Source: a virus
Virus record (IMG/VR): IMGVR_UViG_3300033153_006650
Span: 1-47,752 of that record
Reading direction: 5' to 3' (one strand)
Length of the DNA: 47,752 bases
Shown here: one piece after another, positions 1 through 47,752 of the stretch
Layout: each line of letters opens with the position of its first letter
Position numbering within the stretch: the stretch's first letter is position 1
Notes under the pieces: generated by a model
Database searches by the model: none
What the model was told of the DNA's origin: nothing
What the model saw: only the letters and a program-made list of their open reading frames with translations
Translations under genes and position numbers: made by a program

Positions 1-45
1 GTGAATTAATCACGTCCCCAGAATAACCTTAATGATTTTAATACT

Positions 46-450
46 ATGAGCAGACCAAGGAAGCCGACCAGTATAATGGAGGCAACAGGTGGGTTTAAAA
101 ACAACCCTGACAGAAAAAGAAAAGATCCTGATACCGGCGGAGAGTTAGGTTTGCCGCCAACGGATCTTGACGAGGAGGAATTGAGAGCGTGGATTGATAT
201 TGTGAACAATGCGCCGCTTAATGTTTTGCGAAATTCTGACAGGGCAATTGTAACACTTGCTGCCAGGATACAGGCACATATAAAAATACATGATCTGCTT
301 GATATATCGGTGGGGATGATTGCGCAATATCAAAAATGTTTAGCAGCTCTTGGAATGACACCGGCGGATCGTAGCCGCGTATCAGCAACCGAGGAAAAGA
401 AAGCCGGGAAGTTTGCACAGTTCCAGATGCCAAAGAAAAAAAATGGCTAA
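46..450 (+). CDS. terS: Terminase small subunit, P27 family
   Basis: Probable small terminase subunit of 134 residues, which recognises phage DNA and hands it to the large subunit for packaging. The N-terminus is basic and proline-rich (starts MSRPRKP), and the C-terminal part has the LGMTPADR stretch typical of P27-family TerS proteins, followed by a Lys-rich tail. It lies directly before TerL and overlaps its start, and an HNH gene lies at the other end of the window. That is the standard HNH-TerS-TerL order. The family assignment rests on motif memory and context, not a search. Confidence 0.85.
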   Translation: MSRPRKPTSIMEATGGFKNNPDRKRKDPDTGGELGLPPTDLDEEELRAWIDIVNNAPLNVLRNSDRAIVTLAARIQAHIKIHDLLDISVGMIAQYQKCLAALGMTPADRSRVSATEEKKAGKFAQFQMPKKKNG

Positions 451-2116
451 ACACCCGCACACCAACAATGCCAACCGATATGCGCGCGAAGTTGTGGCCG
501 GTAAAATTGCGGCTTGCTCCTATGTTGTGGCGGCGTGCCAACGACATATAGACGACCTGAAAAAAGCCGGGAAGCAGAAATACCCATATAAATTTGATAA
601 GGGAAAAGCCGAGGCGGTCTGTAATTTTGTAGGGCTTATGGTGCATGTCAAGGGTAAGTGGGCAGGCAAGCCGGTTGCGCTTGAGCCGTGGCAGACCTTT
701 ATTCTATGCGTGGTTTTTGGCTGGGTCGGGAAACGTGATGACCTTCGGCGGTTTAGAGAGGTATACATTGAGGTACCACGGAAAAACGGCAAATCAATGC
801 TTGCAGCTATCATTGGGCTATATATGTTTGTGGCTGATGGAGAGTCAGGAAGCGAAGTTTACAGCGGGGCCACGACTGAAAAACAAGCTTGGGAGGTGTT
901 CCGTCCTGCGAAATTAATGATTGACCGATCCCCTGATTTTAAAGACTCGTTTGGCATTCTGAACAATGCAAAAAACATCTATCACCCTATGACGGCAAGC
1001 AGGTTTGAACCGCTGATAGGTGACCCTGGAGACGGGGCAAGCCCACACTGTGCGATAGTAGACGAATATCACGAAGCACAGACACCACGGCTACATGACA
1101 CCATGATAACCGGCATGGGCGCCAGGGAACAACCACTTTTGATAGTCACGACCACCGCCGGTATTGATCTTGCTGGCCCTTGTTACGACAAACGGTCTCA
1201 GGTGTGCCGGGTACTGGATGGGACGGTAAAAAATGAAGAAACGTTCGGGATAATTTATAGCATTGATAAAGATGATGAATGGACGGATTTTTCCAACTGG
1301 AAGAAAGCCAATCCTAATTATGGTGTTTCCGTTTTTGGCAAATATTTAAAAGCTCGACTGCTGGAGGCCACCCAAAGGGCAAGCCGTCAAAATATTATCC
1401 GTTGTAAACATTTAAACCAGTGGCAAAATGCAGACGTTGCTTTTTTTAATATCCTGGAGTGGGAAAAATGCACAGACAGAGATTTATTATTATCAGATTT
1501 TGAGGGAGAACCTTGTTGGGTTGGTCTTGATCTTGCGAGCAAGATTGATATTGCAGCTCTGATTATTCTGTTCAGGCGCGGAGATAATTTTTATACATTT
1601 GGAAAATATTATTTACCTGCTGAGACCGTAAACAAACCGGAAAATTTCCATTATCAGGGGTGGGAATATGAGGATTTGTTGACGGTGACCGAGGGTTCAA
1701 TCATTGATTTTGACATTATTATTGAGGATATAAAAGAGTTAGCATCCCGTTTTGAGATCCAAGAAATTGCTTATGACCCTTTTCAGGCAACGCAAATGTC
1801 AACCCAACTGACAGCGGACGGGTTCCCCATGGTTGAGGTCAGGCCAACGGTTTTGAATTTTTCAGAGCCGATGAAAGAGCTTGAGGGGATGGTTGTTAGT
1901 AATGCGCTCCACCATAATGGTGATCCGGTTTTAGCCTGGATGGCATCAAATGTTGTTGCTCATTACGATAAAAAGGACAACATTTATCCAAATAAATCAC
2001 GGGTACAGAATAAAATTGACGGAATTATAGCTCTGATAATGGCTGTTGCGCGTGCAACCCTCGGAGATGTTGAAGCTCCAAGCGCGTATGAAAACAGGGG
2101 TGTTTTAACATTTTAG
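443..2116 (+). CDS. terL: Terminase large subunit (ATPase-nuclease)
   Basis: Packaging motor of about 557 residues. The N-terminal ATPase has Walker A RKNGKS near residues 113-118 and Walker B CAIVDEYHE near 203-211. The C-terminal RNase H-like nuclease has acidic positions in GLDLASKID (about 360), YDPFQ (about 444) and NKIDG (about 525). This matches the HK97-type Terminase_1 family. ATG 443 is preferred over an upstream TTG at 413. The gene overlaps the end of terS by 8 nt, which suggests translational coupling. Length is normal for the family. Confidence 0.95.
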   Translation: MAKHPHTNNANRYAREVVAGKIAACSYVVAACQRHIDDLKKAGKQKYPYKFDKGKAEAVCNFVGLMVHVKGKWAGKPVALEPWQTFILCVVFGWVGKRDDLRRFREVYIEVPRKNGKSMLAAIIGLYMFVADGESGSEVYSGATTEKQAWEVFRPAKLMIDRSPDFKDSFGILNNAKNIYHPMTASRFEPLIGDPGDGASPHCAIVDEYHEAQTPRLHDTMITGMGAREQPLLIVTTTAGIDLAGPCYDKRSQVCRVLDGTVKNEETFGIIYSIDKDDEWTDFSNWKKANPNYGVSVFGKYLKARLLEATQRASRQNIIRCKHLNQWQNADVAFFNILEWEKCTDRDLLLSDFEGEPCWVGLDLASKIDIAALIILFRRGDNFYTFGKYYLPAETVNKPENFHYQGWEYEDLLTVTEGSIIDFDIIIEDIKELASRFEIQEIAYDPFQATQMSTQLTADGFPMVEVRPTVLNFSEPMKELEGMVVSNALHHNGDPVLAWMASNVVAHYDKKDNIYPNKSRVQNKIDGIIALIMAVARATLGDVEAPSAYENRGVLTF

Positions 2117-2138
2117 TAAAATAAAAATAAATTAATTG

Positions 2139-2157
2139 ACATTTATGTAATAAATGT
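2139..2157. repeat. 8-bp perfect inverted repeat at the portal start
   Basis: ACATTTAT and ATAAATGT are separated by GTA. A TTGACA overlaps the left arm (2136-2141), but no good -10 follows at the usual distance. The site lies just upstream of the portal ATG, which lacks a clear ribosome-binding site. It may be an operator or an RNA hairpin acting on portal translation; function is inferred only from position. Confidence 0.4.
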
Positions 2158-2170
2158 GCTTATTACAGAT

Positions 2171-4252
2171 ATGTTTAAACATATTCGTAATATTTTTAAA
2201 AAGCGCTCAGGTGTTGCGAATCCTGAACCGTGGCTGGTTGACCTGTTCGGCGGCGGTGTAGAGACCAATGCGGGGCGCGATGTTGACGAAGACACCTCTT
2301 TACAATTATCTACAGTATACGCATGTGTAACGCTTATAGCTGAATCTATAGCGTCCCTACCACTCGGAGTATTCAGGAAAACCGCCGATAATGGCCGTGA
2401 TTCTGTAAGTTCCACGCTCAATGATCTTGTAAAAACTTCTCCCAATCCTGAAATGACCTCGTTTGATTGGCGGCTTGCTGCTGTTGGTCATTTGCTCCTT
2501 TACGGTAACAGTTATTCCCTGATTGAGCGTAACCGGCTTGATCAGCCAACCGCTATATGGCCGATTGTGCCGGAGCGGGTCTCTGTTGTCAGGACGGACG
2601 CAGGGAAACTTGTCTATAAAATTACAGCACCAAACGGTGTAGAAAAAGCCTATAATCAATCAGATATCCTGCATGTGAAAGGGTTTGGTCAAAATGGGCT
2701 TGTGGGTCAGTCTGTTATTAGTTTTTCGCGTGAATCAATTGGACTTTCTCTTGCGGCTGAGGAATACGGTTCTCGTTTTTTTGGATCAGGCGCCAACCCC
2801 GGGTTGATTATTGAGCATCCCGGCAAGATGGACAGCAACGCGGCAAAGAATTTCCGGGACTCTGTTACAAGTGCGTATGCCGGGTTGGGCAAATCGCATA
2901 AAACGCTACTTATTGAAGACGGCATGAAGGCCAGTAGCTTATCTATCCCACCGTCCGACAGCCAATTTATTGAGCTTCGCGAATTTCAGAGGGAAGAAAT
3001 TTGCTCATTATTTAAAGTCCCACCGCATATGGTTTCTCTTGTTACTAAATCCACTTCTTGGGGGTCAGGCATTGAGCAGCAACAGATAAATTTTGTTGTG
3101 AATACCCTGCGCCCTTGGTTGGTCAGGTGGGAGCAGTCACTTGCTTTTGCGTTGCTCACAGAGAGCCAACGTAAATCCGGTTACTTTTTTGATTTTCTCG
3201 TTGCTGCTCTGCTCAGGGGGGATATTAAAACCCGCTATGAGTCGTACCGGATAGGACGGCAATGGGGTTGGCTATCTGTAAATGACGTTCGACGGCTTGA
3301 GACGATGAACCCGGTGGATAACGGGAATGATTATCTAATGCCCATGAATATGGTACCGCTTGGTACTGAGCCTGAGGCAATGGGGTTACAGGACAAGCAG
3401 GCCGAGCCAGATAAAGAGAAAAAAGAACCAAAAAAAGAGGAAAAGTCATCCTGCGAATGTGATCACGAACAACGGGAATATACACCGTATGATTTTTCTA
3501 CCCGCGAATTGTCGGAGGAAGAGAAGCCGGTAGCCGGGATGATATCAGCAGCAGGCAATAATAGTAAACCAATTAATACCGCGTTTACCGATGTTGTCAA
3601 AATGGAGACCGACGGGTTAAGGGCTATCATAAAAAAGAGACCTACACCGGCACAGCTGCATAGAGAATCAACAAAATTCTATGAATCGCTGCCACCAAAA
3701 ATAAAGAGCAAATTACAGTCTGCAATTTTTCGTTATCAGGATGACGTGTCGGCAGAGGCACAAAAAATGATAGGCAAGGGCGGCGCCGGGAAAGATTTAC
3801 GCAGGGAACTATCAAAATTCAAGGCTCAGTATATTGGCTCCCTGTCAGAGCGCTACACAGGCGACGGATTAAAGCAGGTGCGCACCTTGATAGCCAACAC
3901 CTCCGCAAATTCGCTTATTGGCGAAATGGACAACAGGCTTGATGCCTGGGACCTAACCAGGTCGGCAAGATACGCGGATGAAGAGTTGATAAGAGCCGGA
4001 AATTCAATAGCGCGCGAAACATGGGCAAGGAGCGGTGTAATTAAGCTCAGATGGGTAACCAGAGGTTCAAAAACTTGCCCTTATTGCAGGCAATTAAGCG
4101 GTAAAATTGTAGGGATTGAGAAGCCGTTTTTAAAAGATGGTGAAACTCTCTATGCCAGTGACGGAAAGAATTTTATGGCAATGAGTGGTAAAAAGAGTCA
4201 CCCACCAATCCATAAAGGCTGCGTCTGCATGATCCAGCCAGAAAAAGGATAA
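2171..4252 (+). CDS. Portal protein fused to a Mu-F-like minor head domain
   Basis: A 693-residue protein. Residues 1 to about 420 are an HK97-type portal, which forms the dodecameric DNA channel at one capsid vertex. After a charged linker rich in Lys and Glu (about 415-435), the C-terminal 250 residues resemble minor head proteins of the SPP1 gp7/Mu F type. They end in a metal-binding-like pattern, CPYC at about 636, then HPPIHKGCVC. The two functions are usually separate genes. ATG 2171 (MFKHIRNIF) is chosen over GTG 2156 because it starts like other portals; neither has a strong Shine-Dalgarno sequence. Confidence 0.88.
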   Translation: MFKHIRNIFKKRSGVANPEPWLVDLFGGGVETNAGRDVDEDTSLQLSTVYACVTLIAESIASLPLGVFRKTADNGRDSVSSTLNDLVKTSPNPEMTSFDWRLAAVGHLLLYGNSYSLIERNRLDQPTAIWPIVPERVSVVRTDAGKLVYKITAPNGVEKAYNQSDILHVKGFGQNGLVGQSVISFSRESIGLSLAAEEYGSRFFGSGANPGLIIEHPGKMDSNAAKNFRDSVTSAYAGLGKSHKTLLIEDGMKASSLSIPPSDSQFIELREFQREEICSLFKVPPHMVSLVTKSTSWGSGIEQQQINFVVNTLRPWLVRWEQSLAFALLTESQRKSGYFFDFLVAALLRGDIKTRYESYRIGRQWGWLSVNDVRRLETMNPVDNGNDYLMPMNMVPLGTEPEAMGLQDKQAEPDKEKKEPKKEEKSSCECDHEQREYTPYDFSTRELSEEEKPVAGMISAAGNNSKPINTAFTDVVKMETDGLRAIIKKRPTPAQLHRESTKFYESLPPKIKSKLQSAIFRYQDDVSAEAQKMIGKGGAGKDLRRELSKFKAQYIGSLSERYTGDGLKQVRTLIANTSANSLIGEMDNRLDAWDLTRSARYADEELIRAGNSIARETWARSGVIKLRWVTRGSKTCPYCRQLSGKIVGIEKPFLKDGETLYASDGKNFMAMSGKKSHPPIHKGCVCMIQPEKG

Positions 4253-4256
4253 AATT

Positions 4257-4853
4257 ATGAAGAAAGATAAAAGAGAATCACGGCTTTTCGAAATCAGGGC
4301 AGCAGGAGAAGAGGGTAGCCGCAAATTAGTAGGGTATGCGGCGGTTTTTGATTCACTTTCTGAAAACCTTGGTGGGTTCCGTGAAAAAATCCAGCCAGGC
4401 GCGTTCGCTGAGGCGATTAAAACCAGCGATGCACGGGCTTTATATAACCATGATACCAACCAGCTACCACTGGGCAGGACACCGGACACCCTCCGCATGA
4501 TTGAGGATGAAACCGGTTTACTGGTTGAGATTGATTTACCGGAAACACAATTCGCGCGCGATTTATTGACATCAATAGAGCGTGGCGATATTTCACAAAT
4601 GTCGTTCGGCTTTTCTGTTGGCCGGGACGGGTCGCAATGGGAAGAGGAGACAGACGAAAGAGGAGACAAATTAGCAGTGAGAACGCTTACTGCAATCCGT
4701 CAAATTTTTGATGTATCGCCTGTTGTTTTCCCGGCTTATCCTGACACAGAAGTTGCCACTCGCAGTTTGGAAAATCTAAAAAAGGAGAGCGCTCCTGATT
4801 ATGATTTACGCAAGCGCGAGCTTGACATTAAACAAAAAACTTTAAGAGGTTAA
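4257..4853 (+). CDS. HK97-family prohead protease
   Basis: Capsid maturation protease (peptidase U35 type) of 198 residues, which cleaves the scaffold domain of the capsid protein during assembly. Seen in the sequence: LVGYAAVFDS near the N-terminus, the catalytic His in YNHD (about residue 65) and the catalytic Ser in SQMSFGFSV (about 116). It starts 4 nt after the portal stop and is followed 4 nt later by the capsid gene, the invariant portal-protease-capsid order. Confidence 0.95.
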   Translation: MKKDKRESRLFEIRAAGEEGSRKLVGYAAVFDSLSENLGGFREKIQPGAFAEAIKTSDARALYNHDTNQLPLGRTPDTLRMIEDETGLLVEIDLPETQFARDLLTSIERGDISQMSFGFSVGRDGSQWEEETDERGDKLAVRTLTAIRQIFDVSPVVFPAYPDTEVATRSLENLKKESAPDYDLRKRELDIKQKTLRG

Positions 4854-4857
4854 TTTT

Positions 4858-6084
4858 ATGAGTGAACAATTAAAGAAAAACCGGGAAGCACGCGGAAAGC
4901 TGATTGCTGATATGCGTGGAATCCTGAGCAAAGCAGAGCAGGAAGAACGCTCTGTAACCGCTGATGAAGATAAAGAGTATCAGCGGATGGAAACAGATTA
5001 TGACAAGCTGGAAAAGGATGGTGAACGCCTTGAGCGCGCGATTGAACGCGAAGCAGCAGCCAACGAGTCCAACGGCAACGAACACCGGGAAGAGCCGAAC
5101 TCTGAAAATCACAACACGCCTGAAGCTGATGAGGAAAAACGGTCTGGTATCTTTGACCAATTCCTTCGTAACGGGGCCGCGTCTCTCTCCATGGAACAGC
5201 GGGAAATGATAGCCGGGTCAGATGTTGATGGCGGTTATTTGGTCGTTCCACAGAAGATGGTTTCCGGTCTGCTGAAAGAAATTGACTTGCAGGTACATAT
5301 CCGGGGCATGGCGACCAAGCACAGTTTGAAAAAGGCCGCTTCCCTTGGTGTTGTCACTCTTGACAATGACATTGATGACTGGGACTGGACAACTGAGCTG
5401 GCAACAGGTGAAGAGGACGACGGTCTGCAATTTGGCAAGCGCGAAATGCGCCCGCATCCCATCGCAAAGAGAGTAAAAATCTCTAATACCCTGATACGCC
5501 TTTCTTCTGTAGGTGTTCAGCAGCTTGTAACAGGTCGTATGGCATACAAGCTGGGAACGACCATGGAAAATGCCTATATGTTGGGTGACGGTAGCCAGAA
5601 ACCGCTTGGTTTGTTTGTAAATTCTGATAACGGGATCCCGGCGGCGCGTGACGTGGCCACCAATATGACTACTACCGCCATTACAGGCGACGGTCTTATT
5701 GACGTACAGGGTTCTATTCGTGACGGCTATCAGGGTAAATGTAAATGGTTGTTTCATCGCGATGCTATTACCCAGATCCGCAAGCTCAAGTCCTCTGATA
5801 ATCAATATCTGTGGCAGCCAGGCTTGGCAGAGGGTACCAAAAATAAAATCCTTGGTAAAACTTACACAGTTTCTGAGTTCTGCCCGAATACATTCACCAC
5901 CGGTCAATACGTAGGAATGTATGGTGATTTCTCGTACTACTGGATTCTGGATAGTCTTATGATGCAGATGCAGGTTTTAAAAGAGCTGTACGCTGAAACT
6001 AATCAAATCGGCTATATTGGCCGGTACGAAGGTGACGGGCAGCCGGTACTTGCTGAGGCTTTCAGCCGTATCAAATTGGCATAA
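4858..6084 (+). CDS. Major capsid protein, HK97 fold
   Basis: A 408-residue capsid subunit. Residues 1 to about 100 are a highly charged coiled coil, the delta scaffold domain that the protease removes. The rest has HK97-type motifs such as GGYLVVPQ (about 122), the central MGDGSQKPLG-like loop (seen as MLGDGSQKPLG) and a C-terminal EAFSRIKLA. An AGAGG Shine-Dalgarno sequence precedes the ATG. The cleavage point is probably between residues 95 and 120 but is not defined by sequence alone. Confidence 0.95.
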   Translation: MSEQLKKNREARGKLIADMRGILSKAEQEERSVTADEDKEYQRMETDYDKLEKDGERLERAIEREAAANESNGNEHREEPNSENHNTPEADEEKRSGIFDQFLRNGAASLSMEQREMIAGSDVDGGYLVVPQKMVSGLLKEIDLQVHIRGMATKHSLKKAASLGVVTLDNDIDDWDWTTELATGEEDDGLQFGKREMRPHPIAKRVKISNTLIRLSSVGVQQLVTGRMAYKLGTTMENAYMLGDGSQKPLGLFVNSDNGIPAARDVATNMTTTAITGDGLIDVQGSIRDGYQGKCKWLFHRDAITQIRKLKSSDNQYLWQPGLAEGTKNKILGKTYTVSEFCPNTFTTGQYVGMYGDFSYYWILDSLMMQMQVLKELYAETNQIGYIGRYEGDGQPVLAEAFSRIKLA

Positions 6085-6147
6085 TTTTTTAATCAGGCAC
6101 GGGGGCTGTAAAACGCCTCCGCTGCCGACCACATAAAGAGGTAAAAA

Positions 6148-6585
6148 ATGAGTAAAAATCTTTATTTAGACGCTAAAGTTGTACGGGTTATGACCTCGCA
6201 GGCCGCTGGGACAACCGCTCTTGCTTCCGATTCTGTTGATATGCAGGATTTTGACGCTGTTCAGTTTATTCCCATGTTTGGCGCGATTACCGCCGGGGCT
6301 GCTACCAGTGTGCATGTTGCGCAGTCAAGCGACGATTCAACTTTTGTTGACCTGGAAGGCACCAGTATTACCATTGCAGACGATGACGACGGCAAGGCCG
6401 CTGTCATTGATATTGAGCGACCGACCGACAGGTATGTACGTTGTGAGATTGCACGCGCCACGGAAAATGCAGTAGTTGACGGTGTTATTGCCCTGGTTTA
6501 CAAGTGCCGCCGACAGCCGGTGGACACCGACGCAAGCGTTGTTGACATTGAGTTCCACGCCTCTCCCGATGAAGGGACAGCATGA
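6148..6585 (+). CDS. Hypothetical virion protein after the capsid gene
   Basis: A 145-residue protein with a strong GAGG ribosome-binding site. Its composition is beta-rich and acidic (for example TIADDDDGKAAV), with no membrane segment and no known motif I can name. Genes in this slot of siphophages often encode head decoration or small structural proteins, so a capsid-associated role is likely but inferred from position only. Its stop overlaps the next start (ATGA). Confidence 0.7.
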   Translation: MSKNLYLDAKVVRVMTSQAAGTTALASDSVDMQDFDAVQFIPMFGAITAGAATSVHVAQSSDDSTFVDLEGTSITIADDDDGKAAVIDIERPTDRYVRCEIARATENAVVDGVIALVYKCRRQPVDTDASVVDIEFHASPDEGTA

Positions 6586-6761
6586 AGCGGGTAAAACTGC
6601 TTAAACCTTATTGTGGTACTGCCGGGAATTTCCCGGCAGGCCGTGAGGCGAATTTGCCCGATGGAGAGGCTGAGGCTTTTGTTAGAGCAGGGCTTGCAAC
6701 AGCTATCAAACCACCGCAAACCGTATCCGTAAAACGGAAAAAAAAGGTCGTTAAAAAATGA
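6582..6761 (+). CDS. Small basic protein in the head-tail module
   Basis: A 59-residue protein starting MKRVKLLKPY, with a PAGREANLPDGEAEAFVRAG segment and a strongly basic C-terminus (KRKKKVVKK). Both ends overlap neighbours by four bases (ATGA at each junction), the pattern of translational coupling. Short proteins of this kind, with a Leu-Lys-rich start and an AGREANL-like core, occur beside connector genes in other phages. Function unknown. A CCGGGAA palindrome lies inside the coding sequence. Confidence 0.75.
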   Translation: MKRVKLLKPYCGTAGNFPAGREANLPDGEAEAFVRAGLATAIKPPQTVSVKRKKKVVKK

Positions 6762-7330
6762 AAACGTCCGTAATAGTCCAGCCAGCCGCGTTGCCGGTAT
6801 CATTGGCAGATTTGCGAGCGCATCTGTGGAATATCTACGATAACCACGATGATGATGTGCTCATGACCGATCTGCTGACAACGGCAACGGGCAGGGCTGA
6901 GACGATAACAGGACGTAAATTAATTACCCAAACATGCCGGGCATTGACGACAGAAACCGGCATGATTCAATTGCCTTTCGGTGAGTTTCAATCTCTTGTA
7001 ACTGTAGAGTGGTTTGATGGTACGGATTGGGCGGAAATCAGCACGGATGATATTTTAGTAAACGACACAAAAACGCTTGCAGAAATAACCGTTACCTGGA
7101 CAGGATATGACATAACAGACCTTGAAAAAGTGCGTTATGATTGGATATGTGGTTTTGGTGATCCTGTGGAAGTCCCGGCGGAAATTACCATGGCAATAAA
7201 GCAGATTGCGGCGCATTGGTACCGCAACAGGGCTGCAACTACAACAGATGAAGACGACGGGGCTGTTCGTGTTGTGCCGTTTTCTTTTTCCGCTCTTCTT
7301 AATTCTCACAGGTTGAACCTGATTATTTAA
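6758..7330 (+). CDS. Head-tail connector, HK97 gp6-like
   Basis: A 190-residue adaptor that should sit beneath the portal ring. The first 60 residues resemble the helical start of gp6-like connectors (PVSLADLRAHL, then DLLTTATGRAETITGR). The middle is beta-rich, and the C-terminal helix contains VPAEITMAIKQIAAHWYRNR, the family's most recognisable segment. It is coupled to the preceding small gene by ATGA and followed directly by the tail completion gene. Confidence 0.85.
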   Translation: MKTSVIVQPAALPVSLADLRAHLWNIYDNHDDDVLMTDLLTTATGRAETITGRKLITQTCRALTTETGMIQLPFGEFQSLVTVEWFDGTDWAEISTDDILVNDTKTLAEITVTWTGYDITDLEKVRYDWICGFGDPVEVPAEITMAIKQIAAHWYRNRAATTTDEDDGAVRVVPFSFSALLNSHRLNLII

Positions 7331-7331
7331 A

Positions 7332-7814
7332 ATGGGCTTGAAAATAGTTGGCGATTTAAAGAAAAGTATCAATACTTTGATAAGTAAAGCCAAGGATTTA
7401 AGCCCTGTAATGCGCAAAATAGAGCGCGATATTATGGCGCGCCAACGAATACAGGCGTGGAACCGATCCGGGTTGAATTCCAACACCGGGAAGTTAAAAA
7501 AGAGTATAAAAACGTGGAGTGGAAAAACGTCCGCCGGGGTATCCGTCAAGACAAGCGGCCCTGATGATTGGCAGCAGATAGCAAAAGCAGGCCAGCACAT
7601 GGCAGGCCGCAAGAAGGGCAAGCAGCGCCGGAGAAGAAGAAAATTAAGAGTAAAAAGTTATACGCGAAACGGTAAAAAAGTCAGGTCTTATATGAGAAAA
7701 TCTCTATCCCCATGGGGTGATATTAAGGCCAGGCCATTTATGCCGACAGCATTAACAGCAGGGCAAAAAAACAAAATAAAAAAATTAACGAGAGAATATC
7801 TTGCTAAATCTTGA
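7332..7814 (+). CDS. Tail completion / virion morphogenesis protein
   Basis: A 160-residue very basic protein with a run of arginines and lysines at about 95-110 (KQRRRRRKLR). The order SPVMRKIERDIM, GKLKKSI and the C-terminal ARPFMPTALTA matches gpG-like or HK97 gp10-like tail completion proteins, which join heads to tails. It sits between the connector and the predicted tail terminator, consistent with this job. Confidence 0.75.
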   Translation: MGLKIVGDLKKSINTLISKAKDLSPVMRKIERDIMARQRIQAWNRSGLNSNTGKLKKSIKTWSGKTSAGVSVKTSGPDDWQQIAKAGQHMAGRKKGKQRRRRRKLRVKSYTRNGKKVRSYMRKSLSPWGDIKARPFMPTALTAGQKNKIKKLTREYLAKS

Positions 7815-8223
7815 TCAGCAGGCACAGGCAATAGTTGACCACCTCAAAACTTACAGTTGTTGGAGCCAGGTTACATTTTTAGAGCGTGACGAAAAAGAGG
7901 CGACAATCACGCCGGTAAAAATGCCATGTTTGCATGTTATCCTTGAGGATGCTGTTTTTGATCCACAGGGCAATCGTAGCAGTAATTTAAACAAAAACTG
8001 GTTGATTATTGTCAGGGCAAAAGCACAGCCAGGAAGGACGGGTTTGCTTGCACTGGTTGACAACGTATTAGACGCGCTGGAAGGGTTCAGGGAGCTGGAC
8101 GGGTTCAAGCCGCTGGAACCGTTAAAAGTTGAATATTTAAAACAATATGGTGAGGCGACAGCCTACGCTATAACATTTGGCAGCTCACAACGGGTAGCCA
8201 TTAACAAACAATGTGAGGTTTAA
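7801..8223 (+). CDS. Probable tail terminator protein
   Basis: A 140-residue protein that starts at TTG 7801; no ATG lies near the N-terminus, and a GAGAGA purine tract sits upstream. The fold looks alpha/beta: helix AQAIVDHLKTY, strands around PCLHVILED and WLIIVRAKA, then a long helix LLALVDNVLDAL. Size, order and position before the tail tube gene fit a tail terminator (Mu Gp37-like or lambda U-like). Overlaps the upstream gene by 14 nt. Confidence 0.6.
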   Translation: MLNLDQQAQAIVDHLKTYSCWSQVTFLERDEKEATITPVKMPCLHVILEDAVFDPQGNRSSNLNKNWLIIVRAKAQPGRTGLLALVDNVLDALEGFRELDGFKPLEPLKVEYLKQYGEATAYAITFGSSQRVAINKQCEV

Positions 8224-8226
8224 GTA

Positions 8227-8997
8227 ATGGCAAAATTAAGGCAATGGTCGGGCTGTATATTTTTTAGACACGTAGACGAAGATGGTGCGGTAACCGGGGA
8301 CGGTGGGTACACAGAATTTGGTGAAGTTGAGCCGATGACCCTTTCTTTTCCGCAGGAGATCATCCAGAAATTAGGCCGGACTTGTGTAACTAATGGCCTT
8401 GTAGTTGGGACACGGGCAAAAGCAGGCGATGCAGGCGGCACGCTTAAAACGGTTGACTATCAGCCCGACAACGTAGCGTTTGCTTTACGTGCTACCAAAT
8501 CAGTTAGGGCTATATCTGGTTCTTCCCTGACTGCTGAGGCGTTGACCATGACCGCACTCGGTGTTTGGTATGATGTTGGTACCACAAAGTTAAGCGCGAT
8601 TTCTATGCAGGACGTGACCGACACTACGACTTATGTACTCGGAACTGATTACATGGTAAACGCTGAATTGGGGCTGTTCAAAGCCATTGACGGCGGCGCA
8701 ATAACTGCCCTGGACGTGGTTCACATTACAGCTACAGGTGCGGCGGATACATCCAATGCTTATGCACTTGGTGCGGGTGATTCTGCATTGCTGGAAATTA
8801 TCGGCACGCTTGAAGACGCCTTTTCCGGTGAAAAAGCAGACGTCCATCTTCGCATGGTGCGCATGGTCGCGGACGGTGATTATGTGGTAGTCTCAGAAGA
8901 GGACACAGAGCAGGAAGAATTGAGTTTTTTGCTTACTCCTGTTGTACCGACCGGCCAGACCGATTATGGCACGGTTGGTGGGGTTGCGTTGTCGTAA
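8227..8997 (+). CDS. Major tail tube protein
   Basis: A 256-residue, Thr/Ala/Gly-rich beta protein in the slot between the terminator and the tail chaperones. Segments such as TLSFPQEIIQK, DNVAFALRATKS and the late LRMVRMVADGDYV match siphophage tube subunits, which polymerise around the tape measure. The stop and the next start overlap (TAATG). Assignment comes from composition, length and order. Confidence 0.75.
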   Translation: MAKLRQWSGCIFFRHVDEDGAVTGDGGYTEFGEVEPMTLSFPQEIIQKLGRTCVTNGLVVGTRAKAGDAGGTLKTVDYQPDNVAFALRATKSVRAISGSSLTAEALTMTALGVWYDVGTTKLSAISMQDVTDTTTYVLGTDYMVNAELGLFKAIDGGAITALDVVHITATGAADTSNAYALGAGDSALLEIIGTLEDAFSGEKADVHLRMVRMVADGDYVVVSEEDTEQEELSFLLTPVVPTGQTDYGTVGGVALS

Positions 8998-9353
8998 TGG
9001 TCAGGGCTGAGACTTACACCGATATTGGTGGGACAGTTGCAACTGTCAAGGAGATGACCGCCGGGGATGTTGTCCAGCTTATGCGTTTGGATGCACGGTT
9101 ACAGGGTTTGCAAATGGCTGACCTTGTAACCGGCAAACATCCAGAGCTTGACAGCATCATTAAAAGTTGCCTTGTGCTTCCTGATGGGCTGAGTCTTGAG
9201 GATGTACCGGCAAGTAAATTCCTTGATTTGATAGCTGCTTTCAAGGACTTGGGTGGTAACTCTGATTTTTTTCAAATGGCCGGGCTGGTAAACGTCCTGC
9301 TCGGCTTGCACGACGCGGTAAAAAATCAGCAGAGCGAAGCATTAACAACATAA
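8997..9353 (+). CDS. Tail assembly chaperone, short form (G-like)
   Basis: A 118-residue mostly helical protein that precedes the tape measure gene. It is the zero-frame product of a chaperone pair; in lambda-like phages the short form G and the frameshifted form GT coat the tape measure before tube polymerisation. The gene ends with TAA at 9351-9353, but an open -1 frame continues to 9454 (see the frameshift entry). Confidence 0.8.
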   Translation: MVRAETYTDIGGTVATVKEMTAGDVVQLMRLDARLQGLQMADLVTGKHPELDSIIKSCLVLPDGLSLEDVPASKFLDLIAAFKDLGGNSDFFQMAGLVNVLLGLHDAVKNQQSEALTT

Positions 9354-9454
9354 CAAACGGTATTGTTTATCTGTTGCAGGCTGGACACCGTGACCCGGCA
9401 GGGTATGGCTGGAGCTTTTTTTTAATCTGTTTGAAGGCGTTGAATAATGGCTAA
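8997..9454 (+). CDS. Tail assembly chaperone, long form (G-T, -1 frameshift product)
   Basis: Predicted fusion of about 152 residues: G residues to Lys109-Asn110, then a -1 shift. The added frame runs from 9326 to the TAA at 9452-9454, with no stop. It encodes about 42 residues including NGIVYLLQAGHRDPAGYGW and a hydrophobic FFLICLKAL helix. Such a Gly-Tyr-Trp-rich T extension is typical, and it ends over the ATG of the tape measure gene, as in other siphophages. Ribosomal frameshifting is inferred from gene order and the slippery site. Confidence 0.8.
9320..9326 (+). promoter_or_regulatory. Slippery heptamer for -1 frameshift
   Basis: AAAAAAT read as A-AAA-AAT in the zero frame, so both tRNAs can re-pair after slipping one base back. 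It lies 27 nt before the zero-frame stop, inside the only region where the -1 frame stays open to 9454. Confidence 0.78.
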
Positions 9455-12449
9455 AGAAGATCTACAATTTGTTATATCTGTTGACTCTGATGGAGTTGCC
9501 AAAGGTGTCAAAAGATCAAAAACAGCTTTTGATGATCTAGAGAAGTCTGCAAAAAAGGCAGCAAAAACACTGACAAAAGGGCAAAGAGATGCACAAGTAG
9601 AACTTGAAAAATCAAGAAGAGCTTACGAAAAACTAAAAAAGTCCGGGACAGCGTCTTCTGATGCTTTAATGAAAGCAAAAATGCGTGTAGTTCGCGCTAG
9701 TAAATTACTGAATAAAGAACTGAAAGGGACTACAAAAGAATTACGGAAAACCGGAGCGGCTGCAAGATCAGCAGGTAGTGGTTTTTCTGCAATGGCTGCT
9801 CCCTTGTCGGCGGTAGTTGCCGGCATGGCGGCGCTTGTTGCATCCATGGACGCGCTAAAGGCGTTTGCTGGCTTTGACGATACCATGCGACAGGTGGGAG
9901 CGGTAACAAATGCGACCGCTCAAGAAATGGCAGATTTAACTGCCATAGCCAAGGAGATGGGTGAAAAAACGCGCTTTTCAGCAGTTGAAGCATCAGAAGG
10001 GCTCAAGTTCATGGGTATGGCTGGTTTTACCGCTCAACAGCAGATTACAGCCCTACCCGGCGTGTTAAACCTTGCGGCGGCAGGTGCGATGGACTTGGGG
10101 GAAGCTGCCGACATTGCTACAAATATCTTGACTGGTTATGGAAAGGAAGTTTCCGACCTTGCAGAAGTAAACGACATTCTGTCAAAAACTTTTACCTCTT
10201 CAAACACCTCCCTCCAGGAATTAGGCTACGCTTTTACCTATGTAGGCCCTGTTGCCAAGTCGGCAGGCTATGCGATGACCGAAACAGCGGCGGCCTTGGC
10301 TGTTTTTGCTAATGCAGGTTACAAAGGGGAGATGGGCGGTACTGCTCTCAGGGGCGCTATTGTTCGGTTACTTGATCCGGTACCCAAGGCGGCCTCAGCC
10401 ATTGCAGAGCTTGGCTTGCAGGTAAAGGATAGCAGCGGCAAAATGCGGCCAATGACCGAAATTATGAAAGACCTCGGGACGGCTGGAGCCGATACCGAAC
10501 AAATCATAAAAATCTTTGGTATGCGGGCGGGGCCTGCTATGGCATCAGCTATCGGGCAGGGTACCGAGGCCATTGACGGCATGGTTGCAAAAATTGAGGA
10601 TTACAAGGGCACCACAGACCGTATCGCCACAGAGATGGAAGCCGGGATAGGTGGACTGCTCAGGGCGTTGAAATCTGCTTTTGAATCCGTCAAACTTGCG
10701 GCGGGAGAATCTATATCCAAAGAATTAGGTGATAATGTTCAGGAACTTACAACCTATCTCCGTGAGAATGGCGATGAAGTGGCGGACTTTGCCAAAGATT
10801 TTGCAAAGTTAATCGGATTAATGATTGACGGTGGGGTTGTTGTTGCCGATTTTATTACCAGTAACAAAGATTTAATAATTGCAATTGCTGCGGTAACAGC
10901 AGGAACCAAAGCATACGGAATAGCGCTTGGAACAACAATCAAGCTCCAGAAATTAGGGATATTATCAACAGCATCTTTAAGCAAGCACATGGGCAAAGCT
11001 GGGCTTGCCGGATCTTTGATTTTTACCACTATGCAGTTGATAAATCTTACCAAAGAAATAAATGGCTGGAGAGAGGCAACAAATCAGGCAAAAGGCGCGA
11101 CAGAACGAGCAGAGGAAGCAGAAAAAGCATTAAACAGAACATGGGCAGAAAGGTCAAGAATTGCAGGCGTGACAATCACAGATGTAAAAAGCATGAACCA
11201 GGCCATAGCCGACGGTTTGATACATAAAAACAAAGAGACAGGCGCATGGGTAAAAGGAGCAGCGGCGCAAACATCAGCAGTCAAAGCCCTGTCAGACGCA
11301 AAAAAACAGGCACTACAGGAAGATTCAAACTATTTTAGCACATCAATAGCAGACAGTTACAAAGCCATACCAGCGGCCACCGGCAAGGCGTTAGCAGAGT
11401 CACAAACACTATGGGATAGCTACACAAAAGAGATCCTTTCGCTCCAAGATAAAATAATCAATAAAGAGCGTTCCCTTGCTGAACAGTTGCGGGATATCGG
11501 GCGCGAGGGCATGTCCAATATCGGCGCGTGGCGCGACCGTCGGGCAGAGGCCAACGAGTACGCAGCAGCGGCAAAGAAAGCAGCAAAAGCAGGAGATGAA
11601 GAGGAAGCCATTAGATTATCACAAGCCGCTCAAGAAGCGTATGGCGACCTGATAACAGAGATTAAAGATGGCGAAAAAACCTTAGTTTCCAAGGCCAGCA
11701 GCAGCGAATATGCCGCGAAGAAAATTGAAGAGCAGGGCAAACTTGAGATTGCTATGCTCAAGGCGATAAAAGCAGAAAAAGAAGCAATTGCAGATCTTGA
11801 AAACGAAAAAGCCGGGTTTATTCTTGGCGACCAATACACAGAAGCCGGTGAAAAAGCTAAAGAATTAAACGACCAGGCCAAAGAATTTAACGCCTTGATA
11901 GCAGAGTCAGGCACGGAGTGGGGCAAAGTCTGGGAACTGATGGAGACATCAGCGGAGGCCGCTATTGACGCTACTGAGCAACGGCTTGTAAAACTTACAG
12001 CCGACAGGAGCGTTACAGTCTACGTTAATGAGGTTGTACAGCGGGCAGACGGCGGACTTGCTCAAGGATTTGCAACCGGCGGTTCTCCAGCTTTCAGGCG
12101 TGCCAGTGGTGCAGTAAATTGGGGCGCTTATGGTGTTGATAAAGTCCCGGCAATGCTTACCCGCAATGAGTACGTTTTAAAAGAGTCTTCTGTCAGAGCA
12201 GGCGGGGTTGATCTTGCCAGCGCGCATAACCGTGGAGATTGGGCAGGCATGGCCAGCATATTATCAACACGGCTCAACATACCATCCATGGACGGCATAG
12301 GACAGCAGACTGGCCAGACCATAACGAGACGGCTCGTTATTGATGATAAGCAAACCGGACAACAAATGGCGGTACATGGAAGCCGGGTCGATTTGGACGG
12401 GTTGGAAAAATTAATGGCCAGGCGGCATAAATACAGGAGTGCAAGTTGA
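9447..12449 (+). CDS. Tail tape measure protein, TP901 core
   Basis: A 1000-residue protein that sets tail length. Order: basic coiled-coil N-terminus (1-110), hydrophobic Ala-rich segment (about 115-140), TP901-type core (about 150-340, with TNATAQEMADLTAIAKEMGEK-like text beginning at about 153), a hydrophobic patch near 485-540, a long Lys/Glu/Ala coiled coil (about 680-830) and a C-terminal GG-rich part with MLTRNEYVLKESSVR. A tape of this length would predict a tail in the normal siphovirus range. The ATG overlaps the T frame. Confidence 0.92.
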   Translation: MAKEDLQFVISVDSDGVAKGVKRSKTAFDDLEKSAKKAAKTLTKGQRDAQVELEKSRRAYEKLKKSGTASSDALMKAKMRVVRASKLLNKELKGTTKELRKTGAAARSAGSGFSAMAAPLSAVVAGMAALVASMDALKAFAGFDDTMRQVGAVTNATAQEMADLTAIAKEMGEKTRFSAVEASEGLKFMGMAGFTAQQQITALPGVLNLAAAGAMDLGEAADIATNILTGYGKEVSDLAEVNDILSKTFTSSNTSLQELGYAFTYVGPVAKSAGYAMTETAAALAVFANAGYKGEMGGTALRGAIVRLLDPVPKAASAIAELGLQVKDSSGKMRPMTEIMKDLGTAGADTEQIIKIFGMRAGPAMASAIGQGTEAIDGMVAKIEDYKGTTDRIATEMEAGIGGLLRALKSAFESVKLAAGESISKELGDNVQELTTYLRENGDEVADFAKDFAKLIGLMIDGGVVVADFITSNKDLIIAIAAVTAGTKAYGIALGTTIKLQKLGILSTASLSKHMGKAGLAGSLIFTTMQLINLTKEINGWREATNQAKGATERAEEAEKALNRTWAERSRIAGVTITDVKSMNQAIADGLIHKNKETGAWVKGAAAQTSAVKALSDAKKQALQEDSNYFSTSIADSYKAIPAATGKALAESQTLWDSYTKEILSLQDKIINKERSLAEQLRDIGREGMSNIGAWRDRRAEANEYAAAAKKAAKAGDEEEAIRLSQAAQEAYGDLITEIKDGEKTLVSKASSSEYAAKKIEEQGKLEIAMLKAIKAEKEAIADLENEKAGFILGDQYTEAGEKAKELNDQAKEFNALIAESGTEWGKVWELMETSAEAAIDATEQRLVKLTADRSVTVYVNEVVQRADGGLAQGFATGGSPAFRRASGAVNWGAYGVDKVPAMLTRNEYVLKESSVRAGGVDLASAHNRGDWAGMASILSTRLNIPSMDGIGQQTGQTITRRLVIDDKQTGQQMAVHGSRVDLDGLEKLMARRHKYRSAS

Positions 12450-12838
12450 CTATCTCACTCGGTGGCGTTGATCTTGACGATGATTTACAACTGGACGGTG
12501 ATCTTGCACCCGCCGGGATAGTGTCAGGCATTAAGCAGACATTTGGCAGGGTGGTGGTGGTGACTACTCCTAAAACATCAGGTAATGAACTAATTTTATC
12601 TGCTTCTGGATCAGGAGAGAAATTTTATGGCGCCTTTACCCGTTCACAGGTGCGGCTATTGGCAGATTTACGAGACGCGGGGGCGGGGGTAGCGTTGGTA
12701 CATCCCAAATACTCCGGCTCTGTTTTTATGCCTGCTGACTGCTTGGATGGATTAACGCCTTACGATGGAGAGCAGGGGGTAGTTGATCCGCCGGAGACAG
12801 AAGAGCTTATAGGTTCTATCCGTTTAATTAAATTATAA
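12446..12838 (+). CDS. Minor tail protein of unknown function
   Basis: A 130-residue protein starting at TTG 12446; TTGA overlaps the tape measure stop and an AGGAG lies 8-13 nt upstream. Acidic N-terminus (GGVDLDDDLQLDGDL), then beta-rich text. Position right after the tape measure is that of a distal tail or tail-tip subunit, but no diagnostic motif is visible. Confidence 0.65.
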   Translation: MTISLGGVDLDDDLQLDGDLAPAGIVSGIKQTFGRVVVVTTPKTSGNELILSASGSGEKFYGAFTRSQVRLLADLRDAGAGVALVHPKYSGSVFMPADCLDGLTPYDGEQGVVDPPETEELIGSIRLIKL

Positions 12839-12853
12839 AATACAGGTTAAATT

Positions 12854-13870
12854 ATGACAATAGTTAGCGCTGAATTATACGCTCAAAAATCAAAAGTTGT
12901 TGCCAACGATGCCACAAACGGCGGACGAATGTCGGAAAACCGGATCGTAACCAATGTTGACGAAAACGTATTCCCGGTGATCTTCAGCCAGCAGTTGCTT
13001 GACGGGATCGACTACGACCGCAAACTTTTTTGGTGGGTTCGGAACGATGACGATCTGTCGTTGCAATACGCATTCCAGCGCCTGTATGATATCCTGTCAA
13101 CCGAGGCTTATGCCTATTTTTGGTTAGGTACTGCACGGGATACCATGGCGGATTATGCAACCAATACCGAGACAAAGTATGGTGTTGGGCGGCTGAAAAC
13201 AGACATTGCAGCAAGTGCTACGGTGTTGACCGTAACGGTACCCCATGCGGATCTGGCAAGTGGTACTCATGCTATTTATGCAGCCGGAACCCTTGTGGCA
13301 ATCACTGACAAAGAAACATATCTTTCCGGCACAGGCAATGTGGAATTGAGAGAGATAGACTCAATCGACTCTGTATCAGGCATGGACGTTACAATGACTC
13401 TGACAGTCGCACTTGCCAACGCATACACCGAGGCGGCGCCGACTAAAATACAATCATACCCGGCAAAAGCGACCATCGGAACCAGCGTTGATAACGTGGT
13501 TAAAACCGGAATCGGCACCACCACATTTGACGAAAACGCGGTTACCCTGGATAATATTGGCACAAGGGAGCAGACAATCACGTTTGAAATGTTGGACGCT
13601 ACCAATTTTACCGCAACATCTGATGATCCTGATATCACACTGGCAGCCGGTGTAATCAGCTCTGATTATGCGCCAAATCATCCAACTGAAGCAAAACCAT
13701 ATTTTACAATTCCAGCCGGAACAATAGCCGGTTCGCCTGTTGTCGGTGATACATTCAGTTTCCAAACCCATGCCGCAACCGTAGCTATTTGGGAGCATTT
13801 GGAAGTACCGGCGGCCACATCTGCCGGGTTGACCTCATTAACAATGGTCAACAGTGGTGAGTCTGCATAA
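12854..13870 (+). CDS. Tail-tip structural protein, unknown family
   Basis: A 338-residue protein. The N-terminal half contains aromatic-rich text (DRKLFWWVRNDDDLSLQYAF) and the C-terminal half is Thr/Ala-rich with Ig-like beta character (TREQTITFEML, DPDITLAAG). No signal peptide or membrane helix. It precedes the AKY paralogue genes and shares their TAATG overlap, so it belongs to the same late tail operon. Function not recognised. Confidence 0.65.
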   Translation: MTIVSAELYAQKSKVVANDATNGGRMSENRIVTNVDENVFPVIFSQQLLDGIDYDRKLFWWVRNDDDLSLQYAFQRLYDILSTEAYAYFWLGTARDTMADYATNTETKYGVGRLKTDIAASATVLTVTVPHADLASGTHAIYAAGTLVAITDKETYLSGTGNVELREIDSIDSVSGMDVTMTLTVALANAYTEAAPTKIQSYPAKATIGTSVDNVVKTGIGTTTFDENAVTLDNIGTREQTITFEMLDATNFTATSDDPDITLAAGVISSDYAPNHPTEAKPYFTIPAGTIAGSPVVGDTFSFQTHAATVAIWEHLEVPAATSAGLTSLTMVNSGESA

Positions 13871-14685
13871 TGCCAACTCTGGCCGCGAAATATAGCAGGC
13901 CGGAACTTGACGGCACAGAGGAACCATGTGTTGCTCTGTCTCAATCAACATCAAGTCCATGCAGTACTGATGCCGATTTGCTGGCCGCTCTGATTGCATT
14001 GATTACCGGCCAGCCGTTGCCGGAATTCGCAGAGGGCGGCGGAACCTATACCACAAAGATCAAAGCTCAATCCACAGTAAGCAGTTATCAACTCCACGTC
14101 ACCCATGGCACGCTGGGAGACAGACAAACATTTACCGAGAATAAAACAGAGCTGGTGTCCGTTACCGGCGCCGACTGGACAGTAGAGGGTGTTGATATGT
14201 CTGGCCGGTTTGAACTTGAATTTGACAATCTGGTTCTGGCCTCTTTTGTTGGTGATGTTTTCGACGCCGACGGTAACCCGATCCCGCCACCACATGTTTC
14301 AATCTCTGGAAATTTCCTTGTCTTTGATCCCGCCTGCATCGGCACCTTGAGTGTGACCTACCAGGCCACATGGGATGAGTACACCCTTGATATTGACGGG
14401 CGGGAGGATGAGCCGGAAAACAACTATCAATCCACAGTTTATGCAGAATCAGAATGCGGTAATATTGACTCCACGCCGGTGGCAATCCCTGATTGTGTCC
14501 AAGCCGGTTGGAACAGCCAATATCCATGGGACAACCCGTTTGACGACGACTCAGCAGAGGTTGACCCCGTACCGGATGCAGATCCAGTGGACGCTAACTT
14601 GTCATGGGAATATTGCAGCCCTCATAAATTAATTAGCGCATCCCCTGCAGGGTTGGTTGATGCAGACAGCAACTATCCAGGATGA
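13870..14685 (+). CDS. Tail protein, AKY paralogue 1
   Basis: A 271-residue acidic, beta-rich protein starting MPTLAAKYSRPELDG. The start resembles those of the proteins at 14682 and 18305 (pattern M-x-T-L-x-A-K-Y, then a short helix rich in Leu and Ala near 35-50). The middle carries an Ig-like or fibre-like stretch (TLSVTYQATWDEYTLDIDG), and several cysteines occur late. Likely tail-tip or appendage component; no named family recognised. Confidence 0.65.
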   Translation: MPTLAAKYSRPELDGTEEPCVALSQSTSSPCSTDADLLAALIALITGQPLPEFAEGGGTYTTKIKAQSTVSSYQLHVTHGTLGDRQTFTENKTELVSVTGADWTVEGVDMSGRFELEFDNLVLASFVGDVFDADGNPIPPPHVSISGNFLVFDPACIGTLSVTYQATWDEYTLDIDGREDEPENNYQSTVYAESECGNIDSTPVAIPDCVQAGWNSQYPWDNPFDDDSAEVDPVPDADPVDANLSWEYCSPHKLISASPAGLVDADSNYPG

Positions 14686-15479
14686 CAACTCTACAGGCAA
14701 AATACAGCAGTGATGCAGTGGCAGGCGATACCCAGTGGGTCAACCTTGAGCAAGACGGCATCCCGCCGGGACACGAACAGGCGACCATGGCCGACCTGTC
14801 AGAAATGCTTGCCGCAACCATGTATGGTCAATCTGCTTTCACCGCTTTTTCCACCTGCCCTGTTATCCGTTCAGCAGCAGCCGGTGGCGGGGCGGTGGCC
14901 TCTTATGACGCTACTGTATTAGTTCACACCTCTAAAAATCTGGATTACTCATTTGATGCAGGTGGCAGGGCTACCCGTGTACAGCGTGGGGTGATTATCG
15001 ACAAATCTGAGTCCATAGATATTGACTATCGCAAAACCATAGAACTTGGCTGGCAACCTGCAACAATCAGCACGTTTTTTGAATCTCAAGTTTACAGCCA
15101 ATCAGCAGGCCATGCCACTCCACCGGATATTGAGCAGGACAATGGTTTTTTGTATTTATCCGATGCAGTGTGGGGCATACTGAGAGCAAACGGAACAGCC
15201 CTTGTTGATGCCTGGACGGTAACAATCACCCATGAATTAGGCACAAAATGGAGCGATACCGTAACCGTAACCGTCAAATGGAACGACGGCAAAGACGAGA
15301 AAACGCTTGATTTAAAATTGCCTGTTTGTGTTGAAGATGCTTTTAACGAGTGTGCCGGGATTGGTGACCTTCCCGGTGGTGGCGGCGGTGGATATTGGGA
15401 AAATATCAATCTAAACAGCACGCCGGTAACCGTCTATTATAATGATTGCTCAGGCGATATTTTGAGGGTTGACACATAA
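14682..15479 (+). CDS. Tail protein, AKY paralogue 2
   Basis: A 265-residue protein starting MTTLQAKYSSDAVAG, coupled to paralogue 1 by ATGA. The C-terminal part has Cys residues in KLPVCVEDAFNECAG and a Gly-rich turn, then ends CSGDILRVDT. Alignment by eye with the neighbour shows conserved N-terminal text and similar length, so tandem duplication is likely. It is the last tail gene before the inserted transcription unit. Confidence 0.65.
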   Translation: MTTLQAKYSSDAVAGDTQWVNLEQDGIPPGHEQATMADLSEMLAATMYGQSAFTAFSTCPVIRSAAAGGGAVASYDATVLVHTSKNLDYSFDAGGRATRVQRGVIIDKSESIDIDYRKTIELGWQPATISTFFESQVYSQSAGHATPPDIEQDNGFLYLSDAVWGILRANGTALVDAWTVTITHELGTKWSDTVTVTVKWNDGKDEKTLDLKLPVCVEDAFNECAGIGDLPGGGGGGYWENINLNSTPVTVYYNDCSGDILRVDT

Positions 15480-15480
15480 A

Positions 15481-15533
15481 ACGAATAGACTTGAGACACA
15501 GTTGTTGACAAAGTAAAAAAAATGTAATAGTAT
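15481..15533 (+). promoter_or_regulatory. Sigma70-type promoter with upstream box
   Basis: TTGACA (15505-15510), 17-nt spacer, TAGTAT (15528-15533). The 14-nt box ACGAATAGACTTGA (15481-15494) sits 10 nt before the -35. The same box, one base different, lies 10 nt before the -35 at 45157. It should start RNA near 15541, just before the structured RNA and the helicase-methyltransferase gene. Confidence 0.75.
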
Positions 15534-15540
15534 TTAGGTA

Positions 15541-15648
15541 TAAGAGCTTTCTGGCAAGAGCATTTTTTACGGTAGGCGTAAATCAGTTACCCACCTCACA
15601 CCGTGAGAGGCTTGCCAGCTTGGGGTAACTGATTTACGCCTTTTTTTT
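15541..15648 (+). ncRNA. Structured small RNA, copy 1 (pseudoknot-like, self-terminating)
   Basis: Arm order A-B-A'-B'. A is CTGGCAAG (15551-15558) and A' is CTTGCCAG (15611-15618). B is GGCGTAAATCAGTTACCC (15575-15592) and B' is its perfect 18-nt complement (15623-15640), followed by eight T (15641-15648). A small CTCAC-ACC-GTGAG hairpin lies between B and A'. A and A' flank B, so the two stems cross, as in a pseudoknot or a switch. It starts with AGCTTTCT after the promoter, like copy 2 at 33834-33938. It may be a free RNA of about 105 nt, a leader attenuator, or both. Confidence 0.7.
15575..15648 (+). terminator. Intrinsic terminator ahead of the helicase-methyltransferase gene
   Basis: Perfect 18-bp stem ending at 15640 with T8 directly after. 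It stands between the promoter and the coding start at 15659, so full-length mRNA needs read-through. The gene's GGAG ribosome-binding site (15649-15652) follows the T-run immediately. Confidence 0.85.
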
Positions 15649-15658
15649 GGAGTTTATT

Positions 15659-17941
15659 ATGGGAAATTATGAACAATTTATCAAATCAAAAGTTGTTAAA
15701 TTAGTAGATGCAGGGTTTCAAACGGTAATTCCATTTAACAATAATCTGTTTGATTTCCAGGTTGATATTGTTGATTGGTGTTTACAGCGTGGCAGGTCGG
15801 CTATATTTGCAGATTGCGGATTAGGCAAAACATTAATGCAACTGGAATGGGCAAATCACGTCCATCAATATACAGGTAAACCTGTATTAATATTGGCGCC
15901 GTTGGCTGTTGCATCGCAGACACAACAGGAAGGCGTAAAGTTTGGAATTGATGTTAAAGTTTGCGAGTCATCTGATGATGTTGTAAATGGTATCAATATT
16001 ACAAATTATCAAAAGTTAGCAAAATTTAACACTACTGATTTTTCAGGGATAGTTCTTGATGAATCAAGCATTATCAAGTCATTTATGGGCAAGATTAAAC
16101 AGCAAATTGAAGCCTGTTTTTTGCATACTCCGTACAAGTTGTTTTGCACTGCAACACCGGCACCAAATGACCACATGGAATTAGGCAACCACGCGCAACT
16201 GTTGGGAGTAATGCCAAGCAACGAAATGTTAGCAAGATGGTTTATAAATGACACTTCCTGTTTTGGAAATTACCGGGTAAAAAAACATGCGGTTGCTGAT
16301 TTTTGGCAATGGGTATCTTCATGGGCATGTTGTATTTCTAATCCTGCCGACCTTGGATACAATCAACAATCTTTTGAATTGCCTGAGTTGATAGAGCATA
16401 ACGTCATAATTGAAACTGACCTGCAAAACCATGAAAAGGGATTGCTTTTTGACGTTGAGTCTTTATCCGCTACCAATTTGCACAAACAGCTACGCAAAAC
16501 AGCTACAATCAGGGCTGAAAAAACAGCAGATTTAATTGGGTGGAGTGATGAGCCGTGGTTGATTTGGTGCAATACAAACTATGAGGCCGACGCTTTAAAA
16601 AAAGCGATTCCGGGGGCTGTTGAGGTTCGTGGATCAGATAAAAATGAAGTGAAGGAAAAGCGTTTACTTGGCTTTTCCAATGGCGATTTTAAAGTACTGA
16701 TAACTAAATCAAAAATTGCAGGGTTCGGAATGAACTGGCAGCATTGCTGCAACGTAGTGTTTACAGGGCTTTCTTACTCATACGAGAGTTATTACCAAGC
16801 GTTGCGTAGGTGTTGGAGGTTCGGGCAGGAAAACACAGTAAATAGCTATATAGTTTTAGCTGATAAAGAAAAAGGGATACTGCAAAACGTCAACAGGAAA
16901 AAAGAAGGTCATATTGAGATGGGTAATAATATGTTGACCTTAACCACATTCGCAAACACAGAAAGGAGAACGTTGAAAATGGGATACAATCATATAACAG
17001 AGTCGGGTAAGAACTTTACCATTCACAATGGCGATTCCTGCGATATTATCAAGACCGTTGATGATAATTCAATTGATTTTTCCATTTACAGCCCGCCTTT
17101 TTCCAGCCTGTACATTTACTCTGATTCAATTCGAGATATGGGAAACTGCAAAGATGATCAGGAATTTTTTGAACATTACTCATATTTGGTCAAAGAGTTA
17201 TTTAAGAAAACACGTCCTGGCCGGTTGTCAGCAGTACATTGTAAAAACCTTGTCTATTATAAAGGGCAACGCGGCACGGCTGGATTGCGTGACTTTCGAG
17301 GCGAAATAATCAAAACCCATATTGATGCCGGTTGGGATTATCACTCAGAGATTACAATCTGGAAAGACCCTGTAACAGAAATGCAGCGAACAAAGGCGCA
17401 TGGGCTGTTACACAGGCAAACTTGCAGAGACACCACATTCAGCCGTCAAGGCTTGCCTGATTATCTTGTGATTTTCCGCAAGTGGGCAAAAGATGAAGAG
17501 TCACAGGAGATGGTAAATCCTGTCAATGTTGATCAGGATCAAGTACGGTTTCAGCATTACCGGGGGGTAGACGGGCCGACTGATTGGCGTGATGCCAGAG
17601 ACGCATCTATCCAGGTATGGCAACGATACGCAAGTCCTGTGTGGATGGATATTAACCAGACAGACGTTTTAAATAAAATTGAGGCAAGGGCAGGAAAAGA
17701 TGAAAAACATATATGTCCTTTGCAGCTCGGTGTTATTTCCAGGGCTATCCATCTATGGACAAATGAGGGCGATACGGTTTTTACACCTTTCCTTGGTATT
17801 GGGTCAGAACTTTATGAATCGCTAAAATTGAATCGTAAGGGCATTGGAGTTGAGCTGAAACCTGAATATTTCAGGAAAGCATTAAAAAACTTACTATCAA
17901 TTGAGAATGCACCCGTTCAACTTGGATTATTTGGAGACTGA
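15659..17941 (+). CDS. SNF2-type helicase fused to a DNA methyltransferase
   Basis: A 760-residue two-domain enzyme. Residues 1 to about 440 are an SF2/SNF2 ATPase: Walker A DCGLGKT (about 52-58), VLDESS (about 131), TATPAP, and the motif VI region QALRRCWRFGQ. Residues about 445-760 are an amino-methyltransferase of the N4/N6 type: motif IV SPPF (about 478) and a late motif I-like FTPFLGIGSE (about 711), the permuted beta order. It probably methylates phage DNA at adenine N6 or cytosine N4. ATG 15659 with GGAG upstream is preferred over TTG 15647. The gene lies in a unit inserted inside the tail region. Confidence 0.88.
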   Translation: MGNYEQFIKSKVVKLVDAGFQTVIPFNNNLFDFQVDIVDWCLQRGRSAIFADCGLGKTLMQLEWANHVHQYTGKPVLILAPLAVASQTQQEGVKFGIDVKVCESSDDVVNGINITNYQKLAKFNTTDFSGIVLDESSIIKSFMGKIKQQIEACFLHTPYKLFCTATPAPNDHMELGNHAQLLGVMPSNEMLARWFINDTSCFGNYRVKKHAVADFWQWVSSWACCISNPADLGYNQQSFELPELIEHNVIIETDLQNHEKGLLFDVESLSATNLHKQLRKTATIRAEKTADLIGWSDEPWLIWCNTNYEADALKKAIPGAVEVRGSDKNEVKEKRLLGFSNGDFKVLITKSKIAGFGMNWQHCCNVVFTGLSYSYESYYQALRRCWRFGQENTVNSYIVLADKEKGILQNVNRKKEGHIEMGNNMLTLTTFANTERRTLKMGYNHITESGKNFTIHNGDSCDIIKTVDDNSIDFSIYSPPFSSLYIYSDSIRDMGNCKDDQEFFEHYSYLVKELFKKTRPGRLSAVHCKNLVYYKGQRGTAGLRDFRGEIIKTHIDAGWDYHSEITIWKDPVTEMQRTKAHGLLHRQTCRDTTFSRQGLPDYLVIFRKWAKDEESQEMVNPVNVDQDQVRFQHYRGVDGPTDWRDARDASIQVWQRYASPVWMDINQTDVLNKIEARAGKDEKHICPLQLGVISRAIHLWTNEGDTVFTPFLGIGSELYESLKLNRKGIGVELKPEYFRKALKNLLSIENAPVQLGLFGD

Positions 17942-17942
17942 T

Positions 17943-18275
17943 ATGAGTAAAAAACTAGTATACATTGCCAGCCCTTATACGGCTGGCAACCAGGAAGAAA
18001 ATGTCTTGCGACAGATCAAAGCAGCAAACAAAATTATTGATTTAGGCCATATCCCAGTATGGCCGCTATCAAGCCATTATCTGCATTTAGATCAGCCACG
18101 ACCGTATCAAGAGTGGCTTGACATTGACATTGAGTTGCTATCTCGGTGTGATGCTCTGGTAAGGTTACAGGGTAGGAGTCACGGGGCGGACATGGAATGT
18201 AAAGCAGCATCGGGCAATATACCTATTTTTTATAGCCTGAATGCCTTGGATAAGAATATAAATGATGTGTTGTAA
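17943..18275 (+). CDS. Nucleoside 2-deoxyribosyltransferase-like protein (DUF4406 type)
   Basis: A 110-residue protein starting MSKKLVYIASPYTAG. The N-terminal strand plus ASPY and the later RCDALVRLQG and S-x-G-A-D-M-E segments match the small deoxyribosyltransferase-like family. Members act on nucleosides or deoxynucleoside monophosphates, and phages use relatives in nucleotide salvage or base modification. It starts 1 nt after the helicase-methyltransferase stop, so the two are co-transcribed. The exact substrate cannot be told. Confidence 0.75.
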   Translation: MSKKLVYIASPYTAGNQEENVLRQIKAANKIIDLGHIPVWPLSSHYLHLDQPRPYQEWLDIDIELLSRCDALVRLQGRSHGADMECKAASGNIPIFYSLNALDKNINDVL

Positions 18276-18304
18276 GCACGTCCAAATAGCAGTATAAGGA
18301 ATAC

Positions 18305-20104
18305 ATGACAACCTTAACTGCAAAATACCGGCAAAAAGTGGTTGTGTCGGGCGCGTGGTTGCGGCTGGAACCTGAACCAGAGGAACCGGCAAATATCACC
18401 AGGGCGGAACTTGCCCAGGCCATTGACTCAATTCACGGGGTAATTGACCATTGCAGCGATACCACCACAGCCGATCCGTACCAGCTACCCGTTGACGGCA
18501 CCAAACCACAGGACGCACAGCAGGAATACTTGCAACAGCATATCGCAGAGCCTGCAAACTATGACAGCCTGGTTGATGCTTTCGGGCTTGGTGATACCTG
18601 CAACATGATAGCGGGCGCTGATATTGATGATGTGGTCTTTGTCCACTATTCCAGCCAATATGTTGCAGACAATTACAAACTTGTTTCTCCCACTGCCAAA
18701 TTCTCACAAAAACAAATAATCAGCACTACCATTTTGTTGCGGCTCAATATGTCAAATATCCCGCAATGGGATACTGAGTATTTTATAGAGCCGACCTTTG
18801 ACCCTGAAAATTTAATCTATGAATGGATAGGTAACGTAGTTATTGATGGAGTCCGACAGGTGGGGCCGCCGGTGGGGTTATCTGGTAGTATACTGCATTG
18901 GGGTGGTGGTCTGTTATCAGGTATTTTAGAAGTAGAGCTACCCATTATTTATCATAAGTGGGCGGTTACTATATCCAGTGTGTTGGGGCTGGATGGGTTC
19001 GATTATGCCTGTCAGATTACCGGTATTTGGGACGGTGCCCCGGTAACGCTTGAACTTGAGCTTGATTCCCCTGATGATGACAACGACCTCTGCAACGGTT
19101 ACGGCACGGATCAGGATGACGACGTGGTTTTTCCAGGCGACGTAATTGTTGACCCTGACACCGGTGAAATTGAGCCGGTAGAACCAGAGCCGGAACCTGA
19201 ACCAGAGCCGGAGGATTGCGCAGACGATTGCGACAACTGCAACGCTGAGGATTACGAGCGGTTGTGTTGCGTTGAGCCTGATGGTGCATTGTGGCCGCCT
19301 TGTGAGATGATAGAGTCAGAGTATGGCGGTGGCGCTCCGATTGCCCACGGGGTTGAATACTGGCTTGCCAAATATGCACCACGGGCCGTGAGTATTGTAC
19401 CGGTTGCACCTGATGATGGTTGCGGAACCAGGATAGATACGTTTGTGGAGCCGTCCGCCGCTTGTTGCGATGAGGTAACACCGGTTGAATATGATTATGA
19501 TAACTCTGCGGACGTTATTGCCCCCTCCTCATTTGAGGAAGTTTTATGGTTGTACGGCCAGGGTGAGTTTGTCGTATCTCTCAGCGGATCGGGTTTTTGG
19601 CTCAATAGTGGGCATACTGTCACAACTGCAACAACAGCCAACCGTAAAATTACAATTTACACCGACGCGGACGCTTGCGGAACCTGTAGTATAACGATAA
19701 CCGGCGCTTGTGGCGAAACAACCGGCGGTATACGTTGCACTTTTGGGGTCTGGGTGCATCAGGCGACCACGGTTGATAAAATTTGTGGTAACGCTGACTC
19801 TCATACCGGTACAGTTCACGAGCTGATCCGTGGCGGGGTAAAAACAACGCAGATATGGCCATTATACGCAACCTCCTATACCAGCGCCGACGGTTCCACC
19901 TGCTACGTCACACCATGCGATTCGGCTGCGGTAGGTATAGTAGAGCCTGAGTGTGTGCGCGATAGAGCGCTGTGGCCAACAGAGTTTAAATGTCCAGGGT
20001 ATGACTCGGCATATATTAACTACCTGGACTGTACAACGTCCACAACTAACGCATACTCAACCGCCTCCGGGCTGGTAGCTGTTTACAAATGGGAGTGCCC
20101 ATAA
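18305..20104 (+). CDS. Large Cys-rich tail protein, AKY paralogue 3
   Basis: A 599-residue protein starting MTTLTAKYRQKVVVSG, the third gene with this N-terminus. An acidic PE repeat (EPEPEPEPEPED, about 297-310) divides it. A Cys-rich half follows, with clusters such as CADDCDNCN and CC pairs, and later TITGACGETTGGIRC-like beta text. The cysteines could form disulfides outside the cell or bind metal. It resumes the tail operon after the inserted unit; probable appendage or tip protein, family not recognised. Confidence 0.65.
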   Translation: MTTLTAKYRQKVVVSGAWLRLEPEPEEPANITRAELAQAIDSIHGVIDHCSDTTTADPYQLPVDGTKPQDAQQEYLQQHIAEPANYDSLVDAFGLGDTCNMIAGADIDDVVFVHYSSQYVADNYKLVSPTAKFSQKQIISTTILLRLNMSNIPQWDTEYFIEPTFDPENLIYEWIGNVVIDGVRQVGPPVGLSGSILHWGGGLLSGILEVELPIIYHKWAVTISSVLGLDGFDYACQITGIWDGAPVTLELELDSPDDDNDLCNGYGTDQDDDVVFPGDVIVDPDTGEIEPVEPEPEPEPEPEDCADDCDNCNAEDYERLCCVEPDGALWPPCEMIESEYGGGAPIAHGVEYWLAKYAPRAVSIVPVAPDDGCGTRIDTFVEPSAACCDEVTPVEYDYDNSADVIAPSSFEEVLWLYGQGEFVVSLSGSGFWLNSGHTVTTATTANRKITIYTDADACGTCSITITGACGETTGGIRCTFGVWVHQATTVDKICGNADSHTGTVHELIRGGVKTTQIWPLYATSYTSADGSTCYVTPCDSAAVGIVEPECVRDRALWPTEFKCPGYDSAYINYLDCTTSTTNAYSTASGLVAVYKWECP

Positions 20105-20358
20105 TGATAGATTTAGCTGTTTTTTCCGGTCGTGATTTAAAAAATGCAAAAACATTATTTTCACTTTTTGGCAATGATGTTAATGCGATTTTACAGGCGA
20201 TAGAATTTGAGATAACCAGCCGAGCCCCAAAAGAACCAGCCCCTTGCCCTGCGCCTGATTGCAGTGGGTGCGGTGGTGGAACATTGCTGCCGCTGGCAAC
20301 TATTGACGGAGTGCGGCGCATTGGTTGCGTTTGCGGATACAGCGAGGTGGTTGAATGA
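20104..20358 (+). CDS. Small protein with a C-terminal Cys knuckle
   Basis: An 84-residue protein. The N-terminal 45 residues are helical (IDLAVFSGRDLKNAKTLF). A Pro/Cys segment follows with PCPAPDCSGCGGG and, later, GCVCG, which could form one zinc or disulfide knuckle. ATG 20104 overlaps the stop of the previous gene (TAATG), so it is preferred to the ATG at 20089. Coupled to the next gene by ATGA. Role unknown; probably tail-associated by position. Confidence 0.6.
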   Translation: MIDLAVFSGRDLKNAKTLFSLFGNDVNAILQAIEFEITSRAPKEPAPCPAPDCSGCGGGTLLPLATIDGVRRIGCVCGYSEVVE

Positions 20359-22817
20359 GCCTGTCAGGATGGGGGGCCCCGCTACTCGCTGTCACGTTAC
20401 CGGCGCAATCGTCAACGCTCACTGATTTTCAGGTGGTTATCAACCTGACAATATTGTCAGGGATAACTAATTTTGACTGTTCGGCTATTTTTGATGAGGT
20501 CGGAGCCAATAGCCTCAAAATTGCAATTGAAATAGGTAACACCGGCAATCAGGCATATTGTGAGATTGAGCGGTGGGATAATGGCGAGGAAACAGCCCAG
20601 CTCCATGTAAAAATTCCGTCCTATATTTCAACCTCTGATACTGTTTTAAATATATATGCGGATAATGCCCACGCGGACAATACCACCTATGTGGGCGTAA
20701 CCGGGTCAACAGCAGCTCAAACAGTGTGGCGGACGGTTGACAAGTGCATTTTGCACATGGCACAAGATCCAAGCGGCGGAACAGATTGCATCCTGGATTC
20801 CACATCTAATGCCAATCACGGCACCCCAAACGGGTCAATGACCGCCGGTGATCTGGTTGATGGCCGGGTGGGTAAAGCGTTAGATTTTGATGGATCAAAT
20901 GATTATATCACTATCCCAGATAGCGCGTCTCTGGATATCACATCCGGCATCACACTACTTGCGCTGATAAATCCAGTTTCTGTCACCAATCACGGGATAT
21001 TGGCAAAAAGTCCGCTATCATCAGACCAGGGCGTTTATCAGTTAACGGTCGCCACTGCTGGAGTTGGCTGGTATTTCAGGCTCAATGGCAGCACAACAGA
21101 GGGCGCAGGTCAGGAGAGTGGCGGAACTCCAGCCACCGGGTCGTGGCAGGCTGTTTTTGGGAGGTATGACGGTAGCGGGATTGATTTAACAGTTGACACT
21201 ACGCAAATAGGCAGCTCAAGTTATTCTACAGCAATTACAGCGGATACCAGCCCGCTGCAAATTGGCGCTTATTATACGTCCAGCAATGTTTTTTCCGGAA
21301 AAATTGAGGAAATAAGGGTCATCGAAGGCGGTATGTCTGATGATTGGATGGCGGTAACGTTGCTATCTCTGTCGGACTCACTCGTTACCTACTCACTCCC
21401 GTCTGCCTCCACCGCTGTTGCTGCTGGTATAGTACAAAAAATATCGAGTTTAGTTGAAAATTCATTGCTGCAAAATATTATAGATGCCTCCGTTGTTGCA
21501 CAACTGATTAACCAACCGGTACGCAATGCAGCAGAGGTCAACGGTAGCATTAATCAGCCGATAACAGCAGCGCTGCAAATACAGGCGGAATTAACAGCAC
21601 TATGGACACAGTACCAAGGGGTTTACGCTGGGATTAATCAGCCGTTGATTTTATGCGGGGCAGTGGTCGATAATGGTGTAATTCAAATTATCGAAATGTT
21701 AGACCGGCACCAGGTGCAAGCTGATTTAATCCAACGGGTATCCGGCTATGGCTCCGGTGATGTTGCGGCGCTTGTCTTTGGTGTGATCGTTGACGGGGTG
21801 GCGCTGGAGTCAATAACCGGTTGTCAGTGGCAATATTCAGATGGGCAATACCCGCAAACGGCAACGGTTACAATTGCAGACCGCACAGAATACGATTCTA
21901 TCCAAGTGCAGGGCACGGCATCCATTATCAGTTACGGGGTAGAGTATAAATATTTTGTTGAAAAAAAGAGCAGGTCCAAAGACGTTGGGGCTGAGTTGGG
22001 AAAAACTTTTATTATTGCCCTGATATCGCTTTCCGCTGGTTTAGATGATCCATACGCAGCACTGATTGATTATGATTTGACAACTCCGGAATCGGCTCAG
22101 GCTACAGTTGCCGATTTGCTTGCAGACCATGCGCCGGGTATTGATTGGCAGATTGACGACTACCCGTTACCAGATGGTTACACATGGGAGCAACAGACAC
22201 CCATGGCTATTGTCAGAGATATTGTATCGACTGTCGGCGCAATAGTCCAGACCAACCCGGCAGGCGTGGTTATTGTTCAGGATTGGCTACCCGCTGGTTT
22301 TGATGCTGGAGCGGTTGACCATGCGTTGTCAGAGGACGGTGGTTTCAATGCCTACGCCGATGATGGGGAGCCGGTGGCCGGGTATAATTATGTTGAGGTC
22401 TCCGACCAGGCTGCAACGGACGGGGCGGACGGACTGAGCCACGAAACAGAGACGCTTGAAAACGGATCCATTGAAGTTACTGGCTACCAAGTTCCATGGG
22501 ATGGTTTATTTGATCTAATTACCACAGGCGGGGCATGGGTTAAAATTGTTTACGAGGGTATTTTTGAGGAACAGCTTGAAGAGTACGTTCAGTTTATCGA
22601 CGGCATAGGGCAGACCTCAAAATCAATTTATTCAACTCCTGTTGTCGATTGGCGGGAAACAGACCTCGGGGTTGTTGGCCATGACGAAAGCGGTCACCTG
22701 ACAGCCGCAACCCTTGCGGAGTCCTTGGCTTGGATAACCTACACCACCCGTTATAAAAAATGGACTGTAACAGACCTGGCAAACGAGTCCGTTCAGTTGA
22801 TCCAAACAGAGGCGTGA
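20355..22817 (+). CDS. Tail-tip protein with DUF2341 and LamG-like domains
   Basis: An 820-residue protein. Residues about 1-115 look like DUF2341 (ATLPAQSS-like start, WDNGEETAQLHVKIP). Residues about 140-335 are a LamG/concanavalin-type jelly roll (GKALDFDGSNDYITIPDS, then KIEEIRVIEGGMSDDWM), a carbohydrate-binding fold. The C-terminal 380 residues resemble baseplate-hub text (SAQATVADLLADHAPGIDW, PMAIVRDIVSTVGAIVQTNP). A combined hub and glycan-binding role at the tail tip is inferred; domain order is clear, function is not proven. Confidence 0.75.
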   Translation: MSLSGWGAPLLAVTLPAQSSTLTDFQVVINLTILSGITNFDCSAIFDEVGANSLKIAIEIGNTGNQAYCEIERWDNGEETAQLHVKIPSYISTSDTVLNIYADNAHADNTTYVGVTGSTAAQTVWRTVDKCILHMAQDPSGGTDCILDSTSNANHGTPNGSMTAGDLVDGRVGKALDFDGSNDYITIPDSASLDITSGITLLALINPVSVTNHGILAKSPLSSDQGVYQLTVATAGVGWYFRLNGSTTEGAGQESGGTPATGSWQAVFGRYDGSGIDLTVDTTQIGSSSYSTAITADTSPLQIGAYYTSSNVFSGKIEEIRVIEGGMSDDWMAVTLLSLSDSLVTYSLPSASTAVAAGIVQKISSLVENSLLQNIIDASVVAQLINQPVRNAAEVNGSINQPITAALQIQAELTALWTQYQGVYAGINQPLILCGAVVDNGVIQIIEMLDRHQVQADLIQRVSGYGSGDVAALVFGVIVDGVALESITGCQWQYSDGQYPQTATVTIADRTEYDSIQVQGTASIISYGVEYKYFVEKKSRSKDVGAELGKTFIIALISLSAGLDDPYAALIDYDLTTPESAQATVADLLADHAPGIDWQIDDYPLPDGYTWEQQTPMAIVRDIVSTVGAIVQTNPAGVVIVQDWLPAGFDAGAVDHALSEDGGFNAYADDGEPVAGYNYVEVSDQAATDGADGLSHETETLENGSIEVTGYQVPWDGLFDLITTGGAWVKIVYEGIFEEQLEEYVQFIDGIGQTSKSIYSTPVVDWRETDLGVVGHDESGHLTAATLAESLAWITYTTRYKKWTVTDLANESVQLIQTEA

Positions 22818-22820
22818 ACC

Positions 22821-23318
22821 ATGACAGAACCAGCAAAAAATCCCTTTGTTGTCTCGTTTGGCGATGAAGCGGCACAGGAGGCGGGCGCGACCGTTGAATT
22901 TGACGACGATTACACAGGCGATTTTTTGCCGGGGGATGAGTTTTATTTTTTGGTAAACTTGCCTGTTGGTGTGGTAGTTGATACTATCACCACGTCCAGC
23001 GGGACGGTAAACAAAATCGGCAAACAAACCAGGGAACGCACACAAGATCAGATACAATTCCTGCTTGATGAGCCGACCATGGAACTGAGCTATCACCCGA
23101 CAGGTCAACCGGCGCCTTTTTGGTACGGTAACAGCCCTGCATTAACAACCGTTGGCAAATTAGTTACAGCAGACGGTAAACTTCCTGCCATTGGTGATTT
23201 GGCCTACTCAGTTGATTTTGTGCAATATCGTTTTGTGCCTGGAGCAATGCCGGAGACTGTCTTTAATGATGACGGTGATTTTTTTATTTTAATTGATGTG
23301 AGGGTTAAAACAGCATGA
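22821..23318 (+). CDS. Hypothetical tail-tip protein
   Basis: A 165-residue acidic, beta-rich protein (for example TVEFDDDYTGDFLPGDEFYF) without membrane helix or known motif. It lies between the LamG-hub gene and another small tail gene, in the same operon (ATGA overlap downstream). Probably a tip or fibre-attachment component; not recognised. Confidence 0.6.
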   Translation: MTEPAKNPFVVSFGDEAAQEAGATVEFDDDYTGDFLPGDEFYFLVNLPVGVVVDTITTSSGTVNKIGKQTRERTQDQIQFLLDEPTMELSYHPTGQPAPFWYGNSPALTTVGKLVTADGKLPAIGDLAYSVDFVQYRFVPGAMPETVFNDDGDFFILIDVRVKTA

Positions 23319-23659
23319 TTACTGTACAGGTATACGATAGTCCATGCACTCTGGACGGTAGCGGTAACCCGTCCAACGCTTGCCGACAGGCGCCGGTTAT
23401 TCAAAACGACAAAATCGCAAACCAGGGAACCGCAATCCGTAACGGCAGGGCATGGCTCGACAGGTACGGGCGGGCATGGCGAACCGGAACAGTAACCAGC
23501 CCGAAACCGGTAAATTATTTAACCGGTGAAATTATCCAGATTTCAATGGCTGATTTCGGACTGGTTCGCGGGGTGATTTCAGGTGTTGAAAATTCGCTTG
23601 TTTTTGGTGACGATTTGGAGCCGGGGGCTACTATTAGTTTTCGATTTATTGACAATTAA
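23315..23659 (+). CDS. Hypothetical tail-associated protein
   Basis: A 114-residue protein starting MITVQVYDSPCTLDG, with GRAWLDRYGRAWRTG as a repeated Arg-Ala-Trp feature and a beta-rich end. ATGA overlap with the upstream gene shows translational coupling. A 65-nt gap with no gene and no convincing promoter follows. Function not recognised. Confidence 0.6.
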   Translation: MITVQVYDSPCTLDGSGNPSNACRQAPVIQNDKIANQGTAIRNGRAWLDRYGRAWRTGTVTSPKPVNYLTGEIIQISMADFGLVRGVISGVENSLVFGDDLEPGATISFRFIDN

Positions 23660-23724
23660 ATATAATTAGTGTTGTATAAACTATACCCCATAAAAATAGA
23701 TATCACGGCACGCAAGGATAGCAA

Positions 23725-26418
23725 ATGAGAACATTCAAATTTAATGTTAATTTAATCAGAGAGGGCGGCGCAAATCTTGCCGTTACTTATGACCCTGATG
23801 ATTTTCCCTTGGCAGGTAAAACCGTTGAATTGTCCATTGCAGACCGCAACGGGGTGGAGCTATTTGTCATTACCAGCGCTGAGGATGAGATTTCAATTGA
23901 TATCATCACCGGAAAAATAACGGTAGATCTCAACGAGACCACAGAGGGTGATGGTGGTACAATTTACTCCACGCTAACGGCTGAACTATACGATTATAGT
24001 TTATCAGTGGGGTACACAGAGGGTGATTTTGATTACAGGACACAGGGCAAATGGTCAATAATCAAAAAACATGGGGCTTTTACATGCTCTGTCTGCAATG
24101 AGCGGGAGATTAGCCTATGTGATATGGAGGTTGTGGCGGAATTGTTGGGGCCGACAATAGAGGGCACGGAAATTACCATCTACCCGCAATTCTCCGACCA
24201 AATAGCCTACGCCATAGACGACCAAGTAAGCTATGGCGGCGATTCGTACACTTTTACGTCCAACCATCCTGCCGGGGTCTGGGACGCGGGGCACGTTGAG
24301 CTGTCCAATATCCCTGCCCACGTAGCAGAATCAGACCCGCACGAGCAATACGCGCTTGAATCCGCACTTGCCAGTAATATAGTAATCTATCCAACAACGA
24401 CAGCAGCAGACGTGCCAACATATTACAGAGCGGTTACAGATATCGGTGATGCTGATTTTGATACCCCTGCTGTTGATGTTTCGACGGGGGCTATTACCGG
24501 CGATGATCAGTTAATAGCGGTAATTATCACAGACTCGGGTGTTATTGTTGGCAATCCTGGAGTCGTCAATTTAAATACTCTTGGCATGGTGCGGCGCACG
24601 TCAGGGACAGCGACCGCTACGTTTAAATACACTGTTTACAAGCGCAATGCAGCAGGATCGGAAACGCTGTTGGCGACATCAGCGGTCACAAAAGAGATAA
24701 GTTCCGCAAGTTACGAACAATTCTTGTCTTCTGCTTTGCTCAATGATGGGGTTTTTTTGGCAACGGATAGAATTGTTATTAAATGGTACGCAGATATAGC
24801 CGCCACGGGCAGCAATGCGACTTATGATATTCAGTTCGGTGGCACGACACCGGTTAGGACTACATTCCCGGCGCCTGTTGCTGTTATCCCGGTTGACCAT
24901 GAAAACCTTGATAATATCGGAACCCTGTCACATGATGAGATTGAAACTGCTCTATCCGGGAAAGAGCCGACCATAACACCTGCCACAGTAGATGACTATT
25001 TTGCCGGGAATAAAACATGGCGGGATTTTGAAACGGATGTTATCGCCGCTGGGTATTGGACACTGCTTGGGAATGCTCTGTACAACACTATTTTAGCCGA
25101 TGATATAGGGTTTGGGACTAATAATATTTTAAACCGGGTACAATTTGGTTATCCTGGGCCTGAAACAACTTTTGTTCCTACCATGACCAGCAACACATTA
25201 CCATGGGGTGAGGCATCTGCCAGCTCATATTATGGTGCCGCTGTTGCGTTTAAAGCGTTTGACGGACTATCAACATACTGGGACTCAGGCGCAGGATTTC
25301 CGCAGGATCTCGGATATATAGACATCACAGCACGCATATTGACTAAATATGCACTCACATGCCCTGTCAGGCAGCCAACCGACTGGGAGGTTAGAGGACG
25401 TAATGGTACTGATCCATGGACGGTGCTCGACAGCAAATCAGCGCAGTCGATAGGATCTGCTCGTACTGAGTTTAACATAGCAGGTAACACGGCAGCTTAC
25501 ACAGAGCATCGGCTGTTTATATCTAATGGTAATTATAATGGCAGGATGACTATATCTGCGTTTGAAATGTTCGAAGCCACGTCGTACATAAACGGTATTG
25601 CAATGGATGATGACGGCAACGTAGCAATTGCCGAAAACGCCACCCCTGACGCTAATTCCAAACTCGATATTACCGGGATTAATAGCCTTTCCTCTGATTA
25701 TGCTTTGCGTGCTTTTGATAGTCTCAGCAATAATCTGTTTAGCGTTAGGAATGATGGGCGGGTATTAATAGGCGATAAAGGCAGTTATATTGAACAATAT
25801 GGGACTCAAGACAGAATACAGATAGGGTCAGATTACCTGGACATATTGGCGATTAATGGGGTGTCATGTGCCTCACCAATAAAAATAGGGGATGCAAGAT
25901 TCGGCGGGACGGACTCCTCTTTAACTGGATATACAGATATACGTATCGGGGTAGATAGAGGTAAATCCTTTGATATAAATTTTATGCCTATCACTTATGA
26001 CATAGCAACTGGCTATCTGGCATTGACAGGAAACGATGCTATGCCGACCGCCACCACTCACATAATTGGCGGTGATATAAATATAACAGCAGGATCAGGC
26101 GCGAGTAGTAGCGCTGGACTGGCAAATGGTGGGGTGATATCCCTCAATGGCGGCGCAGGATACGGCACAGGCACAGATGGTGATATCTTACTCCAGACCG
26201 TTCAATCCGGCAACGTAGGCATAGGCACAACAACGCCGACAGTAAAACTCGACGTTGACGGGGCTATCAGGTGCGGCGATGATCAAACCGCTGCAAGCGC
26301 TGATTTAGTTGGAGCGTTTAGGTACTACGCAGACGCAAACAACAGCTACGTGGACGTATGTGTCCAGACCGGCGCGGCAACCTACGCATGGCGAACACTC
26401 AACCACGAAAATTGGTAA
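23725..26418 (+). CDS. Tail fibre with binding modules
   Basis: An 897-residue fibre. The N-terminal about 115 residues resemble a baseplate upper protein start (FKFNVNLIREGG, KTVELSIADRNG). A CSVCNEREISLC cluster and a chitin-binding-like segment (YAIDDQVSYGGDSYTF, HPAGVW) follow. DNIGTLSHDEIETAL is a common fibre linker. Residues about 465-620 look like an F5/8-type discoidin domain (AFKAFDGLSTYWDSG, LGYIDITARI). The end holds GNVGIGTTTPTVKLDVDG, typical of trimeric fibre tips. It likely binds cell-surface sugars. Confidence 0.8.
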   Translation: MRTFKFNVNLIREGGANLAVTYDPDDFPLAGKTVELSIADRNGVELFVITSAEDEISIDIITGKITVDLNETTEGDGGTIYSTLTAELYDYSLSVGYTEGDFDYRTQGKWSIIKKHGAFTCSVCNEREISLCDMEVVAELLGPTIEGTEITIYPQFSDQIAYAIDDQVSYGGDSYTFTSNHPAGVWDAGHVELSNIPAHVAESDPHEQYALESALASNIVIYPTTTAADVPTYYRAVTDIGDADFDTPAVDVSTGAITGDDQLIAVIITDSGVIVGNPGVVNLNTLGMVRRTSGTATATFKYTVYKRNAAGSETLLATSAVTKEISSASYEQFLSSALLNDGVFLATDRIVIKWYADIAATGSNATYDIQFGGTTPVRTTFPAPVAVIPVDHENLDNIGTLSHDEIETALSGKEPTITPATVDDYFAGNKTWRDFETDVIAAGYWTLLGNALYNTILADDIGFGTNNILNRVQFGYPGPETTFVPTMTSNTLPWGEASASSYYGAAVAFKAFDGLSTYWDSGAGFPQDLGYIDITARILTKYALTCPVRQPTDWEVRGRNGTDPWTVLDSKSAQSIGSARTEFNIAGNTAAYTEHRLFISNGNYNGRMTISAFEMFEATSYINGIAMDDDGNVAIAENATPDANSKLDITGINSLSSDYALRAFDSLSNNLFSVRNDGRVLIGDKGSYIEQYGTQDRIQIGSDYLDILAINGVSCASPIKIGDARFGGTDSSLTGYTDIRIGVDRGKSFDINFMPITYDIATGYLALTGNDAMPTATTHIIGGDINITAGSGASSSAGLANGGVISLNGGAGYGTGTDGDILLQTVQSGNVGIGTTTPTVKLDVDGAIRCGDDQTAASADLVGAFRYYADANNSYVDVCVQTGAATYAWRTLNHENW

Positions 26419-26424
26419 TAAATT

Positions 26425-27102
26425 ATGACTCAAATTAGACAAACAGAGACCACAAAAACCGGCGATATTGACGGCGGGGATTATGCAGAGGTCAGGGCAG
26501 ACGGCACCCACAGGCTGATAGGAGAAGCAACAGCCTGGAAAGACATGATAATGGACATCTCCGGCAGACGTTTAACCTCGACTGTTGGAAAAGTTGATTA
26601 TGACAACGAAAATAATGCAATTATCTTCCAGTCTGGTGGGAGTATTTCCGCTGCTAATGACAGAGTGCAAGGAAACCAAGAAATAAATCATGAATTTTTG
26701 GTAGGTACTGATGTTCTTTTTAAGCCACATTTACACTGGTTTCAGGAGGTAACCTCGCATACTCCTGATGTGTTGGAAACTGTTGCTTATGAAATAACTC
26801 TTAGATGGCGCAATGCACGGAACGGTTATGGGATCAATCTTACAACTCCAGACTGGTCAACAATAACGCTGACGTCTAATTTAACAAATAATATTTTTGG
26901 TATCACTAATATTGGCGGGAAAGAATACATGTGCCAAATAACACGTTTCCCGGACATTATAACCACATGTAGCGTTAGTGATACTGTCCAGATTCAAATG
27001 GCACGTACTGACAGCCTCGGCGGCAACATGCTGGTATATTTCATGGATTTACATGGAAAAATTGACAGTTTCGGATCAGATGACGAAATAGCAAAAACTT
27101 GA
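26425..27102 (+). CDS. Probable tail fibre or receptor-binding protein
   Basis: A 225-residue beta-rich protein directly after the fibre gene. Text such as NHEFLVGTDVLFKPHLHWFQEV and ALRWRNARNGYG-like (seen as ITLRWRNARNGYG) resembles receptor-binding or fibre-tip domains of unknown structure. It starts 6 nt after the fibre stop. Role as a second receptor-binding protein is inferred from position. Confidence 0.6.
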   Translation: MTQIRQTETTKTGDIDGGDYAEVRADGTHRLIGEATAWKDMIMDISGRRLTSTVGKVDYDNENNAIIFQSGGSISAANDRVQGNQEINHEFLVGTDVLFKPHLHWFQEVTSHTPDVLETVAYEITLRWRNARNGYGINLTTPDWSTITLTSNLTNNIFGITNIGGKEYMCQITRFPDIITTCSVSDTVQIQMARTDSLGGNMLVYFMDLHGKIDSFGSDDEIAKT

Positions 27103-27117
27103 TAGAGGACAAATAAA

Positions 27118-27516
27118 ATGGCTGAACAATTTATGCAGATGAATGTTATGGACTCGGCGGGTAGTGCTGCCAGCGTGTGGACAATATCAAACCACTCAAC
27201 AAATAGTAAACGGCTATTAAACCCGGAAACCGGCAAGAAGGAGAAATTTTACCGGGCAAAGGGGAACCTGATTTTGCACGCATCCGAACAGCAGATGTTT
27301 GATGAAAAACCTCACGTCGGCAATGTTATATGGGACATGGCACTTGATAAAAAATTGAAAGGTGACGTTGACGACCAACTTGAAGCTGTTTACGAGGCAA
27401 TGATGGAGTTTGTGCCTGATCCTGATAACCCGTTGATTAATATCAATACGTTTCAATTTGGTGTCCATACGATCACTTTTGATACTGCTGTATTAGTTGA
27501 CGTGACGGCTGAATGA
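27118..27516 (+). CDS. Hypothetical protein after the fibre genes
   Basis: A 132-residue protein (starts MAEQFMQMNVMDSAG) without membrane helix or signal peptide. KKEKFYRAKGNLILHAS and a C-terminal acidic end are visible, but no family is recognised. It shares strand and tight spacing with the fibre genes; a small virion or fibre-assembly protein is possible. Confidence 0.55.
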   Translation: MAEQFMQMNVMDSAGSAASVWTISNHSTNSKRLLNPETGKKEKFYRAKGNLILHASEQQMFDEKPHVGNVIWDMALDKKLKGDVDDQLEAVYEAMMEFVPDPDNPLININTFQFGVHTITFDTAVLVDVTAE

Positions 27517-27602
27517 AAACAACCTTGCCCTGATCCGTGCTGTTATCCCTCCCGGTAACAGGCGGTGATGGGCATTTTTTAAACTACTGGGAGGTAGACA
27601 AC

Positions 27603-27827
27603 ATGGAAAAAACAGCGAACAGCCGGTACCTATGCCGCACATGTGGCGGGTTAATCGTCAATCCTGAGATTGGCAGTATCTGCCAAGATTGTCTTGATTT
27701 GGCACTAAAAGAAATGCTAAAACAACAACGTGTAAACAATATGGTCACGGCTGTCTTGATTATGGCTTTGTTTATGGGTATTTTCGGCGGTACATACTGG
27801 ATCGCTACAGGGGGGCTGTTCGGATGA
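27603..27827 (+). CDS. Zinc-ribbon protein with one membrane helix
   Basis: A 74-residue protein. Residues 10-30 contain CRTCGG and CQDC, a four-Cys zinc ribbon. Residues about 47-68 form one hydrophobic helix (TAVLIMALFMGIFGGTYWI). ATG 27603 has GGGAGG upstream and is preferred to an earlier in-frame start at 27537. It overlaps the next gene (ATGA). The start of the lysis region makes a membrane or lysis role possible, but the ribbon is unusual for a holin. Confidence 0.65.
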   Translation: MEKTANSRYLCRTCGGLIVNPEIGSICQDCLDLALKEMLKQQRVNNMVTAVLIMALFMGIFGGTYWIATGGLFG

Positions 27828-28345
27828 GATATTTATTATTGATTTTGATATTGTTGGCGCTATCCGGCTGTGCAGATAAAGACGCATACACCGATTATTT
27901 AACCGTCCACCAAACGTCAACAAAAGAATATTTTGAAGCGGTTAAAGCCGCCCCACTTGTTGACATTATCCTTCCGTCTCCTATTCCAGGGCAACCGTAT
28001 AAAATTGTAGTTAATCAGGAAGTGAAGAGCATGAATCCTGATCAGATAAAAGATTCTGAATGGACAGGCGTGGCAGGTGCAGCGGTTGGCATTATGGGCG
28101 GGGTTGCCGGTCAATATGTTTCGCAATACTATGATTATAAAAAAACCGGTCAGTACATGTCGGCAATGGGTAAGGGCATGACCGTAAATACCGGTGGTGG
28201 TAATTTTTCCGGAACCGATATGATGAAATCCACGGACATGGCAACCACGATTGGTGGGGATGGGATGATTACTGTTGATCAGAGCAAAACTGAGATGCCA
28301 CCAGAAGAGGACCCAGACGAAAATATAGTTGATAATGATGAATGA
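27824..28345 (+). CDS. Phage lipoprotein
   Basis: A 173-residue protein with a classical type II signal: MRYLLLILILLALSGCADK, lipobox LSGC, Cys at about 17. The mature part has a Gly/Ala-rich patch near residues 85-105 (VAGAAVGIMGGVAGQ) and an acidic C-terminus (PPEEDPDENIVDNDE). Outer-membrane attachment is predicted in a Gram-negative host. It could act in lysis like an outer spanin or in superinfection exclusion; neither is shown. Confidence 0.75.
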   Translation: MRYLLLILILLALSGCADKDAYTDYLTVHQTSTKEYFEAVKAAPLVDIILPSPIPGQPYKIVVNQEVKSMNPDQIKDSEWTGVAGAAVGIMGGVAGQYVSQYYDYKKTGQYMSAMGKGMTVNTGGGNFSGTDMMKSTDMATTIGGDGMITVDQSKTEMPPEEDPDENIVDNDE

Positions 28346-28853
28346 TACTGTAAAAATAGCACTATACCAAGGGATCTCGATTGAATCCAAAGTCATAAGG
28401 TGGCAAACTCGTTCTATTTATTCTCATGTTGTAGCAATCTTGCCAGACGGCTCAGTAATTGAGGCATGGCACAAAGGCGGGGTGTCTCATATTCAGCCCA
28501 AAACAGACGGATTTAAGGTCAATATTCTACTTTCCTGCCTGTCAAAAAATCACACTCCATGCACAAAAGTAGATATTTTCGAGATAGAGATTCCTGAAAA
28601 CATGGAACAACGGTATTACAGCTTCTTAGAAAAACGTATCGGCTGTAAATATGATTTTTATTCTATTTTTAGATTCCTGAGCCGCAAATCAGGTCAAGAA
28701 AATGATAAATGGTTTTGCTCAGAATTGATCTTTGCGGCACTGGTTTATGCTCATTCTCCACCGTTGTCCAGGATTAATAGTTGCGATGTAAGTCCGCAAT
28801 TATTGAGTCTATCCAATGATTTAAAATTTGTACAGCAGGTAATCACAATATGA
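28335..28853 (+). CDS. Papain-like (YiiX/NlpC-type) hydrolase
   Basis: A protein of about 172 residues. The permuted papain-like pattern is visible: His in IYSHVVAIL near the N-terminus and Cys in KWFCSELIFAAL near residue 130, the order found in YaeF/YiiX-type amidases. These enzymes cleave amide bonds in cell-wall peptides or lipids. ATG 28335 is used; it overlaps the lipoprotein stop. Neighbouring lysis genes support a wall-related function. Confidence 0.7.
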   Translation: MMNDTVKIALYQGISIESKVIRWQTRSIYSHVVAILPDGSVIEAWHKGGVSHIQPKTDGFKVNILLSCLSKNHTPCTKVDIFEIEIPENMEQRYYSFLEKRIGCKYDFYSIFRFLSRKSGQENDKWFCSELIFAALVYAHSPPLSRINSCDVSPQLLSLSNDLKFVQQVITI

Positions 28854-29002
28854 TAGACACGGATAAAATAAAAGCGAAACTAAGAGAAGTAAAAGAAACA
28901 GTTAATTCTCGCAGCACTGGAGCTGTTTTGGATATAAAGCACGCTAAAGCCTATGAATGGGTACAAGCATTATCATGGTGCCTGAAACAAACAAAAGAAT
29001 AA
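28850..29002 (+). CDS. Small protein coupled to the hydrolase gene
   Basis: A 50-residue, charged, helical protein (MIDTDKIKAKLREV, YEWVQALSWCLKQTKE) that overlaps the upstream stop (ATGA). No motif recognised. Overlap and codon use fit a real gene, but the product could not be assigned. Confidence 0.55.
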   Translation: MIDTDKIKAKLREVKETVNSRSTGAVLDIKHAKAYEWVQALSWCLKQTKE

Positions 29003-29007
29003 ACCCT

Positions 29008-29193
29008 ATGATAAGAGTTTACAGAAACCTACAACTTTGCAACGGACTGACTACATGTGGTGATTGTACGCAATGTATTCAGGGACTGGTTGACGGTGTG
29101 GTCGTGGATACCGAGGATGATAATATGATGGAGATGCTTGATTGTGCTATTAATATCTGCCCTGTTGATGCGGTGACTCTGGATCGGGTATAA
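29008..29193 (+). CDS. Small ferredoxin-like protein
   Basis: A 61-residue protein with Cys at 11, 17, 20, 23, 46 and 51. C17-x2-C20-x2-C23 plus C51-Pro is the ligand pattern of single [4Fe-4S] ferredoxins; C46 could pair with another Cys as in some archaeal types. The acidic middle (VVVDTEDDNMMEM) matches electron-transfer ferredoxins. ATG 29008 is preferred, giving a compact domain; an in-frame start at 28957 would add 17 residues unlike the family. It lies within the lysis-region operon, an unexpected setting. Confidence 0.7.
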   Translation: MIRVYRNLQLCNGLTTCGDCTQCIQGLVDGVVVDTEDDNMMEMLDCAINICPVDAVTLDRV

Positions 29194-29540
29194 TGTCTGA
29201 ATTAGGAGATAAGCAGCGCCGGTTTAATCGTGAGATGTCTATTTTTATGGTTTGGGCTAACAGCCTGCCAGGGTATGAGTTTACAGACGGCGATGCATAC
29301 CGGGCGCCTGAGGTTTTCGGAAAATATGGGATAAAAAAAGGCTATGGTTCAGCAAACAGTGTGCATAAACTGAAACTGGCCAGGGATTACAATCTCTCTT
29401 TTTGCGGTAAATATATAGATGACAGTGACCATCGTGCATGGGATATTTTACATGACAGGTGGGAGATGAAACATGGCGGCGCACCACGGATTAAAGGGGA
29501 CGCGAATCACTTTAGCTTTTCGCATAGAGGAAAATGGTAA
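29193..29540 (+). CDS. Endolysin, peptidase M15-type
   Basis: A 115-residue peptidase probably cutting peptide cross-links of peptidoglycan. The zinc-site order is visible: SVHKLKLARDYNL (His and Asp ligands, about 52-63), WDILHDRWE (about 83-91) and GDANHFSFSHRGKW at the end (HxF). Compared with L-Ala-D-Glu or D-Ala endopeptidases of this family, length is typical. No signal peptide is present, so a holin is needed. Starts with TAATG overlap after the ferredoxin gene. Confidence 0.85.
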   Translation: MSELGDKQRRFNREMSIFMVWANSLPGYEFTDGDAYRAPEVFGKYGIKKGYGSANSVHKLKLARDYNLSFCGKYIDDSDHRAWDILHDRWEMKHGGAPRIKGDANHFSFSHRGKW

Positions 29541-29747
29541 ATGAAAAAAATAAAAATAAAACGCTGCCCATGCGGGCATATCCCAGAAAAGATTAATATC
29601 GACGCGCGCGATTCTAAGTGGTTTTTGGCCGTGCCGTCCTGCTGCGATGAGTGGATTATTGAGTTCAGATCTTGCTACCATCCGGCGGACTCAGAAGAAG
29701 CAAAAAAACGCGCGATTGAGGCTTGGAACTTTGCGCCGAGAGGTTGA
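29541..29747 (+). CDS. Lar-like restriction alleviation protein
   Basis: A 68-residue protein with CPCGH near the start, PSCCDEW in the middle, then a helix ending AIEAWNFAPRG. This is the order of small Lar-type phage proteins (zinc-binding, final WN-x-R-like). Lar relieves type I restriction in Rac prophage, so an anti-restriction role is plausible. It begins directly after the endolysin stop. Confidence 0.65.
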   Translation: MKKIKIKRCPCGHIPEKINIDARDSKWFLAVPSCCDEWIIEFRSCYHPADSEEAKKRAIEAWNFAPRG

Positions 29748-29752
29748 TTCAC

Positions 29753-30154
29753 ATGCCAAAAAAAGCAACTTCTGAACAAATAGAGGCGTATTTGAATAAT
29801 TTACCTAATCATAAAACTAAAACCGTCCATGCCAATCCAAGGATAAATAAAATGAGATCAAAACTATTCGCAAGTTCCGAAAGCCGTGGTGCAACCGGTC
29901 AACTATCTTTTGGCGCCGGACTGATAACAACGCTGTTACAAAAAGATTTCCTTGTCAATGTTCAGGAGTTGATCAAAGTCGCCACCACGTCAACTGATAT
30001 TGGTCAAGTATACCAAGCAGCGCAACAGGCACAGTTGATTGCTCAGGGGATCAATTACGGGTTGATTGGCGGCATATTGATCTGGATGTACTCTATTTAT
30101 GGCAGGTACAATGACGGACGGGTTGTTGCTAAGGGTGGAGACAAACGTGGTTGA
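29753..30154 (+). CDS. Putative holin-like protein 1
   Basis: A 133-residue protein. The N-terminal half is basic and hydrophilic; residues about 95-118 form one hydrophobic helix (QGINYGLIGGILIWMYSIYG) with positive charge after it. ATG 29753 is preferred over 29723 because it avoids overlap with the Lar-like gene. One membrane helix next to the endolysin gene suggests a holin or lysis regulator, not proven. Confidence 0.55.
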   Translation: MPKKATSEQIEAYLNNLPNHKTKTVHANPRINKMRSKLFASSESRGATGQLSFGAGLITTLLQKDFLVNVQELIKVATTSTDIGQVYQAAQQAQLIAQGINYGLIGGILIWMYSIYGRYNDGRVVAKGGDKRG

Positions 30155-30524
30155 CGAATTAAGGGGGTTATTAACCGAGCAAACCGAAATATTAAAAACA
30201 CTTGCGACGGCTGTTGCTGATGCTCACGATAGCCAAGTATACACCCTCACAGGTGCCAGTGATTGGCCGATGCTTGGAGCTGTTGGCACTCTGCTCCTTG
30301 CCGCTATCTACTACATGTGGCGGGAAAATAAAGCACAATGGAAAGATATAAAAAATATCATCCGTGGAAATCGTATTGAAGGCCGGGAGGAATTCGGGAA
30401 AATAACATCTGCGCTGGATTCTCATAGAGTAGAATGGCGGATGGATCTCGACAAAGAATCTGACAGGGTAAAAGCTGAGCATGACAAAATATGGACTTTT
30501 ATTCGACAGATTGACGGCAAATAG
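30147..30524 (+). CDS. Membrane protein with cytoplasmic coiled coil (holin/spanin-like)
   Basis: A 125-residue protein. Residues about 45-65 are a membrane helix (WPMLGAVGTLLLAAIYYMW), flanked by a short N-terminal helix and a long charged C-terminal helix (EGREEFGKITSALDSHRVE). GTG 30147 has GGTGGAG 6 nt upstream and overlaps the stop of the previous gene, so it is preferred to ATG 30099. The topology fits a holin or inner spanin component. Confidence 0.6.
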   Translation: MVDELRGLLTEQTEILKTLATAVADAHDSQVYTLTGASDWPMLGAVGTLLLAAIYYMWRENKAQWKDIKNIIRGNRIEGREEFGKITSALDSHRVEWRMDLDKESDRVKAEHDKIWTFIRQIDGK

Positions 30525-30539
30525 ATAGTCAATCTGTCG
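30504..30539. terminator. Hairpin between convergent operons
   Basis: Perfect 12-bp inverted repeat CGACAGATTGAC / GTCAATCTGTCG with a 12-nt loop that contains the stop codon of the preceding gene. It separates the rightward lysis genes from the leftward cassette array. T-runs are weak on both strands, so termination is probable but not certain. Confidence 0.55.
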
Positions 30540-30540
30540 T

Positions 30541-30622
30541 GTTTGTAGGAGTAACGCCGGTTTCAACTTCTTCAGTCATATCAATTATCCTGTAGTTGGC
30601 GCAGCTTACTTTTAGGTTATAC
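30541..30622 (-). repeat. attC-like element R8 (truncated)
   Basis: Core GTATAAC on the minus strand (30616-30622) is followed by AAAGTAAGCTGCGC, the type C inner arm also seen in R2 and F7. The expected right arm and core are missing; the convergent hairpin lies there instead. A 16-codon open frame with start (MTEEVETG) lies inside. It marks the distal end of the left array. Confidence 0.6.
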
Positions 30623-31255
30623 CCACTGAGATACCATAGCCTCAGCAATGCCATGGTAAGTCTTTGACCTGTCACGCTTGCGGGTAGCAGATGGTGGCAT
30701 GTTCCACACTCGCTGTTCCCTGCCTGCCACTATATTTGTTGGCTGCAATGGCTCAAGGCCATGCAAGGCCAAACCTGTTTTTTTAGTCTCACCATGCCCA
30801 AATTGCCAAGGCTGTATATACTGCACGTTTTTTAAGTGCGGAAAAATCACGCTTACTGGATTCTCAAGAGCTACCCTGTCACTGTTTTTTTTTGCCAACT
30901 CCCAGAGTTTTAACGTCCACTCAATAGCCTGCAACCGTTTCTGGTGGTGGATCATCCCTTTTCCATACCACCTGTTACCGCTCACTGCCATTGCCGTACA
31001 GTCCGGGTGCAATATAATAAGATCCCACTGCCGGGTTGGTATCACCTCCATAATATCTTGCTGGTAATGCCAGTCAGGATTCCCACGGGTTGGCTGGATG
31101 TCACAGGAAAAAGCAGGGATTCCGGCAGCACGAAAAGCGGAACAAACCGTTTGCGATTCCTCGCAGCCTATCAAAACGTGGGTATAACAAGGCGTATCAC
31201 GCTGAATCCGGAGGTTTGTCGGGCTATTTCCTGTTTTTGTAGTTGGTTGGTTCAT
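30617..31255 (-). CDS. Phage SAM-dependent DNA methyltransferase (cytosine-C5-like fold), cassette gene
   Basis: A 212-residue protein. IGCEESQTVCSAFRAAG is a SAM-binding motif I seen in small phage DNA methyltransferases; LHPDCTAMAVSGNRW corresponds to the motif IV region and ENPVSVIFP to an ENV-like motif VI. It may modify cytosine, but the catalytic PC is not standard (HPDC), so specificity is uncertain. The start and first ~24 residues (MNQPTTKTGNSP...) lie inside attC-like element R7 and the reading frame crosses its right core as Cys-Tyr. The stop TAA is part of the R8 core. Confidence 0.72.
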   Translation of the reverse strand: MNQPTTKTGNSPTNLRIQRDTPCYTHVLIGCEESQTVCSAFRAAGIPAFSCDIQPTRGNPDWHYQQDIMEVIPTRQWDLIILHPDCTAMAVSGNRWYGKGMIHHQKRLQAIEWTLKLWELAKKNSDRVALENPVSVIFPHLKNVQYIQPWQFGHGETKKTGLALHGLEPLQPTNIVAGREQRVWNMPPSATRKRDRSKTYHGIAEAMVSQWV

Positions 31256-31310
31256 CAAGTCCTCATCGTTTTTTATTAGTCCGGCTCAGGTGTACTTGTC
31301 GGTGTTATCT
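31182..31310 (-). repeat. attC-like element R7
   Basis: 129 bp. Left core AGATAAC (31304-31310), 12-nt spacer, inner arm ACCTGAGCCGGA (31280-31291). Right inner arm TCCGGATTCAGC, with one extra T against the left arm, then right core GTTATAC (31182-31188). It contains AGGA and the start codon of the methyltransferase gene. Confidence 0.8.
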
Positions 31311-31529
31311 TTTTCCACCTTGCCAATCATGCTCAATGTCATTTCCAACTTCATCAGGATGTGGTGGCAATTCATCCGCTGTAAATTCTCTAATCCGTAC
31401 CTCCAACAATAGAGTTTGGGCTTTTATTTTTCTCAGTCTCCATTCGGTAAGTTCAGCTAATAAGGTCGTTGCTGCTGACCCTTGCGGCAAATCCGGGCTT
31501 TCCGTTTTTTGTTCTGGTTCATCCTTCAA
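31305..31529 (-). CDS. Small hypothetical cassette protein
   Basis: A 74-residue protein, acidic and helical (LLAELTEWRLRKIKAQTLL). TTG 31529 with GAGG seven bases upstream is inside attC-like element R6. Translation crosses the damaged right core as Leu-Leu (segment PDLPQGSAATTLL). The same peptide is encoded by the matching element F2 at 44431-44517. The stop TAA lies in the R7 core. No family recognised; the start is less certain than in neighbouring genes. Confidence 0.5.
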   Translation of the reverse strand: MKDEPEQKTESPDLPQGSAATTLLAELTEWRLRKIKAQTLLLEVRIREFTADELPPHPDEVGNDIEHDWQGGKR

Positions 31530-31581
31530 AAATAATCCTCATGTTAAATTAGTCGGGCAGCAAAACTCAACTGCGTTATAT
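31455..31581 (-). repeat. attC-like element R6 (type B, right core altered)
   Basis: 127 bp. Left core ATATAAC (31575-31581), inner arm TTTTGCTGCCCG, right arm GGGTCAGCAGCAA with the extra T. The right core is ATTAGCT instead of GTTATAY, so the conserved G at the crossover position is lost. Nearly the same sequence as F2 (44378-44505). Confidence 0.72.
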
Positions 31582-31593
31582 TTACTTTTCAGC

Positions 31594-31704
31594 TGGTATA
31601 GGTGACAGGAATCGAACCTGTGCCTCAACGCCAATAACCAATTATGGCTCTCTCGTGTTCTCGCCACGAGGTCTCGTCGTACGCTTCCACTACGCCACAC
31701 CCAT
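31594..31704 (-). tRNA. tRNA-like gene as sole content of a cassette (possible Leu, anticodon GAG)
   Basis: Read on the minus strand. A 7-bp acceptor stem (ATGGGTG with CACCTAT, one G-U), TG at 8-9, D-arm text GCGTAGTGGAAGCG, T-stem ACAGG/CCTGT with loop TTCGATT, and encoded ACCA at the 3' end. A 6-bp stem CTCGTG/CACGAG with loop GCGAGAA gives anticodon GAG, and a long variable arm (GCCATAA...TTATTGGC) fits a type II tRNA. The gene is 111 nt, too long: about 10 extra bases lie before the anticodon arm and position 33 would be C. It may be degenerate or unusual. Confidence 0.58.
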
Positions 31705-31711
31705 CCTAAAA

Positions 31712-31839
31712 ATATAACAAGGCCAGTTCACCGGAAGCGGGAGGTCTGGCGAGCATTCCCTTATTTATTAAATTTATCTTATTCTAAAAAATCATTGCCG
31801 GTTTATAAGTCCCGCTCCGGTAACTTTAGGGTGTTATAC
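31712..31839 (-). repeat. attC-like element R5
   Basis: 128 bp. Left core GTATAAC (31833-31839), inner arm ACCGGAGCGGGA, right arm TCCCGCTTCCGGT with one extra T, right core GTTATAT (31712-31718). It is nearly identical over its length to F5 (45567-45695) in the other array, 14 kb away on the other strand. Confidence 0.85.
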
Positions 31840-31841
31840 GC

Positions 31842-32030
31842 TTACTGTGTTGGCGGGCATCCAGTTGGGATCCAGCACTGGTCTCTTATCACCCAACGCC
31901 AACTAAGCCCGTCGGCCAGTTTCTCTGGTGGGAATGAAACGCCGCATCCAAAAAAATAACGGAAAAAGCGTATAACAAAACGCTTCACCTGACCCTTTTT
32001 TATTGCCTGAGTTTCGTTTTCTTCTGTCAT
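31842..32030 (-). CDS. Small hypothetical cassette protein
   Basis: A 62-residue protein, basic in the first half (KKGQVKRFVIRFFRYFF), with two late cysteines. ATG 32030 is inside element R4, with AGGATAAG upstream, and the frame crosses the right core as Val-Ile. The stop TAA lies just before the R5 core. Function unknown; the amphipathic basic start could contact nucleic acid or membrane. Confidence 0.55.
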   Translation of the reverse strand: MTEENETQAIKKGQVKRFVIRFFRYFFGCGVSFPPEKLADGLSWRWVIRDQCWIPTGCPPTQ

Positions 32031-32096
32031 TGTCTTATCCTAAAAAAGTCTGTGCCGGTCTATTATTCCGCTCAGCTAAGATCTACTGCGTTAGGT
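31970..32096 (-). repeat. attC-like element R4
   Basis: 127 bp. Left core ACCTAAC (32090-32096), spacer GCAGTAGATCTT, inner arm AGCTGAGCGG; right arm GGGTCAGGT and right core GTTATAC (31970-31976). The inner arms pair less well than in other members. Holds the start of the 31842 gene. Confidence 0.7.
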
Positions 32097-32354
32097 TTAC
32101 TTTTCCCAATCCAAAGACTCAGCCCATTCAACAAGCTCTTTCTTTGTCGTAAAATCTTTGCTTCTAACTTTCATCGCCATTGCTATGGAGCCAAAGGCGA
32201 ATATTAAAAACATCGTGCCAGTTAAAAAAGTCCACCACTTGCTGTCACCACTCAGCCATATACAAAATATCAATGAAGAAAAAGTAACCAAATCGCTAAA
32301 AATACTCTCTAATAGTGACTGTGTTCTGTCAATTACCACTGTCTTGTCTGCCAT
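32097..32354 (-). CDS. Membrane protein, cassette gene
   Basis: An 85-residue protein with two hydrophobic segments (SDLVTFSSLIFCIWLS and TFLTGTMFLIFAFGSIAM), separated by GDSKWW, then a charged C-terminal helix (KKELVEWAESLDWEK). Unlike most cassette genes its start (ATG 32354) lies after the right core of R3. Small two-helix membrane proteins can serve in superinfection exclusion; no evidence beyond topology. Confidence 0.65.
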   Translation of the reverse strand: MADKTVVIDRTQSLLESIFSDLVTFSSLIFCIWLSGDSKWWTFLTGTMFLIFAFGSIAMAMKVRSKDFTTKKELVEWAESLDWEK

Positions 32355-32361
32355 ATTATCA

Positions 32362-32487
32362 ACCTAACAAGGTCAGCCGCACCTGAACAGGGAGGGTCAG
32401 CTATCCACTTGTCTATTAAATTTTTAGTTAATCAAAAAGATGTGCCTGTTAATTAGTCCCTGTCAGGTAATCTTGACTGCGTTAGGC
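32362..32487 (-). repeat. attC-like element R3 (best core match)
   Basis: 126 bp. Left core GCCTAAC (32481-32487) and right core GTTAGGT (32362-32368) fit the integron consensus RYYYAAC / GTTRRRY exactly. Inner arms ACCTGACAGGGA (32457-32468 complement) and CCCTGTTCAGGT pair with one extra T in the right arm. Spacers are 12 nt on each side. Confidence 0.88.
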
Positions 32488-32667
32488 GATGCCTACGTCA
32501 TTATTTACGACACCACACCAACAACAATCTATATCCAAATCAACACCACATGTCGGGCATAATCGCCTAACAGGGTCAGTCAAGACGACGATTGCGCTGT
32601 CCTCTTTTTCCTGTTTTAACCTCAATGCCCTAATTGTTCGCCTTTTTTCTGTTTTTTGCGTATTCAT
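32482..32667 (-). CDS. Small zinc-ribbon-like cassette protein
   Basis: A 61-residue protein with CPTCG and CCWC, a likely four-Cys zinc site, after a basic N-terminal half. ATG 32667 lies inside element R2 at the same relative place as the start at 46185 in F7. The peptide VVLTDPV across the right core matches VVLTDLV of that gene. The stop TAA is in the R3 core. A longer upstream in-frame reading exists, but it would overlap the preceding gene. Confidence 0.55.
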   Translation of the reverse strand: MNTQKTEKRRTIRALRLKQEKEDSAIVVLTDPVRRLCPTCGVDLDIDCCWCGVVNNDVGIA

Positions 32668-32692
32668 CGCGCGCCTTACTTTAAGGTTATTA
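32565..32692 (-). repeat. attC-like element R2 (type C)
   Basis: 128 bp. Left core TAATAAC (32686-32692), CTTAAAGTAAGGCGCGCG inner arm shared with F7, right arm AATCGTCGTCTTGACTGACC and right core GTTAGGC (32565-32571), an exact GTTRRRY. Confidence 0.78.
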
Positions 32693-32890
32693 CCACCATC
32701 CGCCTTGTATCGCACCTGCTGCTCTATGGCATTTTTCACAACAATTAATCATAACAACAGCTGAATTTTTCCTAACTTCCAGCCCGTCGCTGTTTTTCCT
32801 CCCACAAATCGGGCAGATAACAAATCGGTCAACCTGAACCGGCAGGGAGCCGGGGTCATCGCCTTTCTTTTTGGTTTTGTCTTTTATCAA
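32690..32890 (-). CDS. Small zinc-ribbon cassette protein
   Basis: A 66-residue protein with FVICPICGRKN and INCCEKC, a clear four-Cys zinc ribbon. The start (ATG 32890) lies inside element R1; the frame crosses the right core as Val-Ile directly before the first CPIC. The stop TAA lies in the R2 core. Likely a small nucleic-acid or protein adaptor; no family assigned. Confidence 0.6.
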   Translation of the reverse strand: MIKDKTKKKGDDPGSLPVQVDRFVICPICGRKNSDGLEVRKNSAVVMINCCEKCHRAAGAIQGGWW

Positions 32891-32939
32891 GTGATTTCCC
32901 TCTTTTATTAGTGCTCAGCTTACCTTGATTGCGTTATAA
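32815..32939 (-). repeat. attC-like element R1
   Basis: 125 bp. Left core TTATAAC (32933-32939), 12-nt spacer, arm AGCTGAGCAC; right arm CCGGTTCAG with the extra T, right core GTTATCT (32815-32821). Holds the start of the 32690 gene and the stop of the 32934 gene. Confidence 0.75.
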
Positions 32940-33140
32940 ACACATGTGCCTTTTTAACACACTCATAGATCTATAAACTCCGTTTGTTTTTGCCAGGTTT
33001 ATTAGTGCGACATCTACGGTTGTAGCATTGTCTGCCATTTCTTCGAGATTGTTTGCAAGTTTTTGCAGCTTATTTAATATAACAATTCCGTCAACCTGAA
33101 CCGCCACTGATTTGGTCTTGGCTGCTATTTTTCCTTTCAT
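32934..33140 (-). CDS. Small helical cassette protein
   Basis: A 68-residue protein (MKGKIAAKTKSVAVQVDG, then LNKLQKLANNLEEMADNATTV). Strong AAGGAG ribosome-binding site; the start lies in element R0 and the frame crosses its right core as Val-Ile. Helical coiled-coil-like core; no family recognised. First gene of the left array after the RuvC-like gene. Confidence 0.6.
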   Translation of the reverse strand: MKGKIAAKTKSVAVQVDGIVILNKLQKLANNLEEMADNATTVDVALINLAKTNGVYRSMSVLKRHMCL

Positions 33141-33197
33141 TTAAAAATCTCCTTATTTATAAAGTTGCGGTCAGGTTACTCAGTACTATATTTATAT
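33077..33197 (-). repeat. attC-like element R0 (left core degenerate, inside the resolvase gene end)
   Basis: Inner arms ACCTGACCGC (complement of 33167-33176) and GCGGTTCAGGT, again with the extra T; right core GTTATAT (33077-33083). The left core would be ATATAAA (33191-33197) with the final C lost, within the last codons of the resolvase gene. It marks the junction of the array with the phage backbone. Confidence 0.7.
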
Positions 33198-33691
33198 GTC
33201 AAGCCAACGGCAAGCGCCGACATCGCATGACTTGTTACCCCGTACAATGCGCCCGGTTGTTTTTTTGTGCCTATTTGCGGGGTTTTACCACCCCCCCCAG
33301 CCGGGAAAATGTCAAGAATACGCTGTCTAATATTTTTGTCTTTTGCGCGCATTGAACCGCAAAGGAACATTTTGATATCTTTTCTGTATATTTTCGTGGT
33401 TTTTGAAAAATCAAAAGCCTGCCGGAACCTGCCAATCCACTCCACGGTGTCAAATGTTGTTGCGCCTACTGCCATGCCATAGCTCGCAATCCCCTCTATT
33501 GCCATGTGCATGACACCGTATTTTTTACGGAAATATGACACCCCGTTAAAATCTGCCAGCGCATTTAATAGGGAATTATTCTCGTAATCAGATTTTGAGA
33601 ATAATATATTTTTACCATCAAAAACGACAACTCCGCTGTGAGTTGTGCCGGGATCAATGCACAGAATAGGCTCTGATTTTATTAAATTCAT
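33176..33691 (-). CDS. RuvC-like Holliday junction resolvase
   Basis: A 171-residue RNase H-fold nuclease. Motif I ILCIDPGTTHSGVVVFD with Asp13, motif II MAIEGIASYGM with Glu66, and a C-terminal SHAMSALAVGLTY helix carry the expected catalytic layout. It likely resolves branched DNA before packaging or during recombination. It lies next to a cassette array made of foldable attC-like DNA, but a link is only speculation. Its 3' end forms part of element R0. Confidence 0.85.
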   Translation of the reverse strand: MNLIKSEPILCIDPGTTHSGVVVFDGKNILFSKSDYENNSLLNALADFNGVSYFRKKYGVMHMAIEGIASYGMAVGATTFDTVEWIGRFRQAFDFSKTTKIYRKDIKMFLCGSMRAKDKNIRQRILDIFPAGGGGKTPQIGTKKQPGALYGVTSHAMSALAVGLTYKYSTE

Positions 33692-33716
33692 TTTTTTATA
33701 ATTTCCATATTTTTTA

Positions 33717-33755
33717 AAAACCCGGTGCCAGCGTGTTGCGCCGATACCGGGTTTT
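33717..33755. terminator. Bidirectional intrinsic terminator
   Basis: 10-bp stem AAAACCCGGT / ACCGGGTTTT with a T4 on the plus strand and T5 on the minus strand. It lies between the small RNA copy 2 and the resolvase gene. Confidence 0.75.
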
Positions 33756-33833
33756 AATCATTTGCCACCAATACGCGTATTATCGCCGCGCCCGGCTTTG
33801 TTGGTGCGGTTTGTCATAATATTTCCTCTGAGC

Positions 33834-33938
33834 AAAAAAAAAGCCTTAACCAACTCTCACATGCTTGCGGGCATCATCACTTGGATGTTTGAGAGCTGGT
33901 TAAGGCTTAGTGATTGCCCCCGCAAGAAAGCTGTATTT
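33834..33938 (-). ncRNA. Structured small RNA, copy 2 (pseudoknot-like, self-terminating)
   Basis: On the minus strand: CTTGCGGG (33926-33919), AAGCCTTAACCAGCTCTCA (33908-33890), CCCGCAAG (33871-33864), TGAGAGTTGGTTAAGGCTT (33859-33841), then a T-run of about nine. Arm order A-B-A'-B' equals copy 1, with one mismatch in the 19-bp long stem and a small CATC/GATG hairpin between. It begins AGCTTTCT like copy 1. Long-stem sequences differ between copies while architecture is kept. No convincing gene lies in 33692-34096. Confidence 0.7.
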
Positions 33939-33945
33939 ACTAAAA

Positions 33946-33975
33946 ACCATACCACCAAAACCACCAATCAGTCAA
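33946..33975 (-). promoter_or_regulatory. Promoter of small RNA copy 2
   Basis: Minus-strand TTGACT (33975-33970), 18-nt spacer, TATGGT (33951-33946). The start point would fall near 33938, just before AGCTTTCTTGC. Weaker match to consensus than the copy 1 promoter and without a clear ACGAATA box. Confidence 0.5.
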
Positions 33976-34014
33976 GTAATTTCTACAACCTGTATCGTTA
34001 TCTCTAAAAGCAAC

Positions 34015-34055
34015 GTAAAGGGGTCAAAATGAAAGATTAAGCGCTGACCCCTTAC
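34015..34055. repeat. Inverted repeat downstream of the 34097 gene
   Basis: AAGGGGTCA (34018-34026) pairs with TGACCCCTT (34045-34053), loop 18 nt. No T-run follows on either strand, so it may be a processing or protein-binding site rather than a terminator. Confidence 0.4.
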
Positions 34056-34096
34056 AATGAGACACCTACACCCCACTTATTTATCATTTATCACTC

Positions 34097-34705
34097 TTAG
34101 TACGCAGCTTGAGCAGGTATGTCTAAAGAATTGTAACCAGGATTAGCATTTCTGCCCTTACCTCGCAAATTTTCATCCTCCCATATACCGGATGGTCGGC
34201 TCATAAATTTTTCAGCCATTCGTTCGCGTTCGTTTTTTCTTTGTAGCGTTTCAGCGTCTTGTTTAACCAAGGGTGGCGCCACTGTTGCGGGTTTTATTTT
34301 TACATTTTTAAACCGCTGTGGTTGCAGCGGTTTAAATAACGCTGATTCAGCACCTCCTTTTTCCCATTTTTCCAATCTGTTTAAACTGCTGGCATCAGTG
34401 CCGCCGATCTGTGCGTGTAATAATTTTACCGTCGAATATTTGTTGCCGACAATAAAAATCCTCGCCTTTTTCAAAATCCCCAAGCTTTCTTTCAGGACAA
34501 ACACGGCAATTTTATTTTCCCAGACGGAAATGTCGTCGCCATATTTTGTCCGGGTTTTGCTCAGGGCCGATGGACTGATATTGTATTGCTCTCCAAATTC
34601 ACCGGTCTTTAGCCCTGCTTTTTTACCGACAAAATAGAACGGTAGCAGGCCAACCATTTTAATTTTGATTTTCGGCATTACAAACGTGTTTAGTTTTTTG
34701 TTCAT
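34097..34705 (-). CDS. Putative DNA-binding protein with a helix-turn-helix
   Basis: A 202-residue basic protein. Residues about 35-55 (KTGEFGEQYNISPSALSKTRTKYG) read as a helix-turn-helix. Residues about 60-95 are strongly helical or beta; the C-terminal third is disordered, Pro/Lys/Gln-rich. Overlaps the following small gene's start by four bases. Could bind the nearby AT-rich region or regulate the array; family not recognised. Confidence 0.55.
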   Translation of the reverse strand: MNKKLNTFVMPKIKIKMVGLLPFYFVGKKAGLKTGEFGEQYNISPSALSKTRTKYGDDISVWENKIAVFVLKESLGILKKARIFIVGNKYSTVKLLHAQIGGTDASSLNRLEKWEKGGAESALFKPLQPQRFKNVKIKPATVAPPLVKQDAETLQRKNERERMAEKFMSRPSGIWEDENLRGKGRNANPGYNSLDIPAQAAY

Positions 34706-34860
34706 TTTGTTTGCTCCTGTGTTTTGGTTTTGTCGTATAGCTCCTGCATCCTATCAGCGCATTCGTGCAGAGCTGTTTTAGTCACTCCCTGCGGATCATA
34801 GATATCACTGGCAAGGATTTTTAAAACTTTTATTAAGATTTTGGTTTTTGTTTTTTTCAT
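34702..34860 (-). CDS. Small basic helical protein
   Basis: A 52-residue protein (starts MKKTKTKILIKVL) with GAGG upstream of ATG 34860. Lys-rich start, then an acidic helix (ALHECADRMQELYDK). Co-transcribed with the HTH gene by a four-base overlap. Function unknown. Confidence 0.5.
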   Translation of the reverse strand: MKKTKTKILIKVLKILASDIYDPQGVTKTALHECADRMQELYDKTKTQEQTK

Positions 34861-34890
34861 TTTGCCTCTATCATTGGATGATACCGTCAA

Positions 34891-35259
34891 AAGTGACTGC
34901 TTGTAGCCGATATGTAAAATGTTGATATTATTACATAAGTTAATTATGTAGAATTTGGACGTTTTCGTTTTTTGTTAACAAAAACAACTGACTACAAATA
35001 AGTAGTCGTTTTTATTCCCCCTTATAGACCCGCTAAGGGACTCCCTGTAATCCTCCTATAGAGAGAGAATCTTTATACACGCGTAATATATATGTATATG
35101 TATATTATACTATATATTATATAATATATAGAAATCATTGAAGAAATTTAAGTAAAAAGTAGTCATCATGGATTTTTCTTTAACACAAAAACTATATATA
35201 TCACTATAATATCGGTTAAAAGCCATACCGTCACTTTTACTGGCCGTCTATAGTTTTAC
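34891..35259. other. AT-rich intergenic region, candidate replication origin
   Basis: 369 bp without a gene. Contains TACATAA/TTATGTA inverted repeat (34932-34950), a perfect palindrome TTTTTGTTAACAAAAA (34969-34984), a GACTAC/GTAGTC hairpin followed by GTTTTTATT (34990-35015) that looks like a plus-strand terminator, and an almost pure TA tract around 35086-35145. It lies beside the primase-helicase gene. Such combination is common for phage origins; no iterated initiator boxes are clear. Confidence 0.45.
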
Positions 35260-37470
35260 CTACTTCAACGCTATATATGCTTGATATTCCCCACCTTTTA
35301 CGCTTTTTTTACTTGTCTTGATTGTCCTGATTGCAATCAACCCTTCAAGCAAATCGTCAAACACCTCTACCCGTTCACGTTTACGCAACTTGGAAAATGG
35401 TTTAGTTCTTCCAATATACTTAATATTTATACCCCGTGTACCTGCTGCCCTGATAGCTGCAAGGAATGCCATTTTATCCCGCTCAAAATCTGAACTACTT
35501 AAATGCTGTTTTAAAAGCCTGATAGTTGGAGCTGCCAATTGTTCAACAAATTGAATAGCCCATGCTGTATTCTGCACGCTAATCGTTTTTTCACTGCATG
35601 ATACCGCCACGGTTAATGCAATCCGCATAGCCTGTTCACGTAATCTGCTAACCATGGGAGCTAATTTGACCCCTTGGAGCTTTTTACCCCATGCGAGATT
35701 ACTATCTTCAAACTCAACCAACAGTTTGTTGCATCCATCATCAAAAGGAACTGTTACAGTTTTCCTGTCGTCAAACTTCTCGAACTCATCAAGTTTCATC
35801 TCTAAACCTGTTGAGTCCGAATACCGGCCAATATCAGCACACCATTTTTTGATATTATCCGGGACGGGATCAGGAACACGAAAATCAAGGTTCGATGTTT
35901 TTTGCTCAGTTGATACACCGAAAAGCCAACGATTAAGAAAACCATCGTCTATCATTTCCGTTGTAACTGAATCCATCAATGTGGTTTGAGTGGTAACACC
36001 GCAAACCGTAACGGCTGGCCGTGCAAGTTTATCATGGGTGCCGTCAACGTATTGTTTACCGTCTATGGAGTCATGGGCAGAACTAAAGCATTCCATCAAC
36101 TTGGATACCAGGTTTTTATCTTCCCCGCTTTGCGCTACCTTCTGCAACCTGCGCCCCATTTCATCTGACAGGATTATCTGTCTTGGTATAAAACCAAGGC
36201 TTTTGATCAACGCTGATTCTCCTGTAAACCAGTTAGCACCTACCATTTTTTCAAGCCCTGATTCGGTTAATATGTTTCTGATTACGCTTTTCACGGCATC
36301 TTTACCGGTTCCCGATTCAGCAATAAACATGAAAAATAACGAAGAATAATTATTGTAATTTGTAACGTAATTTCTTGAACAAATAATGGAGCCTATGGCA
36401 AGCGCCACCATTGGTGCAAAAATATTACTGTTCCCGCTGGAATGCTTGTTATAGTAGTCTTCGACCTCTCCTAATATCCCAGGCACTCGGCTCATCGTGA
36501 ATGGTTGTTCTATTTCCGCCTGCTGGTAGACTTCACCCGCCTTTATTATGTTTTCGCCTGTAGGAATGTCAAAAACAGCTTTAACAGCATCAACGCCGCG
36601 TTCAGTGAACAGGTCATTAAAATCAGTACCCGTTATACCCTCTGGAAAAACTACCCGTAAATCGTGCTTTTGCCCCACTGCTATAGCTTTCCCCAGTCCT
36701 ACGTTTTTCTCTTTTTTGTGGTCATTATCTGCACAAATTATCACCTGAACCGTGCCAAGTTTTTTCTTGAAATACGGCAACAACTCCATGGTAACAGATT
36801 CTAAATTACCAGCATCAAAAGCCACAAACACGTCGAACCCTGTACACTCTGCAATGCTGGCTCCTGTTGCAAATCCTTCGCAGATACAAATAATTTCATT
36901 GTGATTGCCGTCACCATTTATTTTGTGGAAACATCCTTTTTTCTTCCCTCCATAAAGGAACTTTTTATTAATCTTTTTGTCTTGTGATTTATCAAAAATC
37001 TCTTGATAAGTTGTGATGTTTTTGCCAATATCATAAACTGGCAAGATTATTCCCCCGGTCTCATCATTAAATAAAGCATCATGTGGCTTGATTTGCTTGG
37101 TTACAAGATATGGATGATTAGCAGGGCAAATATCAAGAGAATCAATCAACTCTTGAGCTGTTTTTGCTGATTCTTTATTCCTTGCAAGTTCTGCTTGGTT
37201 TGCCTGTATCCTGATTTGTTTGATAGCTGCCAGTTCAGGTTTAGTCATCCCCTGCCAGCCGTTGCCCTTCCTGACCTCTACCCGTTCACCTGTCTTCCAG
37301 TTGCCGACGACTCCGACGGTCTTACCATTGATGATATTGAGGTAATACCACCCGTGCTTCCCTTTACCATTGCCTATGAGCGGTACCCGTTCCGGCGCGG
37401 CTCCTGTTGTCTCTATTGGTGCTGATATTTCCACCCCTATAGATTGCGCAGCTTCAATGAATTGTTGCAT
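35260..37470 (-). CDS. Primase-helicase (TOPRIM + DUF3987-type ATPase)
   Basis: A 736-residue replication protein. N-terminal zinc-less DNA-binding part, TOPRIM core near 190-260 (ICEGFATGASIAEC, CADNDHKKEKN), then an ATPase domain with Walker A AESGTGKD near 387 and ILSDEMGRR near 430, typical of DUF3987 phage/plasmid primase-helicases. It should prime and unwind at the origin. It starts three bases after the HNH gene stop. Confidence 0.88.
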   Translation of the reverse strand: MQQFIEAAQSIGVEISAPIETTGAAPERVPLIGNGKGKHGWYYLNIINGKTVGVVGNWKTGERVEVRKGNGWQGMTKPELAAIKQIRIQANQAELARNKESAKTAQELIDSLDICPANHPYLVTKQIKPHDALFNDETGGIILPVYDIGKNITTYQEIFDKSQDKKINKKFLYGGKKKGCFHKINGDGNHNEIICICEGFATGASIAECTGFDVFVAFDAGNLESVTMELLPYFKKKLGTVQVIICADNDHKKEKNVGLGKAIAVGQKHDLRVVFPEGITGTDFNDLFTERGVDAVKAVFDIPTGENIIKAGEVYQQAEIEQPFTMSRVPGILGEVEDYYNKHSSGNSNIFAPMVALAIGSIICSRNYVTNYNNYSSLFFMFIAESGTGKDAVKSVIRNILTESGLEKMVGANWFTGESALIKSLGFIPRQIILSDEMGRRLQKVAQSGEDKNLVSKLMECFSSAHDSIDGKQYVDGTHDKLARPAVTVCGVTTQTTLMDSVTTEMIDDGFLNRWLFGVSTEQKTSNLDFRVPDPVPDNIKKWCADIGRYSDSTGLEMKLDEFEKFDDRKTVTVPFDDGCNKLLVEFEDSNLAWGKKLQGVKLAPMVSRLREQAMRIALTVAVSCSEKTISVQNTAWAIQFVEQLAAPTIRLLKQHLSSSDFERDKMAFLAAIRAAGTRGINIKYIGRTKPFSKLRKRERVEVFDDLLEGLIAIRTIKTSKKSVKGGEYQAYIALK

Positions 37471-37472
37471 TA

Positions 37473-37874
37473 TTAAAACCTTGGAAAATTATTTTCATTA
37501 AATACAAACGAACTGCATTCATAGTGTTCATAGGTATCAAAAACAGGTTTACGCATAGATATTTTGCATTCATTTTCTTGGCTATGGCTGATATCCATAT
37601 GGATAAAATTAGTGCATTCAAAACAGGCGTGAGGTTGATTTGTTGATTTGGTTACTGTTTTTTTATGATCTTTTTTATGGCAGTGTTTGCAAAGACATTG
37701 AAGGTCATTCATTGAGTATTCCCATGGTTTAGCCCCTTTTTTGTATTCAACATGATGAACATGTAATTCTGTTGTGCCGTCTCCGCATGATTCGCATTTC
37801 CACCCGGCTCGTTCAAACACCTCAAGCCGTTTTTTTTGCCACCTGGGATCTTTCAACATTTGCTTATATTTCAT
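37473..37874 (-). CDS. HNH endonuclease
   Basis: A 133-residue protein. CESCG, then ELHVHHVEY, and CKHCHKKDH give the HNH and zinc-binding pattern in residues 27-73. The C-terminal 60 residues are Cys-rich (CFECTNFI and later CSSFVF) and resemble an extra zinc knuckle. It lies in the replication operon rather than near terminase, so it may be a free-standing homing-type or repair nuclease. Confidence 0.85.
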   Translation of the reverse strand: MKYKQMLKDPRWQKKRLEVFERAGWKCESCGDGTTELHVHHVEYKKGAKPWEYSMNDLQCLCKHCHKKDHKKTVTKSTNQPHACFECTNFIHMDISHSQENECKISMRKPVFDTYEHYECSSFVFNENNFPRF

Positions 37875-38013
37875 TCATCCCCTCCAAGTACTGTTTAATT
37901 AATTCAGTAATCACAACTTTGATTGTTTTGCCGTCCTGAATTGATTTTATTTTCAGTTGGTTCTTCAATTCTTTGCCTATTACAACATGTAATGCACCGT
38001 TATTTTCTTCCAT
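37864..38013 (-). CDS. Ribbon-helix-helix regulator
   Basis: A 49-residue protein: beta strand ALHVVIGKEL, two helices (KNQLKIKSIQDGK, KVVITELIKQYLEG), the CopG/Arc/MetJ fold. ATG 38013 has AGAGG six bases upstream and is preferred over an in-frame start at 38064. First gene of the leftward replication operon and divergent from 38108, so it probably controls this divergent region. Confidence 0.75.
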   Translation of the reverse strand: MEENNGALHVVIGKELKNQLKIKSIQDGKTIKVVITELIKQYLEGMNEI

Positions 38014-38107
38014 TGTTGTCCTCTTTTTAAATTGCATTTTATCTACTTTTAAATTAAGATACACCCAACACCAAATAAAAACAAGTCAAAAAAAGGAGAC
38101 TATAACA

Positions 38108-38419
38108 GTGAAAAAACAAATCAAAGCAGTATGCAGAGAAGTTGAGAAAATGTTGCTTGAGAAAAACAAATCATACGGCAACAGCGCTGCTGAGCCGGTA
38201 CGCATTTTTTCAAAAGTGGACGCAATCGAACAAATAAACGTCCGAATTGACGACAAATTATCCCGGATCGCCAACGGCCACGAATATGGTAACGACGATA
38301 CAGAACTTGATTTAATCGGGTATTTGATCCTTAAAAGGGCTGTAAAAATGGAGAATGCTCCGGCTGAAACAGTTGGGAAAATACCTGCAACCTGCTTGGC
38401 TGCTCGGATAGATAAATGA
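38108..38419 (+). CDS. DUF1599-type nucleotide-modification-associated protein
   Basis: A 103-residue protein. KNKSYGNSAAEPVRIFSK, DDKLSRI and DTELDLIGYLIL match the small helical Nmad1/DUF1599 family linked to phage nucleotide metabolism or modification. GTG 38108 has GGAG 9 bases upstream. Overlaps the helicase gene by ATGA. Exact role not known. Confidence 0.75.
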   Translation: MKKQIKAVCREVEKMLLEKNKSYGNSAAEPVRIFSKVDAIEQINVRIDDKLSRIANGHEYGNDDTELDLIGYLILKRAVKMENAPAETVGKIPATCLAARIDK

Positions 38420-40215
38420 AAATAATACCACGCCCGTATCAAATCAGGGTTTTAAATGAACTGTGGACGGCATTACAGGTTAAACAGAACATTTTATTTG
38501 TGGCCTGTTGTTCAGCAGGCAAAACAATAGTTTTTAGCAAACTGATTCAGCGACTAATCAGGGAGCAACCACACCGGCGCGTGATGATAATGGCAGACAG
38601 AGAGATATTGGTATCTCAAGCTGTTGATAAATTGTTGACCGTTGCGCCTGAACTTGCACCATTTACCGGCATTTGTTGTGCTGCTATGGGACAAACCGAT
38701 ACACATAAAACTGTTACCATCTGTTCCCGGCAATCCATTATTAACCGTGTTGATAAAATACAACCGGTTGACCTGTTGATATTTGATGAGGTGCATTTAA
38801 CCGCCCCGCAAATTGATGGAAAACCGCTTGATCAGTTCGGGAAGATTTATATGGCATTGCGTGATAGATCACCGAACATGCGGTTTATTGGTTGTACTGC
38901 CACCCCGTACCGGCTTGGAACCGGGTATATTTACCCACCACTTATCCGTGAAGATGCCACGTCCTATTTTGATCAAGTTGATAGCGTTGTGACTATCAAG
39001 GAGCTGTTAGCAAATAATCCGCCGCACCTATCATCTGTTAAAGGATTGATAGCAGAATCAGAAGAAATGAAGGCGGATTTATCCAAGGTCGGGAAGGTTG
39101 CCGGGGAATTTAATTTAGGACAACTGGAAGAGGTCTCACTAAAGGAATTCCACCTTAATTCTGTTGTTGAGGCGTACCAAGATTTTTCTAATAATGAAGA
39201 TTTCGGAAAAAGAGAATGCTGTTTAATTTTTTGCACAACGATCAAGCATTGTGAGGCTGTTGCAGATTTGATACCAGGTTGCGTGCCTATCCACTCTAAA
39301 AACAAAAATACCATCGAGGGCAATTCAGCAAAATGTTACACCTCAGTTGCTAAACTGACCACTGGCCTGGACCGAACAGACGTTGATTTGATTGTTGTTG
39401 CTCGTGGTACTGCAAGCCCTGCGCTACACGTCCAAATGATTGGCAGGGGTGCCAGGCTACATGTAGGTAAAAAAGATTGTCTGGTTGTTGATTTGGTTGG
39501 TAATTGCAATATTCACGGCCTTGATCTTGATAATCCGGTTGTTAAAGTTCCAAATATTCCCGGCGGAGGTGAATTTCCCTCTAAGGTTTGCCCTGGAGAG
39601 ATTGAGGATTTTGCATGTGGAGCTGTCCTACACGCAGCTGTACGCAAGTGTCCAGAGTGCGGTTTTGAATTTACCACAGAGAGCATTGAGGCGCTGTTGC
39701 CGGATCTTAAAAAGGTTGTTTTTAATGAGGAATTGCCACCGGAGATAGTAAACGTTCAATTCATGGACATCTATGAAACTGTATCCAAAACAAGTGAAAA
39801 ATCAATGTTAGTTGCTGAGTTTTCGAGTGATGATTTTGGCGCTAAAAATACAAGATTATATATGATGTTTGAAGGTGACGGGTACTCTGGTTATCCGGTC
39901 AAAAAAACTCAAAAATTTTGGGAACAATTAACCTGTGATCCGTTTCCTGAAACAGCCAAGGAAGCTATAGAAAGCGAGTTTGAAATACCCAAGAGTATTA
40001 TGGTGAAAACAGACGGGAAGTTCAAGAATATATCGGCTCTTATCTATGGTGAAGCGGATATAGTGAACATGAAAGATTCTGACTACGATGCTTATTGCAA
40101 GTATAAACCCGCGAGTTGCGGTGACGACGTGCCACTATACATGGATGATGTTCCGGCACAAAAAGATTGGGATGACATGACAGAACAAGAAAAAAAAGAC
40201 TCTGTTCCGTTTTAA
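38416..40215 (+). CDS. SF2 DNA helicase
   Basis: A 599-residue ATPase. Q-like RPYQ, Walker A CCSAGKT (about 31-37), DEVH (about 123), TATPYR (about 161) and motif VI QMIGRGARL (about 341), then a zinc-ribbon-like CPECGF and a long C-terminal part ending in an acidic tail (DWDDMTEQEKKDSVPF). Likely acts in replication or recombination, similar to phage SSL2-type helicases. The acidic aromatic C-terminus resembles tails that bind partner proteins. Confidence 0.9.
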   Translation: MKIIPRPYQIRVLNELWTALQVKQNILFVACCSAGKTIVFSKLIQRLIREQPHRRVMIMADREILVSQAVDKLLTVAPELAPFTGICCAAMGQTDTHKTVTICSRQSIINRVDKIQPVDLLIFDEVHLTAPQIDGKPLDQFGKIYMALRDRSPNMRFIGCTATPYRLGTGYIYPPLIREDATSYFDQVDSVVTIKELLANNPPHLSSVKGLIAESEEMKADLSKVGKVAGEFNLGQLEEVSLKEFHLNSVVEAYQDFSNNEDFGKRECCLIFCTTIKHCEAVADLIPGCVPIHSKNKNTIEGNSAKCYTSVAKLTTGLDRTDVDLIVVARGTASPALHVQMIGRGARLHVGKKDCLVVDLVGNCNIHGLDLDNPVVKVPNIPGGGEFPSKVCPGEIEDFACGAVLHAAVRKCPECGFEFTTESIEALLPDLKKVVFNEELPPEIVNVQFMDIYETVSKTSEKSMLVAEFSSDDFGAKNTRLYMMFEGDGYSGYPVKKTQKFWEQLTCDPFPETAKEAIESEFEIPKSIMVKTDGKFKNISALIYGEADIVNMKDSDYDAYCKYKPASCGDDVPLYMDDVPAQKDWDDMTEQEKKDSVPF

Positions 40216-40228
40216 ACAACAATAAGGC

Positions 40229-40257
40229 TTGATAGGATTAAATTAATACTATATAAA
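40229..40257 (+). promoter_or_regulatory. Promoter for the recombination operon
   Basis: TTGATA (40229-40234), exact 17-nt spacer, TATAAA (40252-40257), in the only non-coding gap after the helicase gene. RNA should start near 40264 and cover 40293 onward, possibly into the right cassette array. Confidence 0.7.
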
Positions 40258-40292
40258 GACATATAAGATTAATTTTAAACAGGAGAAAAACA

Positions 40293-40547
40293 GTGTATTT
40301 ATATGAAGAAATAAAGGAAATTGTGTTTTTTCCAGAGCATCAAATAACTTTCTTAAAAGTGCGTGACAAAATAGAGGTTCTTTTGTCACAATCTGGTGCT
40401 GTAAACATGGAAAAAATAATTTCAGGAATTTCAGGCGATACTTGGTTGTTGCTTGCCTGTGTTGATAGGATTGTAGAGCTGAATGAGATTAAAGAAGTCA
40501 TTCAAAATCATAATGTTACCCAACAAAAAAGAATTTTTACCAGATAG
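40293..40547 (+). CDS. Small hypothetical protein in the recombination operon
   Basis: An 84-residue helical protein (VFFPEHQITFLKVRDKIEVLL, then GDTWLLLACVDRIVELNEIKEV). GTG 40293 has AGGAG 8-12 bases upstream. It could be a winged-helix or a small regulator; no motif confirms this. Confidence 0.55.
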   Translation: MYLYEEIKEIVFFPEHQITFLKVRDKIEVLLSQSGAVNMEKIISGISGDTWLLLACVDRIVELNEIKEVIQNHNVTQQKRIFTR

Positions 40548-40557
40548 GAGGTGAACA

Positions 40558-40731
40558 GTGGAACAGAAACTTTTAACGCTGAAAGAAACGTCAGTTTTGA
40601 CGGGACTGTCAGAATATAAAATTTACCAGTTGATAAACAAACGAGATTTCCCGGCGTTTATACAACTCGGTGAACGCACCCGACGCTGGAAACGTTCGGA
40701 GATTTTGAACTGGATGGAGGATGTAAAGTGA
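40558..40731 (+). CDS. AlpA/excisionase-like small HTH protein
   Basis: A 57-residue protein: LTLKETSVLTGLSEYKIYQLI, then FIQLGERTRRWKRSEILNWM, the MerR-like winged helix typical of AlpA and phage excisionases. GTG 40558 follows a strong AGGAGGTGA. Without an integrase in the window, a transcription regulator role is more likely than excision. Overlaps the next gene (GTGA). Confidence 0.72.
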   Translation: MEQKLLTLKETSVLTGLSEYKIYQLINKRDFPAFIQLGERTRRWKRSEILNWMEDVK

Positions 40732-41447
40732 AACCACAAACATTAGAACAGGCAACCGCTGGAAACGGTAACTTTGTTTTGTACGGGCCGAGTGGGTCAG
40801 GAAAAACGGCCAGCCTTGCAACCCTTGACCCTGGCAATACTGAGATTATAGCGACAGAGGACGGTTTGCGAACTCTAAAGGATATGTCGCTGGATTATCC
40901 AGAATTGAACAAACTGACAGTATATAATGCAAATACAATGGCTGAGGCGCAACAGGCTTATGAAGCTGTTGCAGTATCCGGTAAAAAGTATCTGGCTATT
41001 GATAGCCTGACCAAATTAGGAGATATTTGCCTGGCTCAAGAGATGGTCGCAACGGCAAATGATGCCCGCAGGGCATACCCAGCAATGGCTTCAAAGATGA
41101 CGAATATAATTGACCTGTTTAACAATCTTGACAAGACAGTAATTTTTATATCTCAAGAGGAACTTGTTAACGATGATGCTTTCGGGCGTTTTGATTACAA
41201 ATACGCTCCAAGTATCCCCGGCAAAAAGTTTGCAGCTAAAACGGCTTATTTCTTTGATTTTATCTTTGTGATGAGAACACGGGTTGCAGAAGACGAAAGC
41301 ATTGAGCGAAAATTTCAAACGGATTTACATGGGGGGGATTATCTGGCAAAATCAAGATCAACACGGTTGATGGTTTTTGAGGATCCTAATTGGATGGATA
41401 TTTTTAATAAAACAGCAAATAACACAAAAGAGGTTACAAATGATTAA
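40728..41447 (+). CDS. Sak4-like recombinase ATPase (AAA_24)
   Basis: A 239-residue ATPase: Walker A GPSGSGKT (about 20-27), Walker B YLAIDSLTKLG, and a RecA-core layout. It matches phage nucleotide-binding proteins of the Sak4/AAA_24 type, which anneal ssDNA with help of a phage SSB. GTG 40728 overlaps the upstream stop. The SSB-like gene follows directly, supporting the assignment. Confidence 0.8.
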   Translation: MKPQTLEQATAGNGNFVLYGPSGSGKTASLATLDPGNTEIIATEDGLRTLKDMSLDYPELNKLTVYNANTMAEAQQAYEAVAVSGKKYLAIDSLTKLGDICLAQEMVATANDARRAYPAMASKMTNIIDLFNNLDKTVIFISQEELVNDDAFGRFDYKYAPSIPGKKFAAKTAYFFDFIFVMRTRVAEDESIERKFQTDLHGGDYLAKSRSTRLMVFEDPNWMDIFNKTANNTKEVTND

Positions 41448-41907
41448 TTTTGGAGCAGGAATTGGATCGCAGGACGGGGAAAATTTTCAAGAAGCAGGCG
41501 GGAAACCGTTGCCGCCGGAAGGTTGGGGCGAATTTGCCATTATGAAAAGCGAAGACATTGACGGCAACCTGAAATTTTTTGTACAAAACAAAGCGGGGGT
41601 CGATGGTGATATTTTCCTTGGATTTGCCGGATCAGAAGTTTGGCAGCAGGAACAGGCCAGAAATACCCTTGGGAAGATAATTGATGTAACCGGCTGTCAG
41701 ATCGTTGTCAAAACCTTTCAGGATGCTATGGCATTAAATGGTTTAAAACTGGATATTAAATTTCAGCACGTTAACAGCAAAAGCCTCAAGGATGATGGTA
41801 CCCCGTTTAAAAATGCGCGCTCAAAAAACTATGCCCCCGCCGGGACAAAGAGCAGTGTGTCTGCTCCGCCTCCTGCTGCTCAAGATACCGCTGACAGCCC
41901 CTGGTAA
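41440..41907 (+). CDS. Probable phage single-stranded DNA-binding protein
   Basis: A 155-residue beta-rich protein with disordered C-terminus ending in DTADSPW, an acidic aromatic tail like those by which SSB proteins recruit partners. Adjacent to the Sak4-like ATPase, with 8-nt overlap, the usual partner arrangement. ATG 41440 is preferred over an earlier in-frame start inside the upstream gene. A GCCGGG/CCCGGC hairpin follows at 41917-41935. Confidence 0.68.
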   Translation: MINFGAGIGSQDGENFQEAGGKPLPPEGWGEFAIMKSEDIDGNLKFFVQNKAGVDGDIFLGFAGSEVWQQEQARNTLGKIIDVTGCQIVVKTFQDAMALNGLKLDIKFQHVNSKSLKDDGTPFKNARSKNYAPAGTKSSVSAPPPAAQDTADSPW

Positions 41908-41955
41908 AAAAACCTTGCCGGGTGAAATTCCCGGCTTAACCCTGCGAGGATAAAA

Positions 41956-43161
41956 ATGGATTGGACGGAACCTGAAAAAGAAGGCAACGCACTCCAGAAA
42001 AGCGTTGCGGACATGAACAGCATACAAGCCGATTATTCAACTTTTGATATCGACGAGTCAGCTATTGTTGCAATTGAAAAACAATACCCTGTGGCTGAGT
42101 TGCCGGAGCGCCTTGAGAGCATGGATGAGGTAAAAGAAATTCAGGGCCAAATCAAGGGGATTAAAGCTGTTTTTAAACCTGGTGTTGAGTCAATCACCCC
42201 GGTTAAAAGTGCGGCATTCCGGCTGCATAAACGTATCAAAGCGGTTGAAAACAAATTTCTTGAACGCAAAAAAGGCGTTCTTGATCCGCATACAGCGCTT
42301 GTAAAAGAATACAACGAACGTATAGAACGAGAGCTGCAAGAAGCGGAGCTGCACGAAAAAGAGCGGGTATCCTCAATTAATCAACGCATTGTTGCAATGC
42401 CAAATGTAGTTAATGACCTGCTAATCGCTGATAGCTCTGCTGTTGACACCGCACTGTTGACTGTCAGGGAAGACGATTTATCATGGGCAGAAGAATTCGT
42501 CACGCCTGCAATGACCGCTCGTACTGAGTTGATCAAACAGCTTGAACAGCTCTATACCATGCGGATTGATACAGAGACCGCCGCCGAACAATTCGCTATC
42601 AACGCACAATTTAAAAAAGAAGAGGATGAACAGCGGGCGTTAGCGGTTGCCAGGCAGGAAAAAGAAAACGAAATCAAGTTGATCCCGGTAAACATGATAG
42701 AGTCGTCATCTGCTGATATTGAGCGTAAAATAGTTGATTTGCAAGAGTTCATGAACCCTGCAAATACCGGTTACGTCCAGCCTGTTATTGATCAACTGTC
42801 CCGGATTAAAGTCTCAGCGATTTCCCGTGAAGAAATAGCGGCGGAAAAAGCCAAGATTGAAGCTGAAAAAACCAGGCTGGCAAAGATTGAGTCTGACAGA
42901 TTAGCGGCAATTGCAAAAGATGAAGCTGATAAAAAAGAACAGGAGGAACGACTTGAGCAGGAAGCAAAGGAGAAAAAGGAGAGAGAATCGGCAAAAGCCC
43001 AGGCGGATAAAATTGAAGCTGAGCGGGTTGCTGAGTCAGAAAAGAACCTGCAAGCGAACATGTCAAAAACCATCAACCACATGAAGGAATTTGATAGCGA
43101 ATCATTGTTGGTAGGTGCGATTTATAATGGTAAATTTGAGCATTTACGGTGGGCAAATTGA
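41956..43161 (+). CDS. Coiled-coil protein of the recombination operon
   Basis: A 401-residue acidic protein. Long Glu/Lys/Ala coiled coil at about 285-375 (for example AEKAKIEAEKTRLAKIES), a mixed N-terminal part and a short C-terminal domain (NHMKEFDSESLLVGAIYNGK). Proteins with this composition often lie beside phage recombinases, but their role is unknown. Its GAGGATAA upstream gives a good start. Confidence 0.65.
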   Translation: MDWTEPEKEGNALQKSVADMNSIQADYSTFDIDESAIVAIEKQYPVAELPERLESMDEVKEIQGQIKGIKAVFKPGVESITPVKSAAFRLHKRIKAVENKFLERKKGVLDPHTALVKEYNERIERELQEAELHEKERVSSINQRIVAMPNVVNDLLIADSSAVDTALLTVREDDLSWAEEFVTPAMTARTELIKQLEQLYTMRIDTETAAEQFAINAQFKKEEDEQRALAVARQEKENEIKLIPVNMIESSSADIERKIVDLQEFMNPANTGYVQPVIDQLSRIKVSAISREEIAAEKAKIEAEKTRLAKIESDRLAAIAKDEADKKEQEERLEQEAKEKKERESAKAQADKIEAERVAESEKNLQANMSKTINHMKEFDSESLLVGAIYNGKFEHLRWAN

Positions 43162-43844
43162 TTCGCGCCTCAACACTCAGCTCTGGATCAGCCGGGAATT
43201 CAATCCTCGTTGATATTGACGACACCTGCATTTTACTCGATGCAGGGTTGCCGATCAAAACGCTAAAATCACGATTAAAAGGCGTCGCTTATTCAATAGA
43301 TGACATAAAGCACGTCTTCTTTTCTCACGACCACCAAGATCATTACAGAGATGACACAAATAACGCTCTTGGATTGGACGGCTACAGTGCCGATAAAGAA
43401 AACTTCAAAATCAGCTTTTTTAAACTCCATCATGATGCTCCGTGTAGAGGCTATCGGGTAGAGGATCAGACCGGCAACGTGCTGGTATATATCACTGACA
43501 CCGGTCATATGCCGGCGGACACTTACCGGTTCCTGCGTGGTGCCAATATCATAATTTTAGAGTTCAATCACGAAGTTGACATGCTCGAAAAATGTGAGTA
43601 TTCCAGTGATTTAAAAGAGCGAATTGCTGAAAATCATCTTAGCAATGAGCAGGCACATGATTTAATTGCCAGTACTGGCAGTGACAATTTAAAACACCTG
43701 TTTTGCCACCACCTGAGCAGTAAAAACAACACTCCTGAAACGGTTGAATTTGCCGCAAGATCGGCGCTGCATGAGTGCGGGAGTAGTGCCGAGGTTATTG
43801 TTTGTAATCAGGACAAACCGAGTCGCGTGGTTACTGTTATTTGA
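43149..43844 (+). CDS. Metallo-beta-lactamase-fold hydrolase
   Basis: A 231-residue MBL protein. HxHxDH is seen as SHDHQDH, plus ITDTGHM and the later HHL site. Relatives include YycJ/ExoX-type nucleases and phage phosphodiesterases, so a DNA- or RNA-directed activity is likely. GTG 43149 is used, but TTG 43158 overlapping the upstream stop is possible. Last backbone gene before the right cassette array. Confidence 0.78.
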   Translation: MGKLIRASTLSSGSAGNSILVDIDDTCILLDAGLPIKTLKSRLKGVAYSIDDIKHVFFSHDHQDHYRDDTNNALGLDGYSADKENFKISFFKLHHDAPCRGYRVEDQTGNVLVYITDTGHMPADTYRFLRGANIIILEFNHEVDMLEKCEYSSDLKERIAENHLSNEQAHDLIASTGSDNLKHLFCHHLSSKNNTPETVEFAARSALHECGSSAEVIVCNQDKPSRVVTVI

Positions 43845-43873
43845 TAAGTTGCTTATAAATGGAGAGTGAATGG

Positions 43874-44056
43874 ATGAAAAAATTTATTATTAAATATAAT
43901 TATGGATATGGAGAGGAAATAGAGGTTGTCGACGCGGAGGATGAACTTGAAGCGAAAAACATAGCCTATGAATATTGGAAAGCTGGTGCGGAAAATGAAG
44001 CTGTTTACGGTGTAATCGGTGAGGCGACCAAAGAGTTGTTAGAAGAGCATTTATAA
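43874..44056 (+). CDS. Small acidic protein, first gene of the right array
   Basis: A 60-residue protein (MKKFIIKYNYGYGEEIEVVDAEDELEAKNIAYEYW-type alternation; beta hairpin then helix). ATG 43874 has GGAG nine bases upstream. The stop TAA is part of the left core of element F1. Resembles small phage proteins with an alpha/beta ASCH-free fold; function unknown. Confidence 0.6.
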   Translation: MKKFIIKYNYGYGEEIEVVDAEDELEAKNIAYEYWKAGAENEAVYGVIGEATKELLEEHL

Positions 44057-44178
44057 AACCGTTGAGCTTACCTGAGCGAATTAATAGAGCAGGAAAGCCT
44101 TTTTAGGCTACCGGCAAACCTGAAAAATTAGACGACAACTCGCACTACCTTTAGCTTCAGTTAGAGCGTTTTGTTATT
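44052..44178 (+). repeat. attC-like element F1
   Basis: About 127 bp. Left core TATAAAAC (44052-44059, one change from TATAAC), arm ACCTGAGCGAA (44070-44080), right arm TTTAGCTTCAGTT with extra T, right core GTTATTT (44172-44178). More diverged than the others. Confidence 0.68.
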
Positions 44179-44191
44179 TTGCGGCTTGAAT

Positions 44192-44383
44192 ATGAAATAC
44201 GAATTATTTGATTATGAGTTAAAGGAGGAAACAGTTATTGAGGCTCCTGGGGTAGCAGAAGCTATGCTTGAATATTTACCATGGCCTACAATTGATTTAA
44301 AAATATATTTTGAACCTGCCCATGGACGTTGCACGGTGATAGATATAGTAACCGACTTCAAATATCAGCTACAAATAATATAA
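44192..44383 (+). CDS. Small cassette protein
   Basis: A 63-residue protein, acidic in the first half (YELKEETVIEAPGVAEAM), beta at the end (RCTVIDIVTDFKYQLQII). Start after the right core of F1; no strong ribosome-binding site. The stop TAA forms part of the F2 core. No family recognised. Confidence 0.5.
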   Translation: MKYELFDYELKEETVIEAPGVAEAMLEYLPWPTIDLKIYFEPAHGRCTVIDIVTDFKYQLQII

Positions 44384-44505
44384 CGCAGTTGAGTTTTGCT
44401 GCCCGTACTAATTTAACAGGAGGATTATTGATGTTTAGAGGAAAACCACAAATATCAGCGGGCCCGGATTTGCCGCAAGGGTCAGCAGCAACGACCTTGT
44501 TATAC
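44378..44505 (+). repeat. attC-like element F2 (type B)
   Basis: 128 bp. Left core ATATAAC (44378-44384), TTTTGCTGCCCG arm, right arm GGGTCAGCA with extra T (44479-44487), right core GTTATAC (44499-44505). Same subfamily as R6 and F6. It contains AGGAGG and a start codon at 44431. Confidence 0.82.
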
Positions 44506-44517
44506 CTCTGTGGATGA
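44431..44517 (+). CDS. Leader peptide encoded in attC-like element F2
   Basis: A 28-codon frame with ideal AGGAGG, reading MFRGKPQISAGPDLPQGSAA and crossing the right core as Leu-Leu. It ends at TGA 44515-44517, four bases into the next gene (GTG 44510), so it could deliver ribosomes to it by termination-reinitiation. The same peptide segment PDLPQGSAATTLL occurs in the 31305 gene. Confidence 0.5.
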   Translation: MFRGKPQISAGPDLPQGSAATTLLYLCG

Positions 44518-44713
44518 TTTACGCAGGGCTGCACATTGCGTATACTTGGCAACCGATAAGGACGTTGCAAAAGATTTATCTGACAAAATGACTGGGGCTG
44601 CAAACCTCATTGATGAGTTGCAGGATTTCGCAATCTGGATGACAGGTTGTGGGTATGATTTTTGTCAGCATGAATATTTTTGCAAGAAACGGGATGAGTT
44701 ATTAAAGGTATAA
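44510..44713 (+). CDS. Small Cys-containing cassette protein
   Basis: A 67-residue protein, helical, with TGCGYDFCQHEYFCKK near the end. GTG 44510 has no ribosome-binding site of its own and overlaps the leader peptide encoded by F2, so coupled translation is likely. The frame is also open upstream through the attC-like element. The stop TAA is in the F3 core. Confidence 0.5.
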   Translation: MDDLRRAAHCVYLATDKDVAKDLSDKMTGAANLIDELQDFAIWMTGCGYDFCQHEYFCKKRDELLKV

Positions 44714-44835
44714 CGCCTAAAAGCTACCTGAGCGAAACCCATAAAAAAGGAAAGACACTTTATGCAGAACAATAAAACTAAATCAGGAAAAGCAAGCCGG
44801 ATACCTTTCGATTCAGGTGGGCTGTTTTGTTATGC
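44708..44835 (+). repeat. attC-like element F3
   Basis: 128 bp. Left core GTATAAC (44708-44714), arm ACCTGAGCGAAA (44726-44737), right arm TTTCGATTCAGGT with extra T (44806-44818), right core GTTATGC (44829-44835). Contains AAGGAAAG and the ATG of the next gene. Confidence 0.85.
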
Positions 44836-44983
44836 GTGTACGGCCAACGGGCATGACATGGCAACTGGAGCCGAAAATAGCTGTTGGTTGGATAGTAACC
44901 AGGCTGAAAATTGTTGGATAGAAAGACAACCGAGCAAAAAGGAAGATTGCCCATATTGGGAGTTAGTAGACATTGACGTATAA
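44762..44983 (+). CDS. Small Cys-rich cassette protein
   Basis: A 73-residue protein. The first 24 residues (MQNNKTKSGKASRIPFDSGG) are encoded by element F3 and the frame crosses its right core as Cys-Tyr (LFCYACTANG). The body has five further Cys (CYAC, CWLD, CWIE, CPYW). Stop TAA in the F4 core. Possible zinc binding; function unknown. Confidence 0.55.
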   Translation: MQNNKTKSGKASRIPFDSGGLFCYACTANGHDMATGAENSCWLDSNQAENCWIERQPSKKEDCPYWELVDIDV

Positions 44984-45106
44984 CACCGACAAGACTACCT
45001 GAGTGGGTTTTTTAGATAAGGAAAATCAATTGATGAACCGACAACTGAGTAAACCGGGAAAGTTTTCAAAGATACCTCCCGCTTCAGGTGCGGCGCATTG
45101 TTATCT
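44978..45106 (+). repeat. attC-like element F4
   Basis: 129 bp. Left core GTATAAC (44978-44984), arm ACCTGAGTGGG, right arm CCCGCTTCAGGT (45078-45089) with extra T, right core GTTATCT (45100-45106). Confidence 0.85.
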
Positions 45107-45128
45107 GTTTTTTTTGCGGACTTGGTAA
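45033..45128 (+). CDS. Leader-like peptide reading out of element F4
   Basis: A 31-codon frame (MNRQLSKPGKFSKIPPASGA, then CY across the core) with AAGGAAA upstream. It stops in the cassette just before the promoter box at 45133, so it is cut off from the cassette's own genes. It may be a remnant of read-through expression. Confidence 0.35.
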   Translation: MNRQLSKPGKFSKIPPASGAAHCYLFFLRTW

Positions 45129-45132
45129 TAAA

Positions 45133-45185
45133 ACGAATAAACTTGAATTAAAAGCATTGACAAAGGATAGGCTCCGGTGTATATT
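45133..45185 (+). promoter_or_regulatory. Cassette-internal promoter with the shared upstream box
   Basis: ACGAATAAACTTGA (45133-45146), 10 nt, TTGACA (45157-45162), 17-nt spacer, TATATT (45180-45185). Box, spacing and -35 context match the promoter at 15481-15533. RNA should start near 45192. Confidence 0.75.
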
Positions 45186-45232
45186 GAAGGTAAGAAATGA
45201 GGAAAACAACCAACCTTAACGGAGCCGACAAA

Positions 45233-45412
45233 ATGACAGATTTAATGTGGACACCACCAAACGCTGAAGTAAATAGCAAAAAAATAGCAGCACTTGAAGC
45301 AATAGAGGCTAAAGATTCAGAATGCACATTTTGTGGATCTGCTAAGGATTCTGGTCAACCTTGCCCAAAATGCGGTTGTGAGAAAGGCGGAAGCGATGAA
45401 GCAAACAGTTAA
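45233..45412 (+). CDS. Zinc-ribbon protein with own promoter
   Basis: A 59-residue protein with CTFCG and CPKCGC, a four-Cys ribbon at about residues 31-50. ATG 45233 with GGAG eight bases upstream is preferred to ATG 45197, which would lie almost at the predicted RNA start. Overlaps the following gene. Possible regulator or adaptor. Confidence 0.6.
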   Translation: MTDLMWTPPNAEVNSKKIAALEAIEAKDSECTFCGSAKDSGQPCPKCGCEKGGSDEANS

Positions 45413-45572
45413 AAAGAAGAAAGCCGGGAGAAATCCCGGCTCAACTGGCAAGGAGCTGAAAAAGTCCTTCACGATCCGAGCCTACCCCAGTAAGGTCGCC
45501 AAATTAAAAGAGCAAGGGCAGACTTTGCAGCAAGCGGTTGACATTGGGGTAGCACTGGGACTGGACAGATAA
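45396..45572 (+). CDS. Ribbon-helix-helix-like small protein
   Basis: A 58-residue basic protein. After a Lys-rich start, KKSFTIRAYPSKVAKLKEQ and LQQAVDIGVALG look like strand-helix-helix, an RHH DNA-binding pattern. Overlaps the zinc-ribbon gene by 17 nt. The stop TAA is in the F5 core. A DNA- or RNA-binding role is inferred. Confidence 0.5.
   Translation: MKQTVKKKKAGRNPGSTGKELKKSFTIRAYPSKVAKLKEQGQTLQQAVDIGVALGLDR
45422..45441 (+). repeat. Perfect hairpin inside the RHH-like gene
   Basis: AGCCGGGA-GAAA-TCCCGGCT, 8-bp stem with a GNRA-type tetraloop. No T-run follows. Similar GCCGGG hairpins occur at 6620, 41917 and 47154. Confidence 0.6.
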
Positions 45573-45695
45573 CACATTAAAGTTACCGGAGCGGGACTTA
45601 TAAACCGGCAAGAGTTTTTTAGAATAAGATTAATTTAATAAATAAGGAAAGAATCCCGGCAACCTCCCGCTTCCGGTGGACTGACCTTGTTATAT
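45567..45695 (+). repeat. attC-like element F5
   Basis: 129 bp. Left core AGATAAC (45567-45573), arm ACCGGAGCGGGA (45585-45596), right arm TCCCGCTTCCGGT with extra T (45665-45677), right core GTTATAT (45689-45695). Near copy of R5. Confidence 0.87.
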
Positions 45696-45708
45696 TTGGA
45701 GAAAGGAT

Positions 45709-45840
45709 ATGTATAACTACTATATGGATGAGTATGATTGGATTGAGCCTGTAAAACGAATTATTCGACCAACGCCGAAAGCAATAAACATGAAACAGCA
45801 GTGGAAAAAACGTAGAGCTTCCGGCAAAAAGAAGAAGTAA
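45709..45840 (+). CDS. Very small basic cassette protein
   Basis: A 43-residue protein, Tyr/Trp-rich at the start (MYNYYMDEYDW) and Lys/Arg-rich at the end (WKKRRASGKKKK). ATG 45709 has AAAGGA five bases upstream, both after the right core of F5. Stop just before the F6 core. Nucleic-acid binding possible. Confidence 0.5.
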   Translation: MYNYYMDEYDWIEPVKRIIRPTPKAINMKQQWKKRRASGKKKK

Positions 45841-45967
45841 ATATAACACTTTAAGTTTTGCTGCCCGAACTAATTTTAACGAAAGGATTTTTGATGATTG
45901 AACCAATTAAGCAAAAAAGCGATATTCCGGTTACAGTAGAGGGTCAGCAGGAACGACCTTGTTATGT
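45841..45967 (+). repeat. attC-like element F6 (type B)
   Basis: 127 bp. Left core ATATAAC (45841-45847), TTTTGCTGCCCG arm, right arm GGGTCAGCA with extra T (45941-45949), right core GTTATGT (45961-45967). Holds AAAGGA and the next start. Confidence 0.82.
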
Positions 45968-46142
45968 GCCGGTGCTTCACCCCTGGTTTGGGAAGGGTTG
46001 CCCTTTTTTAGTGGCGCAATGGGAAGACGAATATGAAGAGGATGAACCGGAGTTGGTTCATTGCAAACATAAAAGCAACACTGAGCCTGATTTTGAAGGG
46101 AATTGTTACAAAGCAAATTGCCCTTTATTGACAAGCTGGTAG
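45894..46142 (+). CDS. Cassette protein reading out of element F6
   Basis: An 82-residue acidic protein. The first 23 residues (MIEPIKQKSDIPVTVEGQQ) come from F6 and the frame crosses its right core as Cys-Tyr (RPCYVPVL). The body has PWFGKGCPFL and four late Cys. Stop TAG just before the F7 core. The RPCY segment also occurs in the upstream open frame of the 44510 gene. Family not recognised. Confidence 0.58.
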   Translation: MIEPIKQKSDIPVTVEGQQERPCYVPVLHPWFGKGCPFLVAQWEDEYEEDEPELVHCKHKSNTEPDFEGNCYKANCPLLTSW

Positions 46143-46145
46143 GAC

Positions 46146-46275
46146 ACATAACACCTTAAAGTAAGACGCGCGGGGGATAATATAATGTGCGAGTACAACA
46201 AAGAATGTGATTGCCACCTATTCAAACCTGAAAAGAAAGCAGATGTAAGCGTCGTTTTGACTGACCTTGTTATAT
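46146..46275 (+). repeat. attC-like element F7 (type C)
   Basis: 130 bp. Left core ACATAAC (46146-46152), CTTAAAGTAAGACGCGCG arm shared with R2, right arm AGCGTCGTTTTGACTGACC, right core GTTATAT (46269-46275). Confidence 0.78.
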
Positions 46276-46364
46276 TGCCGGATGCCTGCGAAAAATGTAC
46301 TTATGTTTTTTGCACTGACGGGTGTGAGTGGATACCAGATTTAATAAAATCCCAGGCAATATAA
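46185..46364 (+). CDS. Small Cys-rich cassette protein, last of the right array
   Basis: A 59-residue protein with seven Cys (CEYNKECDCH, CEKC, CTDGC). ATG 46185 with GGGGG upstream lies inside F7; the frame crosses the right core as Val-Ile (VVLTDLVILPDAC). The stop TAA is in a last left core ATATAAC (46359-46365), after which no further arms follow. Metal-binding small protein, function unknown. Confidence 0.58.
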   Translation: MCEYNKECDCHLFKPEKKADVSVVLTDLVILPDACEKCTYVFCTDGCEWIPDLIKSQAI

Positions 46365-46391
46365 CAACCCTATCACCCCACTCCGCATAAC

Positions 46392-46430
46392 GCCTAATTG
46401 ATAAAATATAACAAAGGTTATCAATTAGGC
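46392..46430. terminator. Terminator at the end of the right array
   Basis: 13-bp perfect stem GCCTAATTGATAA / TTATCAATTAGGC followed by TGTTTTA on the plus strand. The loop contains ATATAACAAAGG, which resembles a complementary right core. It separates the array from the leftward repressor operon. Confidence 0.78.
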
Positions 46431-46437
46431 TGTTTTA

Positions 46438-46635
46438 TCAAACATTCCAGCCGCACTGCTCATCATAAATGCGTGCCTGAGCCAAATCATCAGCAGAGAA
46501 AAATGTAGCGCATTCATGGCATATAAAAACCGGATTGTCGCCATTGCCAGTTGTTAAATAAGCGCCGCAATCAGGGCATTCAGGTTCAGGCGGGTCATCA
46601 GGCGGTAGTTGGTTTTCAAAAACTCTTCTTTTCAT
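46438..46635 (-). CDS. Zinc-ribbon protein in the repressor operon
   Basis: A 65-residue protein with CPDCG and CHEC in the middle. ATG 46635 overlaps the repressor stop (ATGA), preferred to a longer in-frame start. Likely co-regulated partner of the repressor; function unknown. Confidence 0.6.
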   Translation of the reverse strand: MKRRVFENQLPPDDPPEPECPDCGAYLTTGNGDNPVFICHECATFFSADDLAQARIYDEQCGWNV

Positions 46636-46997
46636 GATTTCCACCACTCCAAAAATGTTTCTATCGACTCGGTAAAAAGATTTTTATCTTTGCCGTATTT
46701 ATCAGCCATACCACAAGGCCGGAACCGCCACCCATTGCTTTCAGCAAACAACATGCCTACAACTGAGCCGTCAGCCTGTACCTGTACTGTTTTGGGGCTG
46801 AATACCACAAACGACAGGCCAACCCTTTCAGGATCAGGGAAAAGCTCTTCAAGTTTCGCTTGGATATTCTTGGAAACTGGCCGTGATCCACTCTCAATTG
46901 ATGATACCATGGAGCCGGTGATCCCTAAGATCTGTCCGAATTGTACCTGGGACAGCTCACTTTCTTGTCTCAGGTTTCTGAATTCTTGTTTATTCAT
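46632..46997 (-). CDS. XRE-family repressor
   Basis: A 121-residue protein. The N-terminal 55 residues are a helix-turn-helix (LSQVQFGQILGITGSMVSSIESG); the rest is a compact domain, perhaps for dimerisation. It likely binds the 14-bp inverted repeat at 47235-47268 and represses the leftward promoter that drives it and perhaps the rightward one. The ATG follows the membrane peptide gene's stop directly. Confidence 0.8.
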   Translation of the reverse strand: MNKQEFRNLRQESELSQVQFGQILGITGSMVSSIESGSRPVSKNIQAKLEELFPDPERVGLSFVVFSPKTVQVQADGSVVGMLFAESNGWRFRPCGMADKYGKDKNLFTESIETFLEWWKS

Positions 46998-46998
46998 T

Positions 46999-47118
46999 TT
47001 ATATAATCCCCTGTTCGCAGGCTTTAATGGCTATCATGTAGGCAACGGCAAAGCAGCCGCCGCCAAATACTGAAAAGATGAAAACGTCTGTTATGAAGTC
47101 GATTATTTTTTCTTTCAT
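46999..47118 (-). CDS. 39-residue membrane peptide
   Basis: MKEKIIDFITDVFIFSVFGG, then CFAVAYMIAIKAC: one hydrophobic helix. ATG 47118 has AGGAG eight bases upstream. It precedes the repressor in one operon. May be a small toxin, exclusion or signalling peptide; no family recognised. Confidence 0.5.
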   Translation of the reverse strand: MKEKIIDFITDVFIFSVFGGGCFAVAYMIAIKACEQGII

Positions 47119-47153
47119 TTTTTATGCTCCTGGTTGATTAAAATTGAGTTGTT

Positions 47154-47173
47154 ACCCGGCTGTTGTGCCGGGT
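47154..47173. repeat. GCCGGG hairpin upstream of the membrane peptide
   Basis: ACCCGGC / GCCGGGT with a TGTTGT loop in the leader of the repressor operon. No T-run. One of four related hairpins in the window. Confidence 0.5.
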
Positions 47174-47218
47174 AGAAACGGTTGATTTTCGTTGCTCTGT
47201 TTCAATCTTTTATAATTA

Positions 47219-47247
47219 ACTATATCCGATAATCTTAACAAAGTAAA
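47219..47247 (-). promoter_or_regulatory. Leftward promoter of the repressor operon
   Basis: Minus strand TTTACT (47247-47242), 17-nt spacer, TATAGT (47224-47219). The -35 lies inside the left arm of the operator, which suggests autorepression. Confidence 0.65.
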
Positions 47248-47268
47248 GGACAATCTTTACTTTGTTAA
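47235..47268. promoter_or_regulatory. Operator, 14-bp perfect inverted repeat
   Basis: TTAACAAAGTAAAG (47235-47248) and CTTTACTTTGTTAA (47255-47268) with spacer GACAAT. Two-fold symmetric site between divergent promoters, the expected target of the XRE repressor. Confidence 0.75.
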
Positions 47269-47277
47269 AGTTTTATT

Positions 47278-47307
47278 TTGACATGATAATATAAATAATG
47301 GTAATGT
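47278..47307 (+). promoter_or_regulatory. Rightward promoter toward HNH and terminase
   Basis: TTGACA (47278-47283), 18-nt spacer, TAATGT (47302-47307). Starts near 47314, before ATG 47345. The -10 is weak. If the molecule is circular it would feed the packaging genes. Confidence 0.55.
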
Positions 47308-47344
47308 AATATTAAATATGATTAATCTATAACCAGTACAATAC

Positions 47345-47728
47345 ATGACACAGCGACCATTAAAACCATGCAGGCGGCCACAGTGCAGGCGGGCAACACG
47401 TAACAATAACGGCTACTGTGATACCTGTCAGGACTATGCAGAGCAGCAGGACAAGGCCAGGCATAAGCGCTACAACAAGGCCACAGCGCATAAACAGCGG
47501 CGGTGTGGATATGGGCACCGCTGGAATAAATTATCTAAGTGGAAGCTCAGGCGTGATTCTGTCTGTCAGGTATGCAACAGGGTAGAGGCTGTATTAGTCC
47601 ACCACGTTGTGCCTGTTGAGGATAGGCCGGACATGTTGTTGATGATAGCTAATCTACAGGCGCTATGTGCTCGTTGTCATCAGCGGGTGCATAGTGAGAT
47701 TAATAAGGGCATTTCAAATCGAAAATAA
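47345..47728 (+). CDS. HNH endonuclease next to terminase
   Basis: A 127-residue protein. CRRPQCRR and CDTC near the start, then CQVCN, LVHHVVPV and LCARCHQRVH, the zinc-stabilised HNH fold. Genes of this type beside terS support TerL in DNA cutting at cos in HK97-like phages. It is the last gene in the window and would precede terS across the join. Confidence 0.88.
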   Translation: MTQRPLKPCRRPQCRRATRNNNGYCDTCQDYAEQQDKARHKRYNKATAHKQRRCGYGHRWNKLSKWKLRRDSVCQVCNRVEAVLVHHVVPVEDRPDMLLMIANLQALCARCHQRVHSEINKGISNRK

Positions 47729-47752
47729 GTATTTCGCCTTTCCAACCCCAGA

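Follow-up and report, generated by a model that had tools for sequence, protein, structure and literature searches.

Genome context and inventory of the arrays

The window (the whole stretch of DNA analyzed, 47,752 bp) comprises positions 1-47,752 of IMG/VR record IMGVR_UViG_3300033153_006650 and derives from a tailed phage. Its genes include those for a large terminase, portal, major capsid, and tape-measure protein, as well as for a helicase, a Toprim/DUF3987 primase, and a hydrolase of the metallo-beta-lactamase fold. The terminase gene is at the left end of the record and an HNH gene is at the right end. Because HNH and terminase genes are the usual neighbors around the packaging site, the record is probably nearly complete, and it may be slightly incomplete. 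Two operons diverge from ~38 kb, where the GC skew switches sign (skew also follows gene direction). The left replication operon terminates in one array of attC-like elements (the R array) and the right one in another (the F array), placing both arrays at promoter-distal ends. The features that bound them are as follows:

33176..33691, minus strand: gene for a RuvC-like Holliday junction resolvase (phrog_1770, E 3.6e-14), directly upstream of the R array
43859..44056, plus strand: phage gene of 65 aa immediately preceding the F array, with its stop within the F1 left core
46386..46437, plus strand: perfect hairpin and trailing T-rich sequence, immediately past the F array (read directly: GCCTAATTGATAA...TTATCAATTAGGCTGTTTT)

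The hairpin, which is absent from the automatic hairpin list owing to its long loop, is probably the operon terminator.

In total, the two arrays contain 15 attC-like elements (seven on the plus strand and eight on the minus strand), one half-element, and one lone core:

44049..46278, plus strand: F array, attC elements F1-F7 and the small genes they precede (seven covariance-model matches, 79.7-122.8 bits)
44049-44188, plus strand: F1
44377-44509, plus strand: F2
44707-44838, plus strand: F3
44977-45109, plus strand: F4
45566-45698, plus strand: F5
45840-45970, plus strand: F6
46145-46278, plus strand: F7
46360..46365, plus strand: lone core TATAAC at the end of the F array, which supplies the stop codon (TAA) of the last cassette gene
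31179..33183, minus strand: R array, attC elements R0-R7 and the small genes they precede (eight covariance-model matches, 44.2-114.1 bits)
33183-33074, minus strand: R0
32940-32812, minus strand: R1
32693-32562, minus strand: R2
32488-32359, minus strand: R3
32097-31967, minus strand: R4
31840-31709, minus strand: R5
31582-31454, minus strand: R6
31311-31179, minus strand: R7
30560..30623 (~30621), minus strand: R8, a left attC half with a leader start and no right half, at the end of the R array

The original prediction of sixteen-odd elements in two arrays at these positions is thus borne out, by the 15 elements together with the R8 half and the lone core. Its listing of R0 to R8 as full elements holds for R1-R7 and has to be revised at both ends of the series, given that R0 is degenerate, with a shortened left side, and R8 is only a half-site. 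In addition, one core each is degenerate in R6 (right core, ATTAG) and F1 (left core, ATAAAAC).

A CALIN is defined by at least two attC sites lying close together with no integron integrase nearby. Here, the clusters comprise seven and eight sites within ~2.2 and ~2.0 kb, respectively, and no integron integrase was detected near them (in a record that is possibly slightly incomplete). The intI gene that would mark a complete integron is likewise missing from the record. Profile searches with PF00589, TIGR02249, and PF00239 (tyrosine and serine recombinases and the integron integrase) gave no match anywhere in the phage record, in agreement with the original statement that no tyrosine recombinase gene is present. 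Because no recombinase was detected in the phage record, cassette exchange would need one supplied in trans.

Fold, covariation, and attC geometry

The fold of attC sites is retained despite sequence divergence, and this is one of their hallmarks. The window's elements behave in this way, with structure conserved more than sequence. When arms were permuted among elements, the observed pairing was reached in 0 of 20,000 permutations. An 18-pair structure held in fixed register pairs in 87.6% of cells (alignment A2), versus 31-50% for slid versions, and 13 of the 18 pairs show two-sided changes in the same alignment; it should be noted that several elements are related to each other, so that counts over elements are not fully independent. 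The covariation score is 0.439, versus 0.173 in shuffles (0/500), and RNAalifold recovers the R box, L box, and stem without prompting. It is the set of elements that carries this evidence. Folded singly, F5, R3, R5, and F6 adopt the expected structure, as the check proposed at the outset had envisaged, and the others do not stand out; the arm scores of single elements are often not significant relative to shuffles.

The geometry is of attC type throughout. In order, an element consists of a core box, a spacer, and a 3-bp L box, then two extrahelical bases separated by 6 bp, and finally 3 bp or the rest of the stem. The extrahelical bases are at fixed spacing in the L boxes and stem, the central spacer is unpaired, and the terminal loop is variable. 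The outer core boxes follow RYYYAAC/GTTRRRY exactly in R3, and most others read RTATAAC/GTTATAY, a deviation that occurs also in Vibrio and TJE1 control attCs. Across the aligned elements, the core AAC and GTT pair in 39 of 42 cells. The gene strand has its two extrahelical positions in the 3′ arm, one being T in 14/14 and the other G in 9/14 aligned elements. Exactly the same geometry is found in the class 1 and TJE1 control attCs. Consequently, several details first read from the sequence need adjustment: Outer cores and inner complementary arms are upheld by the covariation (except for the degenerate cores of F1 and R6), the single extra T in one arm is real but is accompanied by a second extrahelical base, and what were taken for plain 12-nt spacers each contain a 3-bp L box.

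Canonical attC families do not share one L-box register, and MAFFT did not align them correctly. For this reason the comparison was made in reverse, using a covariance model trained on 14 of the window's elements (gene strand). The model recovers 15/15 elements and nothing else in the window, and it matches class 1 attCs (E 3e-6), those of Vibrio and Shewanella, and attCs of phage PH101. There was no convincing match in 71 other phage records. Scanning 35 whole records of TerL relatives (48-63% identity) yielded no attCs; in 36 further primase-related records, weak matches appeared in four, two of which (in G062 and G041) proved on inspection of the sequences not to be attCs, and the remaining two span no more of the model than its loop.

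Other searches for relatives were less informative. Exact attC patterns retrieved no relatives from IMG/VR or GTDB contigs, and BLASTN (both arrays against phages, the F array against plasmids) gave weak matches only, the longest being to the methyltransferase gene of Desulfofustis phage LS06-2018-MD01. That phage has no covariance-model match and a single geometry-scan candidate, about the rate in shuffled sequence. No close relatives of the phage were found in these searches, and no gain or loss of cassettes was seen. Taken together, the pairing, the covariation, and the model's matches to known attCs strongly support the original proposal that these are two arrays of attC type on an integrase-less phage.

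Cassette genes and their boundaries

In 9 of the 15 cassettes (F3, F6, F7, R0, R1, R2, R4, R6, and R7), the reading frame begins in the attC loop. These frames are often preceded by a Shine-Dalgarno sequence and run through the right arm and right core to, or near, the next left core. Short leader frames lie within the attC in F2 and F4, and, with the right core as reference, the start is at exactly -67 in F3, F4 (leader), F6, and R7. The genes of F1, F2, F5, and R3 start after the core. At the other end, the last stop coincides exactly with the TAA of a core, that is, with the predicted TAA^C crossover, in 9/15 cassettes. Elements differ in the frame in which their right core is read. Four cassettes illustrate the range of contents:

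44762..44983, plus strand: F3 cassette gene, 73 aa, with its start in the attC loop and its stop at the next core
45891..46142, plus strand: F6 cassette gene, with its start in the attC loop
30617..31258, minus strand: R7 cassette gene, for a methyltransferase-like protein (phrog_757, E 1.9e-51)
31597..31704, minus strand: R5 cassette, a tRNA-like gene with ~37 extra bases in the anticodon region (RF00005, 43.5 bits)

Homologues of the R7 methyltransferase mostly align only from residue 24-28, just past the right core, and we therefore read the first ~25 residues of the R7 protein as an attC-encoded leader. With regard to the R5 gene, the gathering threshold of RF00005 is 29; ARAGORN found no tRNA in the whole window at default settings and calls this gene only with introns allowed, and an Rfam search at gathering thresholds over the whole window matched no family.

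Similar attCs recur across the two arrays with unrelated genes behind them (F5/R5, 88%; F2/R6, 83%; F4/R7, 69%). This pattern fits reuse of attC types with new genes, and is no proof of recombination.

Polarity relative to the genes

The layout assumed at first was that of normal cassettes, and this is where the arrays depart most from expectation. The extrahelical bases are best placed in the right arm in 15/15 window elements (mean 10.6 of 12 pairs vs. 8.07). In canonical control attCs (n=14), by comparison, the left arm is best in 11, there is a tie in three, and the right arm is preferred in none. Furthermore, the gene-strand model matches the canonical attCs of L004, L007, and L008 only on the strand opposite their genes, and the core-adjacent signature TAACAA...(G/T)GTTA reads on the non-coding strand of the window's cassettes, as it does on canonical top strands. 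The L stems on the gene strand contain 14 G.T wobbles versus one A.C (a count that is not fully independent, nine of the 14 G.T being in one column and the elements being partly related); this excess indicates that selection for pairing acts on the gene strand. Gene direction in the R array is fixed by the R7 methyltransferase-like gene on the minus strand.

In a canonical cassette, the attC is 3′ of the gene and its recombinogenic strand is non-coding; here, the polarity of the structure runs counter to the genes in 15/15 elements, and most starts and leaders are inside attCs. Unpaired features decide which attC strand recombines, with a bottom-strand preference of ~1000-fold (PMC8946536). 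Because these features choose the recombining strand, the recombinogenic strand is predicted to be the coding strand in all 15 elements, opposite to canonical cassettes, and the predicted cleavage point is TAA^C in the left core.

Interpretation of the arrays

The explanation we consider likely is that the phage carries two CALIN arrays, distal in divergent replication operons, in which the recombinogenic attC strand is the coding strand and crossover is at TAA^C. Crossover at the TAA^C of the left core would fall at the stop codon of the preceding gene. In phage orientation, a cassette would then consist of C and the attC (usually with a Shine-Dalgarno sequence, start codon, and leader), followed by the gene body and TATAA. 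When exchanged at TAA^C, it would keep its ribosome-binding site, leader, and stop codon, and would be read by the phage operon, which ends in the hairpin. The integron integrase would be supplied by the host or another element and would act on the coding strand when replication or transcription exposes a single strand. Location on the lagging-strand template favors attC folding (PMC8946536), and a replication start situated between the two operons would make the coding strand in both arrays the lagging-strand template. The sequences themselves show the elements with their covariation, geometry, and polarity, where the starts and stops lie, and that the layout recurs in a second phage; dependence on IntI, the position of the crossover, and actual exchange of cassettes are each points that we infer.

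The main alternative is that the elements descend from attCs, no longer recombine, and are kept as operon punctuation that supplies ribosome-binding sites and leaders. Such a role would be in keeping with the failure to detect an integrase in the phage, with the degenerate state of R0, F1, R6, and R8, and with the conserved position of starts in the loop. However, translation alone would need neither extrahelical bases nor core boxes nor compensatory changes, and these are kept in almost all elements; moreover, near-identical attCs precede unrelated genes, and a distant relative (G001, see below) has other cassettes at the equivalent locus. We therefore judge loss of recombination to be unlikely.

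Two further possibilities can be given much less weight. Cassettes of normal orientation might trade leaders between genes, with the non-coding strand recombining at G^TTATA, the right core. Homology between attCs of the same type does stop at the right core, where the gene body begins, and leader plus gene body resembles a fusion, but every structural sign of strand choice indicates the coding strand, and because the frame of the right core varies by element, crossover there would often break genes, which makes this arrangement quite improbable. Convergence on attC-like form by RNA hairpins (terminators, or elements of processing or translation control) is one we find hardly credible. The location between operon genes, with ribosome-binding sites and start codons, is what such hairpins would show, yet the exact attC layout, with its core boxes and two extrahelical bases, points elsewhere, as do the model's matches to true integron attCs, with nothing convincing in 71 other phage records, and the lack of an Rfam match at gathering thresholds. 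Terminators alone are ruled out by the retention of extrahelical bases and by the missing T-tracts after the elements.

The opposite-facing sites, most of them carrying the start signal of their gene, suggest a phage-adapted form of a gene-swapping system. A more specific version, which we hold only tentatively and at somewhat below even chances, is a cassette form of the phages' own. In this, the attC would be a mobile translation-start module before each small gene, with its coding strand recombinogenic and, given a replication start between the operons, also the lagging template; infection would expose the sites to a host integrase, and small genes would be swapped at stop codons with hosts and other phages.

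Integrons are best known for spreading antibiotic resistance. If the interpretation is correct, there are phages whose integron cassettes use the attC both as recombination site and as translation start, and phages would take an active part in trading within the pool of cassettes to which resistance genes also belong. The arrays would also offer a natural test of attC polarity versus gene orientation and single-strand exposure, and the visible join of attC and gene (a leader fused to a known enzyme) would bear on how cassettes are made. Inverted arrays would escape surveys that do not set attC polarity against gene direction.

Comparison with known integrons and phage CALINs

Phage CALINs as such are already known. 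Qi et al. 2023 (PMC9892861) described them in 17 phages and observed activity with IntI1 for five of the six sites assayed, so the original remark that arrays of this kind on a phage are not a standard finding is outdated. The new part is the inverted polarity and the starts inside the attC: The open-access literature searched yielded no account of attC arrays that face against their genes and have start codons within the attC. The published examples (Tetrasphaera phage TJE1, Polaribacter phage P12002L, and Pseudoalteromonas phage PH101) are, like the arrays described here, integrase-less attC clusters in virulent phages. In contrast, they consist of one short array, rather than two arrays with 15 sites and start codons inside attCs.

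The comparison phages are not alike in polarity. TJE1 has canonical polarity, unlike the window phage, and PH101, like it, is apparently inverted relative to its annotated genes. The cassette orientation of both was described as typical, with the PH101 inversion unmentioned (PMC9892861). PH101, which looks like an inverted array, has already been bench-tested: Two of its sites are among the phage attCs that recombined into attI1 with IntI1 (Qi et al. 2023, PMC9892861), the attCs found by our model and these active sites being matched by phage and not site by site.

Class 1 aadA-type and Vibrio VCR-type attCs share with the window's elements the core boxes, spacers, L box, variable loop, and gene stop at the core. 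A further shared feature is the pair of extrahelical bases, one T and one G, that the recombinogenic strand carries. The difference is one of arrangement. In chromosomal and class 1 integrons the attC follows the gene and the non-coding strand is recombinogenic, whereas in the window the attC precedes the gene and the coding strand is predicted to take this part. The Treponema reverse integrons also have an atypical orientation within the integron, but there it is intI that is turned relative to the cassettes, and genes still stop at the attC R'' core (PMC3607928, PMC4909258). In the window phage, it is the genes that are turned relative to their own attCs, and there is no intI (the two systems are compared here on orientation).

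The closest parallel is in G001 (IMGVR_UViG_3300005611_000065), a distant relative with a primase ~27% identical and no PF00589 match. Its replication operon ends in attC-like elements, at the locus equivalent to that in the window. Two of these, G1a and G1b, are strong (11.5 and 12 of 12 pairs, with right-arm extra bases), and G1c and G1d are weaker. The cassette genes differ from those of the window, and the polarity is equally inverted. By sequence reading alone, one of the G001 genes, a 322-aa frame, resembles a radical-SAM protein. A second relative (G002) carries a tyrosine recombinase gene and one attC of canonical polarity, after a methyltransferase gene. Given that G001 is inverted, PH101 apparently so, and TJE1 and G002 canonical, inversion appears to be recurrent in phages and not universal, and the relatives suggest that the arrays are more than a one-off.

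Contents of the cassettes and their surroundings

Each cassette comprises an attC-like element and the small gene that follows it, and several encode tiny proteins with paired CxxC motifs:

32690-32890, minus strand, tiny paired-CxxC protein
32482-32664, minus strand, tiny paired-CxxC protein
45088-45219, plus strand, tiny paired-CxxC protein
46185-46364, plus strand, tiny paired-CxxC protein

In this respect these proteins resemble small zinc ribbons; family searches with them gave nothing above threshold. Other features lie within or beside the minus-strand (R) and plus-strand (F) arrays:

31597-31704, minus strand, tRNA-like gene in the R5 cassette (RF00005, 43.5 bits)
33176-33691, minus strand, RuvC-like Holliday junction resolvase gene (phrog_1770)
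44431-44520, plus strand, short leader peptide of F2 (MFRGKPQISAG...LLYLCG)
45157-45185, plus strand, promoter-like site within the F4 cassette (TTGACA-17-TATATT, 11/12 positions matched)

The tRNA-like gene has an insertion of ~37 bases around the anticodon loop, and ARAGORN called it only if introns were allowed, with an odd anticodon (att). The resolvase gene adjoins the R array, directly upstream. In the F array, the reading frame of the leader peptide terminates within the start region of the gene that comes next, an overlap as in translational coupling, and the promoter-like site sits just 5′ of the next small gene.

Comparison of attC polarity with other phages

The related phage G002 and Pseudoalteromonas phage PH101 also carry attCs:

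L096 1708-2482, canonical polarity, single attC of G002, located where a gene for a DNA methyltransferase ends (3′)
L141 26528-26586 and 27930-27988, minus strand, attCs of PH101, with a third copy near 27310-27390

The G002 methyltransferase reading frame extends into the attC. When polarity was compared with the annotation, the PH101 attCs appeared inverted, in that they share the strand of the annotated genes; the published text describes the cassette layout of this phage as typical (Qi et al. 2023; PMC9892861).
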